Source of the DNA: Melanopsichium pennsylvanicum
Taxonomy: Eukaryota > Basidiomycota > Ustilaginomycetes > Ustilaginales
Assembly: GCA_900208305.1 (NCBI GenBank)
Contig: OAPG01000011.1
Location: 186,001 to 250,000, forward strand
Direction of reading: 5' to 3'
Length of the DNA: 64,000 nt
Shown here: positions 1 through 64,000 of the stretch, one piece after another
Layout of the letters: each line of letters opens with the position of its first letter
Position numbering within the stretch: the first letter of the stretch is position 1
Notes under the pieces: model-generated
The model's input: only the letters and a program-made list of their open reading frames with translations
The model's database searches: none
What the model was told of the DNA's origin: nothing
Translations under genes and position numbers: made by a program

Positions 1-2441
1 CCTCATTCATTTCGCCTTTTCATATCGTGTCTTCTCGGTTTTTAGCAGGAAAAACAGCTCAACATCAGCGGAAAGGCAGCAAAGTTCATCGTCTCATGGA
101 GCTCAGTTACATTGGAGCATCGGAGCTTGAAGGCTGGATGGACCGCCATTTCAACTTCAAGCTTGTTTCGTGATCCTTGATGTCTACCCAATCGCTTCTA
201 TCCGTTCAGGCCGAATTGTTTTTGTGACGCCTTCGTGTCGATTTGTTACCGCATCCTGTACCGGATTTGCGACCGCCATGATCGATCTAGGGCGGCGCCG
301 GTTCAGGAAGACAAGAATCACGCTTGCAAGATGGTGATCTCGGTGGAAAAGGATCAGGATGTAGCCCTCGTGCGTATTTTTAGACTCTTCGCATCTGTTC
401 AGAGATTGGCCGTCAGAGCATTGCTGTGCTGAAGCCTTAAAACCTGTCAGCACAGAAGGGTGGCAAAAATGCACAGACGGAAACGTGGCGGCCTTGACCG
501 CCGGCACGAATTCAATCCTTTTTCCAAACTCCGCCCGAATCTGAGGGTTTGATAATCGGTCAATGCCACTGCTGTCGTCTTGCTACCCTGTTCAACGATA
601 CTGTAGAGAGCAATTTAAGATAAAGGCCCTTTGTGCTCACACAATTTGTCGCATGATTGTTGGGTACAGTTGGATGGAAGAGAAGGTTGATTCACGAGGG
701 TCTCAGCCGTTATCAGTTCACGCGAAAGGGCTGCAGCAGTACACTTGGGACGTTCGCCATCGAATCTCACAGCGAGTCTTGATATTGTCTCGAGTGGGTC
801 CGGGGTGAGTTTGTTGGACGACACTGACCAAAAATTAGGATCCAAGGCTGTGCGAAGGCCATTTCAGAGTCAGTGTTGAGTATCCCTTGCGGAGCAGACC
901 CAGCCTATCACTTATCGTGCTTTCCCACCACACGCTGTCTATCGCTTGTTGTCGAAAGTTTACAAGTGACCAAGCAAGTCTGGCTATCGCTTCACAGAAC
1001 CAATGCGAAGGGCTGATAATCTGAAGAGTTGACTGACAATAAAGGAATAAAAGGAGGCAAAAGGCCAGCTAAGAATCAGCGCTGTCAGAATTTTCTTGCT
1101 CCGCTTTGGTACACCGCTCGCCGTTTTGACCGTCGGAAAACCCTCCTCCGAACGTCAATCCTCCTCCCTCCCACCCTGAACCGCACCCTTGTCGAGGTGA
1201 CCAGCCCATGCAAACAGCTTCGCTTCTCAACTTGTCCAATCAGAGCGAGGGCTTTTAACCCCACAAGACTCTAGATAACGCTGTTCGAGTCGCTGGTTTG
1301 TATTGGCTGGTTGCTGGTGTGACGTTAACCGAATCCCCGCCTTTCTACCGCCGCTGGCATAGGGGTTGCCCTTCGTGCAGCTTTGTCCCTTGCGATCTGA
1401 CCTATCTTTGCCTTCCGCTTGTTCCCGCCGGTTGGTTCAGCCAGCATGAGCATCATGCTTTGAACTATTCGACGGCCGATGACATGCTATACGATCGTCA
1501 AGCCGATGTTCTTTGCTTGAGTAGCATGCCTTTTGGATACCGACTTTAACTCGATCTTGCTGTGTGAGAGGTGTACACGCTCAATTCGCGTGGGGTGTGC
1601 GTGGGCTCTTCTGAGGCTGACTGGATCGCATGTGTCCTTGACAATTAGGCGTCTTGTCGTAGGGAGAGCGGTCCGAAGCGAGGCAGGTTCGAAGGCAGAA
1701 GAGCTATACCATCGCAAGACTGTAAACGACAATGGGCCTCGGATCATCGTTTCGGCACCTAGCCAGCTGCCAGTTCCAGCACGGCCTTCCATCAATGCAT
1801 CTTTTTCCGACACCGAAATGGGCTTACTTCTCAAGCTCGGTGCAACGTATTGCACATGCTTGTTCCTTTCCCTTTTCGCCGCTCGCGTGTGTGCACCCCG
1901 CTGCTTCGCTTGCATCACTCGAGCTCATGTTGAGCCTAGATGTGCCGTGGTGCATTGCAGCAGTAGGCCTTCCTTATCATTGCTTCTCGTGCAAATGCAT
2001 TTCGCTATCTCGCGGTGACAATCTACACGCACCTTCACTCTGTTCCTGACAATTGCGAGAAGCTGTTATTATGTTATGACAAGCAATGCAGCTGCAGAAG
2101 CTGCGCCTCGTGGTATCAACCAGTCCCGAACTATGTATCCCGCGCTGTAAGGTTCGCTGAAGGGCACGAGAATAGTTGTTCGACCAATGGGACTGAGAGG
2201 AACGAATCGAATATATACAAGACATTGGCCTCGCCCCCCGTCTCGAATCTATGTCCCCTCCTCCAGCCCTTTCCACCTTCTCTTCTCTATCTGCTCTTCT
2301 GCCATCTTGCGGGGTGCTGCAAGAGCCCAGGCCTCCTTCGAAAGAAAGCGAATTTTCACCGCTCAGGGTGCGCCAACTTTTTTTTTGCCTCCCTCTCATT
2401 CCATTTTCTAACAGAGAGGCGTGTCCTCAAAGAGAATTACC
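1..2441. other. Gene-free left flank and transporter upstream region
   Basis: I see no gene in this stretch. Its open frames are short, overlap each other on both strands and resemble no protein family I know. It holds one TACTGTA heptamer at 599-605. Positions 2225-2405 are pyrimidine-rich, as expected for the leader of the transporter gene that follows, and a CTAACAG sequence at 2408-2414 could be the 3' end of a leader intron. A gene ending left of the window cannot be excluded for the first few hundred bases. Confidence 0.6.
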
Positions 2442-4862
2442 ATGGATCCTATCGACGTCAAGCCACAGTCGCCTGACTCGGAAACCAGCTCCGACAAGCT
2501 CAAGAATGAGTCTACTGAAAAGGATGGAGTTGAGATCACAAATATCCCCTACGTCTTCAAGAGTGATCGCGCTGATGTCGAGTTCGGTGGCAAGTCGCCC
2601 GACAACGAGGACGGTCACATCGTCCAGAACGCCGCCGATATCGTGACTCGAGTGATTTCGCTCGAGGATGATCCCTCGCTTAATCCCTGGACTTTCCGCA
2701 TGTGGTTTTTGGGCCTTGGCCTCGCCATCTTTGGTTCGGTTCTTCAAGAAATCTTCTACTTCAAGCCTCAGGTTATCTATGTCTCCCTCGTTTTCTTGAC
2801 TGTTCTTGCATACGCCCTCGGCGAAGTCATGTCGGCCATCATTCCAAGAAAGGGTCTTATCGGCCGCTGGCTCAACCCACACCCCTTCAACCTGAAGGAA
2901 CACGCTGCTATCACTTTAATGGCATCGGCTGGTACCCAGTCAGCTCTCGCCACCGAAGCGCTTGCTGCCCAACAGCTCTTCTACGGCGGATATCCTTCCA
3001 AGGCTGCCGGTATCTTTCTGGTACTTTCTTCGCAGCTTATCGGTTACACTGTCGCAGGTCTCCTTCGAAACGTGCTTGTGCGTCCAGTCAAGCTCTTGTG
3101 GCCCGTCAACCTGCCGCTCACGTCGCTCCTCGAAACTTTCCACGGCAGCAAGGCTCCCGACGCGAAACAGATTGTCAAGAAGCGCATGAAGATTTTCTGG
3201 GTCATCGCCTGCATCATCTTTGTGTGGGAAATCTTTCCCGAGTACATTTTCACCGTACTTGAGGGAGTTTCCGTCTTTTGCCTTGCTCGTCAAGACAGTA
3301 TGGTTTTCACTAACCTCTTTGGAGGTGCATCCGGTAACGAAGGTCTTGGCTTCCTTTCGATCTGCTTCGATTGGCAGTACATTGCTGGTCTCGGTTCCCC
3401 GCTGTGGCTTCCTCTGGAAACCATGGTCAACAATCTGGTCGGTTACCTCGGCTGCATCATCCTCTTCATGGGTATGTACTACGGCAACATCTTCCGTGCT
3501 CAGGACTTCCCGTTCCTGTCTCAGGAGCTTTTCGACACCACCTCGAACGGAACGAATGCTTTCATCTACAATCAGACTGCCATCATGACCCCCGAGTTCA
3601 TTATCGACGAAAAAGCTCTCCACGCGCAGGGTCTGCCGTGGATTACCGCCACATATCTCGCATACCTTATCACCACCAATCTTGGTCTCACTGCGTGCTT
3701 CACTCACATGCTCCTCTGGAACTACGACGACATCAAGGCTGGCTGGGAGTGGGCTTCCCCGAGTAATATTAAGAAAATCTTTGCCGACCCTCAATGGTAC
3801 AAGTTCTGGCGCTCCTCGACAACTGAGGAGGAGGCGGCATGGAGAGAAGAGATGCTCAACGATCCCAAGTGCGACCCTCATTACCAACTTATGATGCGAA
3901 ATGGTTACAAGGAGACTCCTCTTTGGTGGTGGGCTGCCTTGCTCGTCGCCTCTTGGGCCATCGGTCTCGCCTGCCTCTATGTCATGAAGGCTACCCTTCC
4001 CTGGTGGGGCTTTATCCTGAGCACTCTCTTTACGTTTGTGTTCACGCTCTTCTTTGGCGCTCAATACGGTATCACTGGCTTCGGCTTTAATATTCAGCCA
4101 ATTTGTCAGATGCTTGCTGGCTACCTTTTCCCAGGTCGTCCCCTCGCCAATCTCTACTTCACCTGCTATACCTACAACGCCACTTCAATGGGTCAAGTTC
4201 TTGCTCGCGACCTAAAGCTAGCGCAGTACGTCCACCTAACTCCGCTTTGCACTTTCGCCGTCCAGGTTATTGGATGCCTCGTTGGAGCCCTCATGAACTA
4301 CATCATGATGCTTGACATCGTGCAGAATCAAGCGGACATTCTCAAGTCAGTTCAGGGCACCAACATTTGGTCTGGTCAGAACATCCAGCAGTTCAATACC
4401 CTTGCTATTGCATGGTCGATCGCCAAGGACATGTTTTCTGTTGGTGCCAAGTACCAATGGGTGACTTTGAGCTTTGTTCTCGGTTTTGGCGTCCCCCTTC
4501 CCATGTACATCGGAAACAAGATTTGGCCTCACCGAGCCTGGAGCTACTTTAACTTCTCCATCATTGCATGGTACATGGGATGGCTATTTGTCGGCATCAA
4601 TGCTTCTATTACGATGTACTTTGTCATTGGCTTCTTCGCTCAGTTCTATCTCCGCAAGTACCGCCCTACCTTCTTCAACAAGTACAACTATATCGTTTCA
4701 GCGGCTCTCGATGGTGGCACGCAGACGTTAGTGTTCATACTCACCTTTGCCGTCTTTGGTGGAAGCGGAAAAGCGCGCCCTTTCCCCACATGGGCGGGTA
4801 ATCCTTCGTCTTCCGAGCACAACCTTGACTACTGTATGGTTTCACCTATAGTCGTCGAGTAA
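2442..4862 (+). CDS. OPT-family oligopeptide transporter
   Basis: This encodes an 806-residue polytopic membrane protein of the oligopeptide transporter (OPT) family, proton-coupled importers of small peptides, glutathione or metal chelates at the plasma membrane. The N-terminal 70 residues are hydrophilic and acidic. The family signature around residue 75 (EDDPSLNPWTFRMW) is followed by many hydrophobic segments to the C-terminus, and residues 145-154 (NPHPFNLKEH) match the conserved NPxPFNxKEH motif. Length is normal for the family. I chose the ATG at 2442 because it has a strong context (ACCATGG) and no in-frame ATG lies just upstream. The gene is uninterrupted. It converges with MAF1, 965 bp away. 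The substrate cannot be read from the sequence; peptide, glutathione and siderophore transporters all occur in this family. Confidence 0.95.
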   Translation: MDPIDVKPQSPDSETSSDKLKNESTEKDGVEITNIPYVFKSDRADVEFGGKSPDNEDGHIVQNAADIVTRVISLEDDPSLNPWTFRMWFLGLGLAIFGSVLQEIFYFKPQVIYVSLVFLTVLAYALGEVMSAIIPRKGLIGRWLNPHPFNLKEHAAITLMASAGTQSALATEALAAQQLFYGGYPSKAAGIFLVLSSQLIGYTVAGLLRNVLVRPVKLLWPVNLPLTSLLETFHGSKAPDAKQIVKKRMKIFWVIACIIFVWEIFPEYIFTVLEGVSVFCLARQDSMVFTNLFGGASGNEGLGFLSICFDWQYIAGLGSPLWLPLETMVNNLVGYLGCIILFMGMYYGNIFRAQDFPFLSQELFDTTSNGTNAFIYNQTAIMTPEFIIDEKALHAQGLPWITATYLAYLITTNLGLTACFTHMLLWNYDDIKAGWEWASPSNIKKIFADPQWYKFWRSSTTEEEAAWREEMLNDPKCDPHYQLMMRNGYKETPLWWWAALLVASWAIGLACLYVMKATLPWWGFILSTLFTFVFTLFFGAQYGITGFGFNIQPICQMLAGYLFPGRPLANLYFTCYTYNATSMGQVLARDLKLAQYVHLTPLCTFAVQVIGCLVGALMNYIMMLDIVQNQADILKSVQGTNIWSGQNIQQFNTLAIAWSIAKDMFSVGAKYQWVTLSFVLGFGVPLPMYIGNKIWPHRAWSYFNFSIIAWYMGWLFVGINASITMYFVIGFFAQFYLRKYRPTFFNKYNYIVSAALDGGTQTLVFILTFAVFGGSGKARPFPTWAGNPSSSEHNLDYCMVSPIVVE

Positions 4863-5826
4863 AGAATGCACGAAATGTCATCGAACCACTTGCGTCATCC
4901 CGCTTTGTGCTCATTCATTTTCTTACTTATGTACCTGGTCGCTTCGTTGTCATTCAATCACCTTTGTACGCTATCATTGCTATCATTGGGTTCATCCCAA
5001 CATGTTTCTTCTCTACGACCATAATTGATGCAATATCTGTTCTACCGCGTCCACATCACCAAGCGGCGGGGCACTCTCTGACAGGCGCGCCAAAAGCCGA
5101 TTTTGAAATTACTTGCCGATTTTCACCCGATTCCAAAATTTGGCGAGACGGACGCGAACTCGCGGAAACATATCACATCAAAAATTTTGTCGTGGTGCGC
5201 GCTTTTGACGCCTACACGACGCTCAAGAGGAGGTTTATCTGAGCGTCACGTCATTCGCGTAACAATCGTTGACGCCATAATTGAGCGTAAAGGACGCCAT
5301 TCCTGATTTGTGATACAACTTGAACACGTTCACACCGTGTAGACGCTGAGCATCTGATGGGAAATTGGTACATGCATCTCGCTGCGCTTACACAACTAGC
5401 TGACACTGCTGTCAAACCCGCATTTCGTGTGAAAGAAGGAAGGCTGCTCAGACGACACTCCTGACGCGTACCGACAAGCGTGTCGCAGGTGCACAGCTCG
5501 ACCGGATTCAATGCACAAAGGTGTCTCAATTCAACTTACTCATACAGCCACAGTTCTCAATTCCAAACCCTGACAAAATAGACGCAAACTTAACATGGTG
5601 AACTACACGAGACATGCACGCCAAATGATACTCTGTTTCCTCACCACACCGAAGCTCTGACAGCATGGAGAAAAAACGAATTCATGACGATTCCTGACGA
5701 TGCACGTACAAATACAAAACAGAGAGACACAGGGATTAAGAGCGAGAACACTTCACTCGTGTGAGATCCTGATCGTGAGTACAAAAGAGAGAAACGATCG
5801 TGATCTCGAATCATTTGAACGGCTGC
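4863..5826. other. Convergent intergenic region
   Basis: This lies between the stop codons of the transporter and MAF1 and should hold both 3' ends. Short open frames are present, but none begins with a convincing ATG or shows family similarity. An ACGCGT hexamer sits at 5463-5468. I see no repeat or RNA gene. Confidence 0.6.
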
Positions 5827-7440
5827 TTACGCATTCTGCTTCTTGGACCGCTTCTGATCAAAAGTACTAGAACTGGTGTCGGAAGAGCGCTTGCTGCGCA
5901 TAGCCGTGGGTGTTACTCGCGTTGCTGCCTTGATGCCGCTGGCACTTGCTGCAGCAGGAGCACTGGCACTGAGTAGAGCTGCATCAAGTGAGTTGATGTT
6001 CATGTTTCTTCGACCATCGACGACCACAACATTCTCCATGGGATTGGTTGTGCGAATGGCGCAGGGCGAAGCGTGTGGGAATGGCGACAGGGCAGAAGGA
6101 GCCGGACTTCCAGAGCTTGTGCGAATGTGGCCTGGACGTCCAGCTCGTGTGAGGGAGCCAGTGGAATCGGTTCTCGTGATGGCACGCTTGGCGAGCGTAG
6201 GAGCTGCGGCCGCTGGCGATGCGACGGCAGTTTGCTTCTTGGGTGCATTTGACGTTGATCGGTGACGTCCTTGAGAGTAAGGCGATGTCACACGGCCAAG
6301 GTTTGACTGCGGCGATCCGAGAGAGGCGCTGAGAACGGGCGGTGGTTGAGCGTAGGCCCACGACGAGACGGGCATACCGAAGCGAGCGTTCTTGCGACTC
6401 CATACGGAAACAAAGAGGATGCGCTTCATCTTGCGGTTGTAGAAGAAAGCAAAGGTGGACCAAAGCAGACCTGCGCCAGTGCCGTCGAGGTCTTCGTCCT
6501 CCTCATTGAAGCTCGAGTTGTACGAAGTGAGGCTGGAGCTTTCGGTCGATGGGCGCGTGTTGGGGTCCAAGCCTGCATGTGAGAGGACCATGTTGCCATC
6601 TGGGCCGATGGTCGCAATGTTGCGTGGGGCGCTCTTGCCACCGCCAAGGCCTTCGCCATAGACATCCTCATCGAACATGGGTGCGTCCTCCATCATCTCG
6701 TCCTCGTCGTCCATCTGCGTTCGTGCACGCGGCGTGTCCTCGCGACCGCGCATGTCGTCGTTCCAATACTCCTCATCCTCATACGGATCATCATCGCCGA
6801 GTTCGCCCTCTTCCTCTGGCTCGGCACTCGCATGCGGGTCAGAGTCCATATCGGGATGAAAAGTGTAGACCTCACAATCAGACACGTTCATGATGTCATC
6901 GAGGATGTGCGAGAGGGCCGGGTGGGTGATGAGGTGCGGCAGAGAAGAGGATGCACCGGTCGATCTGGGTGATTCACCGCCAGCTCCAAGGGCAAAGCCA
7001 GGCTCCTCGAACGATCCAGGGAACGAGCTGTAGGAGCGCGGCGCGTTGGACGAGGTCTTGAGGCTGAGTAGGGTCGTACTGAGCGAATTGAGGACCATGG
7101 CGGGGCTCATCTCCTTGCGAAAGTCGGCAGGGTTGACTTCGCTAAAGTCATGATCCGGGAACGCGACGTTCAGTGTTGCGATGAGCAGGAAGAGAGTCTT
7201 GCGAGCTGATGCCTGGTCGAGACGGCCAAAGGGAGATGCCAGTGCTGCCTCGAGATAGTCGGGTGGGGAAGTGGAGGCGGAACTGAGGTAGGAAGACTCG
7301 AGACTCTTGAAGAGGCGCTTCTCCTTGGATACAGTCTTGCAAGAGTAGGCCTCCATGCGGGTGAAGACCTTGCATTCTGCCGACTCGAAGGTTAGTGCTC
7401 GTGACAAGAGCTCGAGTTCGGGATACTCCAAATACTTCAT
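5827..7440 (-). CDS. MAF1: Maf1, repressor of RNA polymerase III
   Basis: This encodes a 537-residue Maf1 homologue. Maf1 binds RNA polymerase III and blocks its recruitment by Brf1/TFIIIB when nutrients fail or TOR/PKA signalling drops. The first residues (MKYLEYPELELLSRAL, then a CKVFTRMEAYSCK segment and KRLFKSLE) match Maf1 box A. Residues about 323-345 (LLWSTFAFFYNRKMKRILF) match the conserved boxes B and C. Between them is an acidic, Ser-rich linker longer than in animal Maf1, probably the phosphoregulated part. The C-terminal 170 residues are low-complexity and basic, with a KRSKK-type nuclear signal near the end. The frame stays open upstream, but conservation begins exactly at the ATG at 7440, so I start there. 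A pyrimidine-rich leader precedes it. No intron is needed. Confidence 0.93.
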   Translation of the reverse strand: MKYLEYPELELLSRALTFESAECKVFTRMEAYSCKTVSKEKRLFKSLESSYLSSASTSPPDYLEAALASPFGRLDQASARKTLFLLIATLNVAFPDHDFSEVNPADFRKEMSPAMVLNSLSTTLLSLKTSSNAPRSYSSFPGSFEEPGFALGAGGESPRSTGASSSLPHLITHPALSHILDDIMNVSDCEVYTFHPDMDSDPHASAEPEEEGELGDDDPYEDEEYWNDDMRGREDTPRARTQMDDEDEMMEDAPMFDEDVYGEGLGGGKSAPRNIATIGPDGNMVLSHAGLDPNTRPSTESSSLTSYNSSFNEEDEDLDGTGAGLLWSTFAFFYNRKMKRILFVSVWSRKNARFGMPVSSWAYAQPPPVLSASLGSPQSNLGRVTSPYSQGRHRSTSNAPKKQTAVASPAAAAPTLAKRAITRTDSTGSLTRAGRPGHIRTSSGSPAPSALSPFPHASPCAIRTTNPMENVVVVDGRRNMNINSLDAALLSASAPAAASASGIKAATRVTPTAMRSKRSSDTSSSTFDQKRSKKQNA

Positions 7441-10102
7441 CTTGAAGGAGTGCAGGTGTGCACTATTCGATTCGGGAGAGGGGGGCAAGGGTGAGAGGCG
7501 CAAACCAGAGAAAAGCGAACGATAGAACGAGTCAAGCAAATATCAAGCCATAGAGACCATGGTGTGGAACAAGGATCAAAAAAGTCAGCAATGGCTATTG
7601 CATTAGATTGACCGGGTTGTTTCCCAGCACGAGTGACGCTGGCTACATTCAGAGGGAGAGAAACATGCGATTCCCTCCTGCTACTGTGCAGCGATCCGAA
7701 TGCCTTTCTTACATGGCGTACAGGTGTGTGGTTGTATGAACCGATGTTGGGTCGACTAGTGCACGGCCAGAGAATGCAGGCGAGATCAATACGACAAAGC
7801 AGAACGAAGCTCGTGTGGACAAAGAGGGTCAAAATGAAAAGAGAAACGGTGTGCATACCTACGCCTAAACTCGGCAGGTTAGCTCTGGTAGGAATTTGAT
7901 TGAATGATCAATCGAGCGGTCCGGAGAGGAGAGGCCTGACGGGCACGTAGTCGTCGATGTGAGAATAAGTTTTGGGCTTGCGGGTGATCAACGGATTACG
8001 CTGTGCAAGTTGAACAGGTGTTTCGGGACGATGACCCTACGCGTGGATCGCGCAAGTCTGCCCAAAGGGTTATGATTGTGAGTAGTAGAATGGAGTTGAA
8101 ATCGCCGAACACGCCTGGATTGGGTGCCCGAGATGGAGTGAGATGGGACGGATCGCGTCAATCGCGAAGATCTCGTTGTGTATCAATCGTGTATGATGAA
8201 GACGATGATGGTGTAGAGGGGCAAGGGAGGAAGGGGGGAGGTATGGCCGTCGAGTCGATTCAGTTGAATCATGTCGAGATCGGCGTGGCTCTCTCGAAAT
8301 GCAAACAGCGGCAGCACATCAGCCGGTTGAGACAAGTCGCGGTAATTTAGTGGTGGGCAACCGCTGCTGGTTTTACACTCTCAACCGTATCGCATCGCAG
8401 CCCACGTTCGCAGGCCTGAATGGGGATCGCGGTATCTACTTTACAGTATTTTACCGTGTCTGAGCTGAATCCAGCAGTTCGGACGCCAAAACATACAGCT
8501 GCTGTGCCTGGTTCCAGTTTGCATGCATGCGTGAATGCGGACAGGGCGTGATACCCACAAACTTAAGCCACTACGACACAGTCAGACCCTTCGTTATCTG
8601 CCGAAAACTCGCTATGAAGCCGACACGAGTGGGCTGTTGGACCTGGTTTTGCTCACATTGAGCTTGGTCCATGTGACAGCTGCAGAGTAGCACTTTCGTC
8701 GAGGCTCGAATCCACAAGCAGGCCATGTGTTCCATAAATCTGATCCGTATCATGTCGCGACGCATTCGTCAAACCTATTCGCAAAGGAAAAGGAGCATGT
8801 AAGAACAAATTGAGACGCCTGAGCCATAGCAATCTAGCGTTTGTGCATCCGTCATCTCAGAGACGCCATTAATTGTGGGGCTATGGCCTGGCTAATTGAT
8901 CCGTAGATCATCTGTCCAGCCGTCGACGCTAAGCTTCAAGCTCAGAGTTGAGTGTGAATCAAGAGCCTTCATGTATCTCGAGCAGTCCACATATGGCAAT
9001 TGCGGAGGTGATCATAGGAAAGCACAAGACCCTACTCGACTGTGCTCTTGGGCCAATCAAGTTGCGTTTCATTGCACGGTGACTGTGACTGTGACTGTGA
9101 CTGTGACTGTGACTGTGACTGTGACTGTGACTGTGACTGTGACCGTACACAGAGCAGTCTAACCCGATAATCCATGCGTCAAAATCTTATCGTTTAGACT
9201 TAGAGGGATTTGATTTCTTTGAGAATGTCCCGATTGTTGAGATTTTGGGCGCTGACGATCGGCTGGTTTAGGGGTGGGAGAACTATCGTACGATATATAT
9301 AACTATGTCGGAAGAGCACTCGCGAAAACATTGCCTCTCTCAGGGATAGAAGTGCACTCAACTTCGGGGCAGCACAAGAGCGGACTATCAATCGTACAGT
9401 ATTTGGAAAACAAACACACCATCACTTGTTTGCACTCTCTGTCTGCTCTTGAGACACGAGACACAGGAAACCTGAAATAGGCGTGAAATGCACATGCTGT
9501 GTGTCAACTAACACCTCGTCATGAAAAAGCACCTTTGACAGAAAACGGAGAGCGGGAGGCGGGAGGCGGATGCGCGGCGCGTCTTTTTGAAAGCGCTGCT
9601 CAAGCCTTTTGCTTTTCTTTTCTTTTTTTTTTTTTGGCCTCCAAAGAAACACAAAAGGTGAGCTCTTAACGTGCAGGCTTTGCTGCCCAAGTGAGCAGCA
9701 GCACAATTTGGTGGAAAAACACACTAGCAGCGGCAGAACACTTAACTCTGGCTCAGTGGTGCACAGAGTGTTGGACCCATTTTTTGGTCACCCAACCACC
9801 ATTAAACCCTCTACGCCGACACGCCATTCCTCTGTGTCTCTGTCTCTGTCTCTCTCTCTTACCCCCCCATTCCCACACCTTTGACCCGTAGCGCTTTCAT
9901 CCATCCCTCGTACTCTCGTATCCTTTTGCCATCCATCATCCTATTTGGACAACAACCTCCACCATCTTTCTTTGTCGGTTCCTCCTTGGTCGCCCCCTCT
10001 TTCTTCTTATTGGCGCTTTCTTTACTACGCGTCTCGTGTCTCACAATTACCCACACTTTTGTCTTGTGTCAATCATCTCGTCCTTAGTCTCTGCTGCTCA
10101 AC
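7441..10102. other. Long divergent intergenic region
   Basis: This 2.7-kb stretch between the divergent MAF1 and Bqt4-like genes contains no gene I can support. It holds TACAGTA heptamers at 8442-8448 and 9395-9401, a pure hexanucleotide tandem array (9079-9138), a 13-T run at 9623-9635, ACGCGT sites at 8039-8044 and near 10027, and a pyrimidine-rich leader from about 9830 to the start codon at 10103. Confidence 0.6.
9079..9138. repeat. Tandem array (GTGACT)10
   Basis: Ten uninterrupted copies of the hexamer GTGACT are followed by one degenerate copy, GTGACC. The array lies about 1 kb upstream of the Bqt4-like start codon. The lack of mismatches suggests recent slippage or active length change. 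Confidence 0.97.
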
Positions 10103-11527
10103 ATGCCTGCTGCTGCTTCTACTCGCAAGTCTACGCCTACGCGCAAGTCGACCCCTCGACGCGCTCGCTCTTCGTCGGTCGCGTCCAACGCTTCAACCGC
10201 CGCACCCGCTTCGCCTTCCGCTTCGCCTCGTAAAACAAAGAAGGACAAGGAGGTCGCGGCTGCCGCTGCTGCTGCCGCTGTCAAGTCGGCTGTCAAGGAA
10301 GTGAAATCTGACTTCTCCCGACCCAAGCTTCCAAGCAAGAAGAACCCTCGTCTCAAAGAGGTCGACGAGGCTGTTGTCAAGCTCCAGATCATCAAGCGCG
10401 AAGGTCACAACATCATCATTGGTCGTGTTAAACTACCCACCCTCAACGGTCAGGATCACGCATTCTTGCTCAAGCGATTCGACACCAATGCCATGGCCGC
10501 TTCTTCCATGTTCCGTCTCGCCTTCCCTTACGCTGACGGTACCGCCGAGGCTGCCGAGATGCAGTTCCTAGAATCCAAGTACGACACCAACCGCGCCAAT
10601 GGCGGTTACATTGTCGAGGAAGTCAAGGCTCCCGAAACACCCAAAAAGCGCGGTCGTCCTCGTAAGACCGCCGAGACTCCCAAGAAGGATGTTGCTACAG
10701 ACACCGAATCGGTTTCGGGTGAAAAGCAGATTCGCGTTCTTCCCGAAGGCAGCACAGGTGTTCGTCTTCAAGGCACCTGGATCCCTGCTGAAGATGCCAT
10801 CGAAGTGGCACAAGACTACGGCATTGCCAAATTCGCCCTCTCGCTGATCAACGCTACTGCAGAGCATTCCGAAGACGGCGGTGTTCCCATCCTTACCTCG
10901 GAGCCTGTTGCTGAGGTCAAGACACCTCGCAAGCGCCAGCGCGTCTCAACGGCTGCTCTGGATGCTTCCGACGCCGAAGCTTCGCCAAGGCTCGTTCAAA
11001 AAGTCACACGCGTCGAAAACGCCGATGGCACCATCTCGCAGGTCAACGTCGAAACCACCGTGGAGTCCGAGTCCACTTTCAACGGCATTTCCGCCGCACT
11101 CTCGCAGGCCGAGATCGAGGCACAGATCGCCGAAGCAAAGGCGCTCGCCGCTGGTATTCAGAAGAACGCAGCGACTGGTGCCAAATCCGATTTCACAAGA
11201 GGCCAGAAGCGTCGTGCCGTCAACGACCGACCCACAGCTGAACTTGACTTGATGGCGGATGAAGATGACTATGCCGAGTCGGGCCGTGTTGTGCGTGCCT
11301 TCAAACGAGGTACGCGTGTGGCCCGCAAGCGACCCATTGCTACTACTGCCGGTGTGGTCGCCGCTGCGGGTGCTGTGGGTGCAGGCGCACTGGCTTGGAT
11401 CTCGGGAGGTAACCCGGACCTTGCGCTCCAGACTCTTCAGACTAGCTTGCAAAGCATTGGAATCGATAACCTGCAGCAGTTTGGTACTCAACTCGGTGGT
11501 CAGATCGCTTCATACTTCCCTTGGTAG
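10103..11527 (+). CDS. Bqt4-like tail-anchored nuclear envelope protein with KilA-N/APSES-type fold
   Basis: This encodes a 474-residue protein with the layout of fission-yeast Bqt4, an inner nuclear membrane protein that anchors telomeres. A basic Ser/Thr/Ala-rich N-terminus (residues 1-65) is followed by a globular region (about 75-250) with the pattern of an APSES/KilA-N DNA-binding domain: LKEVDEAVVKLQIIKREGHN, then FDTNAMAASSMFRLAFPYA, then LQGTWIPAEDAIEVAQDYGI. An insertion inside that region holds an AT-hook core, KKRGRPRK (181-188). After a disordered linker, residues 413-434 form one Ala/Gly-rich hydrophobic segment near the C-terminus, consistent with a tail anchor. The ATG at 10103 follows a pyrimidine-rich leader, and there is no intron. 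The family call rests on fold pattern and layout recalled from memory, so another APSES-like membrane protein remains possible. Confidence 0.6.
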   Translation: MPAAASTRKSTPTRKSTPRRARSSSVASNASTAAPASPSASPRKTKKDKEVAAAAAAAAVKSAVKEVKSDFSRPKLPSKKNPRLKEVDEAVVKLQIIKREGHNIIIGRVKLPTLNGQDHAFLLKRFDTNAMAASSMFRLAFPYADGTAEAAEMQFLESKYDTNRANGGYIVEEVKAPETPKKRGRPRKTAETPKKDVATDTESVSGEKQIRVLPEGSTGVRLQGTWIPAEDAIEVAQDYGIAKFALSLINATAEHSEDGGVPILTSEPVAEVKTPRKRQRVSTAALDASDAEASPRLVQKVTRVENADGTISQVNVETTVESESTFNGISAALSQAEIEAQIAEAKALAAGIQKNAATGAKSDFTRGQKRRAVNDRPTAELDLMADEDDYAESGRVVRAFKRGTRVARKRPIATTAGVVAAAGAVGAGALAWISGGNPDLALQTLQTSLQSIGIDNLQQFGTQLGGQIASYFPW

Positions 11528-11787
11528 GTGGAGCACAGATGCGATCAAAGGCATGTGATCATTACTGTGATATATTGGCGCACTCAACCCATCTCGAATC
11601 GTCTCCGCTTAGGAAGATTTTGAGACGATACCTGCCCCTCCCGATCGCGTTGCATGCCCCTTTACACCGGGTTGAACTCAATGACGAATGCAGTTTGCTC
11701 TCTGCTTCAGGTTTTCAGGTTCACTTGTTTTCTCATTCTTGTAGCGATGTAGATCCAAATTCAAACCTCCTTGACGACGGTTTCGAT

Positions 11788-11843
11788 CTTTCTCTTTCTC
11801 TCTCTCCCTCTCTCTCTCTCTCTTTCATTCTCTCTTTTTCTTG
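11788..11843. repeat. Imperfect (CT)n tract
   Basis: A pyrimidine tract of CT dinucleotides with scattered CCC and TTT interruptions lies about 260 bp past the Bqt4-like stop codon, possibly within its 3' UTR. Confidence 0.9.
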
Positions 11844-12430
11844 ACGGATTCAATGATCTGGCGCAATGATTTTCAACCATGTTAACTCTTCTTTGGTCCT
11901 TGTTCTTCCCCTCTGTCCCCTGCCCCCCGCCCCCCTCACAAAAACCCATTTTATACTTGACATGGCCTTCACAGGCAAAGATGAAACGACCTCGTTCTGT
12001 TCAGCCTCAGCCTCATTTCCCTAAATGGTTTTTCCGTTAAAGACCCAGGTGGGCGAACAACCCCATCTCCTTGTTCTTTTCCGCTTTTGAATTCGTTATT
12101 TCAATTCTGTGTTTCCGGAGACGAAATGTATTTAACATTCTTAGCGGTTTTGTGACGCCTTTGCGTATGTGAAGTTGAAAAGCTTAGAAAGATGATTGTG
12201 AGTCGCTACGAATTGAACTTGGGCACATTTACAATGATTTTTATAATTTTCACCATGATTGGGTGTTATCGTTTTTGATCGGAAGCTGTTGGATTTGGGT
12301 TGGCAGGGAGACAAGGGAAAGCATTTATTATTGATTGTTGTTCGCTGGGAGTGGTACATTATGAGATTGGGAGATTTGTGATGAATTGTGTTGATTGGAC
12401 GAAAGTGCGTTTTCAAGCTATGAAGGAGAT

Positions 12431-12462
12431 AGGGAGAGAGAAAGAGAGAGAGAGAGAGAGAG
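12431..12462. repeat. (AG)n tract
   Basis: This purine tract of mainly AG dinucleotides lies about 100 bp beyond the FKBP12 stop codon, probably in its 3' untranslated region, where the transcribed strand would read CT. Confidence 0.9.
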
Positions 12463-12558
12463 TTAGATAAACCGACGATTTAATGATCAGATTGTTTCTG
12501 TAAATGACTTGATTTTGTTGTATTTTTCCGGGAGAGGGGGCTTGTGTATGACTTTGAT

Positions 12559-12903
12559 TTAATTACCTTTCTTTCCGTTAATAGCGAGCAATTCAACATC
12601 AAAGACCAAATCGGCATTGGGGGGAATTATTCCAGCTGCACCACGAGCTCCATAACCCTCCTGAGCAGGAATAATCAACTTTGCCCTCTCACCAAGGCTA
12701 AGTTGAGGAACACCCTGATCCCATCCTTGAATAACTCTTCCAACACCAATCTTGGTTTCGAAAGCACCACGTCCTGGTTTACGGGAGGAATCAAATTCTT
12801 TACCGTTCGCAGCGAGAGTACCAGTATAGTGCATGGTTACAGTATCACCGGGTTTGGGAAAATTCTCACCATCACCAGCGCTAATTCGTTCAATTTGAAC
12901 CAT
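12559..12903 (-). CDS. FPR1: FKBP12-type peptidyl-prolyl isomerase
   Basis: This encodes a 114-residue single-domain FKBP, a prolyl isomerase and the intracellular receptor for FK506 and rapamycin. The canonical fold is complete: HYTGTL (25-30), EFDSSRKPGRGAFETKIGVG (36-55), RVIQGWDQGV (56-65), GYGARG (83-88), IIPPNADLVFDVELL (92-106). The pocket positions equivalent to human Tyr26, Phe36, Asp37, Phe46, Val55, Ile56, Trp59, Tyr82 and Phe99 are all present; the His87 position is Ala. The ATG at 12903 gives the standard cytosolic start. The frame stays open upstream to another ATG at 12999 (next entry). The third positions are more AT-rich than in neighbouring genes. FKBP12 and the KDM3 gene lie on the same strand, with 806 bp between the KDM3 stop codon and this start codon. 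Confidence 0.97.
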   Translation of the reverse strand: MVQIERISAGDGENFPKPGDTVTMHYTGTLAANGKEFDSSRKPGRGAFETKIGVGRVIQGWDQGVPQLSLGERAKLIIPAQEGYGARGAAGIIPPNADLVFDVELLAINGKKGN

Positions 12904-12999
12904 GTTGATCAAAGTACTAGAAAAGTATCGTAGGTTGAGAGTTTGGGTGGTGGATAGAACTGAAATGAAAGGTCGAGAGAGGAATGGAAAAAGAGTCAT
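12904..12999 (-). other. In-frame presequence-like extension upstream of FKBP12
   Basis: From an ATG at 12999 the FKBP12 frame is open for 32 codons before the standard start. The encoded stretch has no acidic residue, two Arg, many Ser/Thr and Leu, and ends in LRYFSSTLIN. RYFSS resembles the R-x-(F/Y)-S sites cut by the mitochondrial processing peptidase. It may encode an alternative, mitochondrial form made from the upstream start. It could also be plain leader: TTTTCTAG near 12917 could serve as a 3' splice site of a leader intron and remove it. Confidence 0.4.
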
Positions 13000-13709
13000 G
13001 TTGTTGTTGAAATAGAAGTTGTGCGGTAAAGTAACCCAAAACCAACGGCTGGGCTTTAGGTGGCGAACGGACCAATCCCAGAAGTCTCCAAAACACACTA
13101 TCAAAAAAAGGCAAAGGTGGTCTCAGCATCAATAATGAATAGTAACATTTCTGGGGCGAAAGCCGCAAGACGGAGGAATTTCTATTAAACACAGTCGGCG
13201 GTCGTTCTGAACAGTCCCACGAAAAAGACTTGAAAATAGATGAAATTGAGGATCTGACCCAGTCCTGGCGCGATGCCACCGATATAATATAATGTGAATT
13301 ACAGTACAATACAGTGACGTAACACAGTTCTACCGAGGTTCAGATCGAGGCCGCAAGTCTTACGCATAGCCTCTACCGAACTCGATCACGATGGCTGCCC
13401 CGATCGCATGGATCGGGAGCATTTCCTGATGATCTGGATTTTCAATACCCCTTCCCAAAGCCACTGCAGCGTCGCTCTTCTACACGGAATGAAATGACAA
13501 CTCTGAAGATCATGAATCATCCATCCTCGAACATACCTTCTTTCGAACTAATTGTTGAGAGCCATTGTGTTGCTTGAGCCGTCAATACATAGACTATGAA
13601 TGATTTTTCGCTGCCGGGACCAAGCAAGGTCTGCGTTTGAAAGAGTGGTGTTGCTCGGTAGTTGATACTGATCAAGGTGCTATCAGAGCACGAATCATTG
13701 GTGGTGTGA
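13000..13709. other. Spacer between FKBP12 and the KDM3 gene
   Basis: The two genes are on the minus strand, so this holds the KDM3 3' end and the FKBP12 promoter and leader. TACAGTA occurs at 13300-13306. No gene is seen. Confidence 0.55.
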
Positions 13710-16379
13710 TCAGGCATCCTGCACAACCTTTCGTGAAATCTTCATCGAGTCAGCTTTTTCCTTCTCCTCCTTGCGCTCTATCTGCTCCTTGGCCCAGACA
13801 TTCGGCCCGTCTCCACTCATCTCCCTATAACAGCACCACGCATACCAGAGCGTAGTCCGCAAAGACAACACATCCTCCTTCCACGCCTTATAGTGATCTT
13901 TCACCAAGCCACGAAACTCTGCCGTAAGCTTGAAGCATCTCGCCACGTTCTCCGGGCTGACAAAGTCCACGGCGACTTTGACGCAATCCGTGAGGTTACA
14001 CACCTGATGAGCGCAACCTGCAGGGATGAACACCGCTTCTCCCGCCTTCTGGTAGATCCTCCAACTCTTGACGCCGTACTTTCGCCAAAGCTTGACACGC
14101 TGCGGGGCGGAGATGAAAAAGCGCTGAATATGAATTGGGTCATCCTTAAAGTGGACACCCGAGTGCTCCTCACGAAGAAACTGGCGAATGGCGTCCGCGT
14201 CCGAAGCTTGGAAGATGTCCCATGCTGCGACTCCCGGCTTGTGTTCCTCGGCAACATCGCCGCCCGTCAAAGGAGGGGCATACAGCATGATATTGACAGC
14301 GTCAGCAATGTCCATGTGCAATCGTGTGGTGCCTTGGCCACGCAGGCCTTCCGACGCTGGCCAGGCATTGTACATTTTCGGACCCAGATCTGGTTGGATC
14401 ACCCCCGCCGGATAACAGCTGCCCAAGTTGAGAATTCCCTCCCTGGTGGTGTACTCAGGAGCAGGGACGATGCGGTTAAAGTCGTCGTACAGCTCCGGGA
14501 ACTCGTGCTTGAACTCTGCCGAAGGTGGCCAGTCTTTGAGTTTCCATGAGCCCTTGCCCACGAGTTGTTCTTTAGAAGCCGAGTCTTGTCCAAAGGTAGA
14601 GAAGAATTCGCCAACCGAGACTTGCTCGACTGCGGGTGGATCGGTGTCGGCTCGGATGATGTGGCAAACATCGTCGCCATAGCGGGCCGCTAGCTCATCA
14701 GGGCCCCAGGAGTGCTGTAGTCGCACGGTGACGTCGCGAACCAGTAGAGGCTCGCCATGTGCCCATTCGCGACGGAAGACATGAGTATCAAAAGAAGAGC
14801 CCTCAAATGTGCGCAGTGGCAGACTGCCGATGATGCGATCTGCTGTAAGGCCGGCTCGCTCTTCAGGAATATCTTGCCACTTGAGCTTGCTTTCTGCTTC
14901 GTTGTTCGAGTCTGACTTGAGGCTGTCGGTGTCTTTCGGAGCGACGGTCGAACGGGGCGCTGTGTCGGCGCTGCTTGCATGTGCTTTGCCATCCGCGAGC
15001 ATGCCTCGCATAGCCACAACCTCTTGTTGTAGCAGCGCTACATCGAATCTTGTAAGCGGGACAAGGTCCTCTGCATTGTGGGCGCGAGCTCGATCACATT
15101 GGGTCAATCGTTTCGCCATCAGTGCATCCGAGCTATCCGGTTGCTCGATTGCATCCTTGCAGTCCGGACAGTACTCCCTTCCACATCGCCGACAAAACCA
15201 GCTCGCCGAAAAGATGCTGGTGGCGCAGAACTCGCACATCTGGCGACATGTCGTCTCTCTGGGCCTTCGTAGGATGTCGGGTTGCTTTGCGTGTTCCAGC
15301 TCTGCGTCGAGCACGGACAAAAGCGATCTGGCGACGTTTGCCTGCGCCTCAAGCAAACTGTCGGAAGCGAGGGATCGGCTCGATGGAAGGTCCATGACTT
15401 CGTCAGAGTCCGGTGAGGAGAGAAAAGCAGGTTTTAGGCTGCCCTCTGAGTTGGAAGGATACGGCTCGTCGGTAGTAGGGTTGATAGCGAATGCGCGAAA
15501 GCCAACGAAGCGGCAGGTATCTCCCGCGCTCTTGGCGACACAGTGCACGCATTTCCGCCATTTGTGGTATCGTGCTGCCTGGCAGGTCTCTGACTGAAGC
15601 TCCCAAGTGATGTCGTGATCGTCGTGAAAGCGTCGACCTCGTTTTTGCAGCTGGGAGGACGATACTTTGGGACGAAACTTTGGAGTCGAGGTGGAATTTG
15701 AGGAGTGTGCAAGAAAGTCGTCATCGTCGAGGTCAGTCTTTGTCGAGGCCGACCTCGATGTCTTTGGCAATTCTGGCGTGCGAGAGGATATGGACGCTCG
15801 TGCTTTCTTTTGCGCTGTAGCAGAGAGGTTGTCGAGGTCGAGTTCAGAGTAGGAGCGTTGGATGTTGTCCTGAGCTGCTTGAGCTGCGCTACGTTTGGAT
15901 CTGCTGCGGATGTGTGCGAATGCAGACTCTGCGGAAGAGCAATCTGATGCTTTGGAGGACGATGGCATGGCGCTCTCGAAGGAAAGGGCAGGTTTCTTGG
16001 TTTTCCTGTTGCGATTGCCTGATTGGGTGGGAGAAGGCTGGGGAGACTTGTTCGCCATGCCCGTTTGAGCTGCTGCTTCTTGTTCGCTCTCGCTGCGCTC
16101 GGAAAGCGATGACTCGAAATCTAAAGCTGCTATTCGAGATCGAGCCGTTTGAATTGTGGAAGCTAGAGGCTTCTTGGGGGCGGATGATGTGCGGGCACTG
16201 CTAGAAGGAGCTGAAGAGCTGGAGGTGGAATGTGAGATAGATGAAGAGTGAGATGCGGAGGAATTCCCTAGAAAAGGGGAAGAAGAGTGAGAATTGGGAT
16301 TGTATTTGGGTGCGTTTTGCTTCATCTTTGCTTCGGCAGCCTTGGCGGCCGAACGCTGGGGCAGATAGTTGAGCATCAT
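13710..16379 (-). CDS. KDM3/JMJD1-type JmjC histone demethylase
   Basis: This encodes an 889-residue nuclear protein with a C-terminal JmjC dioxygenase domain most like the KDM3/JMJD1 group, which removes methyl groups from histone H3 Lys9. Residues 1-250 are Ser-rich and disordered. A Cys-rich segment (about 266-292) and a CxxC-rich finger (378-407: CEFCATSIFSASWFCRRCGR) match the zinc modules before the JmjC domain in this group. The catalytic domain holds the iron-binding HMD motif at 688-690 (RLHMDIADAVNIMLY) and the distal His near 791 (IPAGCAHQVCNLTDCVKVA), so it is probably active. After it, a helical, Lys/Glu-rich tail follows. The first in-frame ATG is at 16379. No intron is evident. 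The H3K9 specificity is inferred from the family. Confidence 0.88.
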   Translation of the reverse strand: MMLNYLPQRSAAKAAEAKMKQNAPKYNPNSHSSSPFLGNSSASHSSSISHSTSSSSAPSSSARTSSAPKKPLASTIQTARSRIAALDFESSLSERSESEQEAAAQTGMANKSPQPSPTQSGNRNRKTKKPALSFESAMPSSSKASDCSSAESAFAHIRSRSKRSAAQAAQDNIQRSYSELDLDNLSATAQKKARASISSRTPELPKTSRSASTKTDLDDDDFLAHSSNSTSTPKFRPKVSSSQLQKRGRRFHDDHDITWELQSETCQAARYHKWRKCVHCVAKSAGDTCRFVGFRAFAINPTTDEPYPSNSEGSLKPAFLSSPDSDEVMDLPSSRSLASDSLLEAQANVARSLLSVLDAELEHAKQPDILRRPRETTCRQMCEFCATSIFSASWFCRRCGREYCPDCKDAIEQPDSSDALMAKRLTQCDRARAHNAEDLVPLTRFDVALLQQEVVAMRGMLADGKAHASSADTAPRSTVAPKDTDSLKSDSNNEAESKLKWQDIPEERAGLTADRIIGSLPLRTFEGSSFDTHVFRREWAHGEPLLVRDVTVRLQHSWGPDELAARYGDDVCHIIRADTDPPAVEQVSVGEFFSTFGQDSASKEQLVGKGSWKLKDWPPSAEFKHEFPELYDDFNRIVPAPEYTTREGILNLGSCYPAGVIQPDLGPKMYNAWPASEGLRGQGTTRLHMDIADAVNIMLYAPPLTGGDVAEEHKPGVAAWDIFQASDADAIRQFLREEHSGVHFKDDPIHIQRFFISAPQRVKLWRKYGVKSWRIYQKAGEAVFIPAGCAHQVCNLTDCVKVAVDFVSPENVARCFKLTAEFRGLVKDHYKAWKEDVLSLRTTLWYAWCCYREMSGDGPNVWAKEQIERKEEKEKADSMKISRKVVQDA

Positions 16380-16691
16380 GTTTGCCAGCACTACAGTACG
16401 TTGCTCAAGCCCAGCTGAAGCTTCAAAGATAAAACTTGAGAGAGTTTAATTCCGAATGAAATGTGGCGAGCCTTGGCGAGCGAGGATTGGTATGATATGA
16501 ATAGCGAATGAGCAGAGACTTGACTTGAAAGAGTGGGTTCAGAAACGCAGAGATGAATCAATGGCGGTGACGCATTGGGCGAAATCGAAAGAGATAGGAG
16601 AGAGCGATCGAAAGAGAGTGAAATGACAAAGTCGATAAATTTTGGGAGGAGAGGATATCTGATTTGGCTTGAAAGTTGAACCTTTTAGACG

Positions 16692-16779
16692 TACTGTATC
16701 TGGCGAGAAGAGAGGAAGGAAGAAGCATTTGGTCTAAGCTGAGTCGATTTGGCATACACGTGCGCGTGTATGTACTGTA
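16692..16779. promoter_or_regulatory. Pair of TACTGTA heptamers, 81 bp apart
   Basis: TACTGTA occurs at 16692-16698 and 16773-16779, about 310-400 bp upstream of the KDM3 start codon. It is one of four pairs in the window with this spacing. A regulatory role is inferred from recurrence only. Confidence 0.35.
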
Positions 16780-17172
16780 TGTGACCCAACTGCATTATTA
16801 TTTCAGGGTCCAATTCACCGCATTCAAACGCCTTTCCACGTTTGCGCTCTGTCTCTTTTTTGTGTTGAACTCAGCCGTAATTCGGCGCAACCATGCTCAT
16901 GACCTTTGCTCCGAGCTTCATTGACTTTTGTTGAGATTTGAGAGAGAATTTCGGATGAGGCCGAAGATTGTATGGCAAGAGACACTGAACAAGGTTTAGC
17001 GTTGACACAGGGTGAGCTTCCGACTCGAGCCATAATAATGTTAAAGAGTAGAATAGATTTGAGAAAATAAATAATCACATACGAAATTATTCTCTAAAAA
17101 TACAAACCATGAAAATGTCTTAATATTAATTATCAATAGTTAAGTTACGGTATCTTAATTGTGGGAGGCGCA

Positions 17173-17262
17173 TACAGTAAATTTCAGTGCAAATAGAGCC
17201 GTCCTGCACCAAAAATCACACACAACCGTCAGCCAAAGTGGAGGCATATTCATTATACTGTA
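17173..17262. promoter_or_regulatory. TACAGTA/TACTGTA pair, 83 bp apart
   Basis: Heptamers at 17173-17179 and 17256-17262 lie 140-230 bp upstream of the 5-alpha-reductase-like start codon, a plausible promoter position. The function is inferred from recurrence in the window. Confidence 0.35.
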
Positions 17263-17403
17263 TTTGCCTTTGAAATCAACCCATTTACAATTCCGAATCT
17301 GTGCATGATGGACACAAAGAGATACAGTCACCCCTTGTCATCGTCTCGCATTAGTACTACCAACTCCTTCTCTCAACTCGAAATTTTTATAAGAATCGCA
17401 TCA

Positions 17404-18732
17404 ATGTCCTTCCTAACATGGATCCAGGACGTAATCGGCATCGGCACCCTGCCTAGCCCACCTTACTCCCCAGCTCAACTATACTCGATCATTTTAGCCT
17501 CGTTCAAGGCGTGGCCATTCCTTATCCCCGTCCTATCCCTCGTCAATGCCCCTCACGGTCGCTTCGCCTTCGATAGCTTTCTCAACATCAACGGAAACCT
17601 TGGCTGGCTCATCATGGAAATTCCTTCTCCTATCTTTGTCCTACTCGGTGCTCTTTCCAAACCTCTTTCCACCACACTTGTCATCCCAACCACTGGCTTT
17701 CTGCCTCCCATATCGGCACTCTTTTCACCGAGCATCAACCAGTTCTTCAACCTTCCTTCTCCCAACCAGGTTCTGGTCGTCATGTTCTTGATCCACTACA
17801 CTCACAGGGCGGTGCTGCAGCCATTAAGGTCGCCCAAAAGATCTCCTTTGCACATTTCGGTGCCATTGAGTGCGGTTGCTTTCAACCTCATCAACGGCTT
17901 CGTCATGGGAAGCTGGTTGGGCGGTAGGACTCCTTGGTCAGCGCTACCTCACACCGCGCTGGAAAGTGCCGCTTTGGCTGCTGTTGGGTCGAAACCCGGT
18001 GCAGTCGCAACCAAAGCCGCAGCGTCAGATCTGGCTAGGAAGTTGGTTTCCTCACGTGCAGCGCATACGCTCGGGTTGGAAGCACCAGGGTTGATCTCGA
18101 ACCACGTGTGGAAAAGCCCACTATGGTATTTGGGCCTCGCAGGCTGGGCGATTGGATTTGCGGGTAACGTGATGCATGATGAGATTCTGATGGACATCAG
18201 GAGGCCCAACAAGCGGCAGCAGCAGCAGAAGAAGGAAAAGAACAAGAAAGGTAACGACGATCTGGATGTCGGCAAAGGAAAATCGGCTAGAAGGTACTCG
18301 ATTCCTCGCGGAGGCTTGTTCGAGTACATTTCTTTCCCTAACTACCTGTGTGAATGTAAGTGGAAAACTGACCATCCCTTTCCCCCTCCGTTCGTGACAT
18401 GGGCATTGCAGCGCACAATGACACTGACTTCAATTACTTTTGCACATGTTTTTTCTTAATTTTAATTTTAATTTGTGATTATATACTGTCTGGTAACAGG
18501 GTTCGAATGGTTCTCTTTCGCCTTTGCCGCGCTTTACTCGCTCCCCATTTTTGCACATCTCACCACCAAGGACGCCATCGCAACCGCTCTATCTACACCC
18601 CCGTTCCTTTTCCCCTTTGTGCTGGTCTGTCTCATGGCTCCAAGAGCAACCAATGGTCATAAGTGGTACAAGAAGACGTTTGGAGTCAATTTTCCGAGAA
18701 ATCGCAAGGCCATCATTCCTTTCATTTTCTAA
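17404..18732 (+). CDS. Steroid 5-alpha-reductase-like enzyme (two exons)
   Basis: Exons 17404-18355 and 18500-18732 give a 394-residue multispanning protein of the 3-oxo-5-alpha-steroid 4-dehydrogenase family, NADPH-dependent reductases of the ER membrane. The intron has a GTAAGT donor and AACAG acceptor; joining restores a TGG codon and the family's C-terminal block, YSIPRGGLFEYISFPNYLCE then WFEW. Further matches are GNVMHDEILMDIRR (equivalent to the N-x-HSD-x-LRNLR region) and the final WYKKTFG...RKAIIPFIF. The protein is longer than animal SRD5A enzymes (about 260 residues) because of an Ala-rich insertion before the fifth membrane region and a Lys/Gln-rich loop. An earlier in-frame ATG at 17305 would add 33 residues; I prefer 17404 because the extra part reads like leader. 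The sterol or lipid substrate is unknown. Confidence 0.85.
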
Positions 18733-19039
18733 CCTTTTTTTTTCTACGTTCGCCCTGGTCAGGAAGCTCGTCTTGTATACCCTCAACTCACTGGCTGAAT
18801 TTTATACATTGTATACACACAAACAATTGAGCAAAGTGATTGTGGATTAATGCATCGAGCGGGAATGAAAAAGGCGTAAAATGATGGAAGAGGAGAAGGA
18901 GGTTTGACAGTTTGTGTTGGGTGATTGGGAAGGGTAACGAGACCAAATTGATGGTATTACGTGACGAAACAAGAAGGTTTTCGAACGAAGTTTAATTTTT
19001 AATTTTTAATTTTATTTTGTTTAGAAAAGGTGAGGGAGG
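18733..19039. other. Short convergent spacer
   Basis: This holds the 3' ends of the reductase-like and Whi5-like genes. It becomes AT-rich toward 18990-19020, with tandem AATTTTT units. A similar TTAATTTTAATTTTAATTTG stretch occurs in the reductase intron near 18456. Confidence 0.6.
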
Positions 19040-20328
19040 TTAATGTCTAGGAGAGGCGAAACTTGGACCTCGATCCGCTAGTAACGTCTTTGCGTGACTT
19101 ATGGAAGGAGTGGATGAATTGAGATCCATTCTTACACGTTTGTTTGGACTGGTACTAGGTGTACTGATTGTAGCGATGATATTATCGGATGACATTTTTG
19201 ATGGAATTGCATGGATTGTATCAATTTCTTCTGCGTTCCTCTTCTTGTTTGGACTAACACTTGTCGAACAAGCACTGGTGGTAGAAGAACCAACAAGATT
19301 CCAAAAATCAGCATAGCTAATTGCACCACCACCAGCTGCAGCAGGTGCAGTACGCAAACCTCCTGAAGTTCGATTTAATAACGCACTGTTAGGGGAACGT
19401 TTCACCCCAACAGATCCAATCACTGCATCAACAGCACCTTTATTCACAGAAGAATTAACACTGGTATTCGGAGAAGAAATGGGTGTAGAAGATCCAGATC
19501 GATCTCGCTTACTGCTTAGATACGATGTTGCTCCAGGAACACTTCCAGCAGATGCGGGTGGTGTGGCAAGACCATAACCGCCGAAAACATCGCCTCCTTC
19601 CAAATCAAGCTTCTTCACCGCAGCCTCTTTGAACAGTCGAGAGGACACGCTGGAAGAGTGGGGTTGTGAAACATCAACCGAAGGGGTGACGGCCGCTTTG
19701 GAGCCGGTGTTGTTGTTGTTGTTGTTGGGAGATGTGGAGTTACTTTTTGGAACAATGCTTGCAGTGTTGATGCTGGAGGTGGTGATAGAGGTGGAAGGGG
19801 GAGGATTCGATATGGTGGATGTGTTTTGACGGTAGTAGAGATTTTCGACTTCGCTCAGAGATTGCTTTGACTGTAGAGTGACAAATGGCGAAAGCAGCCA
19901 TGAGTAAGGCGATTCAAGATGCCAAAGAAGGAGATTAAGATACGTCAGCATCCAGAACGCTTAACGATGGCCATAGCGATTACGACATTGAACTTACCCA
20001 ACCGTGTTCGACCTTGAAATTGGCATACTGGAGCCGTGTCATGAGGTGTTTTGAAAGCTGTATCGACCAACGTAGAAGAGAAAAAAACCAAAGAAAACTC
20101 CAAGTTCCGATCAGCTACCTGTCCATCACGTTTGCATGTGAGTGTTGACAGTTGGTTTGAGATGCTTACTGCCATGAGCCGTGTACGTTCGGCCTGAGCC
20201 TGCTTCCTGGCTTTGCTGGGCGTGATGGGCACATTGGAAGAGGTGGACGATTGCAATGGCGCAAGCAAGTACGAAGACTGCGAAGAGCTGGCAGCATTGG
20301 TAGCCGAGGAAGGAGACTGAGATGTCAT
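19040..20328 (-). CDS. Candidate Whi5/Nrm1-like G1/S transcription repressor (three exons)
   Basis: Exons 20170-20328, 19998-20057 and 19040-19870 (all introns phase 0, with GTAAG donors and CAG acceptors) give 349 residues. Exon 2 is 60 nt and encodes residues 54-73. With the start of exon 3 it reads LMTRLQYANFKVEHGW then SKQSLSEVENLYYRQ. This resembles the short GTB/Whi5 motif by which Whi5 and Nrm1 bind SBF/MBF and repress G1/S genes. The rest is Ser/Thr/Asn/Pro-rich and disordered, with many SP/TP sites that could be CDK targets, an Asn run encoded by (GTT)6 on the plus strand, and a KRVRM basic patch near the end. An in-frame ATG at 20394 would add 22 residues. The exon structure is well supported by the continuous motif; the Whi5 assignment rests on a short motif recalled from memory. 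Confidence 0.5.
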
Positions 20329-21048
20329 GATGCCGGTGTTAAAATTACTGAGTGGAGCCGATATTGCTGTGATGTGGGTTTGGACGAGACTCATGAATGA
20401 TGTTCTGGTTGCGCAAATTGTGAGCGGATGTTGGCAGCGAGGCGAGTGCGATGCGGGGTGTCGTGTGCTGTCGAGATCTGTGAGATATGGCAAAGGGCTG
20501 TTTTTTTTTGCCAGAGCAAATGGGTGAGGATGCGAGCCGAGATTAGTGCCTAGTCTATGCTTCCGTATACAACCACTGCCAATCTGGTGCCAAGGTGACA
20601 GAGAATGTGGCGGATTATGATGTTATCGCTTGTACCGATATAGCGACGACAAAGCTTTACTCACTCTCGGGCGGACAACAAGGATGCTCGATGATGCGTC
20701 TTTGGACGAAATGAGGAGGTGAGAGAGAAAAGAGGTGGAGTTTTGCCACCTCGTCAAGAGTGTCACCTGAGCAGATGCTGTATTTGCTGTGATGGAGTCG
20801 TTGCGTTGTCGATTAGTACAGTGCCCACCAACGACGACTAACGCCAATGTTGATGAGTAGTATAGGAGAGAGTGTCGAGGTGGCAAAGGGTAAGAGTAGA
20901 AAGCAAGAGTCAGGGTCTGCAAAGTGTACACACAAAGCTAGGCAATGCTTCCTTCCAAGGTCAATCTCACTTTACCGGAGGATCAACAGCGCAGCCTGCA
21001 GCCGACACTTGACGTACGTACTGTGAGGTACATTTATAGTACACACAT

Positions 21049-21096
21049 ACACAGACACAGACACAGACACAGACACAGACACAGACACAGACACAG
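21049..21096. repeat. Tandem array (ACACAG)8
   Basis: Eight exact copies of the hexamer ACACAG lie about 550 bp upstream of the TRS33 start codon, followed by degenerate CA-rich sequence. Confidence 0.96.
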
Positions 21097-21310
21097 GCGA
21101 ACACATGCACACAGACGAACACACGCACACACAATGCGATACACAAGCTGCAGTTTAGTACACACAAAGTAGCAGCTTTCAGTATTCCGCCGTTTCTGAT
21201 CTTGCTCAAGCAGCGCTGAGCGCTGTACAATGAATTTGCTCCAAAAGGGTTGGAGTGGAGCAGCAAATCGTCCTCTTTTCTGGTTGGATAGAAATTTTGA
21301 GAATACTTGG

Positions 21311-21343
21311 AAGAGAAAGAAAGAGAGAGAGAGAGAGAGAGAG
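21311..21343. repeat. (AG)n tract
   Basis: AG dinucleotides with a few AAA interruptions at the left end. The tract lies 300 bp upstream of the TRS33 start codon. Confidence 0.9.
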
Positions 21344-21643
21344 TGGCTCTGCAGCTGCAAATCTGGAGAAAAACAGCGCGTGTTGGTTGAATCTTACGCG
21401 CATCACGTGATAAACAGCAGGCTTCGAGTGGAGGCAGAAAATATGAACATGTTAAATCATGTCTTCTTAGAAACCTGCACAGACCGAGTCGAGGGATTCG
21501 TTGAATGTAAGCCCATCTCTGAAATTGCACCTGCTTCCTTCTTCCTACCATACAATCCAATCTTATCCCTAGGCAGCGCTTAAACAGCCTCACTACGAGG
21601 GCATAGAAACCGTTTGAAGCACTTTCGGAGCACCTTGGCAACA

Positions 21644-22570
21644 ATGTCCAAAGCCGCCGGTTCTTCTTCAGCACCCCCGATCGAGCGTCTCTCGCTTGGT
21701 TCATCCTCCAGTCCTTCCACCTCCCGTCCATCTCACGCATTACCCAGCTTATCCGTTTCTTCCGCCTCCGCAGGCTCCGATAGTGCACACCCTGCATCAT
21801 CAGCCTCCTTCATCACAACCGAAGTGCTGGACCTAGCCAACCCGACTCCACACTATGTCGACGCACAAGCGCTGCACATCCTAGCCACAGAAATGGTCTC
21901 TACCCTCATACACAGCTCTCGCTTTGTGTCTCGCAGACAATGCATCGCGAAAGAGCAGCTTATACTTGCTGGTGTCACGCTACCGCCACTCTCCACTCGA
22001 CCATCGTCTACTACCACTTTTACACCAAACCCTGGCTCAGCATCCTCAATTTCTGCAAATAGCCAAGTCGTCACTTCCACAGCCGGCCCCGATCTCGCAA
22101 CAGAGACACTCACGCAGATCGAACTGGCGCTCACAGCCCGTCTGGAGGATATCGGTTACCACGTCGGGTATCATCTTACCCAAACGCTCGCTCGTGATAG
22201 AGCGATTTTCACAGATACACTCGACGTGCTCAAATTTATCTGCAAGGAAGTGTGGACAGCGGTGTGGGGTAAGCAAGTCGACAATCTCCGCACGAATCAC
22301 AGAGGAGTGTATGTGTTGCATGATAATAACTTCCAACCGCTGAGGTATGCTTCGACAAACCAAGGCGCTCAAGTCACGGCCAAAGAGGCAAGGGTGTTTC
22401 TCAGCTACCCGGTAGGGATTGTCAAGGGAGCTCTGGCACAGTTGGACGTGACAAGCGCTGTGGTTGCAGAGACGAATCAGGTGCCAGGTTGCGTGTTCCA
22501 TGTCAAGACACAGAGAGCGGCTGGATCGGCGACGGCGCCGACAAACGTTACGCCGGCTGCATCAGGCTGA
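21644..22570 (+). CDS. TRS33: TRAPP complex subunit Trs33/TRAPPC6
   Basis: This encodes a 308-residue homologue of Trs33 (TRAPPC6), a core subunit of the TRAPP complexes, which act as exchange factors for Ypt1/Rab1 and tether vesicles at the Golgi. The conserved Bet3-like half begins near residue 165: RLEDIGYHVGYHLTQTL, then DTLDVLKFICKEVWTAVWGK and QVDNLRTNHRGVYVLHDNNF. The last is almost identical to the human TRAPPC6 signature. Further upstream, DAQALHILATEMVSTLI is the first helix. A Ser/Ala-rich N-terminal 55 residues and an inserted Thr/Ser-rich loop make it longer than the usual 160-270 residues. The ATG at 21644 (ACAATGT) is the first in frame. The gene is uninterrupted. Its stop codon lies only 192 bp from that of the convergent PDCD5 gene. 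Confidence 0.93.
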   Translation: MSKAAGSSSAPPIERLSLGSSSSPSTSRPSHALPSLSVSSASAGSDSAHPASSASFITTEVLDLANPTPHYVDAQALHILATEMVSTLIHSSRFVSRRQCIAKEQLILAGVTLPPLSTRPSSTTTFTPNPGSASSISANSQVVTSTAGPDLATETLTQIELALTARLEDIGYHVGYHLTQTLARDRAIFTDTLDVLKFICKEVWTAVWGKQVDNLRTNHRGVYVLHDNNFQPLRYASTNQGAQVTAKEARVFLSYPVGIVKGALAQLDVTSAVVAETNQVPGCVFHVKTQRAAGSATAPTNVTPAASG

Positions 22571-22762
22571 TCCAAGGTCCTACAGATGATACCCCCTGCT
22601 CCTCTTTGCAGTTGAACAGTAGACTTGGGCGAGATTCTTCTTGCAACATTCGGAATGGCGGATCCAGCTTGCATGCGCAACATTTGCTCGACCATTCTTG
22701 TCAACATTACACTCGTAGCGTTCATCCGTGTGAAAAAAAAAGTCCCTGTGCTAATTTGCGTT

Positions 22763-23533
22763 CTACAAGTCAAAGTCGCTATCTTCATCATCCTGAACCG
22801 TCTTCTTCCTTGTGAACTGCATGATCAAAACAAAAGACAAAGCGATTCGGTCAATTCCAGCATGCACTGATGCCATGGTTGTTGATCTGAACCGCGATTG
22901 TGTGACCAACTTACAGTAATCTTTCCCGCGCCTTGTTCGGCATTTGCTTGATCCACCTGATCCAACAATCCGATCAGTTGATCTTCGGTGATTCTGCCTC
23001 GAATCTGGCCCGATTGAGCCATGCGGATCAAGAGGTCGGTGATTTGTCTCGCTTTTGCGGGTTTGACCAGGCCGATTCTTGAAACTATTGTGATCGTGTT
23101 GCCGAATCATTCACATTTAATGAGATGCATACGCTGTCAGCTTTCTTTCCAATAACATTAAACCGATTTGTAACGGAAGGGAGAGACGGATAAAGTAGAG
23201 GTACCTACGACGTTCCCTTGCCTCGGCGTCGAGAATGCGACTGAGCATCTGACGTTTCATCTCTTCTTGTTGTGCGGCTTGGTCTTCCTGATTCTTTCCA
23301 CCTTGACCTCCTGCCGCTCCATCCGGTGCTCCACCAAAGCCTGGAGATCCGTATCAAAGTTGACCGTCAGTACAAATGCAAAATTGAAGCAAAGTCGTTC
23401 GTCTGGTTTGGAGAAAGGATGGTCACTCACCACCAGCGCCAGCACCACTGGGACCAGAACCAGCAGCACCTCCACCACTCTTGAGTTGAGCCATACGGGC
23501 TGCTCGAATAGCTTGCAATTCGTCGTTCTCCAT
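22763..23533 (-). CDS. PDCD5: PDCD5/TFAR19-family protein (four exons)
   Basis: Exons 23431-23533, 23209-23340, 22915-23084 and 22763-22816 join to 459 nt and encode 152 residues. The family, conserved from archaea to animals, binds nucleic acid or the chaperonin CCT; its fungal role is not well defined. The N-terminus MENDELQAIRAARMAQLK, the helical core QQEEMKRQMLSRILDAEARE, RLSRIGLVKPAKARQI, then QIRGRITEDQLIGLL, and the acidic tail TRKKTVQDDEDSDFDL all match in order. Splice sites were chosen for frame and for this match. For intron 2 the pair GTC|GTAGGT and AATAG|TTTC restores the family's RLS sequence, better than the alternative GTACCT donor. The Gly/Ala-rich insertion after residue 18 is a local elaboration. 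Intron lengths are 90, 124 and 98 nt. Confidence 0.93.
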
Positions 23534-26500
23534 CGTATGCTGAGTGATGGATCGAGTGTTGTGTTTGTGTATGTGTGTGGTATGGTGTCGAAACAGCTGC
23601 AAAATAATGGTAGAGAAGCCCTCAAATTTGGGGTTCTGGCTCTCATGCCAATTGTTGCGCCAGCCCCCGAATTCCGAAATAAAATTGGTTCCTGTGTTCT
23701 CCACACCTTTACCGTATTTATTTGGCTTCTGCACGAATCAAGTTGTTCGTGAGCGCATGAGACCATCACCACCTGACTACTGTCGTTCGGGTGGACAATG
23801 CTGCAATCTTAGACCGGAACTGAGGCTGATGGAATCACTTATAGTATGGCTATAGAAGGCATAATCCCTCAATTGAGAGGCCGTTCAAGAAGACAAACGA
23901 TTCAGTGAATGTGCTGTCTTCGGCATGTCCTTCCATCGATGCTCTCTTCCTCTTCTTAGCTTTCATGACGTTCGGAACCGCATCCGATCTCACTGGGCGT
24001 CGTCGAGCTCGTTACTGTAATAGTTTTTTTTTTCGTGCTCCACCAGTCATTCCCTTGTGCTTTTGACGTCGAAAGTACGTACATAAATCTACTGTATGTC
24101 TCAGTTGCGCTTGTTGGCCCGAACTAATTTGAGCTGCTCAAGCCTGGCACGTATTGAGAGGTTTGCACTGAAATTCTCATCGCTGGGCATTCATGTGTTT
24201 GTGCAGCATGGTCCTGTAATCCCATTTCGGCCACTTGGAGCAGTCACAAAGGCAAGAAAAGGAGGTTCCTCTGCCACCTTTCGGGCCGCTGCAAGCGCTC
24301 AAAGCATTATGACTGCATCTTGATCGCAGATTCATGGCAGCACGAGGAAAGTGACTTGGTAAAGATGATTCCTCAGAAGATTGTCTGGCTCCATCATATC
24401 ACTACACGCAAGCACCTGAGACAGTGACAAAGGCGACAGAATCTCACGACGCAATCAAGGAGGCCGATATGTTTGTCCATGCCGCGCTGCGAAAATCGCA
24501 CACATGTGACAACTCGCTCGATCGGTTCCTTGACAATCTCTTACATTCGCCGATTTGCTTTTCAATGCTGCTGTAGCAACACCTGCAATCCGAGCAATCG
24601 TTTATAGCAATGAGGTGGTAACAATGAAAACCAATGCAGATGGTTCCTGCGCACTGCCGATGCAGGTTTCCGAGTACAGTGATTTTTACCGTAAGTCACA
24701 ATACGTAGTCGGCGTTCGAGCGCGATTGGTCATTAGTGAGCTGGATCTTTTTGCTCATTATAGAGCTTGATTCTATTATTGCTCGTTGTTGAGCTTGATC
24801 TTGTCGGTGTAATTGACAGTTACACGGCTTGGCATCCAGTGCCAAATCGCAGTGGTGGTATGTAGCAAAGGAACTCCGTCTTGACTGGTTCAGCTCGAAA
24901 GAAGTCACAGACCTCGGAAAGGCCGGACCGGAAAGGAAATGCTGAAGAGCCTCCCTGCCGATCGCCGCGCTATCACACTTCTCGTTCTCGCTGCAAAAGC
25001 ATTGAAGAAGCTCAGTCGCCGCATAACGGAAAGCGTGCTGTCTTAGAAGGAACATACACGATATAGGTAGAGAATCGGAACCTTCCCGATCGGGCTATGA
25101 AACCAACTTCTCTTTAGGGGCTGCAGTTGTGCATGTAGTGATTTTTATTTATTTATTTTTTTTTCCCCAAAAGCCGCACACGTCTTCAGCCTTCAACTGA
25201 GACATCTCGATCCATAAAAGATTGAAAATGGTGCAGCGTGGGCCGTTTTGTGTGAAACAAGAAACAAACTTGTGCTACATTCTTCACAGTACGGCGAATT
25301 CTCAGCATACCGACCAATAAAACTAGAGCCTGCAACTTTCGGCTCTGCTCCGTTTTTCTTGTCGCTTAACTTTGGTTGTTCGCAGCTCCCTGAGAGAAAG
25401 ATGCTGGGTCAGTAACGAGCGTGAGATGGTGTAAATGAACCGAATTTTGCCAATCTCATGACAGCGTCGAGAAGGGGCTAACTTAAGAAGTGAGATTGGA
25501 GCATGCAAGGGGGGCGCATAAGCTTCCGAAGTCGAAGAAAAGCCCCAAGTAGTCAAAATGGCTCTATGTGATTGAGGAATCTCTGCAGTGTCTGATGCCC
25601 TGCCACATGACTTTTTATTTTAAATCTTGAATCGAATTATTAAAATCTCAGTAAAAGGGCGAGACTGTTTCCAGAGCCATCTGCAAGTCCCAACTAATAA
25701 AGTTTTCAAGGGTCAAGAGATCTCATGCAAATGGCGAGGCAAACCTCGCTTCCTGTCATGAATAAAAGGAGTACAAAGCCTGACTCAATCTCTCACATCG
25801 GCGATAACCGAGATCGATCGAGAGAGAAGACGACGGTTTTTCTCGAATGTGCTGTGCAGGCACTTCTTCTCTGGAAAACTTGAGAATTGTGCTGCTCCCT
25901 TGGTCTTTCTTTGGGAGACCGTCCAAGAAGCAAAAACAAGCAGGGATTGGGACAGAGTGAGATTTCATCCCTAACCACCACAATGAAAGGGGAACAAAGC
26001 GGAAGTGAAGATACTGTAAATTTACATCGCACCGTAGAGAACGAGTTAGGGGGTCGAGCGTACATGTACATGCACAACGCTTCACCGCTTTAGACAAGAA
26101 ACACGACGCAGGTAAGCGACGCTACACGAACAGTACGCTGAGCTCTGACTGGTATTGTCATGCTTCTGTTCCACGCTTTGCTGTCTGGTGATCATCTCTC
26201 GGTGAGAATTTGGTCACGCTCCAAGCAAGCCCAACCTTGAGTGAGCTTTTTCTTCAGACGAGCCGAATATGAAATGATTTCATTTCCCACCTGTGATTAC
26301 ACACAGAATCTTCTGACAGATGCTCTTGCTTCTCGCCGAATGAGAACAATACAAGAGCGAAGAATGAAGGACGATCTGTCCAAGTCATGGAAGCGAGGGC
26401 CATGCTAGGGCCAAGTGCGCGAGATGAGTATGTTAATCAGAACGCCTTACTGTACTCCACGTCTCTCTTTCTCTCCCACGCAACCCGAATCATGGTCTCT

Positions 26501-27660
26501 GGGTCTAGGCAAGACCCTTGCTCCTTCCGACCTCAATTTCAGTTCTCCGCCAAGTTGTGTGCGTGTGAGAATTCGACGGTGGGGATGTACTGCTTAGCTG
26601 ACTTGAAGTGGCCTTTCAATCTGATCACGCAGCCGTCCCGTCTAAGCTGGCACCCATCCTTGGCGAGTTCTCAAAGCTGCATGTCAGCGCGTGCTGGTGA
26701 ACGAAATTATGCATCTTCTCAGTGTTGCGAGGTTCTTGCATCTCGCACCAAAAAAATCAAAAAAAAAGGATTTCTCGGCTTTCTGCCCCAAGCTGCCGGT
26801 GATTCCAACACTAAGACTCTGCATTACAGTATGTATGCCGCTTTGACCTGCAACAGAAGTGGTTAGGCGGTTGCGAAATTCCCCTCGCCTTGGTGTGGCT
26901 CGTCTGGCTCACTTTTCATGCTTCCTTACCACATCCTGGCTTGACTAGATGAGTTACTCAACTGTAGGCGAGGGCAACTGTCAAAACGTAAACGCTCCAA
27001 CTCCTACTCCTTTGTCATCGGCCCATCTGAGGGTGGGGGTCCCTGTCTGTGCTGCGCTTTGCTACGCTGTGCTTGCTCAAGCTGCCAAAGTGCAGCTGAT
27101 TGCTTGGTTCCGACCAAATTTGTGACTGTTGTCCTCTCTGTCCTTCCACTCTGTACAACAGCGTCGGTGACAAGTCTCTGCCCACTCTTCTTCCGACTGG
27201 CGCAACCACACTCAACGGCCACCACGCTTAACACAGTCAAGTCGAATCACTCTCCGCACCACGCTCTCCCATCTCCAATCTTGACTTTGCTCCGTCGTTT
27301 GGGCTTTCCCCTCTCTGTCATTCGTCTCGGTCCACATCGTGTTCCTTACCTCCTGCCGCTTGGGTCGTTTCTACCATCTTCATTATCGGCTCAACCTTAA
27401 ACTGCGTTTGCGTCTAGCCTTTTGCGAGGTCGCACGCGCCGAGCTCATATCATCCACCGCCTCATCTTGCAGTTAACAAGCTTCGACCAATGATATGCCT
27501 GCTCGCCGCTCAGCATTTGCTATCGTGAGCCTGCTGCTTTGACGAGCGAGGCTGCACCGGTTCACCTTCTTCCTTATCTACAACACGGTCAAAACGCATT
27601 CCGCTCAACTCTGAGATACCCCTTACCGTCGTCCGCCGATCGAGTAGCCAGCAGAGCTCA
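23534..27660. other. Gene-poor 4.1-kb region
   Basis: No gene is supported between the divergent PDCD5 and 1,580-residue genes. Five TACWGTA heptamers lie here (24013, 24090, 26012, 26448, 26825), and a TACCGTA at 24687-24693. T runs occur near 24023 and 25155. An ATG-initiated frame at 26387-26866 (159 codons) has no recognisable domain. From about 27000 the DNA is pyrimidine-rich, like a long leader, with upstream ATGs such as the one near 27489 that could act as uORFs. Confidence 0.55.
24013..24096. promoter_or_regulatory. Pair of TACTGTA heptamers, 77 bp apart
   Basis: TACTGTA occurs at 24013-24019 and 24090-24096, about 480-560 bp upstream of the PDCD5 start codon. A regulatory role is inferred from recurrence only. 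Confidence 0.35.
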
Positions 27661-30600
27661 ATGATAATGTCGACGTTCGTGCAACCTCATCAATACCAGG
27701 TTCAGTCTCACACGCCATCGGCACGAGCTGGTTCGCCACCGAATCGATACGACACCCACAACAATTCATCCCATGGAGCGTCACACGAACTCCGCGCAGG
27801 ACCAAGCGCTTCTGGGCGCTCTTCCATCACCTCAGCCGCAGGAGCTACCATGCCAGTAGCCATTGCACCCACGTCAGCACTAATTAACATGGCATCGCAA
27901 CCAGCAACGAGCCCAACTCAGCCCAAGGCGTCCCATCTCGGTTCAGAGCTCTTTGATGCTATCGTCCAGGCAGCCGATCCACGCCATCCTGATCACGCAG
28001 CATGGCAAGAGAGATACGGTTCCCTCTCCAACCGCTCTTCGCGAGCTTCCTTCTCCAGCGGTCATAAGCGCGAAAAGCTTGCTTCACCATCACAAGCTGG
28101 CAAACCCAACTCTTGCAAGTCGTTGGACCATTCCGAATTCTCAAACCGCAAGTGGCATACAGCTCGCAAAGCTGGCAACTGGGATTCGGCGTACCTTCAA
28201 TTATACGAAGCTACAGGATCCGATGCTGATGATCCTGGCTATGTCCGCTCAACGCCCGTTCGCGCCTCTTTTGAAGGCTCTGTACGTTCACATTATTCCT
28301 CGTCCATCAGCTCCAGACGTCGGAATCGCCGACTGCGCGACCCCTCTCGTCCAAAGCCTTTGGTTCCTCCCATTCCGCCACCTCGCGTCACCAGCTCGAC
28401 TAATTGGCAATCCACCTTTGGCTCACCTTCGCTTCCCGAGCTGGCAAGCTCAACGCCACGCACAAATGGTCAGCCTTCCTCATCAGGCAATACGAGCGAC
28501 AATCACGATCACACTCAATTTGCAGTGCACACTCAACCGCTTCACGCACCTCCATCGGCGCCACCTTCTTTGCGCATGGTACATCCCTACGCTTCCGCCA
28601 TGACATTCGAAAAAGAGCAAGATCTGCGACCGCTTCAACCCTTGCCTGGCATGACGAACACACTCCAGTCTGGCTTTGAGCTCCACGAGACAGAGAGGCC
28701 TGGCCGTCGACCAGAACACAAATCAAATTCAACCCCGGGTCACTCGAGCCTTGTTGCATCCTCTCTTGCGCAAATGTTGGCTACGTCATCTCCGAGCGTT
28801 GCTTGCGCGTTGCAGGAAGACCAGAGCTTCTTGATTCTTCCTCGACGACCATCAGCGACCAGCCTGGCCACTTCATCGCCAACAGAATCCAAGCCTTCGT
28901 CACAGCAGGAACAGACTGAGCCTTTGCGGAAGTCGACGAGCAAGATACGTCGCCTTCTGGGGTCGGAGGCTCCTGCGCTCGGCGGGCCACCGTTGCCTGA
29001 GAAGCCACAGACATCTTTCCGATCTGTTGAGCCCGAGCCAAGCTCACCGCATGGGAGTCCGCCGGCAGTTCCGCCAAAGCATGTGACTCGCATGGAACGT
29101 CATCGACCATCCGGACCGGTCTCGAAGATGTCGGTGCCAGAATTCCCTTCCCAACACGAAGAAGCCATACGACAGAGTCTCGACGCCTCACGCAAGATCG
29201 ATCTCAACGTCTTTCCCTTGCGTCGCGACGACGAATTCCGTGTCAACGCTAATGAGTTCGAGATGTCGGATGAGTCAGAGGCGGAGGAGGATTCGCGTAT
29301 CGAGCTGGATGGTCGACCGCAGTTCCCGACGACGTCTGCATCATCGAAGCCCAGCAGAGGTCCGGGTGTCGTGCGCCGTAGTTTGGATTCAATCATCTCC
29401 CCTTTTCGCGCTGGGTTGCTCAATAGTGGAGGTGCATCGGGGTTGGGTCGATTGGTAGGTTCGACAAGCAAATCGAACCTGGAAGTCCCTGATCAGGAAC
29501 CCATTGCTGAAGGTCGACGAAGTTTCTCGGACACGCTTCGGAGGCCTTTCCAGCCACGAATGCGAAACGCCACGCTTGGTCGACAGGTGCGACCGCTCAG
29601 TAAGGTCTTGGACAGACCCGAAGACGAAATTGCGGATGTGCCGCATCCTTGCAATGCTCACCACAAGAACGCTCACAGAATGCTCGTCACAGCGCACGCT
29701 GTGGGCTTTCCCGCATCCGTAGGTTCGCACATACGATCACAATTAAGAACGGGCGATGTATCTTCAGAACCTTGGCCAGAGGCAGGAGCGGGTAGCCCAC
29801 AGTCACACTCCCACAGCGGCATCCCGCCGTTCGCGAAAGATGCCACAATCAGTGGCATGTCTGCTTCAACGCGAGCAACAAGGAAGACAAATTTGCGCGG
29901 ACAAGCGTTGCCACATTTAGGTCAAGGCGCTGCTGAGCCATCTTGGGATACCTCAGCGAATGCAGGCTGGCCAAATGCGAGCTTGTCGAGCTCCCGTAGC
30001 CTTGCGAGCACCTTCAGTCGTTCCGCCGGCAATTTTCACGAAAATGGCATTGACTCTCCTTTCGACGCTTTTGCTCGCTCTGCAGCAAACACGATGCAGG
30101 CTCATCCGCAGCAGCCTCCGAAGGGCAAGTTCGGCGGCTTCCTCACCCGAGTCAAGGGCTCCATCACGCCCAAAGGTACACCCAGCACACCCTCCCTAGA
30201 ATTTTCGGCGTTGCACTCTTCGCCCCACCAGATTTCAAATGGGATGACCCTGGCGCCTTCCATATCGTCACCTGGTGGCTCCCGTCCAAATGCCGCTCCA
30301 GCCAAGAAGCCTGCTTTCAGGAACCGCGTCAAGTCGTTCACTTCCCCTCGAGGTGGCAAAGGCAGCAAGGAGAAGTTGGCCAATGTTCCGGCTGTTCCTG
30401 CTATACCCTGTCACCTCGCCAGTCAGCATCGGGATGCAGTCGGATATCAGGAGCACGTGCACACGCGATTGGAAGACTTTTTGACGCAGAGCAACAGCAG
30501 CAGCCCACAGCCGCGTATGTTGGCTTCAACCTTGGCCGACTTTGCCGCTCCAGACCTTGAGTCAACTCGCTCTGTCTGGGAGGAGTCGCCACAAATATCA

Positions 30601-32403
30601 ACTTCCGACACCTTCACATCCACCGAGAAAGCGTCACGTTCCTTTGGAAGACTTCTGCGGCGCAAAAAGACGCAAGAAGATCTTGACGCTGTGATTGACA
30701 GCTTTGTCCCGCTTCCGCCCAAGATGTCCCATCCGGATATTACGGAGGAGGCTGCACCCAGGCCTTCGATGTCTTCTGTTCGAGGCTTTGACGTTGTCGA
30801 GCCCGGTGATTCGTCAGTAAGCGTTGGGCAGACACGCACCACCATCCGCAAGACATTGAGCCCTGCGCTGCTCAGCGACACGCCTCACCTCGGGATTGAG
30901 GCCGGGATGGACGATAGCGAGCTCAGCTCAATCGGTCACAGTGAGGTTTGGACCACTGGTGCCCCACAAAGCGAGGCCAGGGTCGACGCCCTTCCGCATC
31001 GTATGAGTGAAGATGCTGCAGAGGAGCTGAGCGACACAACTGGCGACGAACAGCGATTCAGATCGCCGCTAGGTCGATTCATCCGTGGCAATTCTGCAGT
31101 GGACCGACTTTCGCGCGTGGAAGAAATGAGCGAACGTTTGTCGTACATCGCCGATCCAGTCGACTCGAATCGCTCAACCACTTCGATGCACGCCTCGCCC
31201 AACACACGCTCATTTGGCGAACACAGGTCCGTGCGTAGAAGTGTCAGTGGCAACGTTCGTGGGCAGACTTTGCCGCCAACTTTGGAGCTCGCATCTCCAC
31301 AAGATGCCCGACCGAGGAAAGTCAGCCTCGACATCTTGCGGCCCAATAAGAAGGAGGAGATGCTCAGAGATGCCAGTGCATTTGAGTCGTCAGCATCACT
31401 TGGATCTACCGCCCTCAGTTCAGCTGCGACGACCAAGTTCACATCGAAGACGCCCAAAAGTCCTGCCACGCCTGGTTTTGGCGAGCAATTGACGCCTTCG
31501 TGGCGCAGCACAAGCTTCAGCACGATCCGTACCGGCCGCACTTCATTCTCACAGGACCGAGACCGAGCTCCCGTAGCTAGTCCGATCAGTCCGCCTTTGC
31601 CTACAAATCGTGGTGTTGGGCAGGCCATCAAGAGGATAGGTATCAAGAGCAAAAGTAAAAAGGTGAGCAAAGGTATCGGTCCTTCCGATGTCATTGTCCT
31701 CGATTTCGAAGACGAGGCCTACGAAGATGGGGAAAGCTCAAGGCCTTCTATGTCTGTCGAACCCCGACCTTCGTTCGGCGGAAGCGCCAGGCCGTCGTTC
31801 GGTGGTGGGCCCCGCCCAAGTATCGAAGCTACGGGATGCAGTAGCTTCCTCGCAGCTGAGATGGCGACAAAGCTTCTAGAGGTGGAGGCGAGCAGTCTGA
31901 TTTCTAGCCCCATTGCGCCTTCGTTTGGAAGCACACAGCTCGCCAACATTGAGATGGGAAAAAGCACCACCTCGTTGCACCGCAACGAAGGCGAAATAGC
32001 CGGCCTGGGTATTGGATCGGTACAGTGGTCCGAGGGAATGCCTTTACACAAGACCGAGAGTGTCGACGTGTCTGGTAGCGCCTCCGATGGCACGTTTACG
32101 AGTCAAGGTATCCAAACGCCCGAAAATGGGTCGTTAAGTCATAGCTATTCCAAGATGGATGGAAGCACAGCAGGCGCAATCACCATATTGGCTGGAGAAG
32201 ATGATGGGACTACAATCACGGGAGGACAGATGGTGAATAAGTCGGCGGAGCTGTTGGCGTTTGAGGATATGTTGGGCAAATTTCCTCAGCAACAGAAGAA
32301 TTTGTTGCAGGATATCAGCGCGAGGGTCACGGGAAAGACTCCTATAGCTGGAAAAGAGGATGGTGTCGGGGACAGCGGTGTGTTTCACAGCACTCTTGTC
32401 TAG
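27661..32403 (+). CDS. Large disordered Ser/Pro-rich protein, function unknown
   Basis: An uninterrupted frame of 1,580 codons starts at ATG 27661; a second ATG two codons on (27667) is an equally good start. I recognise no catalytic or binding domain. The protein is rich in Ser, Pro, Thr, Gly and Arg, with many RRSL/RRS-type sites (possible basophilic kinase targets) and SP/TP sites. Visible landmarks are a basic cluster near two thirds of the length with repeated KKPAFRNRVKSFTSPRGG-like sequence, a short array of RPSF/RPSI repeats near residues 1360-1390 (RPSFGGSARPSFGGGPRPS), a basic patch IKRIGIKSKSKKVSKG before it, and a more hydrophobic end (AELLAFEDMLGKFPQQQKN). Codon choice is coding-like throughout, so the gene is real. 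A signalling scaffold or polarity protein would fit, but that is a guess. Confidence 0.8.
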   Translation: MIMSTFVQPHQYQVQSHTPSARAGSPPNRYDTHNNSSHGASHELRAGPSASGRSSITSAAGATMPVAIAPTSALINMASQPATSPTQPKASHLGSELFDAIVQAADPRHPDHAAWQERYGSLSNRSSRASFSSGHKREKLASPSQAGKPNSCKSLDHSEFSNRKWHTARKAGNWDSAYLQLYEATGSDADDPGYVRSTPVRASFEGSVRSHYSSSISSRRRNRRLRDPSRPKPLVPPIPPPRVTSSTNWQSTFGSPSLPELASSTPRTNGQPSSSGNTSDNHDHTQFAVHTQPLHAPPSAPPSLRMVHPYASAMTFEKEQDLRPLQPLPGMTNTLQSGFELHETERPGRRPEHKSNSTPGHSSLVASSLAQMLATSSPSVACALQEDQSFLILPRRPSATSLATSSPTESKPSSQQEQTEPLRKSTSKIRRLLGSEAPALGGPPLPEKPQTSFRSVEPEPSSPHGSPPAVPPKHVTRMERHRPSGPVSKMSVPEFPSQHEEAIRQSLDASRKIDLNVFPLRRDDEFRVNANEFEMSDESEAEEDSRIELDGRPQFPTTSASSKPSRGPGVVRRSLDSIISPFRAGLLNSGGASGLGRLVGSTSKSNLEVPDQEPIAEGRRSFSDTLRRPFQPRMRNATLGRQVRPLSKVLDRPEDEIADVPHPCNAHHKNAHRMLVTAHAVGFPASVGSHIRSQLRTGDVSSEPWPEAGAGSPQSHSHSGIPPFAKDATISGMSASTRATRKTNLRGQALPHLGQGAAEPSWDTSANAGWPNASLSSSRSLASTFSRSAGNFHENGIDSPFDAFARSAANTMQAHPQQPPKGKFGGFLTRVKGSITPKGTPSTPSLEFSALHSSPHQISNGMTLAPSISSPGGSRPNAAPAKKPAFRNRVKSFTSPRGGKGSKEKLANVPAVPAIPCHLASQHRDAVGYQEHVHTRLEDFLTQSNSSSPQPRMLASTLADFAAPDLESTRSVWEESPQISTSDTFTSTEKASRSFGRLLRRKKTQEDLDAVIDSFVPLPPKMSHPDITEEAAPRPSMSSVRGFDVVEPGDSSVSVGQTRTTIRKTLSPALLSDTPHLGIEAGMDDSELSSIGHSEVWTTGAPQSEARVDALPHRMSEDAAEELSDTTGDEQRFRSPLGRFIRGNSAVDRLSRVEEMSERLSYIADPVDSNRSTTSMHASPNTRSFGEHRSVRRSVSGNVRGQTLPPTLELASPQDARPRKVSLDILRPNKKEEMLRDASAFESSASLGSTALSSAATTKFTSKTPKSPATPGFGEQLTPSWRSTSFSTIRTGRTSFSQDRDRAPVASPISPPLPTNRGVGQAIKRIGIKSKSKKVSKGIGPSDVIVLDFEDEAYEDGESSRPSMSVEPRPSFGGSARPSFGGGPRPSIEATGCSSFLAAEMATKLLEVEASSLISSPIAPSFGSTQLANIEMGKSTTSLHRNEGEIAGLGIGSVQWSEGMPLHKTESVDVSGSASDGTFTSQGIQTPENGSLSHSYSKMDGSTAGAITILAGEDDGTTITGGQMVNKSAELLAFEDMLGKFPQQQKNLLQDISARVTGKTPIAGKEDGVGDSGVFHSTLV

Positions 32404-32911
32404 CAAGGATAAGTGGTGAAGCTCACGATCAATGGAATGGAGTGGCATAACACGTGACTCTATACCTACAGTACATACACGCATACATGCGCGCGCTAAT
32501 GTTACTCGCAATCTTACAATCTTTTGAACACGTGCTGCTTTTTCGGGATAGCAGATACAGTATGACGATGGTGAATGTTTTACCCTTGGCCTTGGTGATT
32601 TGTGATTGCTTTGTGTACATGTTGAATAAAATCAGAAGCGTGACCGAAGAGATGGAGTGTCGAGGACCAGAGTGAAAACGGGGGATTTGAATGAGGCACT
32701 GGAAACTAGACGATGTTGGGGAGTTGTTTTACATCAGGAATGTCGAGGCTTGGGTAGACGATGATGATGAAGCTTGGGCGAGATGCCTTTTTTTTTTTAG
32801 GGAAGAAAGGGGTATATTATTGTGTAGCTTTTGTGTTGGCAGAAGTAGACCTTCTCTTGTTCTGATCTGATCCTGAAACCCATTTTTTGAATGATGCCTA
32901 GAGATTGGTGT
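32404..32911. other. Convergent intergenic region
   Basis: This holds the 3' ends of the disordered-protein gene and the AIM29-like gene. It contains two TACAGTA heptamers and a T run near 32791. No gene is seen. Confidence 0.6.
32467..32562. promoter_or_regulatory. Pair of TACAGTA heptamers, 89 bp apart
   Basis: TACAGTA occurs at 32467-32473 and 32556-32562, 60-160 bp past a stop codon and downstream of both convergent genes, so a promoter role is unlikely for this pair. The meaning is unknown. Confidence 0.3.
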
Positions 32912-33481
32912 TTAGCCGGTTGCATCCCACTTTGTATTAGGATTGGCGAGAAAGGTTTCATACGCTTGGTAGTTGAACAAGCTAAGTTCTGCTTCGTTTT
33001 CCACGCCAATCTGTGCCAAGGTAATGTTTGTTTTTGTTCTCCGTTCAACCCCAATGTTGCTTTCTTTTACAAGACCTGATAAATTTTCATCAACCAGAAC
33101 CCAATCGTCATGATCAAGATTGATGATCAAATTTGTAGTTTTGGAACCGTGAGCTTTTGTGTAAAGTTTCAAAGTATCCAACTTTTCAGCGAAACTTCGA
33201 AACGCTCTAAATGTACTGTTGGTTCTAACCTCTTGTCTACATTGTTCTTCCAAGTCTGCAATCGTAACTTTTGTCAAATCGATATGCTTGAGAACGAAAG
33301 CCTTCATGGATCGAAATTCAAAACTCTTGATGATCCGAATCGTAATCACCGAATCGGTGAGTGGTCGAGATACATTCGTAATAGTGTTGTCAATGAAATC
33401 AGATTGTGGGTTAAAGGCGTGAAAGCCTCCAGGCAGAAGAGTGGAAGTGGCGTTCGATTTGATCTCGGTCGATTCAACCAT
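32912..33481 (-). CDS. AIM29/C2orf76-like protein (UPF0538)
   Basis: This encodes a 189-residue protein of the small UPF0538 family (yeast AIM29, human C2orf76), whose biochemical role is unknown. After about 40 family-unlike residues the match begins: SVITIRIIKSFEFRSMKAFV, then DLTKVTIADLEEQCRQEV, RTNSTFRAF, DTLKLYTKAHGSKTTNLIIN, then LDHDDWVLVDENLSG, GVENEAELSLFNYQAYETFL, ending in ANPNTKW, exactly where C2orf76 ends. The ATG at 33481 is the first in frame with a coding-like start (MVESTEI). The codons are AT-richer than those of the neighbours. It is convergent with the 1,580-residue gene and divergent from the SDR gene, with 359 bp between their start codons. Confidence 0.8.
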   Translation of the reverse strand: MVESTEIKSNATSTLLPGGFHAFNPQSDFIDNTITNVSRPLTDSVITIRIIKSFEFRSMKAFVLKHIDLTKVTIADLEEQCRQEVRTNSTFRAFRSFAEKLDTLKLYTKAHGSKTTNLIINLDHDDWVLVDENLSGLVKESNIGVERRTKTNITLAQIGVENEAELSLFNYQAYETFLANPNTKWDATG

Positions 33482-33840
33482 GTTTGTGAGTGGAATTTGC
33501 AAACAAGCTTTGAACTTGCACTGAGAGAGAGAGAGAGTGTGTGTGTGAAGGTAGATTAAAGGATACCGATGCTGATGATGATCAATTTTGATGGTGGTGA
33601 AACAAGACAGAGCCACAGTTACATGAACGAGAATAAGTAAAATAAAATAAAATAAAGCTCACATTTTTATTCTTAGGAAATTCCGTTCGACAAGAGGAGA
33701 CTGACTGCACAGACCCCTTTCTTTTTGTGAATGTGTGTCGTCTTTAACCCAAACTATACGCGCGCCCATCACAACATTCCGCAAGCTTTCTTTAACTTGG
33801 TATCATCCGCCCAGCGTCCAGCAGCAGACAAATTGCCACA
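33482..33840. other. Compact divergent promoter region
   Basis: 359 bp shared by the AIM29-like and SDR genes. It includes a GA/GT-rich stretch at 33520-33548 that lies in the AIM29-like leader. No heptamer and no other feature is seen. Confidence 0.55.
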
Positions 33841-34665
33841 ATGTCGATGACCATAGAAGATTGCTCAGCTGTCCGTCAGCCTCGACCCGTGCCAGACACT
33901 CCCACCAATGTGCTCGAACAGCTCAGCATGAAGGGTAAGGTGGTGGTCGTCACCGGGGCCAGCGATGGTCTAGGATATGCCGCCATCGAAGCCGTAGCAG
34001 AAGCCGGAGCCGACGTGGCACTTTGGTACAACTCGAACCAAATTGCTATCGAGAAAGCCAAACATCTCGCAAACACACACAACATCCGAGCCAGTGCCTA
34101 CCAATGCGAGGTTTCAAACGTTGACCACGTCCGCGCAACCATCGACAAGGTCGTTGCCGACTTTGGACGCATTGATGTGTTCATTGCCAACGCCGGTATG
34201 GCTATCTCCAAGCCCATTCTTGAGCAAACCGTCGAGGAGTACAAACGTCAGATGGAGGTGAATGTGGATGGTGTGTTTTACTGTGCCAAATACGTCGGCG
34301 AGGTGTTTAAGCGCCAAGGCAAAGGCAATTTGATCATTACGTCAAGCATGTCCGCTCACATTGTTAACGTCCCTGTTGATCAGCCCGTATACAATTCGAC
34401 CAAAGCTGCCGTCACTCACATGGGCAAGTCTTTGGCAAGGGAATGGAGGCAGTTCGCACGCGTCAACATCGTCAGCCCTGGCTTCTTCGACACTAAACTC
34501 GGCGCTAGCCCTCGCTGCATTAACGAGGCTTATCGTATGGCCGCTCTCGGAAGACAAGGTCACGTCAAGGAAATCAAGGGTCTCTTCCTCTATCTCGCCA
34601 GTGACGCTTCGTCCTACCAAACCGGCAGTGACACCCTCATTGACGGTGGATACACTCTCCCTTAA
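33841..34665 (+). CDS. SDR-family NADP-dependent reductase (mannitol dehydrogenase/sorbose reductase type)
   Basis: This encodes a 274-residue classical short-chain dehydrogenase/reductase, complete and of usual length. The nucleotide-binding TGASDGLG is at 38-45, NAG at 117-119, and the structural Asn in EVNVDGVF near 141. The catalytic Ser lies in ITSSMSA (166-172), Tyr184 and Lys188 in VYNSTKAA, and the C-terminal SPGFFDT and DGGYTLP blocks are typical. Overall it looks most like fungal NADP-dependent mannitol dehydrogenases, L-xylulose reductases and Sou1-type sorbose reductases, cytosolic enzymes that interconvert ketoses and polyols. The substrate cannot be fixed from sequence. The ATG at 33841 is the first in frame; the short N-terminal extension before the fold is common in this group. 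The gene is uninterrupted. Confidence 0.93.
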   Translation: MSMTIEDCSAVRQPRPVPDTPTNVLEQLSMKGKVVVVTGASDGLGYAAIEAVAEAGADVALWYNSNQIAIEKAKHLANTHNIRASAYQCEVSNVDHVRATIDKVVADFGRIDVFIANAGMAISKPILEQTVEEYKRQMEVNVDGVFYCAKYVGEVFKRQGKGNLIITSSMSAHIVNVPVDQPVYNSTKAAVTHMGKSLAREWRQFARVNIVSPGFFDTKLGASPRCINEAYRMAALGRQGHVKEIKGLFLYLASDASSYQTGSDTLIDGGYTLP

Positions 34666-35116
34666 TACTACACTCTTAGACCCTGAATACACTCTACCTT
34701 CAAGCACAGTGCGACAATGATCCAAGCGCGACCCCCTCGACACAAAATACATCATTTTAATGCTTCACTGTTCGAGTATTACAAAGTGTTTCCTATTGCT
34801 GCATGTGGGTCGATCATGATCTTGTGTCGTCGTTGGTGTAAAGTACACTAATGTACATTACTGTACGATACAGAGGCTAACCACATCTGACTGAACGCAT
34901 CCAAAAGGAGTGGAATTTTTTTGCTCGTCGAAACCCACACGCTTCGGTTCTTGAAACCAACAACCACATGGCCAACAGGCCTACAATATTTCCGAACCTC
35001 TCACACAACAGTCATCTTTGTACCTCTCAAGAAATAATCCATGCCTCAACCCATTCGAGTTCGAAAAAGTTCCAAAGTTGCGAGAGCAGTGCACGAAGCA
35101 AGCAAAGAACAGACAA

Positions 35117-35147
<31 letters not shown>

Positions 35148-35221
35148 TATCCAAATGAGTGACGATGGAACTGAACCGAAACATGAATATTGGAATCGAG
35201 ATCATGAGCCGGCTGGCTGCA
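34666..35221. other. Convergent region with a long A run
   Basis: This lies between the SDR and NMD3 stop codons. TACTGTA is at 34859-34865. The 28-nt A run at 35118-35145 follows AATAAA. No gene is seen. Confidence 0.6.
35118..35145. repeat. Poly(A) run of 28, preceded by AATAAA
   Basis: This is the longest homopolymer in the window. AATAAA at 35115-35120 overlaps its start. It could be a reverse-transcribed poly(A) tail or simple slippage; I see no flanking target duplication. Confidence 0.9.
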
Positions 35222-36877
35222 CTAGTCCTCGATGGCCATGTCCTCCAAATCATCGAGCAACTCATCCATCCTGACCCTCGGCGCATCATCGTCGCCCCAT
35301 TCACTCTCTCCATCTGTCGTCGTACCATCGTCAAACTCACCCTCATCCTCCTCCATACCACCATTCGCCAATGCTGCCTCTCTCTCCGCCTTGATCTGCT
35401 CGGCCCTCTCCTTCCTCGCCTTCCTCTCCTCTTCCTTCTTGGTATCCCTATACAGGTTGACCGTGCCTCTCATCTCTTCATCCTCCTCCAACTCTCTCAA
35501 GAATAGTTCATAGTCTCGCTCTACACGCTGCGAATCCAAACCGCCCCTCCTGCCCACCGCACCACGCCCCACAGCACCTTCTGCAGCTGCATCCTCGGCC
35601 TCCTTGGCAATCGACTTGAGCTTCCACATGCGGTTCTTGGACCTCTTCTTCCTCTCCGGGTACGACTTCTTGACGAGCACCACGTCAGGCATGCGGTCGG
35701 CGGGAAGAGTGTCCCAGGTAGCAGAGTTGAAGTTGGCGACGCGGAGGTGGTAACCCATAACCGTGTCGCCTGGCTGGAGAATGGCTCCAAGATGCGTGCG
35801 CGTGTGGTAGACCGCATCGGCCTCACCAAAACTGGTGGCATTGAGCGGTGAGACTTGGGCATCGGCCTCCTCAAGACGCCTGTTCTGAACACCGTGAGAG
35901 TTAGTAGCGTACCGACCGGTGGGTTCGATATCGAGTACGAGGAACTCGACCATCTCCGGAATGGTGGCCAACGCCGGTTGAGGATCCCGCCAGTACTTTT
36001 CTGCGGGGATATCCGCGATTTGAAGAGAGATGGGATCGATGAAGCGCAGAGAGTTGGTCACCTTGTGGCAAAGTACGAGTTGTCCAATGTTTCCGAGCTG
36101 TTTGGCCATCTTAGGAGGAAGGCAAACAAGGTCGTCTTTGCAAATGGGAGCAATCTCTACCGAGTAGGTAAATTTGTAGTTGGTGGTGGATGTGTGCACG
36201 TCCATCGAGATGACCTGCTCGGACTTTGTGGTCCTGATAGGTACGACAGAGTTCAAGAATTCGACCATCTTGATGGCGTGTGCTCGTTGGGTGTAGAAGA
36301 AATCCAATCCGTCCTTCTTTTCGTTGATCGAGACAGTGTTCTGGTGCGCATTGTGCTTCAAAATGAGCTGTTCAAGGTAGAGGAAAGTACGTTTGTGCTG
36401 CACCTTTTGACGCACTTGGACCATGGCTCGCCACGTATTCTTGGCCGCTAGACGTGTGCAATCAGGGCACTGACCGTATTGCACAACAAACTCGACTTCA
36501 AAGATCTGTTGAAGAATGGTTGATGTGAACACCTCCTTCTGAACCGTGAGCTTGACGCGAAGACGCTTGGAATGTGGTTCGGTCCAGATGAAACCCGCAT
36601 CGATCAATCGGACCTTGTTGAGACCTTTGAGCTTCTTGAGACAGATGGCGAGCAGTTCTCGGGATTCAAGACGAGCCTGGACCCAAGAGTTGGGGGGATT
36701 GAGGTATCGTTCGCAATTGCGGCAAAAGTTGACGGTGGCTTGCTTGGGAACCGACTCGGTGATGTCGACCGAGTTTCTCAAGCAAGAGAGACAGAGGTTG
36801 GCATTGTTGGGGGTGATTGGGGTACCACAATCGGCACAGAGCACCATGTGCTGCGCTGCTGGTGCATGATATTCCAT
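35222..36877 (-). CDS. NMD3: NMD3, nuclear export adaptor of the 60S ribosomal subunit
   Basis: This encodes a 551-residue NMD3, which binds the joining face of pre-60S subunits and recruits Crm1 for export, then is released in the cytoplasm. Four CxxC pairs form the N-terminal zinc region: C14/C17 (CADC), C29/C32 (CLSC), C52/C55 (CRNC) and C137/C140 (CPDC). The conserved core follows: LDFFYTQRAHAIKMVEFLNS, then PIRTTKSEQVISMDVHTSTT, then YSVEIAPICKDDLVCLPPK. The C-terminal third is charged, with Lys/Arg stretches (nuclear import) and an acidic end with Leu/Ile-spaced segments (DELLDDLEDMAIED) that would suit the Crm1-dependent export signal. The length is usual (about 520-560). The ATG at 36877 fits the family start, although an internal Met at 11 is closer to the conserved block. 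There is no intron. Confidence 0.97.
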   Translation of the reverse strand: MEYHAPAAQHMVLCADCGTPITPNNANLCLSCLRNSVDITESVPKQATVNFCRNCERYLNPPNSWVQARLESRELLAICLKKLKGLNKVRLIDAGFIWTEPHSKRLRVKLTVQKEVFTSTILQQIFEVEFVVQYGQCPDCTRLAAKNTWRAMVQVRQKVQHKRTFLYLEQLILKHNAHQNTVSINEKKDGLDFFYTQRAHAIKMVEFLNSVVPIRTTKSEQVISMDVHTSTTNYKFTYSVEIAPICKDDLVCLPPKMAKQLGNIGQLVLCHKVTNSLRFIDPISLQIADIPAEKYWRDPQPALATIPEMVEFLVLDIEPTGRYATNSHGVQNRRLEEADAQVSPLNATSFGEADAVYHTRTHLGAILQPGDTVMGYHLRVANFNSATWDTLPADRMPDVVLVKKSYPERKKRSKNRMWKLKSIAKEAEDAAAEGAVGRGAVGRRGGLDSQRVERDYELFLRELEEDEEMRGTVNLYRDTKKEEERKARKERAEQIKAEREAALANGGMEEDEGEFDDGTTTDGESEWGDDDAPRVRMDELLDDLEDMAIED

Positions 36878-37503
36878 GTTTTGACAATGGGTTGAGAATG
36901 TGGCGCTTTCTGTTGGCGACCGTTGCGTTTGAGTTGGTGGTGGTTTTGCGAGCAGGCTGCTCAGGGGAAACGGTATCGTGATAGTAAATGCACCTTTTCT
37001 CGTGGCAAAATTGTACTGCTTCGCTCAGTCCCGAAGAAAAGGTGAAAATCAAAGCGTAGCAACTCCTCTTTCTTGGTCTTTGGTGGAGAAACTTTGGTGC
37101 AAATCGAGTGTGCGGCTCAGTTGGGTGACCAGAAAAAAAAAGAAAAAAAAAAAAGAAAAAGTTCATCTGAACCCTGCAAAATCAGATTTTCTTAATTTTC
37201 CTGCTCTCCTCCACAGCCGGTAATTTAGCCAAGGGTCTCTGTTCAGACTCGGAACCGAGTTTTGCTGGATTGTTAGAAACAGTAAACAGACACGCAAAAT
37301 TAAATATTCACCGTCCGAAATCCGATAAGAGCACTTGACGTAACCAGCGCTTTTTGTGGAGGAATCCTTGACATGCTCCAGCGCAAGTGGCTACACTAGA
37401 AGCTTTCCGTTCGAGCAACCTTCCTCTTACTCACTATCACACACCGCTTTCGTAAAGTCGCCCAAATTAACATTATTTGAATAGCGCGAACCACGAACAC
37501 AAC
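36878..37503. other. Divergent region between NMD3 and the small four-exon gene
   Basis: It includes an A-rich tract at 37133-37160 interrupted by single G residues. No heptamer and no gene is seen. Confidence 0.55.
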
Positions 37504-38086
37504 ATGTAAGTCAGCAAAAACCGTTCCACCGGCCATGTCCGCAATCTGTCAAGAAAAGGAATCATGTTCAGCTAACAAGAATCTTGCTTCTATCATCACA
37601 GGTCGGGCGCATCATCGAACCTCACAGACCGTATGAATTCACCAGCGCACGAGTCTACCAGGCAGTTTGTTGCTCAGAGCGGTGCTGCCATCTTCACATT
37701 GGATGGGTGAGTATCGGGAGCAAAGTGCCGTTCTAGCGCAAGACTCGTTCGTCATGACGAGCCAAACTCATCGCTGATCACAAGCACTCTCTTCTATCTC
37801 TGTCGATGATTGCAGTGAAAGAGGTTCTGCCAAGTCCCAACTTTGCGCACAGATGTCCGATGGCCGTATGAACTGCACCGAGATTGCTCTTGAAGGTTAG
37901 TCACAGCTGCATCTTTATTCCTGCGTTTTACTGTCTGTCCCAACCACTCTCTTGCTGATCTCTATCTCTCTTATGATTGCAGCCAAGTCGTTGTTTTCGA
38001 CAATGCAAAGCCTCAATTTCTTCTGCACCTTGCCACAGGACCCATCAAAGACGCACATCAACTGCCAGCGTATTCCATCAGCATAG
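37504..38086 (+). CDS. Small four-exon protein of unknown function; start codon split by an intron
   Basis: Coding exons are 37504-37505 (the AT of ATG), 37602-37706, 37816-37895 and 37983-38086, giving 96 residues. All introns have GT...AG ends (GTAAGT, GTGAGT, GTTAGT donors; CAG acceptors) and are 96, 109 and 87 nt. The first holds a GCTAAC branch-point-like sequence 25-30 nt before its end. Only this splicing joins the three coding-like stretches in one frame: MSGASSNLTDRMNSP, FVAQSGAAIFTLDGERGSAK, MNCTEIALEAKSLFSTMQS, ending in CQRIPSA. If intron 1 is retained the message reads ATG-TAA. I do not recognise the family; it has four Cys and no signal peptide or membrane segment. The exon structure is my reconstruction, and a downstream ATG in exon 2 (MNSPAHES) is the alternative start. 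Confidence 0.65.
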
Positions 38087-39331
38087 CACCAGTCAGCAGC
38101 ATCGGTCGCTCCAACATGAAAGCATGGATAGCAGCTGTGTTGGCCTGTCGATGGTCTCATCCACTCAATCAATCACATATACAGTATATGATGCCTCAAA
38201 AGAACATGGCCTCGGTTACAGCCCATCCAAGCCATTCGCTCAATGCTGATGGGCTCAGACTGCCCCGGAATCACGTTTTTTCTTAAGAGCACACGCGCGC
38301 GATAAGCGATGCCAGGCCGGACCACTCCGATGAGGCCTGCTGCTCTGTTGCTGGAGGGTCCCTTGCTTTTCAGCGTCACAGTAACTTTTGCGGGACTACC
38401 GCCAGGTCAGTGCTGTCTACTTGGCCAAAGGGTGTGAATTGAGCCACATTATTTGAGTTCTAGGTCCGTAAGAGCAAAGGGATCGCTCGCTATATTCTGA
38501 CAAGCTTGAACTATTGCCAGCTTGCAAACATATGGCAAAGTTTCGCTGAAGATCAATCTTCGACACGTTGGCAGAGCTTAGCGAAGTCGAAAATAGGCAG
38601 CCTCCAAAAAGAGTAAAAAGAAGAAAAAGTTCCACCAAAATGTGCGCGTTCCGAAGCTTGCGCGTGTTCCGCTGAAAAGTAGGGTGTGATTGCGAATGCG
38701 TGGATACTACTGGATGGCACATGCAACGCAAAGAGGTGAAGACGCTATTACGAAGGCAGCAGCGCAGCACAGTCGAAGTGCATATCAAAACAGCCCAGCG
38801 CTGCAGCACCCACGCGCATCCGAACTCCAATATTTGGACGTCTCGGCAATTCCGTCTCTTTGGAAGCTCTCTTGCCCTTTTGCTGGTGTCAACCAATGCT
38901 TGTCCCTCAAACCATAACCTTGATGGCTTTCACCCAGACCTTTCACCAGATCGTATCGTGACGGCATTCCCGACCGATTCAGCCCGACTTGGGCTTAACA
39001 GCCAAATACAGCGTTGATAAGACTTGAACGTTTAAGTCACGCTGGTTGGATCTCAACCACCCATCCGACTCATCTACATTCTTCAACAGCACGATCAGAT
39101 TCAAGCTTCCGTTTTCATAACAATCACCCACACCACATCCAAGCACACGATTTAGAGCACTTTCCTTCCGCACCCTAAACATAGCGTTGCCTCGACCAAG
39201 ATCTGCGAAAATCTCAATCAGCTGCGCAATAATCGCACCCGTACGACCCTGAAAGTTTCCGTTCTCAAGCATTCAGCTGTCGATTGGCTCCGCCGCAACT
39301 CACCTTTTCCAATTCACACAACACCGCCCGT
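38087..39331. other. Spacer upstream of HPC2
   Basis: TACAGTA lies at 38180-38186, about 95 bp past the small gene's stop codon. The rest contains only short frames without family similarity. The last 200 bp are C/A-rich, as in a leader. Confidence 0.55.
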
Positions 39332-41647
39332 ATGCTCACGACAAATCCGGATGTCATCGATCTCTCCAAAGACAGCAGCAGTGATCATCATAGATCCTCG
39401 TCCCCCCCACTACCCTCGCTAGTAATACCAGCGCCGACCCCAACCATGACCACTAGAACAACACAAATCGGTCTAGCAGACGACGAAGAGATGTCTCGGT
39501 CTTCGGCCGTTTCGCGCGTCTCTCTTGCCAACCTTCTCGGCCCCACGGGCCCAGGCTCTTCGCCTTATTCCAACAGCCCCCGCACATCACCACGCAAGCG
39601 CCCAAGCACTGACGCTTTCAGTTCCTGCGCACAACCTGCAGATAACCAAATTGGCAGTACCCCCGATCATCACGAACGTCCTCGATCTCATGCTTCCTCG
39701 CCGCAACGAGCCACAGCTACCGAGCCTGAGCATGCGTTCCATGATGCTAAAGAACAGGTCCCCGAAGATATCCAGATGGATGATGTCATTGAGGCAGATG
39801 TACAAGACCACAAGGATGGCGAAGAGGATGACGATGATGATGAAGAAGAAGATGATGATGACGATGACGACGAAGATGACGAAAAGGCTACCACGGATGC
39901 CGGAAGTGCTTCCGAAGCTGAAGCCGAAGGCGAGGGCGCAGACAAAGGCGAAGGGCTGCCATCCGAGGACGCAGCCAAAGAAGATGATAAAGCCACCGTA
40001 CCGAAAAAGCGCTCGCGTCGACGCAGCCCGTCCCCGCCAGAAGCAGTCACAGCGCCTCCCATTCCAAAGAGGCCCACCGTCCGCATCAACATCCTTGAAG
40101 CCAGAAAGGAGGGGTACCTGATCAACGTGCCCGAGCTTGTGCACGCCCAGCTTCAGAAAGAAGGTCATCCTTGGGCCAAGTGGTATGAGGAGCAGCTTGA
40201 GGTTGTAGCGGAGCCAGAAACTGTCGCGCCCCCAGGTGGATCAGAAGTCCCTCCTGATCTTGAAGGATTTGGTGGACTCGCCAAGTTGCTGGCCAAGTAC
40301 CCCACCGGCGATAACGTCCCTCCCGCAGCGAGCATTGCGGCCAAGAAGCGCAGAAAGCCCAACGATGACAAGTATGATATCGGACAGTACGACGTGCGAG
40401 ATCCTTTTGTCGATGACTCGGAGCTCAACATCGATGAGCCGACACACTTTGCCAAGCCCAAAGCAGACGGTTTCTACGTCACACAGGGTCCTGTCGAGCT
40501 GGCCAAGGCCAAAGCCAACGCTATGGGCAAAGCTCAGATCCCCCAAGGCAAGGACAGGCCGAAACCGCTCAGCATTCGTGACTCCAAATTCGGGTTTGCT
40601 GGCTCGCTCAACAAGCTTGTCGCGAAGAAAGCACAGCAGAACGCAGAATTGCCACCCTTGCCACCAGCAACGTCTCCATCTTCCATGCAGCTGGGCTCGT
40701 TGCTCAACAATGGCGACTCTGGCAGTCCCTCCGTCCGATCTGCCTCGGCACTTACCAACGCAGAAAGGCAGGAAGGTACGCGTAATTTGCCCATCAAGGT
40801 CGACGACAATGATACAAATTCGCCCAAATTCTCCAAGAAGAACCGCTACCCTACCCTGCCTGTCGATCCTCGTCTCCAGGCCGCATTTGACGATCTCAAG
40901 CAAAAGGTGGACGCAGAAAGCTTTGCAGTCAAGACCAAGTTTCCGCCTTCGCTCAAACCGCCTCTGGTGGAGACGGCAAAGCTCGCCGTCATGCTCGGCG
41001 AGTACGACGACAACTTTTTCAACCATTTGCCCACCATCTTCCCATACAACCGCTTCACCATGATGAAGCTCGTCAAACGCGAGTTCTTCCCCCACCATAT
41101 CAAGTACTTTGAGGACCTCAAGCAGGAGCATATGGACAAACTCGGTGCGATGGTCCGTGAGAGCTATCCTCAGCAGCTCGCCGAGTTTGAAGCTGCGCAC
41201 AAAAAGTGGCTCGATCGCGGAGAAGCGCCCAAGGAAGGCGAAGCCACCGAGGCGAGCCGACCTGCAGCTGAAGTGACCCTTGACGAGTCTATGGACGTGG
41301 ATGGTCTCAAGGAAGGCGAAGATGAGAATATGGAACCGACGAAACGATGGAAATGGTTGGAAGAGATGCGCGAGCAAGTTTTCATCCTCATCACCATCGA
41401 AAACGCCATGAGTGAGATTCGGAATGAGAAGCACAAGCTCGAGAATTCGGCGGAACAGTATAGCGAGATCAATGCCCGTAAGGCTTGCTACAAACAAATG
41501 GCCGAGCTCTTTCCTGAGGATGGATGGACCACGTCGACCAACATCTCGCGAGAATATGCGCAGATCAAGAAGAAGAAAGACCGCCAGGAGGCCAGGGGCG
41601 AGGAGCTGTTTGGCGATTCTCGGGCGAGCAGTGTGGCTCCGGCCTAG
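39332..41647 (+). CDS. HPC2: Hpc2/ubinuclein subunit of the HIR histone chaperone complex
   Basis: This encodes a 771-residue protein with both hallmarks of the Hpc2/ubinuclein family, the subunit that helps HIR deposit histone H3-H4 independently of replication. Residues about 345-385 (YDIGQYDVRDPFVDDSELN, then ADGFYVTQGPVEL) are the Hpc2-related (HUN) domain that contacts histone H3-H4. Residues about 515-620 are the ubinuclein middle domain (AAFDDLKQKVDAESF, then HLPTIFPYNRFTMMKLVKRE). The N-terminus is Ser/Pro-rich, with an acidic Asp/Glu tract near 165-185 and a basic KKRSRRR patch. The C-terminus is helical and charged. I start at the ATG at 39332, the first in frame. There is no intron. 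Yeast Hpc2 lacks a clear middle domain, so this copy is more like animal ubinuclein. Confidence 0.85.
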   Translation: MLTTNPDVIDLSKDSSSDHHRSSSPPLPSLVIPAPTPTMTTRTTQIGLADDEEMSRSSAVSRVSLANLLGPTGPGSSPYSNSPRTSPRKRPSTDAFSSCAQPADNQIGSTPDHHERPRSHASSPQRATATEPEHAFHDAKEQVPEDIQMDDVIEADVQDHKDGEEDDDDDEEEDDDDDDDEDDEKATTDAGSASEAEAEGEGADKGEGLPSEDAAKEDDKATVPKKRSRRRSPSPPEAVTAPPIPKRPTVRINILEARKEGYLINVPELVHAQLQKEGHPWAKWYEEQLEVVAEPETVAPPGGSEVPPDLEGFGGLAKLLAKYPTGDNVPPAASIAAKKRRKPNDDKYDIGQYDVRDPFVDDSELNIDEPTHFAKPKADGFYVTQGPVELAKAKANAMGKAQIPQGKDRPKPLSIRDSKFGFAGSLNKLVAKKAQQNAELPPLPPATSPSSMQLGSLLNNGDSGSPSVRSASALTNAERQEGTRNLPIKVDDNDTNSPKFSKKNRYPTLPVDPRLQAAFDDLKQKVDAESFAVKTKFPPSLKPPLVETAKLAVMLGEYDDNFFNHLPTIFPYNRFTMMKLVKREFFPHHIKYFEDLKQEHMDKLGAMVRESYPQQLAEFEAAHKKWLDRGEAPKEGEATEASRPAAEVTLDESMDVDGLKEGEDENMEPTKRWKWLEEMREQVFILITIENAMSEIRNEKHKLENSAEQYSEINARKACYKQMAELFPEDGWTTSTNISREYAQIKKKKDRQEARGEELFGDSRASSVAPA

Positions 41648-44240
41648 TCCGATTCAGCTGAGGATGTGGGAGCAAATCAAGCCACGATTGGAAGACATCA
41701 CGTTTTCACCAGCGCACCTGTCACGTCGGAGTGACCGACTGACCGTGTTCGAGAATTCGTTCCTCTGTTTACATCGATGACAGCCGAGACATGCATTCGC
41801 TCGATTCGATTACAGGGCCAGCCCGGTAGATGTGGAACTGGGCGAGGGCAGATCCACTCGGGAGACGGGATCAGGACATGCCTGGGGGATCGAATGTGCT
41901 CGAATCTGGATCTGAACAGGTAGTCTGGGTTGATTGCAGCGGCATTGCTGATCATGGTCACAAAACGAAAGGCTAGGGAGCCTTGGACAGGCCGGCAAGC
42001 AGGATGCCTCGACCTGGATCACTTTTCAAAGAGCTGAACTCCAAAAAGCCATGCGACGAATGGACATTCGGTGGCTGGTGGCTGCTGAGGAGGATCGCTG
42101 GTGCTTCCGCAGCATTGCGTGGGGACCCAACGAGCGCTTTCTGTCGCTGTCTCTGGGACGCAGAAAACCCCGTATAACTTTCCATATAGCGTCCTCGCCT
42201 AGTTCTTCAACTGCGCTGATGCGAACTGAAATACCTTTTAAAGGTACAGTTGCTGTGCTCTGTGTTCACAAATTACTGTGTGAACAGAGCTCCTCAAAGT
42301 GCGTGCCGAGTGGCAGGGGGGCTCTGAGTAGGCTGTCGGGCATTGCGAGAAAGCGCGGTGAGATCCTCGGGCTCACTTTCTATCTTTTCGAGGCGAGCTT
42401 TCAGCGAGCGTATCTGGTATAAATTTACTGTATTGACAGATCAAGTAAGGGAGAAGCGTACCCAGGAACAGAACCACACTGTTTGGCAGCTTTGTCGTAG
42501 ACGCATCACTAGAGGTGAAGCTGGTTTCAGAAGTCTGATTTCGGGAAAGAAAGGGTGGGGATTGACACGGATCTGGAATAGCTCAATTGGCACAGACCGG
42601 GAGGTTTTGCGGAAGTGCGATGCTTGGTCCTGACTGGACTTTTGAGAAGAAGGAAGACTTGGGTATGCTGATGATTGCTGTCAAAGTGCTCATTTACGAT
42701 ACAAGGTGAGGCTACTTGGAAAAGGGTCAACCTCAGACCGTTTGTAGCTCACATTCAAAAGTGCGACCTTGCTAGAGCATCTCGTCAGAGCACTGTACGG
42801 TCAGATGGGTGGAGCAAAGCAGCATTGTTTGTCCGAGTCGCTCAAGTTGGCTGCCGAGCCGTTTGCAGCTTTGCAGCGACGTGCTCTTACAACCCAGGCT
42901 CAACTCAAGCCTTTAAGTTAGTCATTACTGCGTGTTATATGAGCCGAATAGCTCGCCTCAGTTACACACCATGGCCTCAATCATTATTGCGATCTGGCAC
43001 TTTCAGAGTAGAAGTCAAAAGCAGTGCGGCAACAGCACACATGCATGATTTGTCGCCTTGCTGTACAAGACTCTTGTATACTGAAAGGTCAACTTACTTG
43101 GGACCGTGCACCACTGAAGAGAGCTCCAGCTAGGGAGAGAGTAATGATCGTGTTTCTATCGTGCGCAACTGGTTTGGGATCGGGATGTCCGTGCGCTGGC
43201 AGACCCTGAATGGCACCTTGTACCAAGAGAGAAAGGGCAAAAAGGAGAGATATGACGAAGACGGCTTGGCTTTGGTCAGCTACTCTCACAGCACAATGTA
43301 GCATTACCCCTCTCTGCATCGACTTGTTGTACCCTTTTTGGCACCCTGGGGCAAGTCGAGCAGACAACCGACAGCTGGTGGAGAGGGAGGCGTCAAGCCA
43401 CCCGGCTCTTTTTCCGAGTAAACCCTCAATCGAATCCCCCCTTCTTTTGCGTCAGAATTGCACCGGGTTGACTTTTTTATAGAGACTACGTAGCATAGCA
43501 GTCGTGCCAAATGCGGGGTTGATGCTGATCTCTTTTATCCTGCACAGCAGAAGCACAGCCAAAGGTCGATGTGGTTGAGAAAGGTGTTGCTTCCCTGACC
43601 TCCGCTTGAGAAAAGAGGTCTCAAGCAACCATACAACAAGTGCAAGCATATCAACTGTGAAACAAGAACGAGTCAAGACAGCGATTTCGCTTTGAGAGCC
43701 GGCCAATTGATCAAGCGGCATATCAGTCGACGTAAAAGGCGATTCAAAGTGTCGCTCAGCTCTGGCGAAGTACACACACAAACACACACTCACACAAATT
43801 GATGAGGTGACTTAGATGCGGACGGGAAATGTATGGATTGGGCAGGGCCTGAAACCTGAGAGGTCTTGAAAAATTAGCGTTCGGCATGGTCCGTGTGCTG
43901 GTCTGTGACCGTTTTGCCGAATTGCCTCATAAGTCGGATGAAATTTCCGCACCACATTGCGGTAGCCTTTGCATCAACTGACAAGAGCAACACGCTCGAG
44001 CCAGCTGCGTGCTGTGTCCTTCACTCTTTTTGACAGTTCCTCGAGCTTGCAAGCCATGTAGGACCATCCCTCAGACCGCAATCTTCAGCTTCAGCAAGAT
44101 TTGCAGGTGTGATCGTTTGATTGTCGTGTTCTCTGATAAACGGTAACAGGCAGATCGAGCGGGACTTGGGAATCGAACGTACAAGTATTAGTGGTGTGTC
44201 TCTCCAACTGGTTGTGTGGAGGCAGCCATACATGCAGTTA

Positions 44241-44270
44241 TGCAGGTGCTGGTGCAGGTGCAGGTGCAGG
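44241..44270. repeat. GGTGCA-type tandem repeat
   Basis: About five imperfect copies of the hexamer GGTGCA/GGTGCT. Together with GTGACT and ACACAG it is the third hexamer array in the window. Confidence 0.85.
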
Positions 44271-44743
44271 GGCCATTCACATTAACCTCAATGTGCAGCT
44301 GGCGCTCGACATGTCAAAGTCACAAGACAACCCCAAAACCAGATACATAAGAAAAGCTCGCAGCCGAGCATTGCTATCTTGGAGCAAGGGGAAAGGTCGT
44401 ATGGGGCAACACAAGAGGTGACATCTGATTCTGGCTGATTGAACCATCACCGTATTGCGATGATCAAAGAGCCACTCTGCGGGTGACCAGCGGAGTTGGA
44501 GTGCGGCAGCTGTAATCTCGCATGGCATACACATTTGAAGGTTTTGAAGACTTGTTTAAAATTAGGTGGAAATTCGAGTCAACTCTGTAGATAGGTCATG
44601 GGATCAAGGGTCACAAGCGGGTGGTCACGCCACACGCCTAAAGTGGGAAAAGAATTAAGAATAAATAAAAATAAAACAAAAGCCAAAAGCCAAAAGTGTG
44701 GGGTAAACATGCAGGGTTCCATCCATTCGACGCTCGAACGCAC

Positions 44744-44764
44744 TTTTTTTTTTTTTTTTTTTTT
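44744..44764. repeat. Poly(T) run of 21; AATAAA precedes it on the minus strand
   Basis: This is the second longest homopolymer. Read on the minus strand it is a 21-A run that overlaps AATAAA at 44762-44767, the same arrangement as the A run at 35118. Confidence 0.9.
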
Positions 44765-46210
44765 ATTGGTTGAGAGTGTCACACACTTTTTTGTGGAGGC
44801 ACAGGCCAAGTACCTCGGGACATACTCGTGTGCCAGTGTGTTCTGCTTGACTCTGCCTTATCTAGCGTCACAGTTGCCTTCTCGGCTAGATGGGCATCGG
44901 ATGCGCAGCTGTCCGCCGTGGTTGTTGTTGGCCATGGCTCGATCCGGTCGCTCCAGCCGTCCTGCCCGGTCACGCTCAGACTGAGGCATCCCCTTGTTCC
45001 TTGAGCAGCACTCCATGCTAAGGTTTTGGTGGTAAACGTACATCTCGAGATTGTCGTAGGAGAGAGCTTGATCCTACAAGTTTCGGGTCAGACGAGGACG
45101 AGAATATTAAAGGTCAAGAGCGACTCTTGGTACTTGCGCAGCCTCATGGCGCAATCTGAGAGGGACATGCGGGTAGGCTGAAAGCAAATGCACCGTGAAG
45201 TACTGTAAAGTTACGATGATGAGGTAGCTCCGTGCCTTCCTTTGGCGGAACGATCTTTCCGTCGGCCTTCTCCACCTCTAGTCTTGCTGCCCAGCACTGC
45301 GCATCGTCTTGACCCTCCTGTCTGACACAGTCACTGCATGCGCTCTGCGACTTGGGCTCGTTTTACGGCTTAGTGGAGACATGCACCTGACCCTCTCTGC
45401 CAAGTCTAGCTTTGCGGCTCGATGCGAAGGTACAGTACAGCTTCTTTCTGACACTACCAAACTCAGGAAGAATTTGACGGAGCTTTGATGCTATGCAAAA
45501 CAAGCTCTCATGAGTAGCTTGCTAGTGCGAAAACGGAGCTGGTTGAAGAGAGTCGAGGTCAAGCTCACGAGATGAGGCTGTTGTCACGGCAACTAGCTGG
45601 TGCAGCTTGATCTCTGTGCTGACATGACAACATACAACCACTCACAGATGTCGTCGGCTGCGTTCGAGAAAAGGAAGAGATATTAGAAGGCAACCCCGCA
45701 ATGCAATCGCTGTTGCAGAATTTAGAATTAGACGCCATCATCAAGTACTCTGCTGTCTCCCTTGAAATAATGAGTCCATCTTCATTTGAGGTAACCCAAG
45801 CATACAGTAATTAGCGCCGGTCATCTACTGAATTGCTTCGAAAGCCGTGGCTTGAGCGACACACCCAGGATTGCGAAAGCTCTGCATCAAAGGCATGCAA
45901 GTCACGTCAGTATGCTCCTGATGTCCTGTCGGGGCAACCGCTGAGATGAAATAGCAGGCAGACAGAGAATACCTCTTCAGGTCGATCAGAGCTGAATGCG
46001 TTTGTTGGGTAGGGCAGTCCCCCAGTAACCACCACCGTCTCGCCGAAGACCTCTGTCTTTCCTGCGGTTAAGCGACCCTCTGCGTCGAGACCACCAGTGT
46101 GGCCGGACTTTTGTTGAGTGTGCCCTCACCCTCGCCAAGCCACAGGTCTCTTTCGCTGTGTATTTTTGCCTGAAGCCTCACTCGGTGGAATCCCCGCACG
46201 GCACTAGCCG

Positions 46211-46240
46211 CGAGCTGTCGAGCTGTCGAGCTGTCGAGCT
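46211..46240. repeat. Octamer tandem repeat (CGAGCTGT)3
   Basis: Three exact copies of CGAGCTGT plus a partial fourth lie about 890 bp upstream of the next start codon. Confidence 0.93.
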
Positions 46241-46354
46241 TATGCTCAGATCGTGACTAGACTTTTGCGACATCCCGAGTGTCTTGAGCGTATCCCGACA
46301 CTGAGGTTGTGCTGCATCGCACTTGCGCAGAACGAAAAGGCTCCGCTCGTCTGA

Positions 46355-46384
46355 CCTCTCTCTCTCCCTCTCTCTATCTCTGTC
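46355..46384. repeat. (CT)n tract
   Basis: CT dinucleotides with CCC and TAT interruptions, at the upstream edge of the pyrimidine-rich leader-like stretch. Confidence 0.88.
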
Positions 46385-46714
46385 TGTGTGTCTTTCTTCA
46401 TCAGCTGCTCGTTTGCGTTGCTCGTGGAAGTGTGCCCACTTTTGCTTCCAGAGTACTGCGTACTTGCTTAGTGCGTCTCATCTCTCGCTTGCTCTGCTCT
46501 GCTTAGCCAGCCCGGAGCTCGCCGCCGCCCTACTGCCTTTCGGCTCTTGAGCCTTGCTCCCTCTCGAGCTACCATTACCCCGCGCAGTCAAGCTGTCCGT
46601 TTCTGTCTCTGTCCAAGACAGCATTCGAAGGACCGTGCGGTCTCCGTCGACCCGCGCAGCGTGATGCTAGTCTTTCTTGAGCATTCTCAGGCAGATCCAT
46701 CGTCGGATGCACAG

Positions 46715-46720
46715 TATAAA
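46715..46720 (+). promoter_or_regulatory. Possible TATA box
   Basis: TATAAA lies 406 bp upstream of the ATG at 47126, followed by a long pyrimidine-rich stretch. It would suit the strongly codon-biased gene downstream, but a single hexamer is weak evidence. Confidence 0.3.
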
Positions 46721-47125
46721 GTCAAGCTACTCCTATCATCCCTTCCTTCCTCCTCCTTCTTCCTCGTCAGAACATCGAACGATACAATACGCTCTCGAGT
46801 TAATCTTAAAACAACCAACCAGCCAGCTCAACCACACTCTACCACTGACGCAGCGTTTGCTCCATCAACTTCGTCTTTCAGACTATCTTCACCAGCACAA
46901 TCCCTCCGCCGCCGTTGCAATCTTTAAACGGCCGCCAGACTCTCTGTAGGACCAGCTGCGAGCGAGCTAGAATCTAGTCGTCCGCTTCCTAGTCGTCTCC
47001 ATTAGCAAACCTTCCCGTAGCCAGTTCAGGCTACGTAGTCCAATCAACCACAGCGTCTTCGCTCAGGCTATTTCCCTTCCCACCTTCCAAATCCCCCCAT
47101 CCCCCTCATAACAAATCCATTCAAA

Positions 47126-48191
47126 ATGGGCAAGAAGAACAACAAGAACCAGGAGCAGGCCGTCGACCTCACCCATGCAGTATGTACACACACATTCCCC
47201 TGTCTCGCAGCCTTCAACCTCTCCCCACTTTACACGCTTACTAACCATTCTTCTCCTCTATCATTCTCCCCCTTCTTGACTTCAAAAGGGCCCCAAGGAC
47301 TGCGGCGTGATCTTCGACAGCTCGGACGCGGTCATGGAAGAGGCCAAGAAGATGGTCCGCCTCGACCACGTCTCCAAGCCTTGGACTCGCGAGTCCTGGG
47401 AGAAGGCGAGGGCCTTCATCCTCGAGCAGCGCCAGAAACTCGAGTCCAGCGGGTGGGTAGGTACCGACTCTGCCCGCACGGAGATGTACGTTCTCCGCCG
47501 CAACGCTCCTCACGGTGCCTTCACCGAGGACGGCTTCATGTACATCAGGGTCCCCAAGAAGTTCATTGACTTCCATCGATCCAGCCGACCTGCCGACGAG
47601 GACAACAAGGCCGACGACAACGACGACGGCAAGCAGCGCAAGACTCTTCGTCGCCGCAAGGAGAATACTCCTTCATACAAGCTCGACAACGAGTTCATCT
47701 GGAAGGTGCGCGTCGACGGTGACGGTGACAACAGCGAACGAGAGCCCAACGTCATTTTGGATACCCCAGAGCCCCTCGAGAACATTTTTTACCTCGTCCA
47801 GTGCTTGTCGCCAGGCATGGCCAAGCTCCAGTACAACCGCAAGGATGCCATGCAGCCCAACACCAAGCAGTCTGATCTTCGCGACGACCCAGAAGCCCCC
47901 GCTATGCGACACCGCGCTGTGTTCGCCGCAAGCGAGAAGATGGTTCGCACACTCCCTCCCGTCTTCTGGATGAAGAAGAACGAGATCGAGCTCCGCAAGA
48001 TTCTGGGTGCTGAGGCTTACGAGGCTACCATGCGCGCTGCACAGGAACCTAATCGCTCGCACGTACGCGATGTCAAGGGCCTCAACGAGAAGGTTTGGGA
48101 AGAGATCCTGCCTCCCCGCGCCGAGACAGAGAAGAAGGGCAAGAAGGCAAAGGCCCCGAAGGCGGCAAAGGCGGTTGCGGCAAGTGCATGA
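47126..48191 (+). CDS. Conserved-looking Lys-rich protein of unknown function (two exons)
   Basis: Exons 47126-47179 and 47289-48191 encode 318 residues. The intron (109 nt, GTATGT donor, AAAAG acceptor, phase 0) joins MGKKNNKNQEQAVDLTHA to GPKDCGVIFDSSDAV. I do not recognise the family. The protein is mostly ordered-looking, with Trp/Tyr-containing segments (KPWTRESWEKARAFILEQRQ, then TEDGFMYIRVPKKFIDFHRS), a short acidic/Lys linker (about residues 110-130), a second ordered block and a Lys/Ala-rich tail. There is no signal peptide or membrane span. Nearly all codons end in C or G, stronger bias than in other genes here, suggesting high expression. The 5.5-kb upstream gap and long pyrimidine-rich leader also set it apart. 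Without the intron the first ATG would open a different, unrelated frame. Confidence 0.82.
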
Positions 48192-49155
48192 GGAGCGGCT
48201 ACGTGTGGCAACTGATCCTGTGTAGAAGATCCATCCCGTTGTTGCCGCACGCAGCCGCTCCTCATGCGCTTGCCCGGATTCGGCCTGTGTCCTGACTCGT
48301 TTCCGATTTCAAGCTTCTTCGTTCTCCGTCTCGTCTCTGGCTTCTCAAATGACTTCGCAAATGGCTTCCAAAATGGCTTCGCAAGAAAATCCATACCTAC
48401 TGGCTCCTTGCTCCGACCGAGACCGGCTCCGTTTTCTATTTGACTGCTTACTCCAGCCGTTGGCGCAGTCTGCGCTTTTCTTTACCTTACCACCTAATCG
48501 TGTGTTGCAACAGCGGATCGGCGCTGGCTCTGCGGCTTTTGTTTTACAACAAGCCTGTCTGCCAAGCACCCTCACCCTCGCCACACTCAGATTTTCTCAT
48601 AAACATCATCATGACAACGAATCTCAAGAATCAATACTATTCAGCAATTTGTCTTCACGCCTATGTAAACTTCACACACTATTCCCAGACGTTGTAACAC
48701 CATATTTTCGCACCGCATCCAGTTCCGCCTTCATCTCTCTTCGCTCACATGTTTTCACGTGGGGGTTGCAAGGTATTCTCGTCAACGGCACATGTAGCAG
48801 TATCGTATCGCAATCACGCAAACAAATGAATCTGAACACCGCTTTCTGAAACTTCTTGCAGATGATAGTTGTGGTGATTTTGTTTCCTTTCGGTGCAATC
48901 GGATGGTGGCGGAAGCGACGGGGCCGCCAAGGATGACGACGGGGTAGACATCGATTGGGGTGCATTCTGGGTCACGATGCCCATCTGCACTGGAAAGATA
49001 CGGCTCGAATGGGTTGTGACCCAAGCCGCTTCTCGGATTTGCTGACCGTTCCCTGTCACAGAGTTCACACAGAGACGCTGAAAAGCGAAAGCTGGCATCT
49101 AGATATTGGTGCTGTACCGTACATTGCGAAGTGAAAATGAGGTCATCTCTCGACA
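48192..49155. other. Convergent intergenic region
   Basis: This lies between the Lys-rich-protein and IES2 stop codons. A GAAG/CTTC-rich stretch and a TACCGTA variant (49115-49121) are present. No gene is seen. Confidence 0.55.
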
Positions 49156-50787
49156 TCATTTGGTCTCAGCCTCATCAGCCATCTGGTGATCTTGTGCTTC
49201 TGGGTTGTTGATCTTCTCCTGTGCTGCCTGCTGATGATGTTGCTGCTCTTTGTCAGCATCTTGTTGAGCCTGGTCATCTGCCTGTGGCGTCGGTGGACGT
49301 CTGGATCCGATCCAATCCTTCCTATTTTGACCCAGGGCCGTCCTGAGCTTGTACTCGTACAAACCTTCATGACCCCAAACTTTTTCCAACTCTTGATCTT
49401 GATTCCATCGGCCCGCCTGCTGCGCTAGACGGTTTCTTGACTTTTCTTGCAACTCTTTTGCCTTTCCACTCAACCCTTGTGTCTTGACTTGCGTATCCAA
49501 TTCCTGAATCAACGCAGTGTTGACCTCGATGTAGTCGGATCCAAAGACTTCTTCGATAAGTTGTGGTCCCGTGGGAACAGCCAACACTTTGCCATCCAGC
49601 CTATCCACATACCGGAACAACGCAGCTGGCATCTCCTTCAACGCCTTTCTACTCAATTCCTCTCTACCCCTCTTGCGAGCCTCTGCAGCTTCTTCATCAT
49701 CCCCACTATCCTCTGCTCCATCTTTTACCAACTTGTTCCTACTTCTACCAACTTGCTTCTTCAACAAACGATTGATCGTTTCCACTTTATCATCCTCCAA
49801 CTTCTTCTCGACCTGATTCTTCCTCTTTCTCGCTGTCTCAGATCGACGCAGAGCGATCTCGTTTTCGGTCAACTTCTTCTTGCGATTTGGATCAAACATG
49901 GGTAGCTCCATATGCGATGATTCTACACCGCCTTCTCGAGCGAGTTGACGAGCAGTCTTGCCAATGATGGCTTGCATTTCCAATGCGGTAGCTTCATCCG
50001 GTTCGGATGCAGATTCATCGTCGGATCCAGACAAGCCATCGTCATCTAGAGTTTGAGTGCGCGACATTTCAAGATCGTCTTCTTCAAAATCATCGTGCTC
50101 TGGAGTTGGAATCTCGTCATTGTCCAAATCAGAGTCTTTGCCCGAACGTGGTTTCCATTTGACTTTGCTTGCGTCCTTAGCTCTTCTTGACGCCGGAGTT
50201 ATTTCAACACCAGCAGTAGTGGTTGCAGGGGCGTGAGGTGCAAGTCCCGCGGCTTTGACAGGGGCAGGAGAATTCTCTTCCTTTGCAGGTGTGCGGGTTA
50301 GCTTCACCCGTAAAGATTTCTTCCCGCTGGTAGTCGGAGTGGAAGCAGCCGGGGCTGCTGCTGCGATTGTGCGTGTCGATGTCCTGACTGAATCCTTTTT
50401 CGACAGCGACGACGATGATGATGATGCTGCTGATGTACGTGGTGCAAGTGTTCGTCCCGAATTCCGACGCAAAGTTGAGGGAGCATCGAAATCATCATCG
50501 TCATCATCGTCTTCCAATTCGTCCTCGTCCACTTGATCTAATGCATCATCCTCGAGTGCATCGGCGAACTCATCTTCTTCTTCTTCTTCTTCTTCTTCTT
50601 CTTCTTCTTCTTCTTCTTCTTCTTCTTTGTCGTCATCGAGAATGACAGCTGCACGGGCTGCGGTACGACGACGCTTTCTGGAAGGTGTGCGTGGAGCAGA
50701 AGGCATAGTTTCCGAGGAGGATGGATCCTGGGAAGATGCGGTCAAATCGCTGCCTTCGGAGAGGGCATCGAAGTCTGCGGCTGGCAT
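49156..50787 (-). CDS. IES2: Ies2-like subunit of the INO80 chromatin remodeller
   Basis: This encodes a 543-residue nuclear protein with the PAPA-1/Ies2 motif at about residues 300-345 (ENEIALRRSETARKRKNQVE, then KLEDDKVETINRLLKKQ). Ies2 binds and stimulates the INO80 ATPase and is needed for nucleosome sliding. The N-terminal half is disordered, with a KRRRTAAR nuclear signal near 35, a 17-Glu run encoded by pure GAA codons, Asp-rich stretches and Thr/Ser/Ala segments. After the motif comes a conserved-looking block (MPAALFRYVDRLDGKVLAVP, then LIEEVFGSDYIEV). The end is Gln/His-rich. There is no HIT zinc finger, unlike human INO80B, as in yeast Ies2. The frame is open upstream, but the first in-frame ATG is at 50787. 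There is no intron. Confidence 0.85.
   Translation of the reverse strand: MPAADFDALSEGSDLTASSQDPSSSETMPSAPRTPSRKRRRTAARAAVILDDDKEEEEEEEEEEEEEEEEEDEFADALEDDALDQVDEDELEDDDDDDDFDAPSTLRRNSGRTLAPRTSAASSSSSSLSKKDSVRTSTRTIAAAAPAASTPTTSGKKSLRVKLTRTPAKEENSPAPVKAAGLAPHAPATTTAGVEITPASRRAKDASKVKWKPRSGKDSDLDNDEIPTPEHDDFEEDDLEMSRTQTLDDDGLSGSDDESASEPDEATALEMQAIIGKTARQLAREGGVESSHMELPMFDPNRKKKLTENEIALRRSETARKRKNQVEKKLEDDKVETINRLLKKQVGRSRNKLVKDGAEDSGDDEEAAEARKRGREELSRKALKEMPAALFRYVDRLDGKVLAVPTGPQLIEEVFGSDYIEVNTALIQELDTQVKTQGLSGKAKELQEKSRNRLAQQAGRWNQDQELEKVWGHEGLYEYKLRTALGQNRKDWIGSRRPPTPQADDQAQQDADKEQQHHQQAAQEKINNPEAQDHQMADEAETK
50575..50625. repeat. Coding trinucleotide repeat (TTC)17
   Basis: Seventeen exact TTC units are read as GAA (Glu) codons in IES2. 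A pure codon run with no GAG interruptions points to recent slippage and possible length variation between strains. Confidence 0.97.
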
Positions 50788-51640
50788 GTTGTAGGTTGGG
50801 TTGAAGTGTGCCTTGAAGAAAAGGCGAGTACGTGACGAGGGCTTCAGACGAGTCAGAAGACTTGGATACGAATAAGGTTGGCGGCCGAAGTGTGAAATGA
50901 AAGGATGCGAATGCGCAACTGAAGGTGTTGCAAGCAGTTGCGAATGTGCTATAGGTTTAAGGTCGTGTGGATGCTTGAGCAATAGTGTGGAGAGAGAGAA
51001 AGATAAAGTTAAGCGCGGCGGTGGTTGCAGGTTTAAGAAAAGAGCAGAGGACCCCGAAGGGAATTCAGATGAAAGTTGGTCGATGCGAGAGAGAGAGAGA
51101 GAGACACTGAGAGAGGTTGCGGCACGAAGGCTCATGGCGCCAACTATCGGGTGTAGCAATCTGGAATCAGTGATTAGTGATGAAATCGGCGATTATCTAG
51201 ATTCAAAGCGGCTGTCTTTTCAAGTGGAGCAAGAGCAGTGTAGTAAATTCGAGTACTAAAAAGTGTGACCAAAAAAAGTTGTGAGTGTTGGTCTCAGCCA
51301 ACGCCCACAAGCACCACCACGAGCAACTGACGGCCATCATGCATGACCGAGCGAGGGCCTGTGCTGTTCGTTTCACCATTGATACACCCACACCTCCGTC
51401 TTTTATCTTGAACTCAACCTCGATCTACTTGAACTACATTTTAAACACCTGTTCGAGTTCGTCACATCAGTATACATTTTTCTCTCGATCGTCCGACTAG
51501 ACACACTGCTTGCGACCTAACCGTGACACAGATCCGTTGCTCTTGACGAACGAGGTAGCATACCACTCTGCCTGACCAAGCATCAGATTTTACGCACCTT
51601 CGATCGCGCTCACGCAAATCAAAACAATTCTTTTCACACC
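50788..51640. other. Divergent region between IES2 and SPG1
   Basis: It contains a GA dinucleotide tract at 51086-51104 and a pyrimidine-rich leader-like end. The IES2 frame stays open into this region without an ATG. No gene or heptamer is seen. Confidence 0.55.
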
Positions 51641-52464
51641 ATGTCAGCTTCCGCCGCATCATTGTCGAAGAGCCATGATGCTCCTGGCGGCGGGAGTAGC
51701 TCCGAAAAGTCCAGGTCAGTCCTTTGTTCTCCGTCCTCTAATGCATAAATTATTACATCTTTCTTAATCTGATCATATCGCTCTCATACTTGACTTGCCA
51801 TATCACTTACAGTGTCATTCTCAAAGTCGGAATGGTGGGTGACTCTCAAATCGGCAAGACTTCGCTCATGGTCAGATACGTCGAGGGATCCTTCAACGAA
51901 GACTATATCCAAACCCTCGGCGTCAACTTTATGGAAAAGACCATCTCGATTCGAAACACAGAGATCACCTTTTCAATCTGGGATCTGGGTGGACAAAGAG
52001 AATTTGTTAACATGCTTCCCTTGGTTTGCAACGATGCCGTGGCTATCCTTTTCATGTTCGACCTCACCCGAAAAAGTACTCTCAACTCGATCAAAGAATG
52101 GTATCGTCAAGCGCGAGGCTTCAACAAGACAGCCATTCCCTTCTTAGTGGGCACAAAATACGATCATTATGCAACATTACCCAAAGAGGAACAGGACGAA
52201 ACCACCAAACAAGCAAAGAGGTTTAGCAAAGCTATGAAGGCCCCCTTGATCTTCTGTTCAACGAGCCATGCCATCAACGTTCAGAAGATTTTCAAGGTGC
52301 TCTTGGCAAAGGCGTTTGACTTGAAATGCACCATCCCGGAGATCAAGGGCGCGGGCGAGCCTCTGCTGATCTACGTAAGTACCAGTGTTGATTCGACCAC
52401 AACATCATGAAAAGGAGTGGTATGCTCACACTCACTTGCCTGTCTTGAACAGCTCGACGTCTAG
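51641..52464 (+). CDS. SPG1: Spg1/Tem1-type septation GTPase (three exons)
   Basis: Exons 51641-51714, 51813-52374 and 52453-52464 encode 215 residues. Spg1/Tem1 is the Ras-like GTPase at the spindle pole body that switches on the septation initiation/mitotic exit kinase cascade. All switch motifs are present: GDSQIGKTSL (34-43), the effector-side LGVNFMEKT, WDLGGQRE, LVGTKYDHYA (the TKxD variant typical of this group) and a CSTSHAIN block. The C-terminal CTIPEI...GEPLLIY also fits, and no prenylation Cys box is present, as expected. A Ser/Gly-rich 25-residue N-terminus precedes the fold. Intron 1 (GTCAGT...ACAG) splits a Ser codon; intron 2 (GTAAGT...ACAG, 78 nt) leaves a last coding exon of only three codons plus stop. 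Retaining it changes the tail to VSTSVDSTTTS. Confidence 0.94.
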
Positions 52465-52833
52465 ATTCCCTCCTATTAAATATACACTCTTTCTCACGCC
52501 GGCAGTAGCGATGCCCGGTCGCGCCAGTCACTTATCCACCCTCTTGCTGCAGTACAGTATACCCTCAGATTCTTGAAGTCATCATCGCTCTCTCTGCATC
52601 ATTTCTGTTTCCCGATCCGAATTTGCATCTCAAAACTTATAGAAAACCCAAGCTGGCTCTTGCCCTTTCAAACTTTTTTTTTCTCCCAGCTTTGCTCTTC
52701 TTGACACATTTGCACGAGCACACGACGGTCAACGCACAATTGTCTTGAGCTGACCGATGAATGGCTGACATTGCATGCTCGTAGAGTGGTGTGATGAAAA
52801 TTCTTTTTAATTTTGGCAATTTTTTTTTTCCTC
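52465..52833. other. Convergent spacer between SPG1 and DSS1
   Basis: This holds both 3' ends. TACAGTA lies at 52553-52559, and T runs occur near 52674 and 52820. Confidence 0.55.
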
Positions 52834-55800
52834 TTATACACGTCTGACAACGAGACCAGACCGAATACCGGCCATGACCACACCCACGGGTGCCACCTTG
52901 AAGACGTCACCTGCCACTGGTGGCTTGTTTACTGCGTGCCACTCCAGATCTGCCGGGATGGCCAAGTCTTTTATGTTGACTCTGATTCTACCGGAGAGGG
53001 TGGATGTGTCGACCCTAATATCTGTTAAAATCACCTGAGCTGTCCAAGGTCCGATCAATTTTTCGTCTTTGAAGTTAGGATCCAAAAGACTTCTTTGAAT
53101 TAGCGCATGTAACCAAAACCTATCTGCATTTCGAGAAAGTTGGCTTGCGCTACCTTCCTGACGTTCGAGTTGAGGTAAAAGTCTTGCAATATCCAACGAA
53201 GGGAAACGAGGACGATTGTGAATGAGTTGATGTTTGATCTGCCAGTGTAAAAGCATATCCGAATATCTTCGAAGAGGCGAGGTTGCACGTACGTATCCAC
53301 TATTTGTGATTGCATCCCTCATATCTCCCTTTGGCGTAAAAGGTGAAGGTGAACATTCAACTTGATCATCTCCCGTAATTCCAAGACTGAAATGTTCTCC
53401 CGCTGAAACCGAATATCCAGAACGGCTAACACTGAGCCCTTTGACAAGCAATTCTTCATACGATACCAATCCATGTCCTACGATCCCTCCTTTGCTCATC
53501 ATCAAACCCTTCTCGCCCGATAGGTTTGTTCGCATTGCCAAGATCTGCTCTGCTTCCTGCAACGATTCGGGTCGATATTGATACCGATAAGCCAGAGCCA
53601 GATTGTGTTGCTTGCCAAAAGAGGCAGCGATACGACCAGCTAGCACCATCATCTCGGCAACAAGAAATTGCGCTAATGACGCATCAGACTTTGCTCCATT
53701 TCCAGCCTCTGGGTTGGCAATGTTGGCAGTGATGGTAGGAAAACCAGCAAAAAAGTACGGCTTGTGCAAAGCTGACACAGATACGGGAAACGACGGAAGA
53801 GGGAGGGGTGAGACGGAAATAGAGGCTTTTGAACGGTATGCGACAAACCCACTTGTGCGAGTTCGAGCTTCGCTCAACTTGACTGCAAGTTTGAGCAACT
53901 GTGACAATTGAGCAATCATTCGATCCGAGAAAGACGAAGAGGTAGGATTGGTGAGAAGACTTCCCACCTGATTGTACGAGATGGTTTGAACATCGTACAC
54001 AATCGCCGGACGAACTTTGGTATCCTGTACCAGACCCGAAGAGAGATCGAGCAGCGCAGAAAAGGTCATGACTCTCTGACCCTGTGCATCACCACCGTTA
54101 GTGCAAGTGGAAGTTGATGAACGCAGACCGACTCCACCACGAACGAAATCGTCTGGCAACATGGCCCATCGAGCTTCGGGAAAGTACAGTGTTCGGAATC
54201 GCCTTTCTGCTCTTTGCGCCAAATCGTCATCCGGTTGAATCCATGCTGTAGGATCTGCGACGTGGATATGCACCCACGCCTGATCCTTACCTTGCACAGG
54301 CTCGATAGATATACCATCATCCAACTCGAAAGCTCCTTCGTCGTCAACGACATAGACCGTATGGGATTGGCCGAAATCGTGTCGAATGTCTTCTACTCGT
54401 TCATCCAGCGACAAACCGTACTTTGTCGCAGTATTCCCCAATGCCTCACCAGTCTCTTGCTCAGAAGTGTGCTCGCGTTCAGGCTCACCCCCATCTTCAG
54501 CCATTGTCGCTCTGCGGAAGCTCGCGTCCAATCTCGTCGGATTGTGCCAAGGCGGCATTGCACCGATTGAGGTGAGGAATCGCATAACAAGTGCATGCTG
54601 AAGATCACCCCCCGCGTGCAAATCCGTGCCTATACTTTCGAACATTGCCTTTCCCAACTTTTGATCCTTGTCGTCCACCAAAAGCTGCTCGGTGGCTTTT
54701 GCCACATCCAGCAACTCACTCGTGTCAGGATAAGGAAGAACACGGAAATGTCCACCGGCACGTTTGAGAATCTTCATCGCAATAGTACCGTGTGTGTCTT
54801 CCTGCACTTCTCGACGACTTCCTAGAGATGTTTGTAGAAACTCGATGATGGCTTTATCCTGTGCAGTCCATGTGATATCAAGATCTGCACTTGGAGCGTC
54901 GACGATGCGAGGCGGTCCAGAGGTATCTCGTGGATGATCATCGGCATATTGTCGGATCTTGCTTGCTTTGCTGCAGAACGAGTCGATATGCTCTTGACCG
55001 TCTGAGCCGGATCCACCTGCGATCCATTTCGCGATGAGTTGCAGGTTGGCCCGTTCTGCATCGCTTCGACAAGTGAACAGCTGGCTAGTACGGTGCGAAA
55101 GTCCATCAGCAAGAAAGTAGGTTGCATGTGACATGAGCAACGAGTGAGCTGCATAGACTGTGCTCGCGGTCAACGCTTCGCCGCCAACATTTTTGCCTTG
55201 CTTGGCCGAACGACGCGATGAGAGCTCATGCATCAACCGCGCAGCTTCAAACGTAGTGATGGCACCCGTTCGAAGATCCATCCTCTTCTTCCTGCTTGCT
55301 GCTTCACCCACAGTCTGCGATGGTGCATCGACGAGGAACAGGGTTTGAAAACTCGGTAGCAGTCGTTGCAACTCTTTCTCCTTCTGTCGCTCTAGGATGC
55401 GAAGTTTGTTTAAAATCGATGCACGAGCTTCGAAACGGGGCACATCAATGGGTTCTGCTTCCATTACACCCCCTTTAATTGAGTCGTCTCCTCCGCGGGA
55501 GTTGGGTGAAGGCGCATCGTGCGACCCATCTCTGTTAACAAAGTCGTCCAAACTGTTGGTCGACACTACGTAACGCTGACTGAGCGCTGCAGCAGCATGA
55601 ACAAGTGATTTCTCAATGACACCAGGGATCTGCATCATGATATCGTTCTGCCTGAATTGTACGATCTCGCCCGAAGTGACGAGCACGTAGAGATCTTTCA
55701 TGTTTGTCGCAAACTTTTGGGCCGAAGCTGATGGCTGCTGGTCCGAAGCCAACGCGTCAGACGGAGGAGGTAGGACGATTCCGACCGCTATGCCCATGCG

Positions 55801-56355
55801 GCGAATTTCGACAAAATCTCCTGGTTTGAGATCTCTCCTCGGAGTAATAAAGTCGCGCGAGCTGATCTTTGATGAAAAGGCATCGTTGGCGTTGTCGAAG
55901 CCGTCAGTGGATTCGTGTGCGCTTAAGAGGGGTTGAGTGAGCACAGCTGCAGAGTGTGGACCAAGGAGTGTTTCTACGTTATCAGAGGCAATAGCTCGGG
56001 ACATACTCTTGCCAGCATCACGAGAAAGTTTAGGACGACCTACGTTACGACGTGTGCTTGGGCCCGGAGTGTGTTTCCAGCCCGAATACTTGTCCGAGGT
56101 ATCTTTACTGATCGAATTTGCGTGGCGGCTAAGGCGGGAAGCAGTGAGGATAGTGTCGGAGACATTTCTTCCTTTGCGTCGCTCATATGATTGCTGTGAT
56201 TTGGAATAGCCGGATGAGCTGCCAGAGTCTCGATTCCAAGCTTCGGGCTTGAAAGCAGTGGTATGAATTGACCTGGATATCGAGGCAAGCGTACGAGACG
56301 TGGTGGCGTAAGAGCCTTCGAGCAGCGCCCAATATGAAGGAGCGGTAAGCTTCAT
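52834..56355 (-). CDS. DSS1: Mitochondrial RNB-type 3'-5' exoribonuclease (Dss1/Msu1)
   Basis: This encodes a 1,173-residue protein of the RNase II/RNR superfamily, most like yeast Dss1, the nuclease of the mitochondrial degradosome that works with the helicase Suv3. The first 35 residues are basic, Ser/Thr-rich and without acidic residues after the first few, ending in RSIHTTAF, a good mitochondrial presequence. A linker and a long helical region follow. The RNB domain begins near residue 670: HTVYVVDDEGAFELDDGISI holds the acidic active-site cluster. HIHVADPTAWI, then ATSPLRRYSDMLLHWQIKHQ confirm the family. A short S1/OB-like segment ends the protein (VVMAGIRSGLVVRRV). The ATG at 56355 is the first in frame. 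There is no intron. Length is somewhat above yeast Dss1 (969). Confidence 0.9.
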   Translation of the reverse strand: MKLTAPSYWALLEGSYATTSRTLASISRSIHTTAFKPEAWNRDSGSSSGYSKSQQSYERRKGRNVSDTILTASRLSRHANSISKDTSDKYSGWKHTPGPSTRRNVGRPKLSRDAGKSMSRAIASDNVETLLGPHSAAVLTQPLLSAHESTDGFDNANDAFSSKISSRDFITPRRDLKPGDFVEIRRMGIAVGIVLPPPSDALASDQQPSASAQKFATNMKDLYVLVTSGEIVQFRQNDIMMQIPGVIEKSLVHAAAALSQRYVVSTNSLDDFVNRDGSHDAPSPNSRGGDDSIKGGVMEAEPIDVPRFEARASILNKLRILERQKEKELQRLLPSFQTLFLVDAPSQTVGEAASRKKRMDLRTGAITTFEAARLMHELSSRRSAKQGKNVGGEALTASTVYAAHSLLMSHATYFLADGLSHRTSQLFTCRSDAERANLQLIAKWIAGGSGSDGQEHIDSFCSKASKIRQYADDHPRDTSGPPRIVDAPSADLDITWTAQDKAIIEFLQTSLGSRREVQEDTHGTIAMKILKRAGGHFRVLPYPDTSELLDVAKATEQLLVDDKDQKLGKAMFESIGTDLHAGGDLQHALVMRFLTSIGAMPPWHNPTRLDASFRRATMAEDGGEPEREHTSEQETGEALGNTATKYGLSLDERVEDIRHDFGQSHTVYVVDDEGAFELDDGISIEPVQGKDQAWVHIHVADPTAWIQPDDDLAQRAERRFRTLYFPEARWAMLPDDFVRGGVGLRSSTSTCTNGGDAQGQRVMTFSALLDLSSGLVQDTKVRPAIVYDVQTISYNQVGSLLTNPTSSSFSDRMIAQLSQLLKLAVKLSEARTRTSGFVAYRSKASISVSPLPLPSFPVSVSALHKPYFFAGFPTITANIANPEAGNGAKSDASLAQFLVAEMMVLAGRIAASFGKQHNLALAYRYQYRPESLQEAEQILAMRTNLSGEKGLMMSKGGIVGHGLVSYEELLVKGLSVSRSGYSVSAGEHFSLGITGDDQVECSPSPFTPKGDMRDAITNSGYVRATSPLRRYSDMLLHWQIKHQLIHNRPRFPSLDIARLLPQLERQEGSASQLSRNADRFWLHALIQRSLLDPNFKDEKLIGPWTAQVILTDIRVDTSTLSGRIRVNIKDLAIPADLEWHAVNKPPVAGDVFKVAPVGVVMAGIRSGLVVRRV

Positions 56356-56833
56356 CGTTGGCTTCTCGTTCTGCTTACGATCTCGTCTCGCTGATGTAGA
56401 GAGGATCGAATCAAGTCGAGAATGATGTGGTGAGCCAAAACTGTCAAGGAAGACAAGTCAATCTCACTCGTGGCCTGGAAGAAAAAGAGTTAAGAACGTC
56501 TGACGTGAGGCTGCAAAAATATCCAACCCAAAAGAATTTCGGGAATCGGAATGAAAAACTCCACACTGATGAGAGGATCCAGAGAAAGCAAGGAGAGAAA
56601 AAAAATCCAGTCCCTTTGATTCTCAGACCTAAAGACTATCCGAAGCAAAGAGGAGACGAAGCCATGGATGCGATTACCAAAACCAAAAGAATGCTAATGC
56701 GAAACAAAAGGGATGAAGAGAAGTTGCTGCATGATGTTGCTCCAGAATCAACAGCTGAGCTTGTCATCTAACATTGTTAATCAACGACCTAGCAATCACA
56801 AACGATAAAGATATCATAAACTAGAGCCACGAT
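56356..56833. other. DSS1 upstream region and LtrA-like 3' end spacer
   Basis: Both flanking genes are on the minus strand. The stretch is purine-rich on the plus strand, consistent with a pyrimidine-rich DSS1 leader. An open frame at 56427-56771 is Lys/Glu/Arg-rich only because of this bias. No heptamer is seen. Confidence 0.55.
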
Positions 56834-59071
56834 TCATGCAGAATAGGCCCATCTTTGACCGTGAGTGAGATCCTTTTCTTCCAAGTGCCCTATCTCGGAC
56901 TCGATACCCACATCCTCTTCGCCCTTCTCACCTGGGGTCAAGTCTTCGAATGGATGCCATCTTGCCCTCTTGTCCAATCTCAATTTCTTGTCTCCCCTTG
57001 CGTCCATACTTGCATACATCTCCCTGGCCTTTTGCTCGTCATACTGCCTTCCCACTGCACCGATCTTGCCCAGCGTCTCGAAGAACACCAGGAACATCAA
57101 ACTGGCTGCCACGACACCCATGAGGTTGAGCGAGTTCCAGTCTTTCTTGAGTGGTAGCACGGCAAATTCGATCGAGGTGAGGAAGCGGAAGGAGATGCGC
57201 ACCCAGCGAGGGATGAGGGTGGATCCGTACACATCGAGGTTTCTGTGCATGCATCCGATGAGGCCTAAACAGAGCATGACGCAAGAAGCGGAGCCGCCAA
57301 AGTACCATACGTACCCGCCCTTGATCTCGTCGTTTGAAATCATCGAAGAGAGGGATGCAGCCATGAGGATGAGGGCCGAGGTGAGGGGGAAATGGATGTT
57401 ACCAAACGTGATACTGGTGAACGAGTTGCGTCGAAGGGCGTGCTGGTAGACACGACTTCCATCTGCGTCGTAGTAGATCCAAATGACGAGCACGCTGATG
57501 GTGATGCCGAGTGCGGCGCGTCCAAACTCTGGATTGACGCCAAAGGATCCAGGTCTAGCGATGAAATTACTACTGATGATGGATTCGCCGACGATGAGGA
57601 TGACAAAGAGGACGTACCGCTCGATCGAGTGCTCGTGCGATTGCGCCGGAATAAACATGTGGCTGCCTGTTCGCTTTTGACGTCCATGGAACAGTTTGAT
57701 CGCCGCAGCCACTACGTATGCTCGAGCCAGCTCGACAATGATTCCGACACACATGAGAATGAAGATGAGCAATGGGTCGTCAGTAAGAGTAATGGGGATG
57801 TAGATCGCAGCAATGACGGTATTGGCAAGCCCGTTAAGCCAGAGAGCCTTGCGGAACTTGGGCAAGCAGAAGCCATAGTAGATGAAGACGCCCAATCTCC
57901 ACAGCTTGGAGACAAGGAAGAATCCTATCGCAGCATGAATCGCTCGGTCGTATCCATCAGTGAACCAATAGTCACCGAAGGCAGGCACAGCCAACCTAGT
58001 TTCTTCCGTCGAGGTAGCCGTTTCACCACCGGCGCGTCGGAAGATCTGTGCAAGCTCAGCACCTAATCCACGTGATTGCGTCTGGGCTGGCGCATCTCCG
58101 GCCTGCTCGTCTTCGCTCAGTCTGGCTAGCAACTCTGGTGTGGCCTTGACGATCTCTACGCCGGAGACATTGGCGCAGTACCCACCGAGCAGGATCATCC
58201 AACCCAAGAGCAGCAGACGTTCGAGCATGTCGTCTGTGCCACTTGTGTTGAGAAACAGCCTAACATCGGTCCAGATGGAGAAACAAGGCCAGAAGGAAAG
58301 CAGGAACTTGAGTGCGTTGATGGCCGAACTGCTTTCTGCGGTTGCGTGGCCCAGACCATTTACAACAGCGACGAAGATGAGGTCGAATACGAGCTCGAAC
58401 TGACTTGGTTTGCGCTCATCCTTTTCGCGATAGAGCTTGTTGCCGTGCAGCCACTGCCGAATGACAGGACGTTTGAGCAGGTGTCGAAATGTAATGGGAA
58501 CATCATCACCATGCACTTCCACGTGTGGCTTGGAGGATGGCTTGCAATTTTGCCTGCCATGAACAATGTCAAACAGACTGCCGGTGTGTGCATGCTGATA
58601 AATATTTCTGGAGCCCTTCGATCGGCGATGCAGGTGCGATTGCAACTCTTGTTGGCTAGAAGACGATGGAAAATTCTCGGTGGTGGATTGTACAGTGTAT
58701 CTGCTGTCTTGGGTATAGTCTAGCGCCATGGGTGCTGCATGGGTGACGAAGCCGGCTTGACTAACGCCAGAGGCTGATTGCGTGGTGGCGATGGATTGAA
58801 GAGGGATGGAAATTTCGTGAGGCGCCGCGCGCTCGTGTTGACGATGCTGCTCGGTGGTCTCGACATTGTGCCAACCAGCGGCAGCTGCGTGAGAATTCAG
58901 AGGCTCGTGCTCTTCGGTGTTGGAATGAGTGACGGTGCTATCGTGGTATCTATGCCCGAAAGGGCCACAGAGGTTGGGATCGATGACCTCGTCGGGCCCG
59001 GGATGCAGTGCTCGCGTGTTGGGCGGAGTAGCATCGTGATCGCCTCGGAAGGGCATGTGGAAGCCAGGCAT
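56834..59071 (-). CDS. LtrA-family (low temperature requirement A) membrane protein
   Basis: This encodes a 745-residue integral membrane protein of the LtrA family, first named in Listeria and common in fungi; its biochemical role is unknown. Residues 1-220 are hydrophilic and His/Ser/Gln-rich. The family core begins with a charged segment and KPSQFELVFDLIFVAVVNGL, matching the LtrA motif with E-x-FFDL-x-FV. About ten to eleven hydrophobic segments follow, including the signature HSIERYVLFVILIVGESIIS. A hydrophilic loop of about 60 residues separates the third and fourth segments. The acidic C-terminus ends KDLTHGQRWAYSA. The ATG at 59071 is the first in frame, although the frame is open beyond it. 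There is no intron. Confidence 0.85.
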   Translation of the reverse strand: MPGFHMPFRGDHDATPPNTRALHPGPDEVIDPNLCGPFGHRYHDSTVTHSNTEEHEPLNSHAAAAGWHNVETTEQHRQHERAAPHEISIPLQSIATTQSASGVSQAGFVTHAAPMALDYTQDSRYTVQSTTENFPSSSSQQELQSHLHRRSKGSRNIYQHAHTGSLFDIVHGRQNCKPSSKPHVEVHGDDVPITFRHLLKRPVIRQWLHGNKLYREKDERKPSQFELVFDLIFVAVVNGLGHATAESSSAINALKFLLSFWPCFSIWTDVRLFLNTSGTDDMLERLLLLGWMILLGGYCANVSGVEIVKATPELLARLSEDEQAGDAPAQTQSRGLGAELAQIFRRAGGETATSTEETRLAVPAFGDYWFTDGYDRAIHAAIGFFLVSKLWRLGVFIYYGFCLPKFRKALWLNGLANTVIAAIYIPITLTDDPLLIFILMCVGIIVELARAYVVAAAIKLFHGRQKRTGSHMFIPAQSHEHSIERYVLFVILIVGESIISSNFIARPGSFGVNPEFGRAALGITISVLVIWIYYDADGSRVYQHALRRNSFTSITFGNIHFPLTSALILMAASLSSMISNDEIKGGYVWYFGGSASCVMLCLGLIGCMHRNLDVYGSTLIPRWVRISFRFLTSIEFAVLPLKKDWNSLNLMGVVAASLMFLVFFETLGKIGAVGRQYDEQKAREMYASMDARGDKKLRLDKRARWHPFEDLTPGEKGEEDVGIESEIGHLEEKDLTHGQRWAYSA

Positions 59072-60272
59072 GGTGAAGGATCGCGATGAAATGTATACAG
59101 ATGTAGCAAGAATGTGCGCTTGTCCGTGTGAGTCTTGAATGATGGACGATCGGTCGAAAAGATCTAGAAGGCTTTCGAGGTGGAGAGAGCGATACAAGCG
59201 GTCAAAGCTTCCAAGCTTGTATCACAGCAGCAAGTTTCGGAGCACAATTCAAGATGGTGAAAGTTGGTCGGAAAGGAAATCGTATTTGTGAGAATCAGTG
59301 TCGACAAGGCCGTGAAGTGGCGAAAGCTTGGCCTGGGAAGGCCTCATTTGATGGTGGTGCAAGGAAACGACGCTGGCTGGTGGGAGTGAGGGAGTCTCGA
59401 GGTCCATGCACAGCGGCCAAAGTCTGCCTTAAAAATACAGTAAAACCGTAAAACACATGGAACAAATTTCATCTTTTCCCAATCTTGAACTTTTTTTCGC
59501 ATGCAAAGCGCTTGCATGCTGCATCAATGTGGATTAAAGGGCTGTGTAAGTTGAGCTGCAATTGTACAACACACCCAGATCAACTAGTCCCTTGTTGGTG
59601 GACGTCTTGAATAGCTCCATGGTCATCTATGTGTAACGTCAATGTAAAGGAACAAGCAACGAAAACATAACGACGGACGACTTTTTTTGGAAGGAAGGGG
59701 GAAAATGGATGAGTGTTGATCTGAGCTTGGAACAGCGTTTGACACGAATGCCAAGACTCGAGAGAGACTGCATCGCCTCGCATGGAATTCGACGTCAGGT
59801 TTGTCTCGTTTGCAGCACTCTGCTGGCGTCGTGCCCGAACTGGTTCTTTTTCTGGAACGCATGTCACACTGTGTTGTAGGGTAAACTATCAAAAAAATAA
59901 TTAAAAAAAAATGCGAGACCAACACCTGTCAAAAAAGTCGTCATAGCAAATCGACCCGATCAAGTCGATCCTGATCCATCGCGATGCAGTACTGTAAATT
60001 AGTCGAGATCATGCTTCGCTTTGCTCCATATCTTGCTCTACTTCTGCCATTCACGATTCTCGAGCTCATTCTCCGCTGCGCAAAACATCACATTCGTTGT
60101 CTTGAGTCTTGTCTTTGATTGGCTTTCCCACTGAGCTCACTTACACTACAACACAATGTAGGTTCAAGATTGTATCCTTACGATTAGATTAAACACAAAC
60201 AAGCCATACTAAGGCATGGCGATACATAAGCCAACGTAAAACACACAGCAGTATCAATCCAAGCAAACTTTC
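59072..60272. other. LtrA-like upstream region and 3' spacer
   Basis: It contains TACAGTA at 59436-59442 (365 bp upstream of the LtrA-like start codon) and TACTGTA at 59990-59996 (about 280 bp past the next gene's stop codon), plus AT-rich runs near 59890-59910. No gene is seen. Confidence 0.55.
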
Positions 60273-63200
60273 TCAGAAGATGCCATTTCGACCGCCCTCA
60301 AACTCGATCGGCTCGTCATTCTCCTCAGCCGAATCCTCTTCCTCCTCTTCCTCTTCTTCCTCATCTTCTTCAACTTCTCTCTGACGACTCCTGCCATCCC
60401 TTTCGTCTTCCTCATCCCATTCCTCGACCAAGTGCTCGAGGTAGGTCTTACCCCGGAATGTGTTGAAACTGTAAAAGCTGTTGCTCGCGCTGGGAACGCC
60501 ACCTGTACTATAGTTGCTGTTGGTGCTAGAAGCGGTGCGCTGCGATCGAGCGGGAGATGTGGTAGCCGACATCGCGGGCTCAGTGTCGCTATCCGCATCA
60601 GCAGCTTCTTGCGTGAATCCACTATCGCTGAACTGGCTTGGTGACAAGCCGCTTTCAAGAGGATTCGCCTTGCCCATGTTGAACTTGGCGGATTTGCCGT
60701 AAAACTTTTGCGAAGGCTGGCGTGAGAGAGAATCGTAAACGTCGAGGTCCATTAGAAAGCTGCCTGGGGCAGCGAGGTCAGCCATCAACACTGGAGCGGC
60801 CGACTTTGCACTGACAGCAGCGGTGTCGTCGACCATAATCTTATCACCGGTGGAAGCGCCCAGAACACCATCGGTCGAGTCGTCAACGGCAGCGATGCCG
60901 AGCCCAGTCGCGGTGCAAGTCAGGGCTCCATTGGATCGGGCGAGAATATTGTTGCGGAAGACCGGGAGCGGTTCGGAGGGATCGTTTGTCCGGCCGATTT
61001 TTCCAGCATCGACCTGCTTCAATGAGGCCCTAGTCTGCTGAGTAGGTGTCGCAGCACCATTGCCATTGGCATGAGCAGTACGCAATGATTTGTTCGATGC
61101 GCTGTGGTGAAGGCTGTCCCTGCCAGGCACCGTCAAATGACTCTCGAGTGACAGCTTGGCCGCAGAAGGCTCTTGGCGGCTCTTGGCACGAAATCTGCCA
61201 GACCCAAGCTGACTTGACGTGCCCATCTCGAACCTCGAACGCAACTCCGACATGGACTGTACCTTGTTCATCGAGCTGCTAGCAGCAGGCGCAGAGACAT
61301 CACTCGGTCGACCCCGAGTGCCGATCGAAGTGGCGCGCGATTCAAACTCGATATCCGTCTGTTGCGTCTCGAACGAGTCACGAACACGTCCGCGCTCATC
61401 GTACGAGATCTTTCGCATGGCCGAAGCCGATCGAGGTCCGGCCGAGAAACCTCGTGCTGGACCAAAATCGGTGCTAAGATCGGCCATCGAACCGGATGTG
61501 GGCAGAGACACCTGTGACTTGCTGAATCGGCCAGGAAAGCGTCCCCACAGGCTGGGTCGGATGAAGCGCGAACTTGCGCTGCCATTTGCACTCGAATCTG
61601 CTGCTGCGGAACCGCTGGCACTGCCAAAGCTTGTGTCAACCATGCCTGAGTCAGCCTTCGACTTTTTACCGCGCGATCGACCGAGTGAGCGCATTTGACG
61701 GCGGTTCTGGTTGCCACCTGCAAGCAAGCCCGCGCGAGCCTCCTTCTCATCAACCGTGAACATAGGCTTGGGTGTCTTGAGCGACAGATCGCAACCTGCC
61801 TGGGCAAGGATTCGAGGCAAATCCATGTGACCGTCAGCTGTAGTCATACGGTGGGTGAACGAGCACTGAAGGCCAGGACCCAAGATGAAGTCACCACCAA
61901 GTAGCTTCATGTCACCTGGGTTGCGGATGGGCATGTCGAAGAGACCCTTCTTAATAGCCACGAGAATGCCTTTGGTCATGCTCATGCTTGCATAGTCTGG
62001 ACGAGCGCAGACAGGATTGGCGTCGTTGGTTCGCAGCGTCATGCCCAGCGCCCTGTACACGTTGCGCTTAGGATCGGCATACATCGGGTAGGGCACCTTC
62101 ATCACCTCACGGTACGCTTTGATGACGTGCCAGTCGCCCTGACCGATGATGACAAAGTCCAGATTCGCCTTCTTGAGCGGTAGCGGGTCGATGTTGCGGA
62201 TGGACATGGCAAACTGCTGGCAGAAACCGCACCACCAGTGACGAAGGAAGCACACAAGCGTTCGACGCTTCTTGAAGAGGTCACCGAAGAGGACCTCTTG
62301 ACCCTGTTGGTTGTAGACAAGGCATTGCGAAGCCTCGAAAAGCTGCAGCATCGAAGGTGGATGAATGGCGTAAGAACCTTCAGGGATCCCGGCCTCGCGA
62401 GCAGCCGCTTTGACCTCGTCAGACTCATCCTCGTTAATAATGTTCATGAGCATCGGGTTCTTCGGCTTGGCCGCTGCGGCAAGCGCCTTCTTGCTCTTGT
62501 CGATAGAGGCTGGTCGTAGCTTCGGACCTGTTGTGTCCGCATCGCCATTTGCATTTCTGACCTTGTCGACAATCTTGAGCTCCTGCTCGAGATCCCAGCC
62601 ACCGGTCAAGGAAGTCGCGGCAGTATCATTCGTTGAGCCGTTGATGCGGATGCTAGCTGACCTGATACTGGCACGATCTGAGCGGTTCAAGTCATGGATG
62701 CTGACCGACTTGCGCTTGGCCTCGAGGAGCGAATCTCGCTTACTGATGCTGGCAATTTCACTGCCAATGCTATTGTTTCGCTGGAGCTGCATGAACCTCA
62801 CAGCATTCGGAATCGAGGGTGATGAGTCTTGCAATGGTAGGCCTTTCTTCGGCTCTTCTTTGCCAATGAGGAATTGCTGCCCTTCGACCTCGAGGACTGA
62901 CTTATGTGCAGCATCACTGGCCGTGCGGAACTGGCCGCTAGAACCGACAGGTGCGGTTGTGGGCCTCTTGATTGTGGCCCGTGACGGTGTGCGAGACGCG
63001 ACGGTAGGCTCAGCATCTGCTGGTGCTGTCGAGGATGCATCAACACCCAGACTGTTTTCTGCTGCTGAGAAATCGCGCGACGAGGCGCTTACTCGTGGAG
63101 CTTTGCCGATACCTAAGCCGAATTGACCAGGTGCACTGGCAGATGCGGTGCTGGGTCGCTTGCTGCTCTTAGCCGGGAGATATGCAGGAATACACTTGAT

Positions 63201-64000
63201 ACCTTTTTCAGCCATGCGAGCCTGTGCTCCTTCCTGCGCCATGCGGATAAAATCGGAGCCACTGGGACTGCGTGCATGCTGGACTGTTCGAATAGCATCG
63301 TCTTTGCTTGTTGGCAGCGGAGCAGGCTCTTGGTTTGGGATCCGCTGGGGCGATACATCGGCTGTGTCAGAGAAAGTAGCGCTAGTTGTGCTCGGGCGAC
63401 GCTCATACTCGTCAGCATCAGAGGGAACAGGCTTTCTACGGATGCGGTAGGTCGATGTGGAGCTGGCTGCCGAGGCAACAGACGTAGAACTGCCTCGCCT
63501 GCCGCCATTTGAAAGCAGAGGACTGCTACCGTTGGATTTTGGCTGGGGAAGGGCAAGGGTTCCGAAAGGGCTGGTCGGGCTTGTGCTCAACTTGGTGTCA
63601 ACCGAGTTCTGAGATCGGCTGGAGAATGACTTGCGGGATGATGCGTCTGGGCCAAGGGATCGGAAGGTCTTGACTGGGCTGCTGGTGGGGGACACCGACT
63701 CTCCTACAGGGTCGATCCATTCAGGCTGAGCAGGTGTAGGCGGAACGACCCGACCCAGCATCGAAGGTACAACAGCTGGAGCAGGCACCAGCGCGGGGTC
63801 AACGGAGGATTCTGCGTCAGATACAGCAAGAGCGGCGGCTTTTTCCTCGATGACGCCGATCGTTGGCCGGTCGATCTCCTGCGTTGTGGCAGAAATGTCA
63901 TCCTTGGAACTCGCAGTCTCCGCTGCAGACTCTGCGGGCTTTATCTCGGCAGTCTCTTCGTAATCCGCGCTGAACTTCGGAGAGCCGAGAACTTCAGCGA
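60273..64000 (-). CDS. Large disordered protein with embedded AhpC/TSA-type thioredoxin-like domain (5' end outside window)
   Basis: The frame is open from the stop at 60273 to the right edge, more than 1,240 codons, so the N-terminus is missing. In its middle (roughly 61800-62390) sits one folded domain of the AhpC/TSA_2 (peroxiredoxin-like 2) family: FGDLFKKRRTLVCFLRHWWC, then GFCQQF, LDFVIIGQGDWHVIKAYREV, then PYPMYADPKRNVYRALGM, and later PGDMKLLGGDFILGP. The WWCGFC motif keeps both Cys, as in an active redox site. On both sides are hundreds of Ser/Ala/Arg-rich disordered residues with many SxxS and RRS-type sites. The C-terminus has a Glu-rich run and FEGGRNGIF. This domain in a large scaffold is known in fungal genomes as uncharacterised proteins. 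The role may be redox sensing or only a structural fold; no substrate can be named. Confidence 0.85.
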   Translation of the reverse strand, partial: AEVLGSPKFSADYEETAEIKPAESAAETASSKDDISATTQEIDRPTIGVIEEKAAALAVSDAESSVDPALVPAPAVVPSMLGRVVPPTPAQPEWIDPVGESVSPTSSPVKTFRSLGPDASSRKSFSSRSQNSVDTKLSTSPTSPFGTLALPQPKSNGSSPLLSNGGRRGSSTSVASAASSTSTYRIRRKPVPSDADEYERRPSTTSATFSDTADVSPQRIPNQEPAPLPTSKDDAIRTVQHARSPSGSDFIRMAQEGAQARMAEKGIKCIPAYLPAKSSKRPSTASASAPGQFGLGIGKAPRVSASSRDFSAAENSLGVDASSTAPADAEPTVASRTPSRATIKRPTTAPVGSSGQFRTASDAAHKSVLEVEGQQFLIGKEEPKKGLPLQDSSPSIPNAVRFMQLQRNNSIGSEIASISKRDSLLEAKRKSVSIHDLNRSDRASIRSASIRINGSTNDTAATSLTGGWDLEQELKIVDKVRNANGDADTTGPKLRPASIDKSKKALAAAAKPKNPMLMNIINEDESDEVKAAAREAGIPEGSYAIHPPSMLQLFEASQCLVYNQQGQEVLFGDLFKKRRTLVCFLRHWWCGFCQQFAMSIRNIDPLPLKKANLDFVIIGQGDWHVIKAYREVMKVPYPMYADPKRNVYRALGMTLRTNDANPVCARPDYASMSMTKGILVAIKKGLFDMPIRNPGDMKLLGGDFILGPGLQCSFTHRMTTADGHMDLPRILAQAGCDLSLKTPKPMFTVDEKEARAGLLAGGNQNRRQMRSLGRSRGKKSKADSGMVDTSFGSASGSAAADSSANGSASSRFIRPSLWGRFPGRFSKSQVSLPTSGSMADLSTDFGPARGFSAGPRSASAMRKISYDERGRVRDSFETQQTDIEFESRATSIGTRGRPSDVSAPAASSSMNKVQSMSELRSRFEMGTSSQLGSGRFRAKSRQEPSAAKLSLESHLTVPGRDSLHHSASNKSLRTAHANGNGAATPTQQTRASLKQVDAGKIGRTNDPSEPLPVFRNNILARSNGALTCTATGLGIAAVDDSTDGVLGASTGDKIMVDDTAAVSAKSAAPVLMADLAAPGSFLMDLDVYDSLSRQPSQKFYGKSAKFNMGKANPLESGLSPSQFSDSGFTQEAADADSDTEPAMSATTSPARSQRTASSTNSNYSTGGVPSASNSFYSFNTFRGKTYLEHLVEEWDEEDERDGRSRQREVEEDEEEEEEEEEDSAEENDEPIEFEGGRNGIF

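Follow-up and report, generated by a model that had tools for sequence, protein, structure and literature searches.

In the window, that is, the whole 64-kb stretch of smut DNA analysed here, a JmjC ORF, the FKBP, NMD3, ubinuclein and RNB-domain genes and further open reading frames are separated by noncoding DNA, in which the heptamer TAC(A/T)GTA (TACWGTA) recurs. All 27 copies that a sequence-only reading had named proved to be real, but its list was incomplete, as the copy at 16392 had been missed, and the total is 28:

599..605 (+), TACTGTA, noncoding; ORF 2421-4862 starts 1.8 kb downstream
4830..4836 (+), TACTGTA, coding, end of ORF 2421-4862; probably chance
8442..8448 (+), TACAGTA, divergent gap 7518-10092
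9395..9401 (+), TACAGTA, divergent gap 7518-10092
12838..12844 (+), TACAGTA, coding, in the small FKBP ORF 12559-13104 (minus strand); probably chance
13300..13306 (+), TACAGTA, ~400 bp upstream of where the FKBP gene probably starts
16392..16398 (+), TACAGTA, adjoins the upstream end of ORF 13710-16391 (JmjC; putative start)
16692..16698 (+), TACTGTA, divergent gap 16392-17420
16773..16779 (+), TACTGTA, divergent gap 16392-17420
17173..17179 (+), TACAGTA, divergent gap 16392-17420
17256..17262 (+), TACTGTA, divergent gap; the first ATG of ORF 17305-18459 follows ~40 bp downstream
22912..22918 (+), TACAGTA, noncoding (segmentation); possibly across a splice site, where the sequence-only reading had put it
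24013..24019 (+), TACTGTA, noncoding (segmentation)
24090..24096 (+), TACTGTA, noncoding (segmentation)
26012..26018 (+), TACTGTA, noncoding; 1.6 kb upstream of ORF 27661-32403
26448..26454 (+), TACTGTA, noncoding; 1.2 kb upstream of ORF 27661-32403
26825..26831 (+), TACAGTA, noncoding; 0.8 kb upstream of ORF 27661-32403
32467..32473 (+), TACAGTA, 64 bp downstream of ORF 27661-32403
32556..32562 (+), TACAGTA, ~150 bp downstream of ORF 27661-32403
34859..34865 (+), TACTGTA, convergent gap (561 bp) between ORF 33841-34665 and the NMD3 gene
38180..38186 (+), TACAGTA, divergent gap 36884-39285, flanked by the NMD3 and ubinuclein genes
42426..42432 (+), TACTGTA, ~0.8 kb downstream of the ubinuclein ORF
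45201..45207 (+), TACTGTA, noncoding (segmentation)
45431..45437 (+), TACAGTA, noncoding (segmentation)
45803..45809 (+), TACAGTA, noncoding (segmentation)
52553..52559 (+), TACAGTA, convergent gap (444 bp) between ORF 51790-52410 and the RNB-domain gene
59436..59442 (+), TACAGTA, tandem gap 59222-60275; upstream of ORF 56834-59197 (minus)
59990..59996 (+), TACTGTA, tandem gap 59222-60275; downstream of ORF 60273-63788 (minus)

The enrichment claimed for the window was indeed found, since 100 dinucleotide shuffles of the window gave a mean of 1.88 copies and a maximum of 6. The genome-wide count, which the sequence-only reading had set as a possible refutation, was also in its favour: the genome (21.1 Mb) contains 5338 TACWGTA (2739 TACTGTA and 2599 TACAGTA), and the backward-spelled control pattern gave 1246 and 1190. 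The 7-mer ranking proposed there was carried out on a 304-kb sample consisting of the window, 200 kb of C1 and 40 kb of C4, a non-random ~1.4% of the genome. TACWGTA ranked second only to AAAAAAA in noncoding DNA, and top among the 7-mers that are not simple repeats, with 74 copies against 8.4 expected under a trinucleotide model and 6.4 under a dinucleotide model; the 3 copies in coding DNA were at chance level (3.2 to 4.7 expected). Genes were called by a home-made Viterbi segmentation, which misses small or spliced genes, such as the FKBP gene at 12559-13104. Its 74 noncoding copies of 77 were corrected to at most 72 of 77, because those at 4830 and 12838 are coding, inside ORF 2421-4862 and the minus-strand FKBP gene as originally described, but were labelled noncoding. 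The noncoding density was about 0.55 sites per kb, and differed by block (0.89 in the window, 0.35 in C1 and 0.80 in C4).

Versions with C or G at the centre had been called rare, which held genome-wide (1475 versus 5338 with A or T). In the window, however, there are 5 and not 3 (4065 and 23710 had been missed), which is above chance, as 1.07 were expected and none of the 100 shuffles attained 5. The preference for W at the centre is strong, yet not absolute. One-mutation neighbours of the word were in excess as well, transitions by 1.58x and transversions by 1.30x. Among other words, TACACTA/TAGTGTA occurred 17 times against 7.1 expected; it also differs from TACWGTA by one letter, and would be compatible with a TA-CACC-ended element seen in L033.

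With respect to genes, the heptamer is strand-neutral: the ratio of TACTGTA to TACAGTA relative to the gene strand was 29:22 among the 5'-side copies and 12:10 among the 3'-side copies of the sample. The suggestion that copies act within transcripts as an RNA element, either a PUF site (UGUA) or a 3'-end processing signal, draws on the TGTA contained in the word, but is disfavoured by this neutrality and thus seems very improbable. As had been noted, the heptamer lies near 5' and 3' gene ends alike, and the copies at 34859 and 52553 sit in short gaps between convergent genes. Divergent gaps contained 39 copies in 53.3 kb versus 33 in 77.5 kb of tandem and convergent gaps (one-sided p 0.015), corresponding to 0.73, 0.42 and 0.43 per kb in divergent, tandem and convergent gaps, respectively, while the gap-class test on the first segmentation was not significant (chi2 4.67, 3 df). 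At 150-500 bp from start codons, 27 copies were found against 19.4 expected (four-bin distance test, p 0.067), and 43 of 90 gaps held the word versus 42.6 under random placement. The lean towards promoters is weak.

The presence of TACWGTA in all three gap classes would also suit an element of replication origins or chromosome structure, whose reader would be an initiator or a structural (architectural) protein and not a transcription factor, and so would its dense clusters (88 matches of three copies within 81 bp, with tandem arrays counted repeatedly). However, three of the four dense clusters fetched had a likely start codon, as read by eye, about 200-1000 bp downstream, and we regard this explanation as improbable.

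Close pairs are strongly favoured, with 473 pairs separated by 0-30 bp against ~93 by random placement and 6 for the backward control. A separation of 3-4 bp, which places the starts 10-11 bp apart, was found in 125 close pairs; among 50 such pairs listed, some 13 sit in tandem arrays. Spacers of 16, 17, 18 and 19 bp occurred 13, 1, 16 and 9 times, respectively, genome-wide after arrays were removed by hand, and some of these spacers reflect a closer pair to which an overlapping copy is added. The spacing and centre tallies of genome-wide matches were counted by hand; those of overlaps, AATT flanks and 3-4 bp pairs cover the matches listed only, from C1 to C4 at most, one pair and array tally covers matches listed as far as C10, and the 16-19 bp tally covers the complete genome. 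The arrays include the following:

C21:139658, (TACTG)n array
C7:266467, (TACTG)n array
C1:784899, array of 15-bp units
C4:344794, array of 10/11-bp units

These arrays, together with a 5-bp phase of the TA dinucleotides around isolated copies, might indicate that the heptamers derive from decayed (TACTG)n pentamer microsatellites and from other minisatellites that contain the word by chance. This origin has little likelihood, however, since the sites are mostly single (87 of 95 collected copies lack another one within 45 bp) and since 19 of the 50 listed overlaps combine T and A centres, a mixture impossible by single-unit slippage.

When the 250-bp flanks of 85 sites were compared by blastn, only self-overlaps and six rows of 17 or 26 bases were obtained, with no longer common sequence; a MITE or other repeat family, or MITE ends, was therefore rejected. 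The immediate flanks showed preferences outward on either side for A at +2, T at +3 and T at +4, which were stronger after CAGTA than after CTGTA, with A at +2 in 43 of 91 versus 25 of 91 cases (p 0.009). The centre base also depends on the flanks, as the centre was T in a ratio of 72:28 among 100 listed of the 612 matches in which AATT adjoins the word (p 1e-5). Furthermore, heptamers overlap in TACWGTACWGTA chains, of which there are 178 genome-wide, and a hand count of 50 listed among them gave TACTGTACAGTA 18 times, TACAGTACTGTA once and equal centres 31 times. Both the link between AATT and T and the excess of TACTGTACAGTA over TACAGTACTGTA follow from a single rule, namely that HATT is required on the strong side.

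We thus propose, with a probability of roughly 0.5, that a candidate sequence-specific, probably dimeric DNA-binding protein recognises a site with TACWGTA as its core; that this protein acts across the noncoding genome, mainly but not solely in promoters, is about an even bet. A two-fold symmetric, sequence-specific DNA element, as first suggested from the letters, is indeed the reading that fits best. The full site would be near AATTTAC-W-GTAAATT and two-sided, with a strong CAGTA end preferring outward H-A-T-T and a weak CTGTA end, while neighbouring sites with starts 10-11 bp apart, one helical turn, could place two dimers on the same face, where they may help each other. At the observed density, the protein would be a factor of broad action (general regulatory, insulator-like or repressor) and not a single-pathway switch. 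The proposed binding site is supported by the rank of the word among noncoding 7-mers, the absence of common flanks, strand neutrality and the lean to divergent gaps, as well as by the asymmetric HATT flanks, the flank-dependent centre and the favoured close pairs. On the other hand, it is weakened by the slightness of the promoter lean, the convergent-gap sites and the random gap occupancy, and the helical rule does not predict the common 16-19 bp spacers. The 5-bp TA phase is likewise unpredicted by a protein site; where the phased TA is lost, TG or CA stands in its place in 7 of 13 cases (hand count), a decay that fits decaying chains of transposon footprints.

The main rival is that Tc1/mariner-type transposons whose ends are CAG left the heptamers behind as excision footprints, a possibility absent from the sequence-only reading. 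Insertion of these elements duplicates TA, and excision leaves three terminal bases between both TAs; CAG overhangs pair save for a central A-A mismatch, and its repair to A or T converts TA into TACAGTA or TACTGTA. Such 5-bp insertions would cause frameshifts inside genes and be neutral between genes, including convergent gaps, and the mismatch alone gives a W-only centre. The published Sleeping Beauty footprint is indeed TAC(A/T)GTA, identical in all seven letters, with both centres and TA at each end, so that our word equals a known transposon scar letter for letter, and the target of Sleeping Beauty, ANNTANNT, is similar to the A/T flanks found on either side of the smut word; one review, however, prints the footprint as TAG(T/A)CTA. 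The 5-bp TA phase and the excess of one-mutation neighbours are also in line with old footprints, and the 178 TACWGTACWGTA chains are of the same order as the 76-153 calculated from words per noncoding TA.

The smut genome retains a decayed, TA-flanked Tc1-like family, with 29 BLAST pieces spread over about 14 places (the query counted among them), the long pieces being 77-93% identical. Six of the 12 ends read begin with TA-CAG; with left and right assigned from the BLAST pieces, CAG was found at 3 of 5 left ends (the others being TAG and CAC) and at 3 of 7 right ends, and CGG at the other 4 of 7. DDE_3 remnants were found at 10 places, with internal stops in 7. However, CGG right ends would yield C/G centres, against the genome-wide W preference, and the elements are few for ~4700 excess sites (scaled from the window). 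Moreover, the centre of a footprint should ignore its flanks and be random, in conflict with the 72:28 and 18:1 ratios among the matches listed. Unlike the Sleeping Beauty footprint, the smut word combines thousands of copies and few elements with a flank-dependent centre, an AATT context and 10-11 bp pairs. Self-comparison of the sample for duplicated noncoding DNA showing empty sites revealed none carrying a heptamer, and one scan of genome contigs and one of viral contigs found no related DNA; the named organism nearest by protein is Ustilago trichophora. Overall, footprints are an unlikely though serious explanation. It is similarly doubtful, but conceivable, that the noncoding DNA is a fossil record of massive, near-traceless jumping by CAG-ended Tc1/mariner elements that have since died, leaving thousands of 5-bp scars; some sites would then have been re-hit repeatedly, which would keep TA steps in 5-bp phase.

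The half-sites TACTG and CAGTA also form the E. coli LexA SOS box, a bacterial site with a longer fixed spacing, whereas smut pairs favour 3-4 bp between heptamers. In C. elegans upstream regions, palindromic TACWGTA stands beside the R12-5/12-0 motif pair in 20 of 42 pairs, without a named binder in the accessible part of that report (PMC3575287); unlike in this animal, where a partner motif is involved, the smut word is alone or self-paired. The animal zinc-finger protein PLZF/ZBTB16 is a reported binder of TACTGTAC, which shares the TACWGTA word (PMC3398472). These ties of the word to proteins lend further support to a binding site. In the open-licence PMC literature, searched by letters and topic, no comparable fungal motif was seen among the results listed, in which one of four papers containing the letters deals with a Ustilago maydis mitochondrial intron.

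If TACWGTA is a binding site, the protein that reads it would rank with the most widespread DNA-binding proteins in a fungal family that infects plants and is used in biotechnology, and it could be sought with the word itself as bait. If it is a scar, transposon footprints can mislead motif discovery in such genomes, where the commonest intergenic 'motif' would be mutational and not regulatory, and they would offer a new route to count past transposition where few elements remain.

Finally, the next odd palindrome after TACWGTA in the noncoding sample was TAACTTA/TAAGTTA (21 versus 4.3 expected). We considered it as a second footprint family and rejected it, as 18 of the 21 noncoding copies carry a C giving CTAACTTA or GTAAGTTA. 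Judged by these letters, CTAACTTA is branch-point-like and GTAAGTTA donor-like, and the excess looks like intron signals in those 18 copies.

We counted the heptamer TACWGTA (TACTGTA and TACAGTA) in the window (C11:186001-250000 of an assembly of 21,109,315 bp in 61 contigs). As a result, 28 copies were found, against a mean of 1.88 in dinucleotide shuffles, and none of 100 shuffles reached this number. All sites listed in the sequence-only reading stand, while one, at 16392, had been overlooked; the enrichment between genes that it claimed is borne out and holds genome-wide, as judged by shuffles, whole-genome counts and a noncoding model. Indeed, the genome holds 2739 TACTGTA and 2599 TACAGTA, versus 1246 and 1190 copies of the pattern read backwards. 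The versions centred on C or G occur five times in the window (1.07 expected) and 1475 times together in the genome. We then divided a 304-kb sample, comprising the window, C1:200001-400000 and C4:300001-340000, into coding and noncoding DNA by a three-periodic Markov/Viterbi segmentation. Noncoding DNA thus received 74 of the 77 sample sites, and at least two of these 74 are truly coding. The sites and window genes concerned are as follows.

4830, heptamer site, really coding, though segmented as noncoding
12838, heptamer site, really coding, within the FKBP gene, though segmented as noncoding
12559-13104, FKBP gene
13710-16391, JmjC gene
39284-41647, HPC2/ubinuclein gene
52834-56355, RNB-domain gene

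The 74 noncoding copies compare with 8.4 under a trinucleotide model, and among over-represented words of the noncoding sample only poly-A ranked above TACWGTA, with dinucleotide repeats below. Since the three coding copies lie near expectation (3.2-4.7), selection against the word in coding DNA need not be invoked. The window ubinuclein protein matched that of Ustilago trichophora at 82%, that of Sporisorium scitamineum at 81% (partial, 67% of the query) and other named Ustilaginaceae at lower values, placing the genome as a smut near U. trichophora.

The 250-bp flanks on either side of the 77 sample sites and of 8 further loci were compared all against all by blastn. Apart from self-overlaps of neighbours, the only common stretches were six matches of 17 or 26 bases, indicating that each site is a separate instance of a short word. 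The lack of longer common sequence among these 85 flank sets rules out a repeat family. When the flanks were aligned on the centre, a letter preference reached 4 bp out on both sides, reading outward not-G, A, T, T. The CAGTA end showed this preference more strongly than the CTGTA end, with A at +2 in 43/91 versus 25/91 (p 0.009). Genome-wide, AATTTACWGTA occurs 306 times per strand, where the backward control gives 3 and 4 copies; the centre of AATTTACWGTA was T in 72 and A in 28 among 100 matches listed, so that the centre base and the AATT side are linked.

The copies also lie close to one another. Pairs with 0-30 bp between them number 473 genome-wide, against 6 in the control and about 93 predicted by random placement in noncoding DNA, assuming 45% noncoding. 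With tandem arrays included, 125 pairs have 3 or 4 bp between (10-11 bp start to start), 77 have spacers of 12-15 bp and 46 of 16-19 bp. After removal of arrays by hand, spacers of 12, 13, 14 and 15 bp numbered 5, 14, 8 and 4 among the 50 pairs listed of these 77, so that 20-21 bp start to start leads among these matches, whereas the full listing for 16, 17, 18 and 19 bp gave 13, 1, 16 and 9; 23 and 25 bp are thus also common, and a pure helical rule does not fit. Overlapping words, TACWGTACWGTA, were found 178 times (control 4), and the 50 listed comprised 18 TACTGTACAGTA, 1 TACAGTACTGTA and 31 with equal centres. Three copies within 81 bp gave 88 matches (control 0), several of which are tandem arrays with quite different, mutually unrelated units that have the heptamer alone in common.

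C1:784899-785010, heptamer-bearing array, 15-bp units
C4:344794-344895, heptamer-bearing array, 10/11-bp units
C5:71134-71200, heptamer-bearing array, 20-bp units
C21:139658-139704, heptamer-bearing array, 5-bp units
C8:429272-429313, heptamer-bearing array, 7-bp units

In addition, TA dinucleotides are raised at 5-bp multiples around TACWGTA, and this also holds for the 87 single sites among 95, which have no second copy nearby; at +10 from such single sites, 12 were observed versus 3.4 from a background of 0.039.

Relative to genes, a more sensitive segmentation gave 0.73 copies per kb in divergent gaps, compared with 0.42 for tandem gaps and 0.43 for convergent ones (one-sided p 0.015 for the divergent excess). 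On the first segmentation the gap-class test was non-significant (chi2 4.67, 3 df), and 43 gaps held at least one site, versus 42.6 by random placement. Short gaps called convergent also carry the word (34859, 52553, C1:347156). In the same test, CCAAT, TATAAA, CCCCT, TGACGT and CACGTG displayed no stronger divergent lean, so the power of the test is low here. Three sites lay less than 150 bp from start codons (9.1 expected) and 27 at 150-500 bp (19.4 expected; overall p 0.067), and orientation was balanced with respect to gene strand. Two other loci, L036 and L037, hold dense heptamer clusters about 200-1000 bp upstream of ORFs, which by eye resemble secreted, GPI-anchored proteins.

We also considered that the word is the excision scar of Tc1/mariner transposons. 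In the excerpts available of two reports, Sleeping Beauty leaves TAC(A/T)GTA (PMC3432063, PMC4378557), identical to the smut intergenic word, and these are the only papers found in which TACTGTA and TACAGTA both appear as words; a review, likewise in excerpt, is at odds with them, giving TAG(T/A)CTA (PMC2874221). DDE_3 family matches occur at 10 places, 7 with internal stops. The locus L035 (C22:13952-15602), with inverted repeats of about 60 bp, and related pieces on C16, C3, C5, C1, C2, C9 and C20, the long ones 77-93% identical, are a decayed Tc1/mariner-like family. Twelve element ends were read, two of them belonging to L035 and the other ten each coming from a separate retrieved stretch; in 9 of the 12, TA was directly followed by CAGTG or CGGTG. 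Left ends carried CAG in 3/5, the rest being TAG and CAC, and right ends CAG in 3/7 and CGG in 4/7, one CGG end being displaced by two bases. Resident elements with TA-flanked CAG ends could therefore leave a TACWGTA scar, although right ends reading CGG would also yield C/G centres, which are much rarer than W. Scars would account for the W centre, the scatter over all gap kinds, the 5-bp TA phase and the overlapping chains (178 versus 76-153 by arithmetic), and the A/T flanks are similar to the Sleeping Beauty target ANNTANNT, as excerpted (PMC2756404). However, a scar should take either centre base at random, whatever its flanks, which disagrees with the 72:28 bias with AATT and the 18:1 mixed overlaps among the matches listed; moreover, some 4700 excess scars would be an extreme yield for so few elements. 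Scars are a serious rival but the less likely origin. A second Tc1-like remnant (L033, 634-2332, on C3) has inverted repeats of about 88 bp beginning with TA and then CACCTTTTTG; the scar that it would leave, TACACTA/TAGTGTA, shows a mild excess (17 versus 7.1).

Instead, TACWGTA is most likely, with a probability of roughly one half, a symmetric putative binding site, stronger on one side than on the other; its copies often pair at a distance of one helical turn, and a predicted, widely placed protein would read them. The strong side, beyond CAGTA, would want HATT, while the weak side would not, and this rule would explain both the centre bias and the overlap bias. Such strong-side/weak-side rules are usual for protein sites. 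We place the binding site ahead of scars because the centre depends on the flanks, C/G centres are much rarer than W, elements are few and protein-linked precedents exist: in excerpted reports, the same word accompanies a motif pair of upstream regions in C. elegans (20/42 pairs; PMC3575287), and PLZF binds TACTGTAC (PMC3398472). Our search of the open-licence PMC literature found no paper describing TACWGTA as a motif of any fungus, smuts included.

Other words also stood out in noncoding DNA of the 304-kb sample. GACTGTGA, CACAGTCA and ACAGTCAC words are about 4-fold enriched and are similar to the fission-yeast HomolD box. The second odd palindrome is TAACTTA, 18 of whose 21 copies resemble CTAACTTA or GTAAGTTA; of 20 copies with a measured distance, 15 are 150-1000 bp away from a start edge, perhaps reflecting introns in 5' untranslated regions.
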